Positions 1 through 64,000 of a stretch of DNA of 64,000 bases are shown here, piece after piece. The notes under the pieces are model-generated. The model worked only from the letters and a program-made list of their open reading frames with translations, was not told the origin of the DNA and ran no database searches. The stretch comes from Sipunculus nudus. Taxonomy: Eukaryota > Annelida > Sipuncula > Golfingiida > Sipunculidae. The stretch spans positions 96,556,723 through 96,620,722 of the forward strand of contig CM049309.1 in NCBI GenBank assembly GCA_026874595.1, read 5' to 3'. Within the stretch, counting starts at the first letter, position 1. Each line of letters opens with the position of its first letter. The position numbers were made by a program, and so were the translations under genes.

Positions 1-560
1 TTTCTGGGGGGTACTATAGCTCGAAGGATATGGGTAACAGAGATCTAATTTATGGTTTCCACGGAGACTTTTAATAGGTTTCTCAGTGTGTCGAGAATGA
101 AGATTCTAGGTCCAGCGGTTACAATTTGTGCCACGTTAACAGATGACAGCATCTTTAAACGTCTCAAAAATAGAGGAAAAAATTGTAAAAAAATCGAAAA
201 ATACAGGTGGCGCCACCAGTCTGCAGGAAGTGATGGAACATCTCATGATTAATATGTATGCCAAAAATCATGACCATCAGTCGAGTAGTTAATGAGATAT
301 TGAAGTTTTTGTATGAAATTTTTTACTTTTCTGGGGGGTACTTTGGGGCCCCATAGCTCGAAGGATATGGGTAACAGAGACCTAATTTCTGGTTTCCAGG
401 GAGATTTTTTCATGGCCCTCTCAGAATCCCAAGTTTCAAGGTTCTAGGTTCAGCGGTTACGATTTGTGCCTGGTTAACGGACGGACAGACGGACAGACGG
501 ACGACGGACAAAGAGTGATCGCTATAGCTCAGATGACTTTCAGTCATCTGAGCTAAAAAC
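1..560 (-). mobile_element. Family B element, right-hand part (runs off window)
   Basis: Two diverged copies of a B core (about 1-250 and 330-480) are followed by an ACGG/ACAG run (478-505) and a terminal stem-loop whose arms, AGCTCAGATGACT and AGTCATCTGAGCT, pair perfectly around a 3-base loop. The element ends at GAGCT followed by five A. The left end is outside the window. It interrupts a family A tail that resumes at about 560. A palindrome GGTGGCGCCACC sits at 207-218. Strand follows the Helitron convention, with the short terminal hairpin at the 3' end. Confidence 0.75.
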
Positions 561-667
561 CGTCCAGTAGTCTCAGAGGAGTTCTCCGGAAACGAATGCG
601 GTGGCAGTGGCGGCGGAACCCGGTCAAAAACAAAGTATCCGTAAAACTTCGTTTTGGCGGAGACAAT
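561..667 (-). mobile_element. Family A terminal fragment
   Basis: Matches the ends of the A copies at 9340-9455, 12310-12405 and 29045-29142: a CGG/CAG-rich stretch, then a GTATCCG...CGGAGAC stem-loop. Its remaining part should lie left of the window, because family B (1-560) is inserted in it. It is itself inserted in the B element that continues at 668. Confidence 0.7.
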
Positions 668-2349
668 TACTATCTCAGCTATAATCTATTACTGGAATTA
701 ATATTTAATTTGCACTTTAATCATTGTAACCCTGGTGGTACAACACAAAATCTAAAATGTAGCAAAAGCCTAGCATAAGATTGAATCAAATACAGAAAAT
801 TATTACATAATCTAGTTTATGCACTATCCGGGAAGCCTGCCAAGAGAGGAAGCCCTCCAAGCTGAGCCAAGGCAAGCTGCCTAGAGCAGGTTACATAGCA
901 CAGACTGGTGAAAGCTGTACTAGGTAGGCTTGATGTAAACACTTGACATGGTGTATGAAAACTTGAATAAAAGCTACTCTTTTCAATCAATTCTTTTGAA
1001 ATTTCAGATTTTAAAAGATTAAATCCTTATATTTATATGCTGTGAAAATTGAATCAACAGTACTTACAGGGAAAAAACGTGCCATTGCCAAAGTTGGACA
1101 AAATTTAAGGCATTGATTTTTTATTTATGCTAATAACTTGAAAAATTTGCAAAATTCAGATCTAATTTTGGGTAAACAATTGAATCTTGATTAAATAAAG
1201 TTATATTCTTGAAAAAAAGTCTCTAGGTTCAGCAATTCTCATGTTAGGTGAGTAAAGATATTTCCTGATTTTTTAAAAATTGCATTATATTTTGGCCCAT
1301 AACTTTAAAATAATACCCAATACTGACCTAATTTTTGGTATGTTTACAGAAAATGTATGAAAGAATGTGAATATTAAATATGATCTTAAACAGATCAGTG
1401 GTTTTGATATTAGGCAGCCTTGAAGTGTAACAATGGCTTTTTTTATGGAAAACGGAGGTTTTTCCTTAATATCTCGAAGGAACAAAGTCCTGATGACCCC
1501 ATTTTTGGTATGGTAGGAGATTTTGGGGACATCTAACATTATGCCAACAGCCTGGGGAGCATAGAGATGTGTACTGAATGACCTACAGTCATCAAAGAGG
1601 ACTGCTTGACAATGTAAGGGAATACAACAAGAGACTCAAAAAAAATTCAATAACTAGCCTAATTTTGCAGCTTTTATTTTCAAATTTCAGATTTTAACAG
1701 ATTAAATCCTTATGTGTACATGCTGTGAAAATTAAATCCACAGTACTAACAGGAAAAAAACGTGCCGTGGCCAAAGTTGGGCAAAATTTAAGGTACCAAT
1801 TTTATATTTTTGCAAATATTTAAAAAAATTTAACAGATTTTGATCTATTTTTGGTATACAATTAAATTGTGATTAATTAAAGTTGTATTACTGAAAAAAA
1901 GTCCCTACCTTTAACACTTTTGGTCTTAAGTGACCAAATATCTTTCCTGATTTTTTTACAAAGTCCATTATGTTTGGGCCCATAACTTTTTTAAATTAAA
2001 TAATACTGACTTAATTTCTGGCATGTACATAGGAACTATATAGAGGAATATTTATGGTAAATATGAAGAAAACCAGATGAGTGGTTTTGATTTTAGGCAG
2101 TCTTGAAGTGTAAAAGATGATTTCTAATAAAAAAATTGAGGTTTTTCCTTAATATCCCAAAGGAACGAAGTCCTATTGACCCAATTTTTGGCATGGTAGG
2201 AGATTTTGGGGACATCTAACTGTATGCCAAATTTCAGATTCGTAGGTCCAATGGTGTTGAAACTTGCCAGTCTTACGGACGGACATCCGGACAGACGGAC
2301 GGAGGGACAGACGACAGACAATGGACCACGACTTATAGTCAGCTGAGCT
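668..2349 (-). mobile_element. Family B element, interrupted by A
   Basis: Aligns by eye with 60195-61452 plus 63336-63864, another B copy that carries a nested insertion. It contains two B cores (about 1000-1560 and 1680-2230), an ACGG run (2277-2310) and the terminal CAGCTGAGCT followed by A. The right end abuts the 45-base array, so this copy inserted in or beside that array. No coding capacity is seen; the 84-residue minus-strand frame at 1285-1539 is core sequence. Confidence 0.75.
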
Positions 2350-2354
2350 AAAAA

Positions 2355-2985
2355 CAGAACACCTAACCAGTGTGATACCCTATCATTATCGTAAAATAAC
2401 ATGACACCTAACCAGTGCGATATCCTATCATTATGGTAATATAACTGAACACCTAAAAAGTGTGATACCCTATCATTATGGTAAAATAACAGAACACCTA
2501 TCCAGTGTGATACCCTATCATTATCGTAAAATAACATGACACCTAACCAGTGTGATACCCTATCATTATGGTAATATAACTGAACACCTAAAAAGTGTGA
2601 TACCCCATCAATATGGTAAAATAACAGAACACCTAACCAGTGTAATACCCTATCATTATGGTGAAATAACAGAACACCTAACCAGTGTGATACCCTATCA
2701 GTATGGTAAAATAACTGAACACCTAACCAGTGTGATACCCTATCATTATGGTAAAATAATAAAACACCTAACCAGTGTGATACCCTATCATTATTGTAAA
2801 ATAACAGAACACCTAACCAGTGTGATACCCTATCATTATGGTAAAATAACAGAATACCCAACCAGTGTGAAACCCTATCATTATGGTAAAATAACAGAAC
2901 CCTTTATCAGTGTGATATCCTATCATTACGGTAAAATAACCAAATGGATAAACATGCAGTGTCATATCCTATTACAATGATAAAA
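2355..2985. repeat. 45-base minisatellite, about 14 units
   Basis: Unit of 45 bases typified by TGTGATACCCTATCATTATG plus GTAAAATAAC and AGAACACCTAACCAG, with point variants. Because 45 is a multiple of three and the unit lacks stops in some frames, reading frames stay open on both strands (a 15-residue period, IPYHYGKITEHLTSV on the plus strand). I treat these as artefacts of periodicity. Confidence 0.92.
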
Positions 2986-2995
2986 TAAAATTATT

Positions 2996-3745
2996 CAGTA
3001 TTCAGGCCAACAGTGGTTAGAATGACCTACTGACCTATCACTTGGAGTATTCGGGCCAACAGTGGTTAGAATGACCTACTGACCTATGGCTTGGAGTATT
3101 CAGGCCACAGTGGTTAGAATGACCTACTGACCTATCGCTTGGAGTATTCAGGCCACAGTGGTTAAAATTACCTATTGACCTATCGCTTGGAGTCTTCAGG
3201 CAACAGTGGTTAGAATGACCTACTGACCTATCGCTTGGAGTATTCAGGCCAACACTGGTTAGAATGACCTACTGACCTATCGCTTGGAGTATTCAGGCCA
3301 CAGTGGTTAGAATGACCTACTGACCTATCGCTTGGAGTATTCAGGCCAACAGTGGTTAGAATGACCTACTGACCTATCGCTTGGAGTATTTAGGCCAACA
3401 GTGGTTAGAATGACCTACTGACCTATCACTTGGAGTATTCAGGCCACAGTGGTTAGAATGACCTACTGACCTATCGCTTGGAGTATTCAGGCCAACACTG
3501 GTTAGAATGACCTACTGACCTATCGCTTGGAGTATTCAGGCCACAGTGGTTAGAATGACCTACTGACCTATCGCTTGGAGTATTCAGGCCAACAGTGGTT
3601 AGAATGACCTACTGACCTATCGCTTGGAGTATTCAGGCCACAGTGGTTAGAATGACCTACTGACCTATCGCTTGGAGTATTCAGGCCACAGTGGTTAGAA
3701 TGACCTACTGACCTATCGCTTGGAGTATTCAGGCCACAGAATAAT
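2996..3745. repeat. 48/49-base minisatellite, about 15 units
   Basis: Unit contains ATTCAGGCCAACAGTGG, TTAGAATGACCTACTGACC and TATCGCTTGGAG. Two length classes alternate (GGCCACAG at 48 bases, GGCCAACAG at 49), which looks like slippage or conversion among units. It follows the 45-base array directly, with no shared unit sequence. Confidence 0.92.
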
Positions 3746-4934
3746 CGACTGACCTTTTACTTGGAGTCTTCAGGACAAAGTGACTTAGTTCTATAAACAG
3801 AAGAATTTGAAAAGGTGCCAGAAGGCCTGATTAGATTCAAATTTTTTGAGAAATTAGCTCTCTGAGAGCTGTTGTACCTTCCTGTGAGGTGTCTAACACC
3901 TGTTCAACATTACTGTGTCACAAACAAAGAAGTGGAAACCACAAAATGGTGAGTTTTGTTATTCCTGACTGAGTCTCAGTTCCACCATATCTCACATCAA
4001 TACGAAAAATAAATCAACATTTTTGTATTTTTAAAATAACCTTAAATTGTCATGCAAAAGAAATATGAGCCAGTTATCTGAAATATGGACTTGGTCACTT
4101 TCATATCCATAGTTGTCACATATTTAATGACAAGATCAGTTTGCAGACATTAATTGACATTTTCTCACCATCAAACAATGTCTGTTAATCTATGAATGAA
4201 TTATAGAGGGGCCATCAGAAGAACTCCATATATTCTCAGTGCAGAATATTGGCTGACCCCTCATCCCTATCACAGCTTGGTCCTGGGAATGGGTGTCCAA
4301 TCAAGTTTGGGATCAGCCAAATGGGTGACACTTCTTCTGTCTTATTGATTCTATTAATGAATTCCCTGCAGTGTCACAGATTTATCAAGTTTCTGATTAG
4401 AGAAGCTTCTTGGACAATCCTCGCTGATCTACCACCACTAGCCATTAACCTGGCGGGCCCATCGTCGGACAGCTGGACAGGTCCACACTCCATCACCTGC
4501 GTGTTAGTTGGCCAGACATCATTCCATTCACGATAGAGTGGGCTCCCTGCACTTGAGGTGCACTCTCCTCACATTTGTTGTTTTCCACTTTGGTCCATCT
4601 GTCATTGGCACTCTCCATACAGAATCAGCAGTCAGCAGTGGTCCTCCATTTGACAATACTACTGCTAACCAGAGGTGCAATAAACAGTCCCATAATGCAT
4701 TCACCTCAGACTGTATCAGTTAAAAGCTATTCACCTGAGGGAAGTTAATCAAATGTTTCACTTGGTATTTAATGAAACAATTGGCCATGACATTAACAAG
4801 GCCTAGTGGTGGTGTTGCAACAGTCCCTCATTGCTGGCAGATAATATGATTATCTATTTAAATTAACCTGATGATGTATTTGTGATGAGGCGGTGACCCA
4901 TAAATGAACCTGATGATGTAATGTTGATGAGGAA
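3746..4934. other. Stretch between arrays without a recognisable gene
   Basis: A 95-codon plus-strand frame at 4249-4536 and a 71-codon frame at 4508-4723 overlap; neither shows a motif I recognise and both have ordinary composition. A donor-like AATG/GTGAGT occurs near 3947. Nothing else in the window matches this stretch, so it may be unique host DNA or a single copy of an older repeat. Confidence 0.4.
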
Positions 4935-7900
4935 ACATCACAACACAAAGATGGTCTGACTTCATGTAGGTACCATCAACACACAAAGAGGGGGTCTGAG
5001 TTCACCAAGGTAACATCATCATACAAAGAGGTGGTCTGACTTCACAGAGGTAAATTAACCACACAAAGCGGAGGTCTGCCTTCACAGATGTTACATCACC
5101 ACACAAAGAAGAGGTCTGCCTTCTCAGATGTAACATCACCATACAAAGGGGGTCTGACTTCACAGAGGTAAATTAACCACACAAAACGGAGGTCTGCCTT
5201 CACAGATGTTACATCACCACACAAAGAAGAGGTCTGCCTTCTCAGATGTAACATCACCACACAAAGAGGTGGTCTGACTTCACAGAGGTAACATAACCAC
5301 ACAAAGAGGAGGTCTGACTTCACAGAGGTAACATCACCACACAAAGAGAAGGTCTGACTTCACAGAGATAACATCACCACACAAAGAAGAGGTCTGCCTT
5401 CTCAGATGTAACATCACCATACAAAGAAGAGGTCTGCCTTCTCAGATGTAACATCACCATACAAAGAGGTGGTCTGACTTCACAGAGGTAACATCACCAC
5501 ACGAAGAAGAGGTCTGCGTTCTCAGATGTAACATCACCATACAAAGAAGAGGTCTGCCTTCTCAGATGTAACATCATCATACAAAGAGGTGGTCTGACTT
5601 CACAGAGGTAAAATAACCACACAAAGCGGAGGTCTGCCTTCACAGATGTTACATCACCACACAAAGAAGAGGTCTGCCTTCTCAGATGTAACATCACCAT
5701 ACAAAGGGGGTCTGACTTCACAGAGGTAAATTAACCACACAAAGCGGAGGTCTGCCTTCACAGATGTTACATCACCACACAAAGAAGAGGTCTGCCTTCT
5801 CAGATGTAACATCACCACACAAAGAGGTGGTCTGACTTCACAGAGGTAACATCACCACACAAAGAGGAGGTCTGACTTCACAGAGGAAACATCACCACAC
5901 AAAGAGAAGGTCTGACTTCACAGAGGTAACATCACCACACAAAGAAGAGGTCTGCCTTCTCAGATGTAACATCACCATACAAAGAAGAGGTCTGCCTTCT
6001 CAGATGTAACATCACCACACAAAGAGGTGGTCTGACTTCACAGAGGTAACATCACCACACAAAGAGAAAGTCTGACTTCACAGAGGTAACATCACCACAC
6101 AAAGAGAAGGTCTGACTTCACAGAGATAACATCACCACACAATGAGTTGGTCTGACTTCACAGAGGTAACATCACCACACAAAGAGTTGGTCTGACTTCA
6201 CAGAGGTAACATCACCATACAATGAGTTGGTCTGACTTCACAGAGGTAACATCACCACACAAAGAAGAGGTCTGCCTTCTCAGATGTAACATCACCATAC
6301 AAAGGGGGTCTGACTTCACAGATGTCACATCACCACACAAAGAGGAGGTCTGCCTTCACAGAGGTAACATCACCACAAAAAGAGGGGGTCTGACCTCACA
6401 GAGGTAACATCACCACACAAAGAGGGGGTCTGATTTCACAGAGGTAACATCACCACACAAAGGGGAGGTCTGCCTTCACAGATGTAACATCACCACACAA
6501 AGAAGGGGTCTGACTTCACAAAGGTAACATCACCACACAAAGAGTTGGTCTGACTTCACAGATGTAACATCACCACACAAAGAGGGGGTCTGACTTCACA
6601 GATGTAACATCACCACACAAAGAAGGGGTCTGACTTCACAAAGGTAACATCACCACACAAAGACGTGGTCTGCCTTCACAGATGTAACATCACCATACAA
6701 AGAGGTGGTCTGCCTTCACAGATAAAACATTTCCACACAAAGAGGTGGTCTGACTTCACAGAGGTAACTTCACCACACAAAGACGTGGTCTGCCTTCACA
6801 GATAAAACATTTCCACCCAAAGAGGTGGTCTGACTTCACAGAGGTAACATTACCACACAAAGAGTTGGTCTGACTTCACAGATGTAACATCACCACACAA
6901 AGACGTGGTCTGCCTTCACAGATAAAACATTTCCACACAAAGAGGTGGTCTGACTTCACAAAGGTAACATTACCACACAAAGAGTTGGTCTGACCTCACA
7001 GATGTAACATCACCACACAAAGAAGGGGTCTGACTTCACAAAGGTAACATCACCACACAAAGAGTTGGTCTGACTTCACAGATGTAACATCACCACACAA
7101 ATAGGGGGTCTGCCTTCACAGATGTAACATCACCACACAAAGAAGGGGTCTGACTTCACAAAGGTAACATCACCACACAAAGACGTGGTCTGCCTTCACA
7201 GATGTAACATCACCACAAAAAGAGGTGGTCTGCCTTCACAGATAAAACATTTCCACACAAAGAGGTGGTCTGACTTCACAGAGGTAACTTCACCACACAA
7301 AGACGTGGTCTGCCTTCACAGATAAAACATTTCCACACAAAGAGGTGGTCTGACTTCACAGAGGTAACATTTCCACACAAAGAGGTGGTCTGACTTCACA
7401 AAGGTAACATTACCACACAAAGAGTTGGTCTGACTTCACAGATGTAACATCACCACACAAAGAAAGGGTCTGCCTTCACAGATATAACATCACCACACAA
7501 AGAAGGGGTCTGACTTCACAAAGGTAACATCACCACACAAAGACGTAGTCTGCCTTCACAGATGTAACATCACCACACAAAGAGGTGGTCTGCCTTCACA
7601 GATAAAACATTTCCACACAAAGAGGTGGTCTGACTTCACAGAGGTAACTTCACCACACAAAGACATGGTCTGCCTTCACAGATAAAACATTTCCACACAA
7701 AGAGGTGGTCTGACTTCACAGAGGTAACATTACCACACAAAGAGTTGGTCTGACTTCACAGATGTAACATCACCACACAAAGACGTGGTCTGCCTTCACA
7801 GATAAAACATTTCCACACAAAGAGGTGGTCTGACTTCACAAAGGTAACATTACCACACAAAGAGTTGGTCTGATTTCACAGATGTAACATCACCACACAA

Positions 7901-8305
7901 AGACGTGGTCTGCCTTCACAGATAAAACATTTCCACACAAAGAGGTGGTCTGACTTCACAGAGGTAACTTCACCACACAAAGACGTGGTCTGCCTTCACA
8001 GATAAAACATTTCCACACAAAGAGGTGGTCTGACTTCACAGAGGTAACATTACCACACAAAGAGTTGGTCTGACTTCACAGATGTAACATCACCACACAA
8101 AGACGTGGTCTGCCTTCACAGATAAAACATTTCCACACAAAGAGGTGGTCTGACTTCACAGAGGTAACATCACCACACAAAGAGGTGGTCTGACTTCACA
8201 GAGGTAACATCACCACACAAAGATGTGGTCTGCCTTCACAGAGGTAACATCACCACCCAAAGAGGGGGTCAAGTTCACAGAGGTAACATCAATACACAAA
8301 GACAT
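4935..8305. repeat. 40-base minisatellite, about 84 units, with higher-order structure
   Basis: Unit of 40 bases (GGTCTGACTTCACAGAGG, TAACATCACCACACAAAGAG) repeated for about 3.4 kb. Variants are ordered: from about 6,700 onward, GATAAAACATTTCC units alternate with GAGGTAACTT, ACATTACC and GAGTTGG units. The block at 6741-6990 recurs at 7621-7870 (offset 880, 22 units), and 7621-7900 recurs from 7941 (offset 320, 8 units). Short open frames across it are periodic artefacts. Confidence 0.95.
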
Positions 8306-8535
8306 AGTTTTAATGATCATATGGCAGCGTCTGTGGTTCTTTCTGGGGATGTACACGTTCCAGTATTATTGCCATATTACCCCACCTGACCATGACCCCT
8401 ATTCTCATCTGAAGTTTATCATATACAAGTGCCAGGTGATGCAGGGTTGGGAAACTTTTCATCCCAAGGGCCAAAAGGGACATCCGGATGTTCTCAAGTG
8501 GGCCACAAGTGACAGAAATAACTAAATATAATAAT
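8306..8535. other. Unassigned stretch between array and A element
   Basis: The plus-strand frame 8223-8525 runs out of the array into this stretch, ending in a segment with residues QGWETFHPKGQKGHPDV. I recognise no family, and the start codon lies in the minisatellite, so it is probably not a gene. An old dispersed repeat is possible. Confidence 0.3.
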
Positions 8536-9455
8536 AACTAGAATAAGGGTAGTCGACAAGCGACTACGTGTATCCACCAAAATCAGAGTGGGACAGGTGA
8601 AGTGAGGCATGGATTGAGTGGCAAGGGGAAATAGAGTGAGGTGTGTTGCATAATAGCCTTGATGTCTGCAGCTGAAATGTGTATGAAGGTTGCGCCACCT
8701 GCCACAAAATCCAGAAAGCTATCCAAGATGAATAAACCTGCAAAATTTTAGGCAGATATGTGAAACGACTGCCGAGATATAAGTGATTTTATCCCACAGC
8801 TAACAAACAGACAGACACTGTGGAAAAATGGTTGCAGGTGGCACCATCACTTTTGCGTATGATAAAGAGCTAGGGGAGATCTATACACATGCAAAATTTT
8901 TGCCCAACTGGTCAAACAGTTCTTGAGATATGAGCTTGGATGTCTGCAGCTTAAACGTGAATGTAGAAGGCGCCACCTGTGATAAAATCAAGAAAGCTGT
9001 CCAGGATGAATACACATGCAAAATTTCAGGTTGATAAGTCCAACCAATGCAGAGATATGAGTGATTTTAACCCAAGGCAGATGAACAGATGGACGCTGTG
9101 CAAAAAATGGTTGCAGAGGGGCGTCACCATTTTCAGTGTATGTTATAAAGCTATCCAAGGGGTGCATTTGTACAAAAAGTTTAGCCTGATCTGTCAAACG
9201 GTTACTGAGATATGTGGGTTTATGTTTGGAAACAGACGCACAAATGGATGCTTGGCAGAGAGGAAAGGTCAGAGGTCAACCAAAAATGAGGGCGCAGCAG
9301 TTTACATGTCACCCGAACATAATTCTAATTTTAAAAAATTCTGCCCAGTGGTTACAGAGGAGTTCTCGGGAAACCTATGCGGCAGTGGCGGTTGGTTGGC
9401 AGAGGCGTGCGACTGAAAAACATAGTATCCACAAAACTCTATTTTGGCGGATACA
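8536..9455 (-). mobile_element. Family A element with both ends
   Basis: Left end AACTAGAATAAGGG, then a hairpin GTAGTCG-ACAAG-CGACTAC and GTATCCACCAAAATCAGAGT. The right end is ACTCTATTTTGGCGGATAC, the inverted counterpart of the subterminal repeat. Between them are about two cores and a tail. Read on the minus strand it finishes hairpin, seven bases, CTAG, then T, which is the Helitron 3' end pattern. No protein is encoded. Confidence 0.8.
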
Positions 9456-11722
9456 ATGATTGTGGCTGGCACCATCAGTCTTGTATACAACGAAGAGATA
9501 TGCCCTATGTCAGACTGATATGTCAAACCCCTCCTTTGATATTAGCAGGGCCATTTGTAAGTGGCACCACCGTTCTTGTACACTATAAAGCTACCCGATA
9601 TGTATAAACATGCCCAATGTTATGCTGCTGTATCAAATTTCTCTGTAGAAATAAGCAGGCGCATACACTGCAAAAGTCAATGTAGGTGGCACCACCTGTC
9701 TTGTAAATGAGAATACCATCAAAGACGCATAGACAGGTCAAAATATCAGGCCAATTCATCAAACTTCCCAGAATTTGATGCACTGGGCTGATGAGGCTTA
9801 GGTGAGTAAGGCAGTTGCCTACGAGTGAACTGTGACAAATTGCTGCCTCAAGCTACTGCACTGATTGAACTCTTGACCTGCACCTGGCTAGATTGAGTGA
9901 CTGAGTGAACTTTTGACCTGTACTTGGCTGCACTGAGAAAACTCTTGACCTGTTGCATTATCTGACACAGTTGGCAGTCTGCCAAAGCTATAAATAGATC
10001 CAGGCTGAACTTTGGTGCCAAATCTGATGCAATTAGCAGTCTGCCAAAGCTATAAATAGAATTCAGCTACTGCACTGAGTGAACTCTTGACCTATGCCTG
10101 GCTGCACTTCTTCCCATCCAGGCACTGTGCCAAAACTATTTATAGAGCTGACATCATCTTGGCTAATGGCCACTCAAGCCACAAGGCACTGGCAATCTGC
10201 CAATGGTAAACCAAGTGCTGCCATCTGTACACAAAAGTGGTCCCTACTTGAAATAACTTTGAAATTTAATTTCCCAATACAAAATGCTTTATAGCTGACT
10301 GTTTACAAAAAAGAAATCAGGAATACATGTAAAATTATTACAGATGCATACTGAATGCAAAATAAAATACAGATATATCTCATTGATGGGAAATTCTTGA
10401 ATTAAGTTAAGTAGGGATACCAATAATTTATAATCCATGTACAGTTGTATTTATATAGCCACAGAGAGCTGAATATCCATGAATATCCCATTGCCTGGTA
10501 TGATGAATAACTTAAATCATAAATCTAATTTTTTTAAAAGCTTTTAAAAAAACTTTCTTGTCAATATAAACCAAAGATAACCTGAAATCTAAATGTCTAG
10601 TTGCATGATGTAATAGATGCTGATAAACTGGTGCCAGGCTAGATGTAACAGCATCACACAGCTAACATATATGGTAAAATGACTCAGTTCAATCTCCATA
10701 ATTCAGCTAAAAATCATTCATGTGGAACCATTAATGACAATTAATAAAAGAATTATTGAAGGGATTATCTTGTAAAGACTTAACAAACTGGCTTAAGTGG
10801 CAACAGTCGAAAAACATTTTACAGGTTTATAACTCATATAGGAAGATACAGCTAACTGGCTATGTTCAGCTTCCCATAACTCAGCCAAAAATCACTGGAC
10901 CAAAACCACTTGAACAATCTTGAATTATCAACATCTGAGGATAATTAATGTGTGAGATTTAAGAAATTGGCCAAGTGGTTTTTGAGAAGAAGATCTTTGT
11001 AGCCACTGAACTAAAATGGGCTGTTATGGCATATGACTAAATTTAGCTTCCCATAACTTAGCCAAAAGTCACTGAACTGAGACCATTTGAAAAAACTTCA
11101 GAAAGCACTACCCTAGGATCATTTCTGTGCGATTTTAAACATTTTGGCCATATGGTTTCAGAGAAGAAGTTTTTTGTAGCCCTCAGTGTGATACAGGCAC
11201 TGATGACCCCGTACAAAAAAAGCCGATGCAGGTGTCGCCACCAATACCTCAATTTCAGATATGACCTATGTGACCAACATTGGCATAAAATTTGGTGATG
11301 ATAGCTCCAGTCATTTCTGAGATTTAAATTTTAATATGTTTTTTTGGACAGATGACAAAGTTCAACCTCCTGTAACTCGGCCGAAAATCTCCGAACTGGA
11401 ACCATTCAAACAAACTTGAGAGAGATTGTTCCAGGGATCATTTCTGTGAAATATAGGACAATTTGGCTGGACAGTTTCGGAGGAGAAGATTTTTAAAGCT
11501 TTTTCCCTATAAAATCTAAGAAAATGTAGTAAGAAAAAAAAATAAACAAAATCCGATATAGTTTTTTGATTGACTGATTATTTGCAAAAACTTTGGTGAT
11601 GCTGGCTCCTGCCGTTTTTGAGATAGCTATGGTTAACGTACAGACAACGCACGACGTAAGACGCACGACACACGACATACGACGGACGCCGCCGCACCAT
11701 TGCATAAGCTCACAGGTTTGCT
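9456..11722 (-). mobile_element. Family C element, left end missing
   Basis: Matches the complete C copy at 56031-58497 from its position about 56210 onward and ends in GCATAAGCTCACAGG, TTTGCT and an A run after an ACG-rich stretch (11638-11693). The left 180 bases with the CAAGGCC end are absent; the start is the right end of the preceding A element, which occupies the same A-rich site used by a B element at 37568 in another C copy. Confidence 0.75.
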
Positions 11723-11727
11723 AAAAA

Positions 11728-12405
11728 GTCAAACCACTGCCGAGATAGGAGTAATTTTATCCCACGGCAGACAAACAGAGGGACCCTGTGCAAAAATGGT
11801 TGCAGGTGGCTCTACCAGTTTTGCATATGATAAAGAGCTAGGTGAGATCTATACACATGCAAAATTTTGGCCCAAGCAGCCAAACGGTTCCCTAGATATG
11901 AGCTTGGATGTCTGCAGCGTAAATGTTGAGAAGGTGGCGCCACCTGTCATAAAATCAAGAAAGCTCTCCAGGATGTATACACATGCAAATTTTCAGGTGA
12001 ATAAGTCCAACCAATGCAGAGATATGAGTAATTTTATCCCAAGGCAGATGAACAGATGGACACTGTGCAAAAATGGTTGCAGGTGGCACCGCCATTTTTT
12101 ATGTATGTTATATAGCTATCCAGGGCTACATTTGTGCAAAATTTTTTTACGGATCGGTCAAACGGTTCCCGAGATATGTGGGTTAATGTGTAATAACAAA
12201 CGCACAGATGGACGCAGAGCGCAGAGGAAAGGTCAGAGGTCAAAACAAAATCGGGGCACAGCAGTTCACATGTGACCCAAACATAAACCTGGGTTTCGTA
12301 AAATTCCACCCAGCAGTTATGGAGGAATTCTCCAGACACCTATGCTGCGGCAGCGGCGTCTGGCTGAAAACATAGTATCCGCAAAACTCTGTTTTGGCGG
12401 ATACA
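11728..12405 (-). mobile_element. Family A partial copy (core and right end)
   Basis: Begins mid-core at GTCAAACCACTGCCGAGAT, directly after the C end, and runs through two cores and the tail to CTCTGTTTTGGCGGATAC. The core junction suggests that C inserted in an A element, but the matching left half is not contiguous on the other side of C. Confidence 0.75.
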
Positions 12406-12586
12406 ATTATCTGATTTTAAGAAAGAAATCATTTACACAGCAGTATTATTAGGTACACAAAGAATGAAACTGATGATATAATAAATTTAATGTCATTTTG
12501 CTCTGTAGATTAGACAGTTACTTGAGGTTCCAAAGTCTCTACCAGTTTAATAATATAATAATGAAAAGTCTTGTAAATGTACTCAC

Positions 12587-12665
12587 TTCTGGAGAGAATT
12601 ACTAGGATCAGATAGATTAAATTCTATAAACTTGTAGTCTGCAGGCACGTGATTGTAGGAAACAA
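12587..12665 (-). CDS. Candidate internal exon, unknown protein
   Basis: On the minus strand a 79-base block lies between an AG (CTCACCAG) and a consensus donor (AGAA/GTGAGT). It encodes, in one open frame, 25 complete codons including YNHVPADYKFIEF and NLSDPSNSLQ, with phase 1 at the left and two bases left over at the right. The composition looks coding and the sequence matches no repeat in the window. I do not recognise the protein. The acceptor lacks a strong pyrimidine tract, so this could be chance. It lies downstream of the candidate terminal exon at 12864-12923, so if both are real they belong to different genes. Confidence 0.35.
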
Positions 12666-12730
12666 CTGGTGAGCCAATGTATGTTCAGATAGGCCTAGGT
12701 TTCCACATCAAATTGACGGGAAATAACATC

Positions 12731-12736
12731 TTTATT
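12731..12736 (-). promoter_or_regulatory. Polyadenylation signal AATAAA
   Basis: AATAAA on the minus strand (TTTATT on plus), about 130 bases past the stop of the candidate terminal exon. It gives that exon a plausible 3' untranslated region. Confidence 0.4.
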
Positions 12737-12863
12737 TACAAATATTCTTTTATATTCACATTCTATAAGATTCTTTGCTCAAGGCAACAGCAATTTATGC
12801 TTGACTGATAACAGAACTAATTTACATTGCATCAGTAGCATCAGACTCATGGGGGAAAAATCT

Positions 12864-12923
12864 TCAGGTAGCCATTTTCTTTTTGAGGAAATTACCATAA
12901 ATCACTGATGCTGCTTCTTCTAA
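12864..12923 (-). CDS. Candidate 3'-terminal exon, unknown protein
   Basis: After a pyrimidine-rich acceptor (TTTCTTTTTAAG) the minus strand reads 19 codons, LEEAASVIYGNFLKKKMAT, then TGA, followed by an AATAAA. The lysine-rich, charged C-terminus looks like real protein, but I do not recognise the family and no upstream exon is visible in the window. The acceptor tract lies directly beside the end of a B element (12936), so the branch point would have to lie inside the transposon. Chance similarity to an exon cannot be excluded. Confidence 0.35.
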   Translation of the reverse strand, partial: LEEAASVIYGNFLKKKMAT

Positions 12924-12935
12924 CTTAAAAAGAAA

Positions 12936-14761
12936 CAAGGGACCCATGGGTCACTGTGCTCAGCTGAAGTTTACATTGAAGGTAAAAATCTAAAATAATA
13001 TCAAATGGAGATAAAGTGTAAGAGGAAGAGGTAATATAGGCTATGGTTGGTTTATATGATTGGTTTGTATTGATGAGCAAGAAATTGTTGCAAATAATAT
13101 TTTGTGACCTGACCATGTGTTTCCTAATGTTGAAACTTAAGCATGTGAGCAGTTTGTGAACAAATGACCTGTACTATTACCATGATCATTAGTTGGCTTT
13201 TTGATTAATTGTTGACATTTCAGTAGTTTACACATTTGTTCAACTGAATCTTTTTTTTGTATAATATACATTATTAAATATGAATGTATTTTTCTATTTT
13301 ATGAAATTTATACAGTTGAAATATAACTAATTAACAACATACATACAGGGCAAACAAAGCCCGATCTCAAATTCTGCTGAGGCAGGATAATAATGAACAA
13401 ATGTTTGTATTAGATCCTTATTTTTTTATCACATCAATTTTTTTTATTATAAGTTTATATTTCTATACATTTCCAATATAACATATATATCTGATTATAA
13501 AAGTTGATTCATAATTGTCAATTGCATCATCATAAATCTCAATCTTGTAAGATAACACCACATCATGCATACAAATGTTTATTTATTTTTTACCACAAAA
13601 ATATATCTTTTAAATCTGCAAAACAATAAATATCTAAAAATAATACTTGATTTAGATTTCACAATTTTAAATTGTGTCTTTATTAATCCATAATGTGCTT
13701 CATATTTTATAAATTTAATCAAACTGATGGGTTTAATGATATTTGTTAAAATCATTTAAAAGAAAATTTATTTCTTTAAAATTGATACATTAACACAACA
13801 TGGAATCTTCTCGATTACACCTTGAATTACTTTTTCATGGAAAGTTTTTTTTGTATATTGGAGTGGAAACAGCAATAAAATTAAGGGCGGGGGGGGGGGG
13901 GGGGGGGGGGGGGGTAGGGGTGGTGATATGAGAATAACTGTACACCTGTCCCCAAGTGTAACAAATCAGAAACCCTAGCACAGCTGACTTCCAGTGACAT
14001 GGAGTGGGACCCTGCTTCTGTAATCTGTAATCAAAGCAAATGACTACAATAGAGCCCCAAGAAAAAAAATCATTAACTAGCCTAATTTTCAAGCTTTTAT
14101 TTTCAAGTTTCAGACTGAAACAAATTAAATACTTATGTTTACATGCTGTGAAAATTAAATCAATGGTACTTACAGGAAAAAAACATGCCATGGTCAAAGT
14201 GGGGCAACATTTAAGGTTCTGATTTTATTTTTATGCTAATAACTTTAAAATTTAACAAAATTCAGATCTAATTTTGGGTAAACAATTGAATCTTAATTAA
14301 ACATAGTTATATACTTGGGGAAAATTGACTCTAGTTTCAAAATTTTTTCATGTTAAGTGAGTCAATATTTTTCCTGATTTTTTACAAAGTCCATTATGTT
14401 CGGGCCAATAACTAAAAGATATTATACTTAACAGACTTAATTTCTTGCAAGTACATATGAACTATATAAAGGAATATTTAGGGTAAATATGAGGAAAAAC
14501 AGATAAGTGGTTTTGATATTAGGCAGTCCTGCAGTGTAAAAATAGGTTTTTAATAAAAAATTGAGGTTTTTTCCTTAATTTCTCAAAGGAACGAAGTCGC
14601 AAAAATCCAGTTTTTGGCTTGGTAGGAGATCTTGGGTCTTCCTAGGTCCTAAGGTTTCAAAATGTGCCACACCTATGGATGGAGGAATGGACGGACGGAC
14701 GGCAAGACAGACGGACAATGGAACATGACTGTAGCTCAGATGACTTATAGTCAGCTGAGCT
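12936..14761 (-). mobile_element. Family B element, short subfamily (B2), complete
   Basis: Left end CAAGGGACCCATGGGTCAC, holding the 12-base palindrome GACCCATGGGTC, then GCTCAGCTG. The right end has an ACGG run (14691-14722) and AGTCAGCTGAGCT plus six A. About 1.83 kb. A second copy is at 61453-63335. It contains a 26-base G run in a fixed position (13889-13914). The first third is very AT-rich; the last third is one B core. Confidence 0.82.
13889..13914. repeat. Poly-G tract (26 G)
   Basis: An uninterrupted run of 26 G inside the B2 element. The sister element at 61453-63335 has a run of the same length at the equivalent place. Confidence 0.9.
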
Positions 14762-14767
14762 AAAAAA

Positions 14768-15703
14768 GGTTGATGTAGGTGGTGCCACAAAATTAAACTA
14801 ATTTTAGATATGAGTCAAGTGACCAACATTTGCATAAAATTTAGTGATCCTAGCTCCTATTGTGTCTGAGATTATGTTAGTATGCTTACTTGCCAAATGA
14901 ATAACTCGGCCAAAATTCATCAAACCAGAACCATTTGAACAAACTTGAGGGAGCTGGTCTCTTGGATCATTTTTATGAAATATTGAGCATTTGGTTGAAT
15001 GTTTTCAGAGAAGAAGATTATCAAAGGTATTTTAGCTTTTTCCACGTAAAATGTAAGTTAATGTATGTGGCACCACAAAACACTCAATCCCACAACATTT
15101 GATATGTAACAGATTTTTGCATAAGATTTAGGGGAAGATAGCTCATGCTATTCCTGAGAAATTATGGATTAATGTACTGATGACTGATGACCCCTGTACG
15201 GAAAAGATCCATGCAGGTGGCATGACCAATACCTCAATTTCAAATATATCTCATGTGACCAACATTCTCATGAAATTTGTCGATGATAGCTCCAACCGTT
15301 TCTGATATTGTAATTTTAGTATCCTTTTTTGGCCAAATGACTATGTTCAGCTTCCTGTAACTCTGCCAAAAGTCACTGAACTGAAATCATTCTAACAACA
15401 CTGAGAAAAAAATGTTTCAGGGATTATTTCTGTGAAATATTTAATGATTTGGCTTGGCAGTTTCAGTGAAGAAGATTTTTAAAGCTTTTTAAGCTTTTTC
15501 CCTATAAAACCTAAGTAAATGCAGATAGCAAAAAAAAAGAAGCAAAATCCGATAGAGTTATTTAGATGACTGATTTTAAAGCCTGTAGTTTGCTTAAAGT
15601 TTGTCGATGCTAGCTTCTCCCATTTTGGAGATAGTATGGATTAACAAACAGACCACCCAAGATGCACGACAGACGACACCACACCATCACTCACAGGTTC
15701 GCT
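14768..15703 (-). mobile_element. Family C element, left-truncated
   Basis: Starts inside C at a segment homologous to 36260 and 40080 (GTAGGTGG..CACAAAAT) and ends with CACAGGTTCGCT plus A. It follows the B2 element without a gap. Confidence 0.7.
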
Positions 15704-15708
15704 AAAAA

Positions 15709-15815
15709 TTTAGATTTTAACTTAATCCTTTGTAGGAACAAAGTGACCGAATTTTAGGTTTTGTAGGAAAACATAGGGACATTTAACTGTATGCCAAATA
15801 TCAAATTCATAGGGG
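15709..15815 (-). mobile_element. Family B core fragment
   Basis: Resembles the conserved part of the B core (GGAACAAAGTGACC, TTTTGTAGGA, AACTGTATGCCAAAT) and resumes directly after the C end, so C probably inserted in a B element now reduced to this remnant. Confidence 0.55.
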
Positions 15816-18188
15816 ACTGCATCGTTGTTGTTTACATCCGGCCTGGTCAGAGGCTGGTAGGCAAAAGCCTATACCCCTTGTAAGTAGGTCATCCTTTGTG
15901 TACTAGCTACATGTGCTACAATCATCTCTCCATTCACACTTGTTCAAATAATTATATGCACCAGTCAGTTTGTTTTCAAATTAGTTGATGCATCTTGACA
16001 CAATGTTAGTGATTATAAAGTGGTCAGCTTCTCTTTCCCAACCTTTAAAGCATGACAAATGGTTGAACAGATGATGTAAAAGTATAGCTAGACACCAACA
16101 AAGGCCATATCATTAGTTCTTCATCTGTTTCATTAGCCTATACAATACATCAACCAAAGACAGCTTACTTGCTGGAGGGCTACAATTATTTTAAATCTGA
16201 ATGTGCAGGCCCTATGGTACCATCCAATAGAGAAATGTTGAGTTTGTTTTATATAGAATCTCCTGTCTTAGGTCTCAGAAGTATTGTCTCATGCATGAAA
16301 GTGTGTAAACATTTTCTCATATTTCATTATTGATTTCAAAACTACTGCTCTGGGACCCCTTTAATATACATATTCTGAAAGCTGGGAATAATATATGCAC
16401 TCTTTGAGTTTTCTAACCAAGTTTGACGTTATCTAGATTTCAGAATAATTTGTTTCATATAATTCCTTAAAAAATAGTTATATATATAATATATAAATAA
16501 ATATAAACCTATGTGACAGACTTTTTAAACAGGTGTTGACTTTCTTAATTACAGTTTTTTTTCTATGAAAAATAAAAATAATTATAAGTAATCAAAAAAT
16601 TAAAGATTAAAAAAAAGCAGTTATATCTAAATATGAAACAAAAATACAATATTTATCTTAAATAGAAAAGTAATTATGTTTGAATTTGAAATGTGAAAAA
16701 TATAGGTGAAATACCCCCACCCCAGTATTTGTATTGGGATGGTAATTATACTTTTAAAATTATGAATTTATTTATATTTAAATATAAAATTTAAAAATTA
16801 ATTATAAGTAACTAATAAAATTTAAAAAAAATAAAGTAGTAATATTTAAATATGAAAACAAAAAACAATATTTATCTTAAATAAAACAGTATTAATGTTT
16901 GAATTTGAAATGTGAAAACGTAGGTGAAACACCCCCACCCCAGTTTTTGTATTAGGATGGTAATTATAACTTTTAAAATTATGAATTTATTTTATATTTA
17001 AATATGAAATTTTCATCAATTATGGGCATACATGTTAAGTAAAAAAAACTATTTTTAAGCATTATTTTTAAGGTTCTGTTGAGATGAAATCTCTTTAACA
17101 CTTAACAGCTGAGAAATATTGATCTTACATAAACAGTTTGAAGTAGATAACATAAATAAAAATTAAATAATTTTTAACATCAACTGTCTTTGTATATAAA
17201 TCAATTCGAATAATACTAAAACAAATGAACCAGAAAATGAATCATGACGGTACAAAGCCATCATATATTTCCCTGCCATTCGGGTGAAAGGAGCCTGTTG
17301 AAGGCAAGCTGTTAAAATGATTTCCTAATTAACAGAAATGATTTAGTTGTTGTCAGTGCAAGTATTAGAAGACTTTGATTCCAAATATGAAAAGTATTAA
17401 CATTAAAGATGCTTTGTGACTGTACATAAAACCTCTCAGAGTATATGTGTATATAGAAGGGTGGTTCATGTAGTTAAGTAAAGATTCACGAAATATTATC
17501 ATAAATGAATATAACTTTATATACGTTAACACATTAACTATCATTGGTTTGCAGCCTGCTTGGCAGTAATAACTTAGTACTATATTAAAGGTTATGCAGG
17601 GGCCCTCTGAAACTTTGGACTTAAGGCTGGCAATGTGGTTACTAAGGGGTGAAAACTGTAGAACTGTCATTACAGCACTTGATCATACTCTGTGTGGTGT
17701 AGCATAAAGAAATCAGTTACAGGATATGAGGCAATAAACTAGTGATTCTCTGATGAAGCATGTTTAGGGTCAATTAGGAAAATTGAGGCTTTACTAAGTG
17801 CGTGACTGCAAGTGGATGTATGTGACCCTTTGTATATATAGACCCAGCAGGCAGCCTAAATAAGCTTGGACAAAGTCCCTCTTGCTGCGGATTGGAAAAT
17901 CCAACAGCTGTACAGCTCATTGGTAAATTATCTTGCAGTTAATGTTACAAGACTGACATATTTAATGTAGAATGCAAACAATATAGAACACAGAACAAGC
18001 CCACTGAGGAAGGAGTGCAACTGAAACAGTCAACATCCCTAAGTGTTTTGCCTACCAGCAGTGCACATGCTGCTAAATCACGTGGTCTATGACATCACAA
18101 TGCAGTCCCCTATAGGTTCAATGATGTCAAAAACCTTAAATGTAAATATCGCAGTAACGTTACCTTGGCAATATGAAGCCAACATAAG
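15816..18188. other. AT-rich stretch without a recognisable gene
   Basis: No splice-bounded frame or repeat family was recognised. A 101-codon minus-strand frame (17365-17670) has low-complexity hydrophobic content and no motif. The block near 17215-17310 reads through on the minus strand for about 50 codons, again unrecognised. The last POLR2E exon might be expected hereabouts on the minus strand, but I could not find it. Confidence 0.4.
16575..17005. repeat. Two-copy AT-rich tandem duplication, period about 218
   Basis: The landmark TAGGTGAAATACCCCCACCC at 16703 recurs with one change at 16921. Flanking A/T-rich text (AATATTTATCTTAAATA, TGTTTGAATTTGAAATGTG) repeats with small indels. The copies have diverged visibly. 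Confidence 0.75.
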
Positions 18189-18443
18189 AACTAGAATACG
18201 GGTAGTCGACAAGCGACTACGTGTATCCGCCAAAATCAGAGTAGGACAGGTGAAGTGAGGCATGGATAGAGTGGCAAGGGGAAATAGAGTCACATGTGTT
18301 ACATATTAGAATGGATATCTGCCACGTAAACATGATTGTAGGTGGTGCCACCTGTTATTTGAAAGGGAAACTATCCAAGATGTATACATATGCAAAATTT
18401 CAGGTGGGAAAGTCAAACCACTGCAGAGATATGAGTGATTTTA

Positions 18444-18473
18444 TAGATAGATAGATAGATAGATAGATAGGTA
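18444..18473 (-). repeat. (CTAT)n tail of the LINE
   Basis: About seven TAGA units at the 3' end of the minus-strand LINE. Short simple-repeat tails replace poly(A) in several non-LTR clades. The shared TAT at both LINE borders is either a short target duplication or microhomology. Confidence 0.8.
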
Positions 18474-18477
18474 GAAG

Positions 18478-18483
18478 TTTATT
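18478..18483 (-). terminator. LINE polyadenylation signal AATAAA
   Basis: AATAAA on the minus strand, five bases before the (CTAT)n tail and about 100 bases past the RT stop. Confidence 0.5.
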
Positions 18484-18583
18484 TCAGGCCACAGCCCATA
18501 TAAAATAGTACAGTAAAATGATATAGTATAGTAAAATAAGATACAATTAAAACATTATGATGCATCATTAGATATTCACGCTT

Positions 18584-19980
18584 CTATTTATGATATAGAC
18601 ATTCATTCCAATGTGTTTGTATTCTACCAGCTTGTACATTCATGTTGTTTACAAGACAGCGTATGAGAGGATTGGCTGAGCATTCAATTCGTCTAATAAA
18701 AGTGAAGATACATTTCCTCAACACAGCCTCGAAATTATTAAAACCATGTTTCACAAACATAAGACTAGCACTATCATTCCATTGATAACCTAATAATTTA
18801 CGGTGCACATTATTGAATGCAACACGTAATTTATTGAAACAAGACAAACTATAATCAGTCCATAGAAACGGGCAGTAAAAAGCGAGACAATAACTTTTGA
18901 ACAGCTGAATTTTGACAGCATTAGTACAATGGGAAAAGTCACGTAAAAGTATATTAGAGCGTACATACAAAAGTCTCGTTTGACGCATCATATCGTCATC
19001 ATCTTTACAACTGTCACTGAATATATAACCAAGATACTTTGCATTTTTTGCATATTCGATCGGTGTGTCATCAATACTAACACTAGGGCAAGTTAATTTA
19101 CATTTTCTGGGTTTAAATACCATATACAACGTTTTGGCAGGATTAAGCGAGATATTGTGTAATTGACTATAAGACACACAAACATCTAAGAGTTTCTGAA
19201 AGCCTGATGGACTAGCTGCAACAAGACAAATATCATCAGCGTAAATTAAATGGTTCATACATACCTCACTAACATAACAACCAGCGTTACAAAGTAACAA
19301 GTTCGCCGACAAGGAGTCTGTATATAAAGCAAACAATTTCGGAGACAATATACCCCCTTGTCTTACCCTGTTAGAGATATTAAAGAAACTGGAAGTAGTG
19401 TAACCCCATTTTATACATAGACGTTGATTCCGATACCAATATAGTAAGATTCGAACCACAATGAGTGGCACACCACGAGTGATTAGTTTATAAAATAATA
19501 TCCAGTGATCAATTCTATCAAACGCTTTGGAGGCATCTAAAAAACAAGAATAGACTGGACTGTTATAATCTCTGTAGTACTGAATTACACTTTTTAGGGT
19601 ATAAATGCACATATCTGTAGAGTGAGCTTTTTTAAAGCCAAATTGATCATCAGACGTTACCAGATAACAGTCAATACATTCAAGCAAAATTAGTTCTAGA
19701 AGTTTCGAGCAGGCAGTACTTAGCGTTATCGGCCTATAGTTACTCTTCTCGCTACAGTCACCAGACTTATTTTTAATCAAAGGTACAAGAGCAGATTGCA
19801 TAAACTTATCAGGCAAATAACCATGAAGCAAAAAAGCAGTAAATAGAAGGGATAGGAGAACACAAATAAGTTTACTTGCATTAATGAAGTGCTCAGCCGC
19901 AAGACCATCCACACCACAAGCTTTACCGCGCTTTAGCGTCTGAATGCCTACCAAGACCTGCTCGGGTGACACCATCATTG
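18584..19980 (-). pseudogene. LINE reverse transcriptase, 5' part displaced by insertion
   Basis: 464 codons are open. Reverse transcriptase blocks are in the right order (numbered from the first Met): NYRPITL near 80, motif A FLDASKAFD at about 146-154, motif B RQGGILSP at 206-213, the catalytic YADD at 246-249 and YLGYIF near 315, followed by the thumb and a cysteine-containing C-terminal region. The enzyme would copy LINE RNA at the nicked target. The first Met lies three bases from the inserted A element and is not the true start. Removing that element joins this frame to the upstream linker without a shift. No stop or frameshift is visible within the RT itself, so the insertion is recent relative to the LINE. 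Confidence 0.9.
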
Positions 19981-21699
19981 AACTAGAATACGGGAAGTCG
20001 ACAAGCGACTACTTGTATCCGCCTAAATCAGAGTGGAACGGGTGAAGTGTTGCATATCAGCATGGATGTCTGCAGCCAAATTGTGTATGTAGGTTGCGCT
20101 ACCTACCAAAAAATCCAGAAAGCCGTCCAAGTTGTATACATATGCAAAATTTAAGGCAGATAAGTCAAACCACTATATTGTATATGAGTGATTTTTGCCC
20201 TTGGCAGACAAACAGATGGACGCTGTGCAAAAAAGGGTTGCAGGTGGCGCCACCAGTTTAGCGTATGATAAAGAGCTTTGTGAGAACTATACACATGCAA
20301 AATTTTGGCCCAATTGGTCAAACGGTTCCCTAGATATGAGCTTGGATGTCTGCAGCGTAAACTTGATTGTAGGTGGCGCCACCTGTCATAAAATCAGAAA
20401 AGCTATCCAGGATGTATAAGCATGCAGAATTTCAGGTGAATTAGTCAAACCACTGCAGAGATATGAGTGATTTTAACCCAAGGCAGACGAACAGCTGGAC
20501 ACTGTGCAAACATGGTTGCAGGTGGCGCCACCATTTTTTGTGTATGTTATAAAGCTCTCCAAGGGCTACATTTGTGCAAAAAAATTTTCCTGATCAATCA
20601 AACGGTTCCTGAGATATGAGCTTGGATGTCTGCAGCGTAAACATGAATGTAGGTGGCGCCACCTGTCATAAAATCAGAAAAGCTATCCAGGATGTATACG
20701 CATGCCAAATTTCAGGTGAATTAGTCAAGTCACTGCAGAGATATGAGTGATTTTAACCCAAGGCAGACAAACAGATGGACACTGTACAAACATGGTTGCA
20801 GGTAGCGGCACCATTTTTGGTGTATGTTATAAAGCTCTCCAAGGGCTACATTTGTGCAAAAGAATTTTCCTGATCGGTCAAACGGTTCCCGAGATATGAG
20901 CTTGGATGTCTGCAGCGTAAACGTGAATGTAGATGGCGCCACCTGTCATAAAATCAGATAAGCTATCCAGGATGTATACGCATGCCAAATTTCAGGTGAA
21001 TTAGTCAAGTCACTGCAGAGATATGAGTGATTTTAACCCAAGGCAGACGAACAGATGGACACTGTGCAAACATGGTTGCAGGTGGCGCCACCATTTTTGG
21101 TGTATGTTATAAAGCTCTCCGAGGGCTACATTTGTGCAAAAGAATTTTCCTGATCGGTCAAACGGTTCCCGAGATATGAGCTTGGATGTCTGCAGCGTCA
21201 ACGTGAATGTAGGTGGCGCCACCTGTCATAAAATCAGAAAAGCTATCCAGGATGTTTGCGCATGCCGAATTTCAGGTGAATTAGTCAAGTCACTGCAGAG
21301 ATATGAGTGATTTTAACCCAAGGCAGACGAACAGATGGACACTGTGCAAACATGGTTGCAGGTGGCGCCACCATTTTTGGTGTATGTTATAAAGCTCTCC
21401 GAGGGCTACATTTGTGCAAAAAAATTTTCCTGATCGGTCAAACGGTTCCCGAGATATGTGGGTTTATGTGTGGAAACAGACGCACAAACGGACGCAGAGC
21501 GCAGAGGAAAGGTCAGAGGTCAAAACAAAATCGGGGCGCAGCAGTTCACATGTGACCCGAACATAATCCCGGGTTTCGGAAAATTCCGCCCAGCGGTTAC
21601 GGAGGAGTTCTCCGGACACCTACGCGGCGGCCGCGGCGGCGGCGGCGGCGGCGACCAGCTGAAAACATAGTATCCGCAAAACTCTGTTTTGGCGGATAC
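19981..21699 (-). mobile_element. Family A element (inner), complete, inside the LINE
   Basis: Left end AACTAGAATACGGGAAGTCG with hairpin, subterminal GTATCCGCCTAAATCAGAGT, four to five tandem cores of 280 bases, then the tail with a CGG expansion (21620-21652) and CTCTGTTTTGGCGGATAC. About 1,719 bases. Its ends are fixed by the LINE reading frame on both sides. Two palindromes GGTGGCGCCACC occur per core, for example 20243-20254 and 20372-20383. Several 70-codon minus-strand frames are core shadows. Confidence 0.85.
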
Positions 21700-22525
21700 A
21701 ATTAATACCAATATGAGATTGTATGTTATCAGTTACCCTGGACTTTATATGTGTCGGACTTTTCACACTGTTGAATAGAGAAGAATAATGATCACGCCAC
21801 ATGTCAGTAATATTATCAGCTCTGACTCTACCGTCAACTTTCAATGCTAGGGGTACATTTTTGTTGTGACATTTTCTAACATTTTTCCAAAATGAAACCG
21901 TATCTCCTTTATCTAGAGACTTAGCCATAGCATCCGCTCTAGCTGTATCTTCAGCTCTTTGACACTGTCTTAAGGCATACTTAAAATTTAACCTTGAACG
22001 TCTCATGAGATCATTAATTGGACCATACCTCGGTTTGCCCATATCTCTCCAGATAATATACGCATGTCTTGCTTCCCTGTGAAGATCTTTTACATAATCA
22101 TTGAACCCTGGTACAATATAGTCACTGGTATTTTTGGTTTTACAAACACCTATGTGAATTTCACTACTCTTACACAGAGCAGAACATATATCAGAGTAAA
22201 ACAAATCTAATTGTGTTTTATGGTTAGGTAAATCACAATTTGGATTGCTACACCTTAGTGCAGCAGGTAGCTTAATCTCAGATAAAGTAATAGCTAAATG
22301 TGTTGTGTAGGCATTCACTGCAATTTGATTAGCAAGAGACCACTTAAACACAGGTTGTGACTGTTCCGTACAAACATCATTCCTAAAACTGATATTACCC
22401 TGCAGGTTCACAGAGAAAGAGGCACTCAACGGGAGGTGATCGGACCCAGGTAGCTTATCAAGAATAGAAATATCACAGATAATAGATTGCATGTCATGAC
22501 TACAAACAAAATGATCTAACAAAGA
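21700..22525 (-). pseudogene. LINE endonuclease end and linker, copy 1
   Basis: The frame opens with the last part of the AP-like endonuclease, including the SDH triad (GSDHLPL, about residues 26-32) that supplies the catalytic histidine in the family, then about 240 residues of linker with paired basic regions before the RT. The final 26 residues of the open frame, including a polyalanine run, come from the inserted A element (below 21700) and are not LINE sequence. The frame is offset from the endonuclease frame upstream by a small deletion near 22600-22640. Confidence 0.8.
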
Positions 22526-22599
22526 AGTGGTGGAATGAGCATCACTTACATAAGTATAGCAACCGGAGTTTTTACCTAAATGAATAAAATCGGATATTA

Positions 22600-23097
22600 T
22601 TAGGTTAGCAAGTTCACAAGTTTGAGAAACCCAACCACAGCTATATAGCTAGTAGGTGCACTTTCCAATATTGAAACAATTTTACCAAGGTAATCCAAAT
22701 AAGACTCATAATTATCATCACTCTGATAGGGCATATACACATTTAAAAAGACATACTGCATTTGACATAAATTGAGAGTTACAGAAAGTAACCTCCTGTC
22801 ATCATATGTTTGAAACTGAGTAAATGGTAATAACGTTTTACGAACTAAAATACCAATCCCGCCATAGGGACGACCACATAAAATACCCAAGGTATCATCA
22901 ATACCACTAACCCCCATAGCATCAAAATCTGGGTGTATAGTGCGTAATAAACACAATTCATCATTATTAAGCCAAAGCTCCTGAAGAAAGATAATATCAG
23001 CATTTTCACATATTTTATAAACATCAGCTTTGCTAGTTTTCAGTCCATAGCAGTTATAAGATACAGTTCTGATGGTTAAGAAGTCCATAGTTACCAA
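22600..23097 (-). pseudogene. LINE AP-like endonuclease, N-terminal part, copy 1
   Basis: 165 codons. Visible exonuclease-endonuclease-phosphatase motifs: SYNCYG (Asn 15), LQELW (metal-binding Glu 40), YGGIGILV near 80, NVYMP near 118 and VVG near 153. The expected Asp-Phe-Asn after VVG is missing: a deletion there removes the catalytic Asp/Asn and shifts the frame, and downstream residues SQTCELANL continue in another frame. This enzyme would nick target DNA, so this copy is inactive. The Met start is plausible, because the ORF1-like frame stops 27 bases upstream. Confidence 0.82.
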
Positions 23098-23123
23098 TAA
23101 CGTTCATTACGTACAAAAACTAG

Positions 23124-23255
23124 TTATATATACTCTGTGTACCTACGAACAATAGCACCTGTAGGCCATGTAGCGGGGTCCAGGAGGCGGTTCTGATCAC
23201 GCTGGGAGAGGCGCAAGAGAAATGAGGAGTATGAGTCATGCTTGGTTCTCAATGC
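23124..23255 (-). pseudogene. LINE ORF1 C-terminal remnant, copy 1
   Basis: A minus-strand frame reads ALRTKHDSYSSF..LLDPATWPTGAIVRRY and stops just upstream of the endonuclease. The pattern Ser-Phe, Leu-Leu-Asp-Pro, Trp-Pro-x-Gly-x-x-Val-Arg-Arg resembles the end of ORF1 proteins of some animal LINEs as I recall them. The upstream part (to 23507) is broken between frames. Confidence 0.45.
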
Positions 23256-23507
23256 TTTGCAACGCACAGACTACCGGTTTCCTGCATTACATGTCGTATG
23301 ACATCCTGAGGTCTGGTGTTTCTGACTAGACGAGAGACGTATATGCCAACAGACTGTCGCTGCTTTGGTGCTGGTTGTGCCGATAATCAGATCTTGGAGG
23401 AGAGCTATGTTTTGCACGCAACCGGAATTTCCTACCTGGACCTGTGACAACTTCAGAGCGGGAGCTGTTGCTGTCAATGTCCTGTCGTGATGCCTCTCTC
23501 CGGCTGG

Positions 23508-24661
23508 TATCCCACAGCAGACAAACAGATGGATGCTGTGCAAAAATGGCTGCAGGTGGCGCCACCATTTTTGTGTATGTTATAAAGCTATCCAAGGGCT
23601 ACATTTGTGCAAATTTTGTTCCTGATTGATCAAACGAGTCCGGAGATATAAGCATTAATGTCTGCAGCATGAAAGTGAATGAAGCTGGCGCTACCTGTCA
23701 TAAAAATCAAGAAAGCTATCCAGGATGTATACGCATGCCAAATTACAGGTAATTTGGTCAAACCACTGCAGAGATATGAGTGGTTTTAACCCAAGGCAGA
23801 CAAACAGATGGACGCTGTGCAAGAATGGCTGCATGTGGCGCCACTATTTTTGTGTATGTTATAAAGCTATCCAAGGGCTACATTTGTGCAAATTTTGTTC
23901 CTGATTGATCAAATGAGTCCGGAGATATAAGCATTAATGTCTGCAGCATGAACGTGAATGAAGCTGGCGCTACCTGTCATAAAAATCAAGAAAGCTATCC
24001 AGGATGTATACGCATGCCAATTTACAGGTAATTTGGTCAAACCACTGCAGAGATATGAGTGATTTTAACCCAAGGCAGACAAACAGATGGACGCTGTGCA
24101 AGAATGGCTGCAGGTGGCGCCACCATTTTTGTGTATGTTATAAAGCTATCCAAGGGCTACATCAGTGTGAATTTTTTTTCCTGATTGGTCAAACGAGTCC
24201 TGAGATATAAGCATGGATGTCTACAGCGTGAACGTGAATGTAGGTTGCGCCACCTGTCATAAAATCAAGAAAGCTATCAAGAATGTATACGCATGCCGAA
24301 TTACAGGTAATTTGGTCAAACCACTGCAGAGATATGAGTGAATTTAATCCAAGGCAGACAAAAAGATGGACGCTGTGCAAAAATGGTTGCAGGTGGCGCC
24401 ACCATTTTTGTGTATGTTATAAAGCTATCCAAGGGCTACATTTGTGTAACATTTTTTTCCTGATTGGTCAAACGGTTTCCGAGATATGAGCTTGGATGTC
24501 TGCAGCGTTAACGTGAATGTAGGTGGCGCCACTTGTCATAAAATCAAGAAAGCTATCTAGGATGTTTACATATGCCGAATTTTAGGTGAATTAGTCAAAC
24601 CACTGCAGAGATATGAGTGATTTTAACCCAAGGCAGATGAATAGATGGACACTGTGCAAAT
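23508..24661 (-). repeat. Outer family A tandem cores, about 279 bases each
   Basis: Four cores with landmarks GGATGTATACGCATGCC, ACCACTGCAGAGATATGAG, GGTGGCGCCACC and GTGTATGTTATAAAGC repeat at about 279 bases (for example 24004 and 24283). They supply the homology for the 4,150-base duplication. Confidence 0.85.
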
Positions 24662-25849
24662 ATGGTTGCAGGTGGCGCCACCATTTTTTGTGTATGTTAT
24701 AAAGCTCTCCAAGGGCTACATTTGTGCAAAAAAATTTTCCTGATCAATCAAACGGTTCCTGAGATATGAGCTTGGATGTCTGCAGCGTAAACATGAATGT
24801 AGGTGGCGCCACCTGTCATAAAATCAGAAAAGCTATCCAGGATGTATACGCATGCCAAATTTCAGGTGAATTAGTCAAGTCACTGCAGAGATATGAGTGA
24901 TTTTAACCCAAGGCAGACAAACAGATGGACACTGTACAAACATGGTTGCAGGTAGCGGCACCATTTTTGGTGTATGTTATAAAGCTCTCCAAGGGCTACA
25001 TTTGTGCAAAAGAATTTTCCTGATCGGTCAAACGGTTCCCGAGATATGAGCTTGGATGTCTGCAGCGTAAACGTGAATGTAGATGGCGCCACCTGTCATA
25101 AAATCAGATAAGCTATCCAGGATGTATACGCATGCCAAATTTCAGGTGAATTAGTCAAGTCACTGCAGAGATATGAGTGATTTTAACCCAAGGCAGACGA
25201 ACAGATGGACACTGTGCAAACATGGTTGCAGGTGGCGCCACCATTTTTGGTGTATGTTATAAAGCTCTCCGAGGGCTACATTTGTGCAAAAGAATTTTCC
25301 TGATCGGTCAAACGGTTCCCGAGATATGAGCTTGGATGTCTGCAGCGTCAACGTGAATGTAGGTGGCGCCACCTGTCATAAAATCAGAAAAGCTATCCAG
25401 GATGTTTGCGCATGCCGAATTTCAGGTGAATTAGTCAAGTCACTGCAGAGATATGAGTGATTTTAACCCAAGGCAGACGAACAGATGGACACTGTGCAAA
25501 CATGGTTGCAGGTGGCGCCACCATTTTTGGTGTATGTTATAAAGCTCTCCGAGGGCTACATTTGTGCAAAAAAATTTTCCTGATCGGTCAAACGGTTCCC
25601 GAGATATGTGGGTTTATGTGTGGAAACAGACGCACAAACGGACGCAGAGCGCAGAGGAAAGGTCAGAGGTCAAAACAAAATCGGGGCGCAGCAGTTCACA
25701 TGTGACCCGAACATAATCCCGGGTTTCGGAAAATTCCGCCCAGCGGTTACGGAGGAGTTCTCCGGACACCTACGCGGCGGCCGCGGCGGCGGCGGCGGCG
25801 GCGACCAGCTGAAAACATAGTATCCGCAAAACTCTGTTTTGGCGGATAC

Positions 25850-26675
25850 AATTAATACCAATATGAGATTGTATGTTATCAGTTACCCTGGACTTTATAT
25901 GTGTCGGACTTTTCACACTGTTGAATAGAGAAGAATAATGATCACGCCACATGTCAGTAATATTATCAGCTCTGACTCTACCGTCAACTTTCAATGCTAG
26001 GGGTACATTTTTGTTGTGACATTTTCTAACATTTTTCCAAAATGAAACCGTATCTCCTTTATCTAGAGACTTAGCCATAGCATCCGCTCTAGCTGTATCT
26101 TCAGCTCTTTGACACTGTCTTAAGGCATACTTAAAATTTAACCTTGAACGTCTCATGAGATCATTAATTGGACCATACCTCGGTTTGCCCATATCTCTCC
26201 AGATAATATACGCATGTCTTGCTTCCCTGTGAAGATCTTTTACATAATCATTGAACCCTGGTACAATATAGTCACTGGTATTTTTGGTTTTACAAACACC
26301 TATGTGAATTTCACTACTCTTACACAGAGCAGAACATATATCAGAGTAAAACAAATCTAATTGTGTTTTATGGTTAGGTAAATCACAATTTGGATTGCTA
26401 CACCTTAGTGCAGCAGGTAGCTTAATCTCAGATAAAGTAATAGCTAAATGTGTTGTGTAGGCATTCACTGCAATTTGATTAGCAAGAGACCACTTAAACA
26501 CAGGTTGTGACTGTTCCGTACAAACATCATTCCTAAAACTGATATTACCCTGCAGGTTCACAGAGAAAGAGGCACTCAACGGGAGGTGATCGGACCCAGG
26601 TAGCTTATCAAGAATAGAAATATCACAGATAATAGATTGCATGTCATGACTACAAACAAAATGATCTAACAAAGA
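25850..26675 (-). pseudogene. LINE endonuclease end and linker, copy 2
   Basis: Identical in translation to the copy at 21700-22525. Downstream on the minus strand it runs into family A tail and cores and then copy 1 of the duplication, so it is never followed by an adjacent RT. Confidence 0.8.
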
Positions 26676-26749
26676 AGTGGTGGAATGAGCATCACTTACA
26701 TAAGTATAGCAACCGGAGTTTTTACCTAAATGAATAAAATCGGATATTA

Positions 26750-27247
26750 TTAGGTTAGCAAGTTCACAAGTTTGAGAAACCCAACCACAGCTATATAGCT
26801 AGTAGGTGCACTTTCCAATATTGAAACAATTTTACCAAGGTAATCCAAATAAGACTCATAATTATCATCACTCTGATAGGGCATATACACATTTAAAAAG
26901 ACATACTGCATTTGACATAAATTGAGAGTTACAGAAAGTAACCTCCTGTCATCATATGTTTGAAACTGAGTAAATGGTAATAACGTTTTACGAACTAAAA
27001 TACCAATCCCGCCATAGGGACGACCACATAAAATACCCAAGGTATCATCAATACCACTAACCCCCATAGCATCAAAATCTGGGTGTATAGTGCGTAATAA
27101 ACACAATTCATCATTATTAAGCCAAAGCTCCTGAAGAAAGATAATATCAGCATTTTCACATATTTTATAAACATCAGCTTTGCTAGTTTTCAGTCCATAG
27201 CAGTTATAAGATACAGTTCTGATGGTTAAGAAGTCCATAGTTACCAA
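26750..27247 (-). pseudogene. LINE AP-like endonuclease, copy 2
   Basis: Identical in translation to the copy at 22600-23097, including the same loss of the Asp-Phe-Asn motif, so the lesion is older than the duplication. Confidence 0.82.
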
Positions 27248-27273
27248 TAACGTTCATTACGTACAAAAACTAG

Positions 27274-27405
27274 TTATATATACTCTGTGTACCTACGAAC
27301 AATAGCACCTGTAGGCCATGTAGCGGGGTCCAGGAGGCGGTTCTGATCACGCTGGGAGAGGCGCAAGAGAAATGAGGAGTATGAGTCATGCTTGGTTCTC
27401 AATGC
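27274..27405 (-). pseudogene. LINE ORF1 C-terminal remnant, copy 2
   Basis: Duplicate of 23124-23255. One of the two base differences between the duplication copies lies a little upstream (27587), in the broken ORF1 region. Confidence 0.4.
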
Positions 27406-29307
27406 TTTGCAACGCACAGACTACCGGTTTCCTGCATTACATGTCGTATGACATCCTGAGGTCTGGTGTTTCTGACTAGACGAGAGACGTATATGCCAAC
27501 AGACTGTCGCTGCTTTGGTGCTGGTTGTGCCGATAATCAGATCTTGGAGGAGAGCTATGTTTTGCACGCAACCGGAAATTCCTACCTGGACCTGTGACAA
27601 CTTCAGAGCGGGAGCTGTTGCTGTCAATGTCCTGTCGTGATGCCTCTCTCCGGCTGGTATCCCACAGCAGACAAACAGATGGATGCTGTGCAAAAATGGC
27701 TGCAGGTGGCGCCACCATTTTTGTGTATGTTATAAAGCTATCCAAGGGCTACATTTGTGCAAATTTTGTTCCTGATTGATCAAACGAGTCCGGAGATATA
27801 AGCATTAATGTCTGCAGCATGAACGTGAATGAAGCTGGCGCTACCTGTCATAAAAATCAAGAAAGCTATCCAGGATGTATACGCATGCCAAATTACAGGT
27901 AATTTGGTCAAACCACTGCAGAGATATGAGTGGTTTTAACCCAAGGCAGACAAACAGATGGACGCTGTGCAAGAATGGCTGCATGTGGCGCCACTATTTT
28001 TGTGTATGTTATAAAGCTATCCAAGGGCTACATTTGTGCAAATTTTGTTCCTGATTGATCAAATGAGTCCGGAGATATAAGCATTAATGTCTGCAGCATG
28101 AACGTGAATGAAGCTGGCGCTACCTGTCATAAAAATCAAGAAAGCTATCCAGGATGTATACGCATGCCAATTTACAGGTAATTTGGTCAAACCACTGCAG
28201 AGATATGAGTGATTTTAACCCAAGGCAGACAAACAGATGGACGCTGTGCAAGAATGGCTGCAGGTGGCGCCACCATTTTTGTGTATGTTATAAAGCTATC
28301 CAAGGGCTACATCAGTGTGAATTTTTTTTCCTGATTGGTCAAACGAGTCCTGAGATATAAGCATGGATGTCTACAGCGTGAACGTGAATGTAGGTTGCGC
28401 CACCTGTCATAAAATCAAGAAAGCTATCAAGAATGTATACGCATGCCGAATTACAGGTAATTTGGTCAAACCACTGCAGAGATATGAGTGAATTTAATCC
28501 AAGGCAGACAAAAAGATGGACGCTGTGCAAAAATGGTTGCAGGTGGCGCCACCATTTTTGTGTATGTTATAAAGCTATCCAAGGGCTACATTTGTGTAAC
28601 ATTTTTTTCCTGATTGGTCAAACGGTTTCCGAGATATGAGCTTGGATGTCTGCAGCGTTAACGTGAATGTAGGTGGCGCCACTTGTCATAAAATCAAGAA
28701 AGCTATCTAGGATGTTTACATATGCCGAATTTTAGGTGAATTAGTCAAACCACTGCAGAGATATGAGTGATTTTAACCCAAGGCAGATGAATAGATGGAC
28801 ACTGTGCAAATATGGTTGCAGGTGGCGCCACCTTTTTTTGTGTATGTTATAAAGCTATCTAAGGGCTACATTTGTGTAAAAAAATTTTCTTGATCGGTCA
28901 AACAGTTCCCGAGATATGTGGGTTTATGTGTGGAAACAGACGCACAAACGGACGCTGGGCAGACAGGAAAGGTTAGAAGTCAAGGCCACTTGGTTAGGCA
29001 CCAGTTCACATGTGACCAAATAATTTGTGTAAGTTTCGGAAAAATCCGTCCAGTAGTTTTAGAGGAGTTCTCCAGAAACTAACGCCTCTGGCGGAACCCG
29101 GTCAAAAACATAGTATTCGCAAAACTTTGTTTTGGCAATACAAATATTAAGCTGCTAAACTATAAGACATCTAGTAATAAAATGTACCTTCCTGAAATAT
29201 CAGTGTTTGTCATAATTTAGAAGTATTGATGATTAAGATCAGCATGGTGATTAGTCAGGCAGTGGGCCTGGTACACATAAATAAACAACAGGATAAGTCT
29301 CTCCTAC

Positions 29308-29386
29308 CTGTCCTCTCTTAAGACCGAAGTATCGTGCCACTGGATCACCTTGCTGCATCCTGGGTAGCTGAGACTCTTTTAATTTA
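29308..29386 (-). CDS. POLR2E: POLR2E (RPB5) internal exon, C-terminal domain
   Basis: Minus-strand exon of 79 bases encoding [26 protein letters not shown]. This is the highly conserved RPB5/archaeal RpoH signature (human has [20 protein letters not shown]). RPB5 is a shared subunit of RNA polymerases I, II and III; this domain packs against RPB1 near the jaw. The acceptor is TTTACCCAG and the donor CAG/GTAGGA. The exon begins with one base completing the Tyr codon left open by the exon at 46845-46903, so the two join in frame. The final exon (about 20 residues starting VVKIIRPSE in relatives) should lie further left on this strand, but I did not find it. No damage is visible. Confidence 0.93.
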
Positions 29387-29509
29387 CTGGGTAAACTGTC
29401 AAGGCAAACATATTTTTTGTGACATAATATAAATACACAGGAAAACATTTGTGAAAAAGTCTAAGGGATTACCACAGCAGATTTGATTTATCATAAGTTT
29501 GACATGAAA

Positions 29510-31296
29510 TTGATTCAAAAGACACAGTTACAACTTGATAGTTCAATACTTTGATTCAAAAGGCACAGCTACAACTGGATGGTTCAAGACTTTGATTCAA
29601 AAGGCACAGCTACAACTTGATAGTTCAAGACTTTGATTCAAAAGGCACAGCTACAACTTGATAGTTCAAGACTTTGATTCAAAAGGCACAGCTACAACTT
29701 GATAGTTCAAAACTTTTGATTCAAAAGGCACAGCTACAACTTGATAGTTCAAGACTTTGATTCAAAAGGCACAGCTACAACTTAATAGTTCAAGACTTTG
29801 ATTCAAAAGGCACAGCTACAACTTGATAGTTCAAAGACTTTGATTCAAAAGGCACAGCTACAACTTGATAGTTCAAAACTTTGATTCAAATGGCACAGCT
29901 ACAACTGGATAGTTCAAAACTTTGATTCAAAAGGCACAGCTACAACTTGAGAGTTCAAGACTTTGATTCAAAAGGCACAGCTACGACTTGATAGTTCAAA
30001 ACTTTGATTCAAAAGGCACAGCTACAACTTGATAGTTCAAGACTTTGATTCAAAAGGCACAGCTACAACTTGATAGTTCAAGACTTTGATTCAAATGGCA
30101 CAGCTACAACTGGATAGTTCAAAACTTTGATTCAAAAGGCACAGCTACAACTTGATAGTTCAAAACTTTGATTCAAAAGGCACAGCTACAACTTGAGAGT
30201 TCAGGACTTTGATTCAAAAGGCACAGCTACAACTGGATAGTTCAGGACTTTGATTCAAAAGGCACAGCTACAACTGGATAGTTCAAGACTTTGATTCAAA
30301 AGGCACAGCTACAACTTGATAGTTCAAGACTTTGATTCAAAAGGCACAGCTACAACTTGATAGTTCAAAGACTTTGATTCAAAAGGCACAGCTACAACTT
30401 AATAGTTCAAGACTTTAATTCAAAAGGCACAGCTACAACTTAATAGTTCAAAGACTTTGATACAAAAGGCACAGCTACAACTTGACAGTTCAAGACTTTG
30501 ATTCAAAAGGCACAGCTACAACTTAATAGTTCAAAGACTTTGATACAAAAGGCACAGCTACAACTTGACAGTTCAAGACTTTGATTCAAAAGGCACAGCT
30601 ACAACTTAATAGTTCAAAGACTTTGATTCAAAAGGCACAGCTACAACTTAATAGTTCAAAGACTTTGATTCAAAAGGCACAGCTACAACTTGATAGTTCA
30701 AGACTTTGATTCAAAAGGCACAGCTACAACTGGATAGTTTAAGACTATGATACAAAAGGGACAGCTACAACTTGAGAGTTCAAGACTTTGATTCAAAAGG
30801 CACAGCTACAACTTAATAGTTCAAAGACTTTGATTCAAAAGGCACAGCTACAACTTGATAGTTCAAAACTTTGATTCAAATGGCACAGCTACAACTGGAT
30901 AGTTCAAAACTTTGATTCAAAAGGCACAGCTTCAACTTAATAGTTCAAGACTTTGATTCAAATGGCACAGCAAAAAAAACTGGAGAGTTCAAGACTTTGA
31001 TTCAAAAGGCACAGCTACAACTGGATAGTTCAAGACTCTGATACAAAAGGCACAGCTACAACTTGATAGTTCAAGACTTTGATTCAAAAGGCACAGCTAC
31101 AACTGGATAGTTCAAGACTTTGATTCAAAAGGCACAGCTACAACTGGATAGTTCAAGACTTTGATTCAAAAAGCACAGCTACAACTTGATAGTTCAAGAC
31201 TTTGATTCAAAAGGCACAGCTACAACTGGATAGTTCAAGACTTTGATTCAAAAGGCACAGCTACAACTTGATAGTTCAAGACTTTGATACAAAAGG
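29510..31296. repeat. 41-base minisatellite, about 43 units
   Basis: Unit GACTTTGATTCAAAAGGCAC, AGCTACAACTTGATAGTTCAA with 41/42-base length variants (an extra A before GACTTT) and TTGATAG/TGGATAG/TTAATAG alternation. It lies in the POLR2E intron, about 120 bases upstream of the exon at 29308-29386. One unit near 30970 carries an A-run variant. Confidence 0.94.
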
Positions 31297-32707
31297 CCAA
31301 AATCAGATTGGAACCGCTGAAGTGAGGCATGGATTGAGTGGCAAGGGGAAATAGAGTGAGGTGTGTTGCATATTAGCATGGATGTCTGCAGCAGAAATGT
31401 GTATGTAGGTTGCGCCACCTACCACAAAATCCAGAAAACTGTCCAAGTTGTATACATATGCAAAATTTTAGGCAGATAAGTCATACCACTTCATGTATAT
31501 GAGTGATTCTATCCCACAGCAGACAAACAGAAAGACTTGTGGAAAAATGGTGGCAGTTGGCGCCACCAATTTTGTGTATGATTAAGAGCTATGCGAGATC
31601 TATACACATGCAAATTTCCTCGGAGGATATGTCCAACCAGTCCTGAGATATAAGCCTGAATGCTGCAGCGTTAACATAAATGTAGGTGGCACCACCTGCC
31701 AAAAAAATCGAGAAAGCTTTCCAAGATGTATAAACAAACAAAATTTTAGGCAGGTATGTCAAACCACTACTGAGTGATTTTAGCCAACGGCAGACAAACA
31801 GACGGATGCTGTGCAAAAAAGGTTGCAGGTGGTCCCTCCAGTTTTACGTACAATTAAGAGCTATGTGAGATCTATACATATGCAAAATTTTGACCCAATC
31901 AGTCAAATGGTTCCCGAGATATGAGCTTGGATGTCTGCAGCATAAACTAGAATGTAGGTGGCGCCACCTGTCATAAAATTAAGAAAGCTGTCCAGGATGT
32001 ATAATCCTGCAAAATTTTAGGCAGATATGTCACACCACTGCTGAGATATGAGTGATTTGTCCCATGGCAGACAAACAGATGGACGCTGTGCAAAAATGAT
32101 TGCAGGTGGCACCACCAATTTTGCATATGATAAAGAGCTATATGAGATCTATATACATGCAAATTTTCAGGAAGATACATCAAAAAAGTCTGGAGATATA
32201 AGCATGGATGTCTGCAGCGTGAACTTGAATTTAGATGGGGCCGCCTGTCATAAAATCAAGAAAGCTATCCAGGATGTATACGCATGCCGAATTTCAGGTG
32301 AATTAGTCAAACCACTGCAGAGATATGAGTAATTTTAACCCAAGGCAGACGAACAGATGGACACTGCAAACATGGCTGCAGGTGGCGCCTGCAATTTTTG
32401 TGTATGTTATAAAGCTACTAAAGGGCTACATTTGTACAAAATTTTTTTCCTGATCGGTCAAACATTCCCAAGATATGTGGGTTTAAGTGTGGAAACAGAC
32501 GCACGAATGGACGCTGGGCAGAGAGAAAAGGTCAGAGGTCAATGCAAATTGGTTAGGCACCAGTTCACATGTGACCAAATAATTGTTGTAAGTTTCAGAA
32601 AAATCAGTCCAATGGTCTCAGAGGAGTTCTCTGGAAACGAATACGGCGGCGGCAGCAGAACCTGGTCAAAAACATAGTATCTGCAAAACTTCATTTTGGT
32701 GGATACA
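31297..32707 (-). mobile_element. Family A element, left-truncated
   Basis: Starts at GCCAAAATCAGA, lacking the hairpin, directly against the 41-base array. It has about four cores and ends with CAAAACTTCATTTTGGTGGATAC. The missing left end suggests loss by recombination with the array edge. Confidence 0.75.
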
Positions 32708-33318
32708 AATATCATGTTTGCACAGTCATTCCGATGTTAGAGTATTTTATTTTCATATATGTACCAAAAATAAAGCTGTTACCAGGTTCAGTGTTATAAT
32801 TCATATAAAATGGGGTTTCATTTTTTTATATACTTTTATTATTCCTGCCCTGCAATATTAAGTAATAAAGTGATATACATTTTAAAGAATTCTGTCATTG
32901 ATTTTGAATAGATGTCTTAACAAAAGGTTGGTTATTTAATGTAACAATCTGAAACATCATATTGAAACTATACAAAATGCACCAAAAACAGACCAAAATT
33001 CCTGTATCATAATCATGCAGAAAAGACAAGTATACTCCTCGTCCCTTATATGGCACCATACCCAGAAAGGTTTGAGACTCATATTATATTTGCCTTTGCA
33101 TTCACACTTATGTAAACTTAGCTTGATACCAGATCACCTAGATCATAAACAAATGACACTATCATTATTTTGAGAGAGTTGTGTGGTCACTGGGCTTTCT
33201 GACTCAAATATTCATAAGGCAATCAATTTCAAACTATATCATGTGACAAATGTACCCAATGGAGACAATGGATGTGAGGGACATTGGCACTGGATGTGAA
33301 TACATAATAAAGAAGGGT
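32708..33318. other. AT-rich intron stretch, nothing recognised
   Basis: Lies within the POLR2E intron between an A element and the 21-base array. No conserved frame, repeat or RNA gene is seen. Confidence 0.4.
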
Positions 33319-33655
33319 ACTTCAGGCCATGATTATTTAACTTCAGGCCATGACAAATCTAATGATGATCTAACTTCAGGCCAGAGTCCCCTAACTTCAG
33401 GCCATGGTGCTCTAACTTAAGGCCAGAGTCCCCTAACTTCAGGCCATGGTGCTCTAATGTAAGGCCTTGATAATCTTACTTCAGGTCACAATGATCAAAC
33501 TTCAGGTAATGATGATTTAACTTCAGGCCAGAGTCCCCTAACTTCAGGCCATGGTGCTATAACTTAAGGCCAGAGTCCCCTAACTTCAGGCCATGGTGCT
33601 CTAACTTAAGGTCTTGATGATCTTACTTCAGGTCACAATGATCAAACTTCAGGTA
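33319..33655. repeat. 21-base minisatellite, left half
   Basis: Unit TAACTTCAGGCCATGATGATC with variants (GCCAGAGTCCCC, GGTCACAATGATC). The array continues at 35057 after the inserted DNA transposon. Confidence 0.9.
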
Positions 33656-35056
33656 CCGTAAAATCTCCACTTAAAACCGCGGTTTAATCAAGAAATTCAA
33701 AATCTTGAAATCAGGTTGATTTCCTGAAAGCACTGTGTGGTTTATACTAGAAGGGTTTCCTGAATATCTTCCTGACAGACATCGTTTTTGGGCCGGCGCG
33801 TGGGCGATAATATTGCAACTTTCGGAGGCCGTTCTTAGCATGCATGGGAGCCGTGTGTAAATGTATTATTTACGATTATTTGTTATTTATAAATTAAATA
33901 TTGCTGATTAGTTTTCGTGTGATATATAACTTGTAATAAAATCTTGGTAATTGTCACCAAATAATACGTTTAAAACAACCCTGCTGTTACACACAGCGGT
34001 CCACTTCGTTGGGCATGGTCAAGCAAAATTGAAATAAAAGCCTTCTTTAAACCCATTTGCGGCATTATTTAGCAATGATTATTTGTTTAAAACGTAAAAT
34101 AAATAAAAAGCTGACATCGTAAAGAGTCACACAATGGCAGACGATCGTTTTAAAAATCAAGTTTGAGTGCCGCCATGTGCTGAAACACTCCGGTATTTGG
34201 CTAAGAATATTTTGAACGGCTGACGCGGCGGGTGGTAAATAGAACAGCCACCTATTTCGTCCCAGCGTGCCTTGCGCGAACACTGCCTTGACAAAATGGC
34301 TCTCCACACGGAAACTTTCTTTAGGAAAAAAACTTGCTAACCCGGACTGGCCACTTTAATTTTACCTTAAAATCACTCGTTTTCAAGCGTCATGTTTCCT
34401 ATACGTGCGTATCTCGAAAAGGTAACTTCAGTTACTTTGATATTTAGTTAAGTTGACCAGCGATGTTTTCAAACGCACCAGCAAATCATGACATGGAGCG
34501 ATGTCAATGTACGATGTGACGAAGATAATACCGAAGTAACCGGTATGAAAATGATTTGAATCTTCCGAGTTATTCCAGAAAATGGAATTTTCATCAAAAA
34601 TTAATATTTCAAAATATTACTTTTAGAATTAAAATATACAGTGACTTGAAATAGATCAACAGAATATTTTTTTCCAAAATATAATGACAAATCAGTAGCA
34701 AACAAGAATACGGCACGGAATATAAAATCTGTATAAACGGGCAGAGGTTCACCGCCCTTACGTCTTCCCAAACTTCATGCTTGAGTGACCCTGCAAAAAG
34801 TGTTATGATGTGTTTAAATAAAATGCCCAAGGAATTTTTAAAGTGGACAGGAATGGCCGAGTCGCAACCTAACCGTGTTCATTTCTAGATGATTGCTCGA
34901 TTGTGTCTTTTGTCAAATCATTCCGTAGCGAAAGTTGGTGCGGTTTTAAAGGGGGGTTCTTAGTATTTGAGTCCCTCGCGGTGTCTCGCCTGGAATTTCG
35001 GCGAAGTTTGGGTGCGGTTTTAATCGGAAGTGCGGTTTTAAGTGGAGATTTTACGG
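33656..35056. mobile_element. Inverted-repeat DNA transposon, 1,401 bases, TA target duplication
   Basis: Perfect 25-base terminal inverted repeats (CCGTAAAATCTCCACTTAAA plus ACCGC at 33656-33680; complement at 35032-35056). TA flanks both sides, and the array reads AACTTCAGGTAATGATG where it is empty, so TA was duplicated. Inner copies of GTGCGGTTTTAA lie near the right end. No transposase frame was recognised; the 80- and 73-codon minus-strand frames have no motif. TA duplication and the CCGTAAAAT end fit a Tc1/mariner or pogo-like non-autonomous element. Confidence 0.85.
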
Positions 35057-35430
35057 TAATGACGATTTAACTTCAGGCCAGAGTCCCCTAACTTCAGGCC
35101 ATAGTGCTCTAACTTAAGGCCTTGATGATCTTACTTCAGGTCACCTTGATCTAACTTCAGGCCATGATGATTTAACCTCAGGCCACAATGATCTAACTTC
35201 AAGCCATGACTATCTAACTTCAGGCCATGATGATTTAACCTCAGGCCACGATGATCTAACTTCAGGTCATGATGATCTAACTTCAGGCCATGACTATCTA
35301 ACTTCAGGCCATGACTATCTAACTTCAGGCCAAGATGATCTAACTTCAGGCCATGACTATCTAACTTCAGGCCATGACTATCTAACTTCAGGGTACAACG
35401 ATCTAACTTCAGGACACAAAGATCTAACTA
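35057..35430. repeat. 21-base minisatellite, right half
   Basis: Same unit as 33319-33655, about 17 units, with GACTATC and GATGATC variants alternating. Confidence 0.9.
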
Positions 35431-35496
35431 CCTCTCAAGTTACTTACACAATTCTTGGGCTGATATGATAAAATCTGTACTTAAAAATGGAAAATC

Positions 35497-36717
35497 ATAC
35501 TCCACATGCAGCCCTGAGGGGCATGACACACATGAGGTGATCAAATGCTACCTATGAGGTGATCACATGATACTCATGAGGTGATCAAATGCTACTTATG
35601 AGGTGATCACATAATGCCCATGAGGTGTTCACATGTCACCCATGAGGTGATCACATGCTCAGTGCTTGGCTGCACTGATTGAACTCTTGACCTATATCTG
35701 GCTGCACTGAATGAACTCTTGATCTGTTGCCAAATCTGAAACAGTTGGCAGTTTCTCAACCTATGTAAAGATACAGACACAATCAAGGCCTGTTGGTAAA
35801 TCTGTTTACCCATGCTGAAAGACTTTGGCTAAAATACTTTTTTTTTCAAGCTGACATAATCATAAACTTTTTATCAAAATATCTAGAATAATAAAAGATG
35901 CAGTCCTTTCATTTTTAAAGGTCCAATAATTCTACCAAAAATCATTCAAGTAAACTTGAACAAAGGCCACCTAAGAATAATTTTTGTGCAATGTTACAGA
36001 AGTTATAATTGAAACAATAATTTTGTAGAAGAACACTTTTGCAGTCCTCAGTTTGAAACAGACATAATAATGGCCATAAGACCAACTTAAGCTTTTCACG
36101 ACTCAACCTAAAATCGACAAACTCCATCTATTCAGATATGATTGAAAGCACCATGTCCTAGGATAATTCTTTTGAAAAATTTAACGATTCAACTTGACAG
36201 TTTCATCATAAACATTTTAAGCTGAAAGAGGCTAAAATTATAAGGTTTTTGCCCATAAAAAACAGGTCAATGTAGGTGGCACCATGAAATCTGCAACTTA
36301 AAATATGAGTCATGTGACCAACATTTGCACAATACTTGGTAATGCTAGCTTCTGTCATTTCTGAGATTACTATGTCAGTATGCTTACTTGGACAAATGAC
36401 TAAGTTCAAATTCGTGTAACTCCGCTAAAATTCATCAAATGCAAACCATTTGAACAAACTTGAGAGGGCTTGCCTCTGGGATCATTTCTGTAAAATATTG
36501 AACTATTCTGCTGGACCATTTACAAGGAGAGGACTTTTAAAGGTTTTTCAGCTTTTTCCCTATAAAAATTAAGTAAATGCAGATAGCAAAAAAGTAAGCT
36601 GGATCCCACCACATTTGATATGTGACAGATTATTGCATAAAATCAAGGGATGGTAGCTCCTGCTATTCCTGAGAAATTATGGGTTAATGTACAGATGACC
36701 AATGACCCCAGTACAAA
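35497..36717 (-). mobile_element. Family C fragment with 22-base tandem block
   Basis: Matches 39423-40500 of another C copy, starting at CTCCACATGCAGCCCTGAGG. A run of GAGGTGATCACATG units at a 22-base period (35519-35655) is expanded here relative to 39440-39515. It ends at GACCCCAGTACAAA, where the B element at 36718 begins; the right part of C is not found beyond that B. Confidence 0.7.
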
Positions 36718-37392
36718 CAAGGGACCCATGGGTCACGGCGCTCAGCTGTTATATATGATAAAAAATATGATTTGGGAAAGAGGCACATGCTGGTTTTGTG
36801 TGGTAATAAATATAAGCTTTATTTTGAGTTGTTGGTGTTTAGCTTGTGTATGATTTTGATAGTATCTTTGGAGACAGGGAAGAGGATTGATTTCATTTAT
36901 TTTATTAACAAATGGAGTGCTATTGTCCCACAGATTTTGACTTGGCCATATAACTTATAAGCAGCACATATAATAAAAGAGTTTAACTATTTATTAAAAT
37001 TTAATAACAAATATTGTGCCAATATAGTTTTTATTTTAAAAAATAATAAGAAAATCATATGATTTTTAAAAATAAAATATAACTGAATTGATTATTAAAA
37101 TAATATTATAGAATATATTCATGAATGCATTCATGAATACATTTTGAAAGTATCTGCACTGGTATTCAAATACTTTCATTTTTACCTGAGTTTCCATTCT
37201 TATGCAATAAAATTTTTTAAGGCAGTACATATTCATATTTGTATTCAAATACATTTGCAAAGCATTCACACCATGTCTAGTATTTATTCAGTTTTAGCCA
37301 AACAATGATGTTGAGAATCCAGAATATACAAAATTCACAAATATAAATAATGATCACAAGTACCTGGTTTTATGGCGTTTATTTATATTAAA

Positions 37393-40300
37393 CAAGGCCT
37401 ACAGGCCTAATGCGAACCTGTGCATTGGGAAATACACCTGGTATAATGCTTCAACGCTGGACCATGACTTCTTATGTATATGAACAATGCAGGTACTAAA
37501 CCTTTTGAATAAGAAACAGTTACACAAACATCACTGCTGAATTTCTGGCATGGGTGCACACAACACAACTAGGGACCCATGGGTCTCAACGCTCAGTTGA
37601 ATTTGTCTATAAGGATATTTTGAAAGAAATTTTTCAGAATGACAGTCCTGTGACCTTAACCAATGACCCTGTAACCAAAAAATCTTAGAACTTAATATCC
37701 TTGAACTTGCAGCATAAGGGTTATTGTAACAATCTTTTAAAAAGTGACCTTGACCTCTGACCAGATAACCTCAAATTCTACAGGTTTCCTCACTTTGGGC
37801 AAGTAAGCCATGTGTGAACATTAGATAGTTCAGGATGAAAAGTTTGATTTACAGTGCATCCACAATCTTTTTAAAGATGTGGCTTCTGTGACCTTCAACT
37901 TAGATCGCTGGACCCTGAAATCAAAATGAATTTACATATGTGGTTGGTCATTATTAAATCAAGTTTGAAGCCAGTCTGTCTATCCAGAATTATCATCCAT
38001 AAACTAATTTGTGAATGGATGGGCCCTGTGACCTTGACCTTTGACCTATGAGCCAAAAATCAAACAGAATCTTCCCCTAGTAGCAGGTTAGCAATATCTT
38101 GAAGATGGAAGGTTTGCGATGAAAAGTTTGGCTTCAAATGCATACACATTCCTTTAAAAGAAATGGGTCCTGTGACCTTGACCTTTGACTGTTGGACCCC
38201 AAAATCAACATGGTTCTTACTTTAGTGGTGGGCCATTTATAAGTTAAGTTTGAAACCAATATATCAAACTTGACTGGAGTTATCATCTGGAAACTAATTT
38301 GTGTGGATGGACGGATTGACAGACAGACAGACATACAAACAGACAGACTGACAGACAGGGTGATTAGTATAGGGCATCCACTTGTGATCAATAAACACCC
38401 CAGGTTTTGGGACACCAGATGTAATGACAGCTGAGAAACTGACATGATTGTTGTCATTTTATAGTAAATAAATAGAAAAATATTTGTTAAAATAGGAAAA
38501 CCATCACGTTTCAGGAACTGACAAAACTAGTCATGGTCAATATTCAAGGCAAGATTCATGACAAACCATGCATTATTTATCAAGATATTGGAGGTTTTGT
38601 ATCAAATTTTTTACTATTCTGGGGGGTACTTTCAAGCCCCATAGCTCGAAGGAAAAAGGTTGCAATGACCTAATTTCAGGTTTACTAGGAAATTTTTAAT
38701 TGACCTCCCTGGATGTTCACTTAGAAGTTTCTAGGACAAGCTGTTATGATTTGTGCCATGCTAACGGACAGCCTGACGTCCAGACGGACGACTGACAAAG
38801 CGCCATTCCTATACCTCAGTTGACTTACAGTCAGCTGAGCTAAAAATGATTGTAGCTGGCATCACCAGTCTTGTATACAAAAAGGTTTCAGAGATATATA
38901 CATATGCCCAAGTTCAGACTGATATATCAAACCCCTCCTGAGAAATAAGCAGGGACACATACTGTGTCAAAAATTATTGTAGGTGGCACCACCAGACTTT
39001 TATACGACAAGTATACGATAATTAAAATACCACAGGTATAAATATGCCCAATTTCAGGATGATATATCAAATTCCTCTATAGAAATAAGCAGGCACAAAA
39101 GTCACACAATGTGCATATGTCATTGTAGGTGGTGACACGAAAAACCCATCTAAGACACAAAGACAGGTCAAAATATTAGGCCAATACATCAAACTTACCT
39201 TAAGTCTGATGCATGGGGCTGACCACGCTTAGGTGAGAAAGGCAGTTGCCCCGAGTGAACTGTGACAAATTTGCTAGCTCAGGCTACTGCACTGAGTGAA
39301 CTTATGACCTGCAACTGGCTAGACTGGGTGAACTTTTGACCTGTACCTGGCTGCACTGAGTGAACTCTTGACCTGCTGCCTAATCTGATACAGTTGGCAG
39401 TCTGCCAAAGCTATAAATAGATTGGCTCCACATGCAGCCCTGAGGGGCATGACACCCATGAGGTGATCACATGGTGCCCATGAGGTGTTCACATGTCACC
39501 CATGAGGGGATCACATGCCTTGTGCTTGGCTGCACTAACTGAACTCTTGACCTATATCTGGCTGCACTGAATGAACTCTTGATCTATTGCCAAATCTGAA
39601 ACAGTTTGCAGTTTCTTAATCTATGTAAATATACAGACACAATCATGGCCTGTTGGCAAATCTGTTTACACATACTGAAAGTTTGGCTAAAATGCTTTTT
39701 TTCAAGCTGAAATATTCATAAACTTTTTATCAAAATATCTAGAAAAATAAAAGATTTAGTTCTTTCATTGTTAAAGGTCCAATAATTCTGCCAAAAATCA
39801 TTCAAGTAAACTTGAACAAAAGCCACCGTAGAATAATTTTGTGCCATGTTACAGAAGTTATAATTGAAACAATAATTTTGTAGAAGAACAGTTTTGCAAT
39901 CCTCAGTTTGAGTTAGACATAATAATGGCCATAAGCCCAACTTAAGCTTTTCTGATATGATTGAAAGAACCATGTAGTAGGATATTTCTTTTGAAAAATT
40001 GAATGATTAAACTTGACAGTTTCATTATAAATATTTTAAGTTGAAAGAGGCTAAAATTACAGGTTTTTGCCCATAAAAAACAGGTCAATGTAGGTGGCAC
40101 CACAAAATCTGCAACTTAAAATATGAGTCATGTGACCAACATTTGCACAATACTTGGTAATGCTACCTTCTGTCATTTCTGAGATAACTATGTCAGTATG
40201 CTTACTTGGCCAAATGACTGTTCAAATTCGTTTAACTCCACTAAAATTCATCAAATGCAAACCATTGCCTCTGGGATCATTTCTGTAAAATATTGAACAA

Positions 40301-42152
40301 TTTGGCTGGACCGTTTACAAGAAGACTTTTAAAGGTTTTTCAGCTTTTCCCCTATAAAATCTAATTAAAAGCAGATAGCAAAAAATAAGCTGAATCCCAC
40401 ATTTGATTTGTGACAGGTTATTGCATAAAATCTGGGGATGGTAGCTCCTGATATTCCTGACAAATTATGGGTTGATATACAGATGAACAATGACCTCGGT
40501 ACAAAAAAAGGTCAATGCAGGTGGCGCCACCAAAACCTGAATTTCATATATGACTCATGTGACCAACACTGGCATAAAATTTGGTGATGATAGCTCAAGC
40601 CGTTTCTGAGACTGTCATTTTAGTATGCTTTTTTGGACAGATGACTAAGTTCAACTTCCTGTAATTCGGCCAAAATTCACCGAACTTAAACCATCTGAAA
40701 AACTTGAGAGAGATGGTATAAAAGATTATTTCTGTGAAATATTGAACCAATTGGCTTGACCGTTTCAACGGAGAAGATTTTTAAAGGTTTTTTAGCTTTT
40801 TTTCTATAAAATCTAAGAAAATGCAGATTTTTTCAGATGGCTAATTTTTTTGCAATAAATTTCATGATGCTAGCACCAGTCGCTTTCGAAATAGTATGGG
40901 TTAATGTATACCTGTGATTGTAAACATTGCCTGGCATGAGGAATATCTAAAATCATAAATCTACATTTTTTAAAAGTTTTTAAAAAACATTCTTGTCAAT
41001 ATTAACCATAGATAAACTGAAATCTAAATGTCTGGAGGCATGATGTAACGGATGCTGATAAACTGGTTCCAGGCTAGATGTATCTGCTTCACACAGCTAA
41101 CATATATGGTAAAATGATTAAATTCAATCTTTATATTTCAGCCAAAATTCATTCTTTGGAACCATAAAAAAATTATTAAAAGAATTATTCAGGGGATTAT
41201 TCTTGTAAAATATTAAACAAATTGGCCTCAGTGGTGTCAGTCAAAAAACGTTTAGCAGGTTTATAACTTATATGGGAGAATAAAGCAAAATGGCTAAGTT
41301 AAGCTTCCCATAACTCAGCCAAAAATCACTGAACCAAAACCATTTGAACAAACTTGAATTATCAACATCTAAGGATAATTAATGTGTGAGATTTAAGAAT
41401 TTGGCCCAGTGGTTTTTGAGAAGATCTTTGTAGCCACTGAGCTAAAATAGGCTGTTATGGCATATGACTAAATTCAGCTTCCCGTAACTCAGCCAAAAGT
41501 CACTGAACTGAGACTATTTGAACAAACTTCAGAAAGCACTACCCTAGGATCATTTCAATGCGATATTAAACAATTTGGCCATATGGTTTCAGAGAAGAAG
41601 TTTTTTGTAGTTGTAAGTGTGATACAGTGTGGCACTGATGACCCCCGTAAAAAAAAGGCTGATGCAGGTGGCGCCACCAATACCTCAATATCAGATATGA
41701 CTCATGTGACCAACATTGGCATAAAATTTGGTGATGATAGCTCCAGCCATTTCTATGATTGTAATTTTAGTATGCTTTTTTGGACAGATGACTAAGTTCA
41801 ACTAGCTGTAATTTGGTCAAAAACCACCAAACTTAAACCATTCGAACAAATTGGAGAGAGATTGTTCCAGGGATCATTTCTGTGAAATATTGGACAATTT
41901 GGCTGAACAATTTTGGAGAAGAAGATTTTTAAAGGTTTTTTAGCTTTTTCCCTATAAAATCTAAGAAAATGCAGTTAGCCAAAAAATAAGCAAAATCCGA
42001 TAGAGTTTTTCAGATGACTAATTTTTTGCATAAGATTTTGTAATGCTAACTCTTGCCGTTTTCAAGATAGTATGGGTTAAAGTTCAGACAACAGACGACA
42101 GCTGACGGACGCAGGACGACGCCACACCATCGCATAAGCTAACAGGTTCGCT
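37393..42152 (-). mobile_element. Family C element, with a B copy inside
   Basis: Left end CAAGGCCTACAGGCC then GCGAACCTGTG; right end CACAGGTTCGCT in the form CTAACAGGTTCGCT. It is inserted in the outer B within an A run (ATTAAA/CAAGG, CGCT/AAAAATTAAA). It contains a partial internal duplication of C core segments and the nested B at 37568. Confidence 0.78.
37568..38841 (-). mobile_element. Family B element inside C, complete, third subfamily
   Basis: Left end ACTAGGGACCCATGGGTC; right end GACTTACAGTCAGCTGAGCT. The matching empty site is at 56205-56215 (ACAAAACAAAAATGATTG). The interior differs from other B copies: it carries repeated TGTGACCTTGACCTTTGACC blocks and a GACAGACAGACA run (38309-38360). 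About 1.27 kb. Confidence 0.8.
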
Positions 42153-43674
42153 AAAAATTAAAAATATTATATATTCACTTTGGACTACTTTCAAATCAAT
42201 CTACACAGTAGACACAGTAGGAATCTAGATTAATATTAACAACTGCTTCTTTGTCTATGAATAATTTCCTTCATATGATCCCTAATGATTAGTAATGAAT
42301 AATATGATTTATTTTTTTATCATTAAAATTGAACTGAAAAATACCATAGGTGACTGCATGGTGTTATTTGGAATAACATTGACATTGACATTCTATCTAT
42401 CCATACAAAATTCTTACATTATCAGTAACTGCAAGTTAATATTCTGTTACTCATTAACTAACAAATTCCTTTTCTATTAATTTTTCTTTAATTTGTTATT
42501 AAAAACCAATAAAAATTTATTAATTTATTGTTTATTGTTATGTTGTTTTTCAAAACAACTACTAGATGAGTTGGGTTGGACACCTAGATCAACTGTGGCT
42601 GGGCATCAGCTGCCTGGCTGCCCCAGTGTATGCCTAGCCTCAAGCGTGCATAATTTGCCTCAAGCATCAACAAGGTAAACATACAGGTGACTGAAGAGGG
42701 GCTAGGTAGACCCTGGGTCTGACATGGTCTCATAAAAACATTAATAAAAGCTTTAATATTTGGCCAATTTCTTTCAGCTTTCTAAACTACAAAGATGAAA
42801 TCCTAATGTTGTGCATGATATGAAAGTTATATCAACAGTGCTCTCAGGAAACAAATGTGCCATGGTCAAAGTTGGGCAAAATTTAAGGTACTAATTATAT
42901 TTATACTAATAACTTATAAAATTTGAAATATTCAGAACTAATTTTGGGTATTCAATTGAATCTTGATTAAATAATGTTACATCCCTGACAAAAAATCTCT
43001 AGCTTCAGCAATCCTCTTGTTAAGGGAGTAAATATATTTTTTGATTTTTTAAAAAGTGCATTATGTTTTGGCCCATAACTTAAAACAATTACGCAATACT
43101 GACATCATTTCTGGCATGTGCATGGCAAATGTATAGAAAAATATGTATATTATATATGATCAAAGTCAGATCAGTGGTTTTGATAATGATATTAGGCAGT
43201 CTTAAAGTGTAACAATGGGTTTTTAATGGAAAATGAAGTTTTTCATTAATATCTCTAAGGAATTAAGTCCTAGTGACCAAATTCTTGGCATGGTAGGGGA
43301 TTTTGGAGAAATCTAACTGTATGCCAAATTTAAGGAACTTAGAGCTGAAGCTGGGGAGCTGAGCTTTAGCAAACTGCATAACACTAGCTTGATGTAAACA
43401 ATATGTGACATGGTGCTTGAAAACTTGAATAAAATCTACAGTTTTTGATCAACTGGTTTCAAATTTTTGGTGTTAACAGTTGAAATGCTAACAAAAACAT
43501 GCTTTGAAAATTATATCCACAGCAGTTACAGGAAAAAAACGTGCCATAGTCAAACTTTGGCAAAATTTAAGGTACCAATTTTGTATTTTTGCCAATATTT
43601 AAAAAAATTTACAGATTTTGATCTAATTTTTGGTATACAATTAAATTTTGATTAATTAAATTGTATTACTGAAA

Positions 43675-46305
43675 CAAGGGACCTATGGGTCACGACGCTC
43701 AGCTGTTATATATGATAAAAAAATATTATTTAGAAATGAGGCACATGCTGGTTTTGTGTGGTAATAAATATAAGCGGTATTATGAGTTTTTGTTGTGTAG
43801 CTTATGTATATGATTTTGATAGTACCTTTGGAGACAGGGAAGAGGATTGACTTCATTTATTTTATTAACAAATGTAGTACTACTGTCACACAGATTTTGA
43901 CTTGGCCATATAACTTATAAGCAGAACATATAATATAAGAGTTTAACTATTTATTAAAAAAATTACAAATATTGTCCCAAATATAATTTTTATTAAAAAT
44001 AATAAGAGAATCATATGATTTTTTAAAATGAAATATAACTGATATGATTATTAAAATAATATTAAAGAATATATTCATGAATGCCTTCATGAATACATTT
44101 TGAAAGTATTAGCACGAGTATTCATATACTTTCATTTTTACCTGAATTCCCATTCTTTATGCAAGAAATTTTATAATGGAGTACATAATCATATTCGTAT
44201 TTAAATACAATTACAAAGTATTCGCACCATGTCTGGTATTTATTCAGTTTTCACCAAACAATGATGTTGAGAATCCAGAATATACAAATTTCACACATTT
44301 AAATAATGATCATAAGTACCTGGTTTTATGGCTTTTATTTATATTAAAAAATAACTGTAAAAAATTCATTTTGGACTAATTTCACATCAATGTACACACT
44401 AGACACAGTAGGAATCTAGATTAATATTATCAACTGCATCTTTGTCTATCATTAATTTCCTTCATATAATCCTTAATGATTAGTAATGAATAATATGATT
44501 TACTTCTTTATCATTAAAAATGAACTGAAAAATGCCATAGGTGACTGCATGGTGTTATTTGGAATATATGTGACATTCTACCCATCGATACAAGATTCTT
44601 ATATCATCAGTAACTGCAAGTTAATTTCCTGTTATTATAAACTAACAAATTCCTTTTCTATTTTTCTTTAATTTGTTATTAAAAACCAATAAAAATTTAT
44701 TAATTTATTGTTTATTGTTATGTTGTTGGTTAAAACTACTAGATGAGTTGGGTTGAACACCTGGATCAACTGTGGCTGGCCATAAGCTGCCTGGATTCTC
44801 CCCTCAAGTGTGCATAATTTGATGAAAGGTCAACAAGGTCAACATACAGGTGACTCAAGAGGGGCTGGAGAGAGCCAAAGTCTGACAGGGTCTCATAAAA
44901 AATATTAATAAAAGCTTCAATATTTGGCAAATTTCTTTCAGCTTTCTAAACTAAAAAGCTGAAATCCTTATGTGTGCATGATATGAAAATTATATCAACA
45001 GTGCTCACGGGAAACAAACGTGCCTTGGTCACAGTTGGGCAAAATTTAAGGTACTAATTTTATATTTATACTAATAACTTATAAAATTTGAAAAATTCAG
45101 AACTAATTTTGGGTATTCAATTGAATCTTGATTAAATAATGTTACATCCCTGACAAAAAAATCTCTAGCTTCAGCAATGCCCTTGTTAAGGGAGTAAATA
45201 TATTTCTTGATTTTTTACAAAGTGCATTATGTTTGGGCCCATAACTTAAAAAAAATACACAATACTGACATAATTTCTGGCATATGCATAGTGAATGTAT
45301 AGAAAAATATGTATATTATATATGATCAAAGTCAGATCAGTGGTTTTGATATTAGGCAGTCTTAAAGTATAACATTGGGTTTATAATGGAAAAATGAAGT
45401 TTTTCATTGATATCTCGAAGGAATTAAGTCCTAGTGACCAAATTCTTGGCATGGTAGGGGATTTTGGAGAAATCTAACTGTATGCCAAATTTAAGGATCT
45501 TAGAGCTGAAGCTCGGGAGCTGAGCTCTAGCAAACTGCATAACACTAGCAATATGTGACATGGTGCTTGAAAACTTGAATAAAATCTACAGTTTTTTATC
45601 AACTGGTTTCAAATTTTTGGTGTTAACAGTTGAAATGCTAACAAAAACATGCTGTGAAAATTAAATCCACAGCATTTACAGCAAAAAAACGTGCCATGGT
45701 CAAAGTTGGGCAAAATTTAAGGTACCAATTTTTTATTTTTGCTAATATTTTTAAAAATTTAAAAGATTTTGATCTAATTTTGGGTTCACAATTTAATTTT
45801 GATTAATAAAAGTAATATTAATGGAAAAAAAGTGCTTAGCTTTAACAAGTTTTGTGTTAAGTGATAAAATTTCTTTCCTGATTATTTACAAAATGCATTA
45901 TGTTTGGGCCCATAACTTTTTTAAAATAAATAATACAGACCTAATTTCTGGCATGTACATAGGAATTATATAGAGGATTGTTTATAGGAAATATAAGGAA
46001 AAACAGATGAGTGGTTTTGATATTAGGCAGTCCTAAAGTGTGAAAATAGGTTTTTAATAAAAAATTGAGGTTTTTCCTTAATTTCTCAAAGGAATGAAGT
46101 CGCAAAGACCCAGTTTTCGGCTTGGTAGGAGATCTTGGGGACATCTAACATTATGCTGAATTTTGGATTCCTAGGTCTTACGGTTTCAAAACGTGCCACA
46201 TCTACGGACGGACGGACGGACGGACGGACGGACGGACGGACAGACGGACGGACGACGGACAATGGACCACGACTATAGCTCAGATGACTTATAGTCAGCT
46301 GAGCT
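43675..46305 (-). mobile_element. Family B element, complete and uninterrupted reference copy
   Basis: 2,631 bases from CAAGGGACCTATGGGTC to CAGCTGAGCT. The left 1.2 kb is AT-rich; the right part holds two diverged cores about 671 bases apart (GGGCAAAATTTAAGGTAC at 45037 and 45708), an ACGG run (46201-46258) and the terminal hairpin. No coding frame is seen. Its host resumes at AAAAAAGTCCCTACC. Confidence 0.82.
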
Positions 46306-46844
46306 AAAAAAGTCCCTACCTTTAACATTTTTGACCAAATGACCAAATATCATTCCTGATTTTTTTACATTATGTTTGGGCCCATAACTTTTTTAAATTG
46401 AATAATACTGAATACTGTTTCTGGCATGTACATACAAACTATATAGAGGAATATTTATGGTAAATATGAAGAAAACCAGATGAGTGGTTTTGATATAAGG
46501 CAGGACTGAAGTGTGAAAATAGATTTCTAATAAAAATTTGAGGTTTTCCCTAATATCTCAAAGGAACAAAGTCATATTGACCCAATTTTTGGCATGGTAG
46601 GAGATTTAGGGGACATCTAACTGTATGCCGAATTTCAGATTCGTAGGTCCAATGCTGTCGAAACGTGCCAGTCTTACGGACGGACATCCGGACGGACAGA
46701 CAGACAGACGGACGACGGACAATGGACCACGACTATAGCTCAGATGACTTATAGTCAGCTGAGCTAAAAATGAACACAATTATATTCATTTCTTCATAAT
46801 ATCCATTACAGCTCTTTCTACATATTAATATACTTAAAGGATAC

Positions 46845-46903
46845 TATCTTCCTAACAATTCTTTCTTTTCATCTGGTGTCATGACAACATGCTCTGGAAC
46901 CAG
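46845..46903 (-). CDS. POLR2E: POLR2E (RPB5) internal exon upstream of 29308-29386
   Basis: Minus-strand exon of 59 bases encoding [19 protein letters not shown] plus the first two bases of a Tyr codon. Human RPB5 has [20 protein letters not shown] here. The acceptor is strong (TTATTTATTTGCAG) and the donor is TA/GTATCC. The phase-2 end pairs with the single leading base of the next exon, giving continuous protein into KLKESQLPR. Earlier exons must lie above 46903, and I found none up to 64000, so the preceding intron is also long. No damage is visible. Confidence 0.9.
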
Positions 46904-47202
46904 CTGCAAATAAATAAGATAAAAATATTTTGATTGTGATATATGCAAGGGACAAAACAAGTACAAGGGACCCATGGCTCACGGCACTTAGCTGAATTTG
47001 TGTATGAGAGAAAAATATCAAATCCTGGCACACAGAAAAGAGGTTACAGTTTTTGCTATATTTTTGCCCTGGAATATTAATTCTAATGATACATTCTATT
47101 TAGCTAGTATTTGGCTATATTATTAATAAGTCTCTCCTGCATGTATAGTTTCTCTTCACTTAGTTCCAAACGTGATTGTTGTCTCACTCCTACAATGATT
47201 CA

Positions 47203-49600
47203 GAGTGGGACAGATGAAGTGCGGCATGGATTATGTGGCAAGGGAAATAGAGTGAGGTGTGTTGCATATAAGCATGGATGTCTGCACTGTAAACGTGAAT
47301 GTAGGTGGTGCCACCAGTCATAGAAAATTGTCAAGGATGTATAAACCTGCAAAATTTCAGGTGGATAAGTCAAACCACTGCTGAGAAATGAGTAATATTA
47401 TCCCAGGGCAGATGAACAGATGGACGCTGTGCAAAAATGGTAGCAGGTGGTGCCACCAGTTTTGCCTCTGATGAAGAGCTATGTGAGATCTATACACATG
47501 CAAAATTTTGGCCCAATCGGTCAAACAGTTCCCAAGATATGAGCTTGGATGTCTGTAGAGTAAACCTGAATGTAGGTGGCACCACCTGTCATTAAAATTG
47601 AGAAAGCTGTCCATGATGTATAAACCTGCAAATTTTCAGGTGGATAAGTCAAACCACTGCTGAGATATGAGTGATTTTATCAAAAGGCAGATGAACAGAT
47701 GGATGCTGTGCAAAAGTGGTTGCAGGTGGCGCCACCAGTTTTGCTTATGATGAAGAGCTATGTGAGATCTATACACATGCAAAATTTTGGCCCAATCGGT
47801 CAAACGGTTCACGAGATATGAGCTTGGATGTTTGCAGAGTAAACATGAATGTAGGTGGCATCACCTGACTTAAATCGAGAAAGCTGTCCAGGATGTATAA
47901 ACCTGCAAAATTTCAGGTGGATATGTCAAACCACTGCTGAGATATGAGTGATTTATCCCAAGGCAGATAAACAGATGGACGCTGTGCATAAGTAGTTGCA
48001 TGTGGCACCACTGGTTTTGCCTATGATGAAGAACTATGTGAGATCTATACACATGCAAAATTTTGCCAAATAGGTCAAATGGTTCCCGAGATATGAGCTT
48101 GGATGTCTGCAGAGTAAACCAGAATGTAGGTGGCGCCACCTGTCATAAAATCGAGAAAGCTGTCCAGTATGTATAAACCTGCAAAATTTCAGGTGGATAA
48201 GTCAAACTACTGCTGTGTAATGAGTGATTTTATCCCAAGGCAGATGAACAGATGGGTGCTGTGCATTAATGGTTGCAGGTGGCGCCACCAGTTTTGCCTA
48301 TGATGAAGAGCTATGTGAGGTCTATACACATGCAAAATTTTGGCCCAATCGGTCAAACGGTTCCCGAGATATGAGCTTGGATGTCTGCAGAGTAAACCTG
48401 AATGTAGGTGGCGCCACCTGTCCTAAATCGAGTAAGCTGTCCAGGATGTATAAACCTGCAAAATTTCAGGTGGATAAGTCAAACCACTGCTGAGATATGA
48501 GTGATTTTATCAAAAGGCAGATGAACAGATGGACACTGTGCATAAGTGGTTGCAGGTGGCGCCACCAGTTTTGTCTATGATGAAGAGCAATGTGAGATCT
48601 ATACATATGCAAAATTTTGGCCCAATCGGTCAAACGGTTCATGAGATATGAGCTTGGATGTTTGCAGAGTAAACATGAATGTAGGTGGCATCACCTGACT
48701 TAAATCGAGAAAGCTGTCCAGGATGTATAAACCTGCAAAATTTCAGGTGGAAATGTCAAACCACTGCTGAGATATGAGTGATTTATCCCAAGGCAGATAA
48801 ACAGATCGACGCTGTGCATAAGTAGTTGCATGTGGCACCACTGGTTTTGCCTATGAAGAAGAGCTATGTGAGATCAATACACATGCAAAATTTTGCCAAA
48901 TAGGTCAAATGGTTCCCGAAATATGAGCTTGGATGTCTGCAGAGTAAACATGAATGTAGGTGGCGCCACCTGTCATAAAATCGAGAAAGCTGTCCAGTAT
49001 GTATAAACCTGCAAAATTTCAGGTGGATAAGTCAAACTACTGCTGTGATATAAGTGATTTTATCCCAAGGCAGATGAACAGATGGGTGCTGTGCATTAAT
49101 GGTTGCAGGTGGCGCCACCAGTTTTGCCTATGATGAAGAGCTATGTGAGGTCTATACACATGCAAAATTTTGGCCCAATCGGTCAAATGGTTCCCGAGAT
49201 ATGAGCTTGGATGTCTGCAGAGTAAATCTGAATGTAGGTGGCGCCACCTGTCCTAAATCGCGTAAGCTGTCCAGGATGTATAAACCTGCAAAATTTCAGG
49301 TGGATATGTCAAACCACTGCTGAGATATGAGTGATTTATCCCAAGGCAGATAAACAGATGGACGGTGTGCATAAGTAGTTGCAAGTGGCGCCACCATTTT
49401 TAGTGTATGTTATAAAGCTATCAAAGGGCTACATTTGTGCAATATTTTTAGCCTGATCGGTCAAACAGTTCCCGAGATATGCAGGTTTATGTGTGGCAAC
49501 AGCAGACAAATGGACGCTGGGCAGCAAGGAAAGGTCTGAGGTCAACCAAAAAGTGAGGGTGCAGCAGTTCACATGTGACCTGATGATTAACCTGATTTGC
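47203..49600 (-). mobile_element. Family A element with higher-order core array
   Basis: Starts at ATTCAGAGTGGGACAG without the hairpin and ends in a tail cut off near 49600. Eight or nine cores of about 277 bases. A block of three cores recurs at an offset of 830 (47641 and 48471; 47825 and 48655; 48269 and 49099), so whole triplets were duplicated. Confidence 0.8.
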
Positions 49601-49677
49601 TTAAAATGCAAACCAAGTTTTTTCAAACAGTTGAAAGATATAGTTCCAATAATCTGGGATTTCTGCAACTTAACATT

Positions 49678-49740
49678 GTGTCTAGACGTCTAGACACTGT
49701 GTCTAGATGTCTAGACATATTGTCTAGACACCCCCCCCCC
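49678..49740. repeat. GTCTAGAC palindrome cluster and C run
   Basis: GTCTAGACGTCTAGACACTG followed by TGTCTAGATGTCTAGACA and TTGTCTAGACA, then a run of C. Several nested palindromes can fold as hairpins. It lies at the junction between truncated A and truncated C. Confidence 0.8.
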
Positions 49741-50531
49741 AGCCAGGTCAGTTGCCATGGTGATGTCTGGACCCCACCTGTTTGTACTGAGTGACCTCTT
49801 AACTTGGCTGCTGAAACTCAGCACATTGTCAAATCTGTTTTCAAATACAGAAAGCCTTTTTAAATTGGCTACAATGTTTTTTTAAAACTGTATTTACCCA
49901 ATCTATTCTTATAAAACTGGCAGAACCCTGCCATAGAATAATTCTTGTAAAGTTTAAACCAATCAGCTTAACAGTTTCATCATAAATTAGTGTATAAGCT
50001 AGAAGAGTTTAAAATTACATTTTCGCTTGTAAAAAACACATCAATGTAGGTCGCACCACTAATACCTCAAAATCAGATATGACATATGTGACAAACATTG
50101 GTATAAAATTTGGTGATTATAGCTCTAACCGTTTCTGAGATTTTAATTTTAGTGTGCTTTTTTGGACAGATGACTAGGTTCAACCTCCTGTAACTTGGCC
50201 AAAAATCTCTGAACTGGAACCATTCGAACAAACTTGAGAGATTGTTCCAGGGATCATTTCTGTGAAATATTGGACAATTTGGCTGGACAGTTTCAGAGAA
50301 GGAGATTGTTAAAGGTTTTTAAGCTTTTTCTCTTTAAAATCTAAATTAATGCAGATACCCAGTAATAAGCTCCAGGGCACCAAGTTTCAGATGTGACTAA
50401 TTCTTATATGTAATTTGGAGCTGCTAGCTCCGACGGTTTCTGACTTACAGCCATGGACGGCGGAAAGCCAGCCCTGGAGGGCGGACGGCTGACGACGACG
50501 CTGCGCCATCGCATAAGCTCACTGGTTCGCT
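49741..50531 (-). mobile_element. Family C element, left-truncated
   Basis: Ends GCATAAGCTCACTGGTTCGCT plus A inside a B element. The body matches 11230-11720 and 57980-58497. The left end is lost at the palindrome cluster. Confidence 0.7.
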
Positions 50532-51258
50532 AAAAACAGATCAGTGGTTTTGATATTAGGCAGTCCTGAAGTGTGATAATAGGTTTTTCAATGGAAATTT
50601 GAGGTTTTCCCTAAATATCTCAAAGGGACGAAGTCATATTGACCAAATTTTTGGTATGGTAAGAGATTTTAGGGACATCTAACAGTATGCCGAATTTTGG
50701 TATCGTAGGTCTAACGGTTTCAAAACGTGCAATATCTTGATGATGAAAGATTTGGGATGGAAAGTCTGGCTTCAAATGCATATGCATTTTTTTTAAAGAA
50801 ATGAGTCCTGTGACCATGACCTTTGACTGTTGGACCCCAAAATCCACACGGTTCCTACTAAAGTGGTGAGTCATATATAAGTTAAGTTTGAAACCAATAT
50901 GTCAATTTAAACTGGAGTTATCATCTTGAAACTAATTTGTGAACAGATAGCCCCTGTGACCTTGACCTTTGACCATGTGACCCAAAATTAATTTATGCTC
51001 TATCAAGATACTGGAGGTTTTGTATTATATTTTTTATTATTCTGGGGGGTACTTTCAAGCCCCATAGCTCAGAGGATATAGGTCGCAGTGAACTAATTTC
51101 AGGTTTCCGAGGAGATTTTTTATTGACCTCCCCAGATATTCACTTAGAAAAACTTCTAGGTCCAGCAGTTACGATTTGTGCCCTGCTAACGGACGGCCGG
51201 ATGGCCGACGGACAAAGCACCATTCCTATACCTCAGTTGACTTACAGTCAGCTGAGCT

Positions 51259-52064
51259 AAAAAAAAATCATTTTGGCTTAATTTCTTGGTCGGTCCGGGT
51301 CATAGTTCTCTGCCTTAACAATGTTTATTTTTTTACATTCCCTTGTCTTAAAATCACTCAATTATCAGATATCTTACTGCATCGTCTGAAAGGATAAAAT
51401 TTAAATATGTCCAGCTCCCTTAATAATTATGATCTGTGAGTAAAGAGTGGCAGGTCAGACTCCCAATTTTGACACCGGACTTTTCTGATAAATGTCTATG
51501 ACATATGTGCAATGTGAGTATTTTATATGCAGGCGCTTGAAGCTTTCTATCCCTTAAAGCTTTGGTAACATCAACCGATATTCCCTTCTCTTTCCTGCAA
51601 GACAATATGAAATACCTTTAAGTTTTATTCGCGGTCTTTGGAAATGATCCATGGGTGATCACTACTGTTCTTATCTTTCTTATATGTGAGAATATGATAG
51701 AATTATCTGCTTAATGCTACATGACACACGATTGGTGGATGAGATGCCTCGCCTGGCACCCCAGAAAGAGAACCAATCAGAGACTTGTATACTACAAGCC
51801 TGGGCGCCCAGTTTCATTCATAAGATTTTTTGGCGGGAAAATGATCCCTGTGCAACAGTTCTGAGCAGCGTGTACAAATAAGATATCATAAGCAGACAAT
51901 TGTCGATGATCTATTCACTTTTGAGATGACATTTTCTTCAGGAGTTTTCTCTAACTATCAAGTAACAAGCGAACCCTTATGAGTTATAACTGCAGGGCTA
52001 ACCTACAGAAGATGTAACCATCATGCCATGTGTACCACCTTATTAGGCCATCGGCATCATAAAA
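51259..52064. other. Unmatched stretch between two B elements
   Basis: Not similar to anything else in the window. A 61-codon minus-strand frame (51420-51605) follows a TTGTCTTGCAG acceptor-like site; a second minus-strand frame begins ATGGATCATTTCC near 51650 and runs 32 codons. I recognise neither. See the promoter-like cluster at 51731-51840. Confidence 0.35.
51731..51840. promoter_or_regulatory. Possible promoter: two CCAAT boxes and an E2F-type site
   Basis: ATTGGTGG (51731) and AACCAATCAG (51771) are opposed CCAAT boxes 40 bases apart. TTTGGCGGGAAA at 51829-51840 fits the classical E2F consensus. The direction of transcription and the gene are unknown, and chance is possible. Confidence 0.3.
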
Positions 52065-54426
52065 CAAGGGACCCATGGGTCAGAGCGCTCAGCTATTATA
52101 TATGATAAAAAAATATGATTTAGAAAATTGGCACATGCTTGTTTTGTGTGGAAATAAATATAAGCTGTATTATGAGTTGTGGGTGTTTAGCTTATGTATG
52201 ATTTTGATAGTATCTTTGGAGACAGGGAAGAGGTTTGATTTTACTTATTATATTAACAAATGGAGTGCTATTGTCACACAGATTTTGACTTGGCCATATA
52301 ACTTATAAGCAGAACATATAAGAGTTTATATAAGAATAACTACAATTTGTCCCAAATATAATTTTTATTAAAAATAATAAGAGAATCGTATGATTATTTA
52401 AAATAAAATATGACTGAAATGATTATTAAAATAATATCAAAGAATATATTCATGAACGCATTCATGAATACATTTTGAAAGTATTTGTTCTGGTATTCAT
52501 ATACTTTCATTTTTACCTGAATTCACATTCTTATGCAAGAAATTTTATAATGGAGAACATATTCATATTCGTATTCAAATACATTTGCAAAGTATTTGCA
52601 CCATTTCTGGTATTTATTCAGTTTTCACCAAACAGTGATGTTGAGAATCCAGAATATACAAAATTCACACATTTAAATAATGATCATAAGTACCTGGTTT
52701 TATGGCAATTATTCATAATAAAAAAAATAAATGTAATATATTCATTTTGTACTAATTTCACATCAACACACTAGACACAGCAGGAATCTAGATTAATATT
52801 ATCAACTGCATCTTTGTCTATCATTAATTTCCTTCATATGATCCCTAATGATTAGTAATGAATAATATGATTTATTTTTTATCATTAAAATTGAACTGAA
52901 AAATACCATAGGTGACTGCATGGTGTTATTTGGAATATGTGATATTCTATCAATTGATACAAGATTCTTATATCATCAGTAATTGCAAGTTAATTTCCTG
53001 TTATTATCAACTAACAAATTCCTTTTCTATTTTTCTTTAATTTGTTATTAAAAATCAATAAAAATTTATTGATTTATTGTTTATTGTTAGTTAAAACTAC
53101 TAGATGACTTGGGTTGGACACCTGGATCAACTGTGGCTGGCCATAAGCTGCCTGGCTGCCCCAGTGTATGCCTCCCATCAAGCGTGCATAATTTGATGAA
53201 AGGTCAACATACAGGTGACTCAAATGGGGCTGGGGAGAGCTAAGGTCTGACATGGTCTCATAAAAACATTAATAAAAGCTACAATTTTTGGCCAATATCT
53301 TCCAGCTTTCTTTACTAAAAAGCTGAAATCCTTATGTGTGCATGATATGAAAATTATATCAACAGTGCTCACAGTAATCAAACGTGCCATGGTCAAAGTT
53401 TGGCAAAATTAAAGGTACTAATTTTATATTTATACTGATAACTTATAAAATTTGAAAAATTCAGAACTAATTTTGGGTATTCAATTGAATCTTGATAAAA
53501 TAATGTTACATTCCTGACAAATAATCTCTAGCTTCAGCAATCCTCTTGTTAAGGGAGTAAATATATTTCTTGATTTTTTACAAAGTGCATTATGTTTGGG
53601 CCCATAACTTAAAACAATTATGCAATACTGACATCATTTCTGGCATGTGCATAGAGAATGTATAGAAAAATATATTATATATGATTAAAGTCAGATCAGT
53701 GGTTTTAATATTAGGCAGTCTTGAAGTGTAACAATTGTTTTTTAATGGAAAAATGAAGTTTTTCATTAATATCTCAAAGGTATTAAGTCCTAGTGACCAA
53801 ATTCTTGGCATGGTAGGGGATTTTGGAGACATCTAATTGTATGCCAAACTTTTGGAACTGAGAGCTGAAGCTGGGGAGCTGAGCTCTTGCAAACTGCATA
53901 ACACTATCTTGATGTAAGCAATATGTTACATGGCGCTTGAAAACTTGAATAAAATCTACAGTTTCTTATCAACTGGTTTCAAATTTTTTGTGTTAACAGA
54001 CAAAATGCTTACAAAAACACGCTGTGAAAATTAAATCCACAGTACTTACAGAAAAAAAAGTGCCATGGTCAAAGTTGGGCAAAATTTAAGGTATCAACTT
54101 TTTATTTTGTTAATATTTTAAAATATTTACAAGATTTTGATCTAATTTTGGGTATACAATTTGATTTTGATTAATTAAAGTTATATTACTGGAAAAAAAT
54201 CCATAGCTTTTACATGTTGTGTTAAGTGATCAAATATCTTTCCTGATTTTTTACAAAATGCATTATGTTTGGGCCAGTAACTTTTTTAAATTATATAAAA
54301 CAGACATAATTTCTGGCATGTACATAGGAACTATATAGGGGAATATTTATGGTAAATATGAAGAAAAAACAGATGAGTAGTTTTGATATTAGGCAGTCCT
54401 AAAGTATGAAAATAGGTTTTTAATAA

Positions 54427-54538
54427 CAAGGCCTACAGGCCTAATGCGAACCTGTGCAATGAGATTACACCAGGTATAATGCTTCAATGCTGGACCATTA
54501 CTTTTCAAGAAAATGTGTAACATGTATATGAACAATAT
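54427..54538 (-). mobile_element. Family C left-end fragment
   Basis: CAAGGCCTACAGGCCTAATG and about 110 bases of C, ending at GAACAATATG where A core sequence starts. Confidence 0.7.
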
Positions 54539-56030
54539 GTCTGCAGCATATACATAAATATAGGTGGCGCCACCTGTCATAAAATCAAGAAAGCTGTCCA
54601 GGATGTATACACATGCAAAATTTCAGGTGGATAAGTCCAACCAATGCAGTGATATGAGTGTTTTTATCCCAAGGCAGATGAACAGATGGACGCTGAGCAA
54701 ATATGGTGGCAGGTGGTGGCACCAATTTTGTGTATGATTAAGATATATATGAGATCTATACACATGCAACATTTCAGGGGGATATGTGAAACCAGGCCAA
54801 AAAAAAAAGCCTGAATGTCTGCAGCATATACATAAATGTAGGTGGCACCACCTGCCAAAAAATCTAGAAAGCTATCCAAGATGTATTAACATGCAAAATT
54901 TTAGGCAGATAAGTCAAACAACTGCCAAGATATGAGTGATTTTATCCCACAGCAAACAAACAGATGGAGGCTGTGCAAAAATGATTGCAGGTGGCGCCAA
55001 CAGTTTTGCGTATGATAAAGAGCTATGTGAGATCTATTAACATGCAAAATTTTTGCCCAATCAGTCAAATGGTTCCTATGATATGAGCTTGGATGTCTGC
55101 AGCATAAACTGAATGTAGGTGGCGCCACCTGTCATAAAATCAAGAAAGCTGTCAAGGATGTATAAACCTGCAAAATTTTAGGCAGATATGTCAAACCACT
55201 GCCGAGATATGAGTGATTTTATCCCACAGCAAACAAACAGACGGAGGCTGTGCAAAAATGATTGCAGGTGGCGCCACCAGTTTTGCGTATGATAAAGAGC
55301 TATGTGAGATCTATAATCATGCAAAATTTTTGCCCAATTGTTCAAATTGTTCCTTAGATATGAGCTTGGATGTCTGCAGCATAAATTTGAATGTAGGTGG
55401 TGTCACCTGTCATAAAATCAAGAATAGATGTTAAGGATGTATAAACCTGCAAAATTTTTGGCAGATATGTCAAACCACTGCCCAGATATGAGTGATTTAT
55501 CCTACAGCAAACAAACAAACAAGATGCTGTGCAAAAATGATTGCAGATGGCGCCACCAATTTTACATATGATAAAGAGCTATGTGAGATCTATAAACATG
55601 GAAATATTTTGCCCAATCGGTCAAATTGTTCCTTAGATATGAGTTTGGATGTCTGCAGCTTAAACATGAATGAAGGTGGCGCCACCTGTCATAAAATCAA
55701 GAAAGCTGTCCAGGATGCATACACATGCAAAATTTCAGGTGGATAAGTCCAACCAATGCAGAGATATGAGTGTTTTAATCCCAAGGCAGATGAACAGATG
55801 GACGTTGTGCAAAAAAAAATGCAGGTGGCGCCACCATTTTTAGTGTATGTTTTAAAGCTTTCCAAGGGCCACATTTGTGCAAAATCTTTAGCCTTATCGG
55901 TCAAACGGTTCAAAAGATATGTGGGTTTACGTGTGGAAACAGACGCTGGGCAGAAAGGAAAGGTCAGAGGTCAACCAAAAATGAGGGCGCAGCAGTTCAC
56001 ATGTGACCAATCATAATTCTAAATGTTAAA
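54539..56030 (-). mobile_element. Family A fragment, cores only plus partial tail
   Basis: About five cores with GGTGGCGCCACC. Neither end is present; the tail stops at CATAATTCTAAATGTTAAA, where C begins. The equivalent A tail at 9310 continues uninterrupted. Confidence 0.75.
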
Positions 56031-58497
56031 CAAGGCCTACAAGCCTAATGCGAACCTGTGCATTGGGAAATACACCAGGTATAATGCTTCAATGCTGGAC
56101 CATTACTTCTCATGTATATGAACAATGCAAATACTAAACATTTTATATAAGAAACAATTACACAAACATCACTGCTGAAATTCCGGCATAGGTGCACACA
56201 AAACAAAAATGATTGTAGCTGGCATCACCAGTTTTGTATACAACAAAGCTATCAGAGATATATACATATGCCCAATTTCAGACTGATATATCAAACCCTC
56301 CTGAGAAATAAGCAGGGACACACACTGTGCAAAAATTACTGTAAGTGGCACCACCAGTCTTGTATAAGACAAAGCTATTCGATATGTATAAACATGCCCA
56401 AATTTCAGGCTGATATAACAAATTCCTCTGTAGAAATAAGCAGGCACATACACTGTGCAAAAGTAATTGTAGGTGGCAACACCTGTCTTGTTAACGAGAA
56501 AGCCATCAAAGACAAATAGACAGGTCAAAATATCAGGCCCATACATCAAACTTACCTTGAGTCTGATGCATGGAGCTGACCAGGCTTAGGTGAGAAAGGC
56601 AGTTGCCCTGAGTGACCTGTGACAAATTGCAGCCTCAAGCTACTGCACTGAATGAACTCTTGACCTGCACCTGGCTAGACTGAGTGAACTTTTGACCTGT
56701 ACCTGGCTGCACTGAGTGAACTCTTAATCTGTTCCATAATCTGACACAGTTGGCAGTCTGCCAAAGCTATAAATAGATTCAGGCTGAACTTTGGTGCCAA
56801 ATATGATGCAGTGAGCAGTCTGCCAAAGCTATAAATAGAATGCAGCTACTGCACTGAGTGGACTCTTGACCTGTACCTGGCTGCACTTCTTCAATCCTGG
56901 CACTGTGCCAAAACTATTTATAGAGCTGACATCATCTTGGCTAATGGCCAACATCAAGGCACTGGCAATCTGCCAATGGTAAACCAAGTGCTGCCATCTG
57001 AACACAAAAGTGGTCCCTACTTGAAATAACTTTGAAATTTATTTTCCCAATACAAAACGCTTTTCAGTTGACTTTTTATAAAAAAGAAGTCAGGAATATA
57101 TGCACGGATGCATACTGAATGCAAAATTAAAATACAGATATATCTCATTGATGGCAAATTTTTGAATTAAGTTGAGTAGATATACCAATAATTTATAATC
57201 CATGTACAGTTGTCTTTATATAGCCACATAGAGCTGAATATTCATGATTGTAACATTGCCTGGTATGATGGATAACTTAAATCATAAATCTAAATTTTTT
57301 AAAAGCTTTTAAAAAATCTTTCTTGTCAATATTAACCAAAGATAACCTGAAATCTAAAAGTCTTGTGGCATGATGTAAAAGATGCTGATAAACTGGTGCC
57401 AGGCTAAATGTAACAGCATCACACAGCTAACATATATGGTAAAATGACTCAATTCAATCTCCATAATTCAGCCAAAAATCATTCATGTGGAACCATTAAT
57501 GACAATTATTAAAAGAATTATTGTAGGAATTATTCTTGTAAAATATTTAACAAACTGGCTTCAGTGGCATCAGTCAAAAACGTTTCGCAGGTTTATAACC
57601 CATATAGGAAGATACAGCAAACTGGCTAAGTTCAGCTTCCCGTAACTCAGCCAAAAACCACTGAACCAAAACCATTTGAACAAACCTGAATTATCAACAT
57701 ATGAGGATAATTAATGTGTGAGATTTAAGAATTTGGCCCAGTGGTTTTGAGAAGAAGATCTTTGTAGCCACTGAGCTAAAATTGGCTGTTATGGCATATG
57801 ACTAAATTAAGCTTCCCATAACTTAGCCAAAAGTCACTGAAAAGAGACCATTTGAACAAACTTCAGAAATCACTACTCTAGGATCATTTCTCTGCGATAT
57901 TAAACATTTTGGCCATATGGTTTCAAAGAAGAAGTTTTTTGTAGCAGTCAATGTGATACAGGCATTGATGACTCTGTACAAAAAAGGCCGATGCAGGTGG
58001 CGCCACCAATACCTCAATTTCAGATAAGAACAATGTGACCAACATTGGCATAAAATTTGGTGATGATAGCTCCAGCCGTTTCTAAGATTCAATTTTTAAT
58101 ATGCTTTTTTGCACAGTTAACAAAGTTTAACCTCCTGTAACTCAGCCAAAAATCTCCCAACTGGAACCATTCGAACAAACTTGAGAAAGATTGTTCCAGG
58201 GATCATTTCTGTGAAATATTGGACAATTTGGCTGGACAGTTTCGGAGAAGAAGATTTTTAAAGCTTTTTTTTAGCTTTTTCCCTATAAAATCTAAGTAAA
58301 TGCAGTTAGAAAAAAAATAAACAAAATCCGATATAGTTTTTTGGATGACTGATCATTTGCAAAAAAAATTAGTGATGCTAGCTCCTGCCATTTTTGAGAT
58401 AGCTATGGTTAACGTACAGACGACGCACAACGCATGACGTACGACGCACAACACATGACGGACGACGCCTTCCATTGCATAAGCTCACAGGTTCACT
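56031..58497 (-). mobile_element. Family C element, complete reference copy
   Basis: 2,467 bases. Left end CAAGGCCTACAAGCCTAATG with GCGAACCTGTG; right end TAAGCTCACAGGTTCACT. It contains the intact site (56205-56215) that is occupied by B in the C copy at 37393. A palindrome GGTGGCGCCACC lies near 57997. The right part ends in ACG-rich degenerate repeats (58420-58470). No coding frame is seen. Confidence 0.8.
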
Positions 58498-59770
58498 AAA
58501 AATTTGAGGTTTTTCCTTAATTTCTCATAGAAAAGAAGTCACAAAGACCCAGTTTTCGGCTTGGTAGGAGATCTTGGGGACATCTAACATTATGCCGAAT
58601 TTTGGATTCCTAGGTCTCACGGTTTCAAAAAGTGCCACATCTACGGACAGACGGACGGACGGACAGACAGACGGACGGACGACGGACAATGGACCACGAC
58701 TATAGCTCAGATGACTTATAGTCAGCTGAGCTAAAAATTGTTTCCCTTCTGACTGGGTGAGAAAACAAGGGACCCATGGGTCACGGCGCTCAGCTGATCG
58801 TGATTGGACTATAAATGTTTCTCCACTGTGATACTATATCGAGTCGATAAAGCTTATGAATATCATGGACATATTGGGCTATTATAAAGGAATGTAATGT
58901 AATATGTGAGTAAATGATAAATGAAATAACCTGACTGATGGATTAATAGAGTCAAATATAGTGGTTCATTTTTTATTTATTTAGGAGGGGTTGAAAATTG
59001 TGATATATTTGAGCAAATATGAATGCAATGACAGCAGTAATAAGCAGTAGTAGATTGATGATAAGGCTATTTGTTGAAGGATCTAAAGTGTATGGTAGTC
59101 TGCAAGCTTTCAATTTGACAGATATGATGTTATGATTTACTATGCTGATGAAGTGATTTATGAATTTGTGACTGTATGACACAATATCTCTTTAGTCTTG
59201 ACAAGGTACATTATTGTGATGCCCACTATGTCTACATATTACACAATATTGACATAATTTCTGGCATGTACATAGGTACCCATGAACGAATAGTTATACA
59301 AAATATTAAAGTATGAATATATCTGATTCATCTTGTTCTTGCTTACTGAGGCTGACTTTGGGATGGGGTTCAGAGAAGGGAAAAGTGAGGGCAGCACGAA
59401 GGTGGATGTAGAAATATTCTATTGTAATGTTCTTCATTTATATAAGAATATGAAAAGCTAAAAGGAAAGGGGCCCTCCTACTTGGTTATAGTAAAGTTCT
59501 AAATATATGATTGCAAACTAATACTCTGACAAGACTGTTATGAAGAAAAACAGTAAAAGTTTTGAGATACTGTGATGCATATGAAAATTTACAGATGGAC
59601 AGGCAAGTGGACAGAATGGACTAATACCTTTATTTCACTTTCAAGGGAATAATGCATTTAAGTTTATATATAATCCTACTTTTTTTAAGCATATCCACTT
59701 TTCCATTAAGAAGTTTTTATCTGAATCATTTTTTTATTTACAATTTTTATAAATTTTTAATAAAAAAAAA

Positions 59771-59908
59771 CTGAAAATATAAGTTAAAATATTAGAATTG
59801 TTGCAAAAGTTGCAATCATTATATATACAGAGTAAAAAACTGAAACTATAAGTTAAAATATTAGAATTGTTGCAAAAGTTGCAATCATCATATCCAGAGT
59901 GTAGCTCA
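59771..59908. repeat. 69-base direct duplication
   Basis: The segment from CTGAAAATATAAGTTAAAAT through TTGCAAAAGTTGCAATCAT is present twice, 69 bases apart, inside the B element. Confidence 0.85.
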
Positions 59909-60441
59909 TATTGGGTCATATTATGCATACACATATATTTTATTATTTTTAAATCATGAATGTTTAAACTGAATTTAAAAGAAAATAATGCCACAACATG
60001 GCATCTACAAGAATATTCCTTGAATCACTATTAAAAAGTTTTGCACATTGGAGTTTTCAGTACATGCTTAATTTTATTCACCAAAATAAAATAAAAGATT
60101 CAGTAAATTTGATAAAATAAAACATATTTTCAAATAAAGTATACACACTGTTGGTTGAATGAGGGACAAACAATATCATTGTGCTAATTACTATCCCAGT
60201 TTTAATTTATTATTGGAATTAATAGTCAATTTCACACCTGGTGAAGTTTTTACTCTTCTGAAGTAAGGAATTACTTATCTCATGAACATCCACACTTTCA
60301 TAGCAATACACCACTTTGTGGACACAATTAAATGTACACTAACCCTGGTGGTACAATACAAAATCTAAAATGTAGCATAGCCTAGAATAAGAATGAATCA
60401 AATACGGAAAATAATAACATTCATCTAGTTTATGCACCATC

Positions 60442-60461
60442 GGGGGGGGGGGGGGGGGGGG
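60442..60461. repeat. Poly-G tract (20 G)
   Basis: Run of G in the long B element. The sister copy near 835 has only CCGGG at the same place, so the tract expanded in this copy. Confidence 0.9.
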
Positions 60462-61452
60462 AGTGCAGGGCAGAGGGGAAGCCTGCTGGTAGTGGCCAAG
60501 CTGACCCAAGGCAAGCTGCCTGGGGTGGGTTACATTATGCAAGTGAAGGCTGTACTACTAGGTGGGCTAGATGTAAACAACACTTGACATGGTGTATTAA
60601 AACATGAATAAAAGCTTTTCTTTCCAATCAATTTCTTTGAAATTTCAGATTTTAAAAGATTAAATCCTTAAGACCTTATGTATATATGCTGTGAAAATTA
60701 AATCAACAGTGCCAAAGTTGGACAAAATTTAAGGTATTGATTTTTTATTTATGCTAATAACTTGAAAAATTTGCAAAAATTCAGATCTAATTTTGGGTAA
60801 AAAATTGAATCTTGATTAAATAAAGTTATATTCCTGAAAAAAAAGTCCCTAGGTTCAGCAATTCTCATGTTAGGTGAGTAAATACATTTCCTGATTTTTT
60901 TAAAAACTGCACTCTGTTTTGGCCCATAACTTCAAAATAATACCCAATACTGACCTAATTTTTGGTATGTTCATAGAAAATGTATGAAAGAATGTGAATA
61001 CTAAAAACGATCAAAAACAGACAGTGGTTTTGATATTAGGCAGCCTTGAAGTGTAACAATGGCTTTTTTTAAGGAAAACGGAGTTTTTTTCCTTAATATC
61101 TCGAAGGAACGAAGTCCTAATGACCCAATTTTCGGTATGGTAGGAGATTTTGGGGACATCTAAAATTATGCCAACAGCTTGGGGAGCATAGAGATGTGCA
61201 CTGAATGACCTACAGTCATCAAAGTGGACTGCTTGACAATGTAAGGGAATACAACAAGAGCCTCCAAAAAAATTCAATAACTAGCCTAATTTTGCAGCTT
61301 TACTTTTTAAATTTCATATTTTAACAGATTAAATCCTTATGTTTACATGCTGTGAAAATTAAATCCACGGTACTTACAGGAAAAAAACGTGCCGTGGCCA
61401 AAGTTGGGCAAAATTTAAGGTACCAATTTTATATTTTTGCCAATATTTAAAA

Positions 61453-63335
61453 CAAGGGACCTATGGGTCACTGTGCTCAGCTGACGTTAACCTTGAAGGT
61501 AAAAATTTAAATAATATCAAATGGAGATAAAGTGTAAGAGGAAGAGGTAATAAAGGCCATGGTTGGTTTATATGATTGGTTTGTATTGATGAGCAAGAAA
61601 TTGTTGCAAATAATATTTTGTGACCTGACCATGTGTTTCCTAATGTTGAAACTGAAGCATGTGAGCAGTTTGTGAACAAATGATCTGTACAATTACCATG
61701 ATCATTAGTTGGCTTTTCGATTAACTGTTGACATTTCAGTAGTTTACACATTTGTTCAATCGAATCTTTCTTTGTATAATATATATTATTAAATATATGT
61801 TTTTTTTTTTATGAAATGTATACAGTTGAAATATAACTAATTAACAACATAAAACATGGCAAACAAAGCCTGATCTCAAATTCTGCTGATGCAGGAAAAT
61901 AATGAACAAATGTTTGTAATAAATCCTCATTTTTTTATCACATCAATTTTTTTAAAAATTTAAGTTTATATTTCTATACATTTTCAATATAACATATATA
62001 TCTGGATATAAAAGTTGATTCATAATTCTCAATTGCATCATCATAAATCCAATTTTGTCAGATAACACCACATCATGCATACAAATGTTTATTAATTTTT
62101 TACCACAAAACTATATCTTTTATATCTGCAAAACAATAAATATCTAAAAAAAAATACTTGATTTAGATTTCTCAATTTTATTTTTAATTGTGTCTTAATT
62201 TATCCATAATGTGCTTCATATTTTATAATAATTTAAGCATACTGATGGGTTCCATCATGATTGGTAAAATCATTTAAAAGAAAAATTTCTTTAAAAATGC
62301 TACATTACACAACATTGCATCTTGAATTACTTTTTCTAGGAAAGTTTTTGCATATCAGAGTGGAAACAGCATTACAATTAAGGAGATACAGTGAACACTT
62401 GGTGGGTTGGGTTTGCGGGGGGGGGGGGGGGGGGGGGGGGGGTGATTGGGGTGGTGATATGAGAATAACTGTACACCTGTCACAGCAGGGGATCTCCCCC
62501 AGTGACTGTAACAAATCAGAAACCCTGGCATAGCTGACTTCAAGTGACCTGGAGTGGGACCCTGCATCTGTAATCTGTAATCAAAACAAATGACTACAAT
62601 AGAGCCTCAAGATAAAAATCAATAACTAGCTTAATTTTCCAGCTTTTACTTCCAAATTTCAGATTTAAACAAATAAAATATTTATATTTACATGGTGTGA
62701 AAATTAAATCAATGGTACTTACAGGAAAAAAACGTGCCATGGTCAAAGTTGGGCAAAATTTAAGGTACTGATTTTATTTTTATGCTAATTACTTAAAAAA
62801 TTTACAAAATTCAGATCTAATTTTGGGTAAACAATTGAATCTTAATTAAACATAGTTATATACTTGGGAAAATAGACTCTAGTTTCAAAATTTTTCATGT
62901 TAAGTGAGTAAATATTTTTCCTGATTTTTTACAAAGTCCATTATGTTTGGGCCCATAACTTAAAGAATTTATACTTAACAGACTTAATTTCTGGCATGTA
63001 CATAGAAACAATATAGAAGAATATTTATGGTAAATATGAGGAAAAACAGATGAGTGGTTTTGATATTAGGCAGTCCTGAAGTGTGAAAATAGGATTTTAA
63101 TAAAAAATTGAGGTTTTTCCTTAATTTCTCAAAGGAACGAAGTTGCAAAGATCCAGTTTTCGGCTTGGTAGGAGATCTTGGGGACATCTAACATTATGCT
63201 GAATTTTGGATTCCTAGGTCTTACGGTTTCAAAACGTGCCACATCTACGGACAGACGGACGGACGGACGGACAGACGGACAGCTACGGACAATGGACCAC
63301 GACTATAGCTCAGATGACTTATAGTCAGCTGAGCT
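61453..63335 (-). mobile_element. Family B element, short subfamily (B2), complete, nested
   Basis: Sister of 12936-14761, 1,883 bases. Left end CAAGGGACCTATGGGTCAC; ACGG run at 63247-63288; right end CAGCTGAGCT. It is inserted in the long B element between TATTTAAAA and AAAAATTTAACAG. Confidence 0.83.
62417..62442. repeat. Poly-G tract (26 G)
   Basis: Same position within B2 and same length as the run at 13889-13914; downstream GGTGATATGAGAATAACTG is shared. Confidence 0.9.
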
Positions 63336-63864
63336 AAAAATTTAACAGATTTTAATCTAATTTTTGGTATACAATTAAATTTTGATTAGTTAAAGTTGTA
63401 TTACTGGAAAAAAGTCCCTACCTTTAATACTTTTGGTCTTAAGTGACCAAATATCTTCCTGATTTTTTTACAAAGTCGATTATGTTTGGGCCCACAACTT
63501 TTTTAAATTATATAATTCTGACTAAATATCTGGCATGTACATAGGAACTATATAGAGGAATATTTATGGTAAATATGAAGAAAACCAGATGAGTTGTTTT
63601 GATATTAGGCAGTCCTGAAGTGTGAAAATAGATTTCTAATAAAAAAATTTAGGTTTTTTCTTAATATCTCGAAGGAACTAAGTCCTATAGACCCAATTTT
63701 CGGCATGGTAGGAGATTTTGGGGACATTTAACTGTATGCCGAATTTCAGATTCGTAGGTCCAACGGTGTGGAAACGTGCCAGTCTTACGGACGGACATCC
63801 GGACAGACGGACGACAGACAATGGACTACGACTATAGCTCAGATGACTTATAGTCAGCTGAGCT

Positions 63865-64000
63865 AAAAAAATCCAGTAGGGAGGGATATATCTTTTTTTT
63901 ATATTTAAGATAGTATAAACGATAGTTTGTTTGTGCTTGTGAATTTTAGAACCTGAGAACGTATTTAACATTAAAATAATTAAAAGATTCGTGGGATAAA
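63865..64000. other. Right flank, nothing recognised
   Basis: AT-rich sequence after the last B end. No feature is seen. Confidence 0.4.

Follow-up and report, generated by a model that had tools for sequence, protein, structure and literature searches.

The window analysed here, a stretch of 64,000 nucleotides from Sipunculus nudus, is densely filled with copies of three repeat families, A, B and C. All of them, and all individual features located below, are read on the minus strand, and the end that bears the palindrome is therefore the 3' end. The motifs that a preliminary description had named for the families were all present and correspond to element ends: GTATCCGCCAAAA/TTTTGGCGGATAC of family A in 1 and 4 exact copies, GCTCAGCTG/CAGCTGAGC of family B in 5 and 9 copies, together with 5 copies of the palindrome GACCCATGGGTC, and GCGAACCTGTG/CACAGGTTCGC of family C in 3 and 1 exact copies. 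At 11711, 42141, 50520 and 58486 lie four further C 5' ends that differ from the motif at one of 17 bases.

From the 5' end, the order of parts is a subterminal inverted repeat (subTIR), an inverted partner with a microsatellite (A and B), internal repeats, a 3' subTIR, the palindrome and a terminus, CTAG or CTTG (CTWG), that adjoins T-runs. The microsatellite is CCG in A and CCGT in B; no inverted partner was seen at the 5' repeat of the C copies in the window. The presence of a subTIR pair and a 3' palindrome in all three families supports the Helentron/HINE architecture previously proposed for them. The preliminary description had missed two features, the second inverted repeat that lies directly inward of the 5' repeat in A and B, and the common 3' CTWG.

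When palindrome and subTIR were each matched exactly, with a short free spacer between them, the 1.43-Gb genome contained 17,592 B, 4,510 C and 1,354 A 3' ends, far above chance. Reversed control patterns for these 3' ends gave 0 matches genome-wide.

Copies of the three families in the window

Family A has both ends at 19981–21701, with TTGTATCCGCCAAAAC...GTTTTGCGGATAC and the CCG microsatellite at the 5' end (21701 side), cores of about 280 bp, and the palindrome GTCG..CGAC and CTAG at the 3' end (19981). The copy at 8536–9456 has an inner 5' end at 9456 and a 3' end with GTAGTCG/CGACTAC on the 8536 side. An A 5' part at 11728–12406 is broken by an insertion of C at 11727, and a core array with its 5' end at 25851 occupies 23508–25851. 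Both ends of family C are found at 56029–58502 (5' end CACAGGTTCACTAAAAA at 58486; 3' palindrome and subTIR at 56029). At 9455–11727 a C 5' end and body run into the A 5' end at 9456, and C 3' end pieces lie at 54425–54536 and, beyond a nested B, at 37391–37568.

Two B copies with both ends are 87% identical. The one at 12933–14766 carries the 5' subTIR, inverted partner and ACGG microsatellite on the 14766 side, and the 3' subTIR, palindrome GACCCATGGGTC and CCTTG on the 12933 side; the other, at 61450–63340, has one change in its 3' palindrome (GACCTATGGGTC). Further B copies are located at 43672–46310 (3' end at 43672, 5' end at 46310) and at 37569–38846, the latter nested in C at a T-run that has an empty paralogue at 56204–56210.

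The families had been described as sharing little body sequence, which, as far as the alignment shows, is true of B compared with A and C, but the cores of A and C align weakly with each other (about 68–69% over 220 bp). The string GGTGGCGCCACC, with 111,729 genome-wide occurrences versus 14 for a control, sits in A cores and C bodies as well as the 5' repeats carried by the autonomous Helentron described below. It is a long-shot candidate for a functional internal site common to separate rolling-circle families, such as a helicase pause, replication or host-protein binding site, with the hairpin and CTWG as common cis-signal and the subTIRs family-specific. If true, this role would account for similar tandem cores in otherwise unlike families of one genome.

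A coding Helentron carries the ends of family B

The parent of family B is a 15-kb Helentron encoding Rep, a PIF1 helicase and an endonuclease. Both the 5' and the 3' B ends were found on it in all three copies read (H17, H1 and H5), and the flanks outside them are unrelated. The H17 protein matches Helitron_like_N (E=5e-27) and PIF1 (E=7e-23), plus Herpes_teg_N and DUF6570; the first two domains are above the curated cut-off in both H17 and its relative E5. The Exo_endo_phos match of H17 is weak (E=4e-4, 20.5 bits, below the cut-off of 24.5), Exo_endo_phos_2 in E5 is above its cut-off (E=7e-8, 32.7 bits versus 27.4), and H17 is 88% identical to the endonuclease stretch of E5 over 207 of 232 residues. 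Four other places linked to Rep show the B 3' end stopping at most 2 bases from a common point, and the 5' region is shared by these four as well. In Helentron H7 the 3' end is identical to the B consensus, and the upstream sequence fetched showed no B-type 5' end; since a 98.9% identical sibling runs past this end, H7 is a segmental duplicate and provides no independent proof of the terminus.

The two B copies with both ends retain remnants of the Helentron endonuclease frame. The remnant at 13056–13232 is 77.5% identical in DNA to H7 over 178 bp (tblastn with E5, E=4e-5) and the equivalent one at 61572–61748 is 77.0% identical over 178 bp (tblastn E=3e-7 with E5 and 0.002 with E4). This remnant, present in two copies, is the only coding content found in the B copies of the window. 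Homology to the H17 5' region is present in three other window pieces, apart from these two copies; the first ~355 bp of the nested copy at 37569–38846 (38846 side) are 71.5% identical to it, and a B-type 5' region at 16–560 is 78.4% identical over 565 bp. The B 3' end at 36715–36748 matches the H7 3' end at 100% over 34 bp.

Family B has an identified Helentron partner, to which it is tied by both ends and by the leftover endonuclease frame. Its termini are common with those of an autonomous Helentron, as in a HINE, and the retained frame shows that part of the B copies arose from such Helentrons by internal deletion. Endonuclease queries, including three more endonucleases, found no coding remnants in the A or C copies of the window. 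A, B and C are three non-coding rolling-circle families with HINE-type ends, of which A and C are termed HINE-like here rather than proven HINEs.

Target sites and nesting

The T-run in C that is occupied by both A and B contains 5 T when empty, 7 T when filled by B and 7 T when filled by A (L042, L044 and L045). Each insertion lengthens the run by two T with no further duplication; these two T may themselves represent a duplication of TT (2 bp). Compared with the empty site, A-in-C and B-in-C support insertion in T-runs without visible target duplication. Inverted repeats near both ends would also be expected if A, B and C were DDE-type MITEs or retroposons with a superficial likeness to Helentrons. 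We consider this highly improbable, as there is no target duplication beyond TT and the 3' hairpin is asymmetric; for B it is already contradicted by the B ends on RepHel-endonuclease elements.

Family A was found nested inside the B-type Helentron in all three copies read, and inside C at one internal site, the C/A junction being present in 40 of 40 scored matches. In five of six fetched C–A composites, A is followed by C's own 3' end, and the flanks of the composites differ. A spreads as a passenger as well as by jumping, both of its hosts, the Helentron and C, having multiplied with A inside, and such spread complicates taking copy number as activity. From the nesting counts it might be argued that most A and C copies are owed to hitch-hiking in other elements and not to their own transposition. 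We doubt this, because A at 19981–21701 and 18189–18444 and C at 56029–58502 are bounded by ends of their own next to dissimilar sequence, and because the fetched composites terminate at the C 3' end in differing surroundings.

An A 5' end preceding the reading frame had raised the suspicion that A terminates the B Helentron. All three copies have the A 3' end 0.8–1.3 kb further on, and A is therefore a nested passenger and not the Helentron's own end. An exact-pattern search found no empty site of A in the Helentron. A chimera with a C 5' end and an A 3' end, suspected from the junction in the window, was likewise rejected, as five of the six fetched copies reach the C 3' end. The window element at 9455–11727 is a copy of the C-with-nested-A composite; its lack of a C 3' end would fit recombination between A cores.

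Ends of other Helentron copies

We surveyed 20 hand-picked flanks of endonuclease matches and found the B-type 3' end in sense orientation in 13, several of which are close relatives and thus not 13 independent lineages; it was absent from the other 7, and antisense ends occurred in 0 of 20. In a shuffle control the best of 100 had 15 mismatches. Ten earlier downstream windows gave nearly equal numbers of B ends, 3 sense and 2 antisense. None of the 20 flanks, of 10 other windows taken downstream or of 12 additional windows had an A- or C-type 3' end, these samples being small relative to the number of Helentron copies in the genome. The proposed search for RepHel proteins with matching ends has yielded a Rep/PIF1/endonuclease element for B and, in these flanks, none for A or C. 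A 3' end of another kind marks a further Helentron lineage in this genome (6 loci), so that several end types coexist. The ends of the E1–E3 lineage were not found, similarity continuing past the fetched stretches.

The earlier suggestion of one mobilising machinery for all three families finds no support in these flanks, and is unproven because coding parents of A and C were not found. A single Helentron machinery could serve them if it recognised only the hairpin, CTWG and T-run, the subTIR mattering little. A hairpin and CTWG, mostly before T, mark the terminus of A, B and C as well as that of a fourth lineage, D3, and A and B have used the same T-run in C. However, the ends seen in sampled autonomous flanks are of the B or D3 type and in no case of the A or C type, and B-type ends remain recognisable across Helentrons whose endonucleases are 47–84% identical to the query, which suggests that the subTIR and palindrome sequences matter. 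We therefore regard a single machinery as unlikely.

Another possibility, which deserves more weight yet is still not the one we favour, is that A belongs to the D3 Helentron lineage with diverged ends, and C to a B-group relative whose palindromes are of the GGCC type. The D3 3' end is CTGGCGGGGGCATTC-GTGTCG..CGACAC-ATCTAG. The A3/D3 alignment score without CTWG was matched by 14 of 2,000 shuffles, and that of C3 with a GGCC variant of B3 by 73 of 2,000, but the strings are short and ten pairwise comparisons were made. The window copies of A and C, moreover, contain no detected coding remnant that would speak for such kinship.

Proposed mobilisation and relation to known elements

We consider the following picture very probable: A, B and C are HINE-type rolling-circle families, B is moved by Helentrons sharing its ends, and A and C presumably by other lineages, with A shown to travel as a passenger as well. 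By analogy with the element family, Rep would presumably nick a T-run 5' of the subTIR, the helicase would unwind the strand, and the 3' hairpin followed by CTWG would terminate the transferred strand, which would join another T-run. B would be mobilised by the group of endonuclease-encoding Helentrons with B ends; other Helentron lineages, with no coding copies among the sampled flanks, most likely serve A and C.

A, B and C are further members of an already known type of element, and for one of them a partner can be named. With the Cg_HINE elements of the Pacific oyster (PMC7492417), the likeness extends to the subTIR, inverted partner, microsatellite, satellite-like cores, 3' subTIR and palindrome, to T-rich sites without target duplication, and to several unrelated families per genome. 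The A cores, at about 280 bp, differ from the oyster consensus monomers of 138–181 bp. The same study reports that 10 autonomous elements could not be related to the Cg_HINEs, and another oyster paper states that no evidence for autonomous copies was obtained (PMC7992393). B differs in being linked to Helentrons by both ends and by the leftover endonuclease frame, which gives a high-copy family a coding partner; in the oyster, where satellite-carrying HINEs and autonomous Helentrons are likewise known, the authors could not make such a link (PMC7492417). The pearl elements of Crassostrea virginica and Anadara trapezia, counted among HINEs in that study, are similar in having short arrays of central repeats. 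Their repeats measure ~160 bp.

In mite, Culex and Drosophila, Helentrons and HINEs (PMC4067079) likewise have a Rep/PIF1/endonuclease protein, subTIRs, a 3' palindrome and a T-run target, and include deletion derivatives bearing the partner's ends. Identity between HINE and partner is given there as 84–99.9% in the mite, >95% in Culex and 98% for DINE-1, whereas the B copies in the window share mainly ends and pieces at 71–79%. The CTWG terminus resembles the 5'TT/3'CTAG ends of 'proto-Helentron-Pi'.

End structure of the three repeat families

All of the end motifs that the preliminary description named for the non-coding, Helentron-associated, non-autonomous (HINE-type) families A, B and C were found inside the window, and they can be interpreted in minus-strand orientation. 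Read on the minus strand, B opens with TTTTTAGCTCAGCTGACTATAAGTCATCTGAGCT, the 5' subterminal inverted repeat (subTIR) and its inverted partner, followed by a CCGT microsatellite and the body, after which come CAGCTGAGC, GACCCATGGGTC and CCTTG. On the same strand, A begins with TTGTATCCGCCAAAACAGAGTTTTGCGGATAC, a CCG microsatellite and cores of ~280 bp, and closes with TTTTGGCGGATAC, GTAGTCG..CGACTAC and TTCTAG. C, also on the minus strand, consists of TTTTTAGCGAACCTGTG, a body, CACAGGTTCGC, AGGCCTGTAGGCCT and TG; no inverted partner of the 5' subTIR was seen in the window's C copies. This order of parts matches that published for oyster HINEs (PMC7492417) and for Helentrons generally (PMC4067079). 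Exact palindromes accompanied by exact subTIRs occur genome-wide 17,592 times for B, 4,510 times for C and 1,354 times for A, versus 0 for the reversed control patterns of all three.

B ends on a Helentron

One mobilising machinery had been proposed for all three families, to be sought in the flanks of RepHel proteins. In the genome search B ends were indeed found on a Helentron; no coding partner for A or C was found in the flanks sampled. Rep domain matches numbered at least 143, some within open frames of more than 2,200 residues, and five 13.5-kb regions around long frames were examined. One of the five, E4 on C17, carries the exact B subTIR and palindrome ~1 kb beyond a 2,342-residue frame; the element ends of E1–E3 were not located in the fetched stretches. 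The final 224 bases of E4 recur with 98–99% identity at four further places (C9, C1, C10 and C5), ~5 kb beyond other Rep matches, where the 3' stop points agree within two bases and the stretch ~10 kb upstream of Rep also recurs, with 93–97% identity.

In the three copies whose sequence was read completely (H17, H1 and H5), the element starts with TTTTTAGCTCAGCTGACTGAAAGTC and ends with CAGCTGAGCAT(C/T)ATGACCCATGGGTCACTTG, and the flanks beyond it are unrelated. A domain search identified Rep and PIF1 domains in the H17 protein. Its endonuclease match is under Pfam's cut-off, while that of its relative E5 (Exo_endo_phos_2) exceeds it; the two endonuclease stretches share 88% identity over 207 of 232 residues, H17 diverging at the extreme end. 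Neither H1 nor H5 has an uninterrupted reading frame. Towards the N terminus, the Helentron proteins (L015:2305–9327 and L017:454–7713) have Herpes_teg_N-like and DUF6570 domains; matches to both are present in the H17 protein. Close to their 5' ends, H17 (L028/L019, at 641 and 1365) and H1 (L024, at 161 and 1223) each have two copies of the B-type 5' end and its inverted partner.

Judged by sequence, some B copies of the window are derivatives of Helentrons. The B elements at 12933–14766 and 61450–63340 each include 178 bp that match the endonuclease frame of a further Helentron, H7, at 77% identity, and tblastn with E5 agrees (E=4e-5 and 3e-7, respectively). The 3' end of H7 is identical to window positions 36748–36715 over 34 bases; its 5' end was not found in the upstream sequence fetched. 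Window segments 560–16, 38846–38512 and 51263–51006 are 71–79% identical to the 5' region of H17.

Among the titles and abstract openings surveyed, no paper connected a HINE from a mollusc with an autonomous Helentron. The authors of PMC7492417 state that they were unable to make this connection, and PMC7992393 reports no evidence of autonomous copies.

3' ends downstream of Helentron endonucleases

Twenty endonuclease matches were hand-picked across the identity range from the 153 matches listed, by protein and not by ends, with flanks unseen and known E4 copies excluded, and 1.3 kb downstream of each was inspected. A sense B-type 3' end lies 149–680 bases away in 13 of the 20 flanks, with 0–9 mismatches over 34 (best of 100 shuffles, 15). 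Antisense B-type 3' ends and the 3' ends of A and C were found in none of the 20. Flanks L047, L052, L053, L055, L056, L057 and L066 have no B-type 3' end. Several of the 13 are close kin (e.g. L060/L061/L063 and L050/L054), so the independent cases are fewer than 13. L060 and L061 are 98% identical as far as CTTG and divergent from the following base, so the terminus of this particular element is CTWG.

In ten earlier 3.5-kb windows the B 3' end was sense in three and antisense in two, and no A or C 3' end was found; 12 later windows included none of the three. A separate Helentron lineage has its own conserved 3' end, GTGTCGTTCCGACACATCTAG (L030, L038 and L068–L071). This end, D3, differs from those of A, B and C and was present in four of the 12 later and two of the ten earlier windows. 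Among ten pairwise comparisons of ends, the likeness of the A end to D3 was equalled by 14 of 2,000 shuffles and that of the C end to a GGCC variant of the B end by 73 of 2,000; the remaining unlike pairs gave nothing. Both sequence resemblances may serve as leads only.

Nesting and insertion site

An A element lies upstream of the reading frame in all three Helentron copies (H17, H1 and H5). The window's junction of C body and A was spanned by all 40 matches scored (the window being one) from 3,685 first-look candidates. Five of six fetched C-with-A loci run from the A 3' end into the C 3' end and then into unlike flanks; the sixth has a B element within A, and the A and C 3' ends are absent from the fetched piece. 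From these copies of A in the Helentron and in C we conclude that A inserted at T-runs of both C and the B Helentron, and that these two hosts multiplied afterwards. The empty C site (56204–56210) has five T, versus seven in the window's B-filled form and in A-filled L042, L044 and L045; there is no target duplication here except possibly TT. In L041 and L043 the last bases of A at this site are altered.

A common palindrome and other repeats

The 12-bp palindrome GGTGGCGCCACC is common to the cores of different families and to Helentron 5' repeats, where it is spaced every 322–371 bp. It occurs 111,729 times genome-wide, versus 14 for its reversed control. With at most one mismatch, the window has 60 sites, 38 of them exact (20-shuffle mean, 0.05). 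Most of the 60 belong to A cores and some to C bodies, with a single one in a B-type piece; examples are at 206, 11933, 20243–21361, 40520 and 57996. Among the papers searched, one, on a bacterial chitinase, contains the same letters.

Window stretches 20054–24768 and 24205–28918 are 97.9% identical, a recent duplication in tandem that spans ~4.15 kb and includes A arrays. Two long arrays are present, one of a 40-bp unit in 84.6 copies (4929–8302) and one of a 41-bp unit in 43.3 copies (29510–31297), the latter adjoining a truncated A element.
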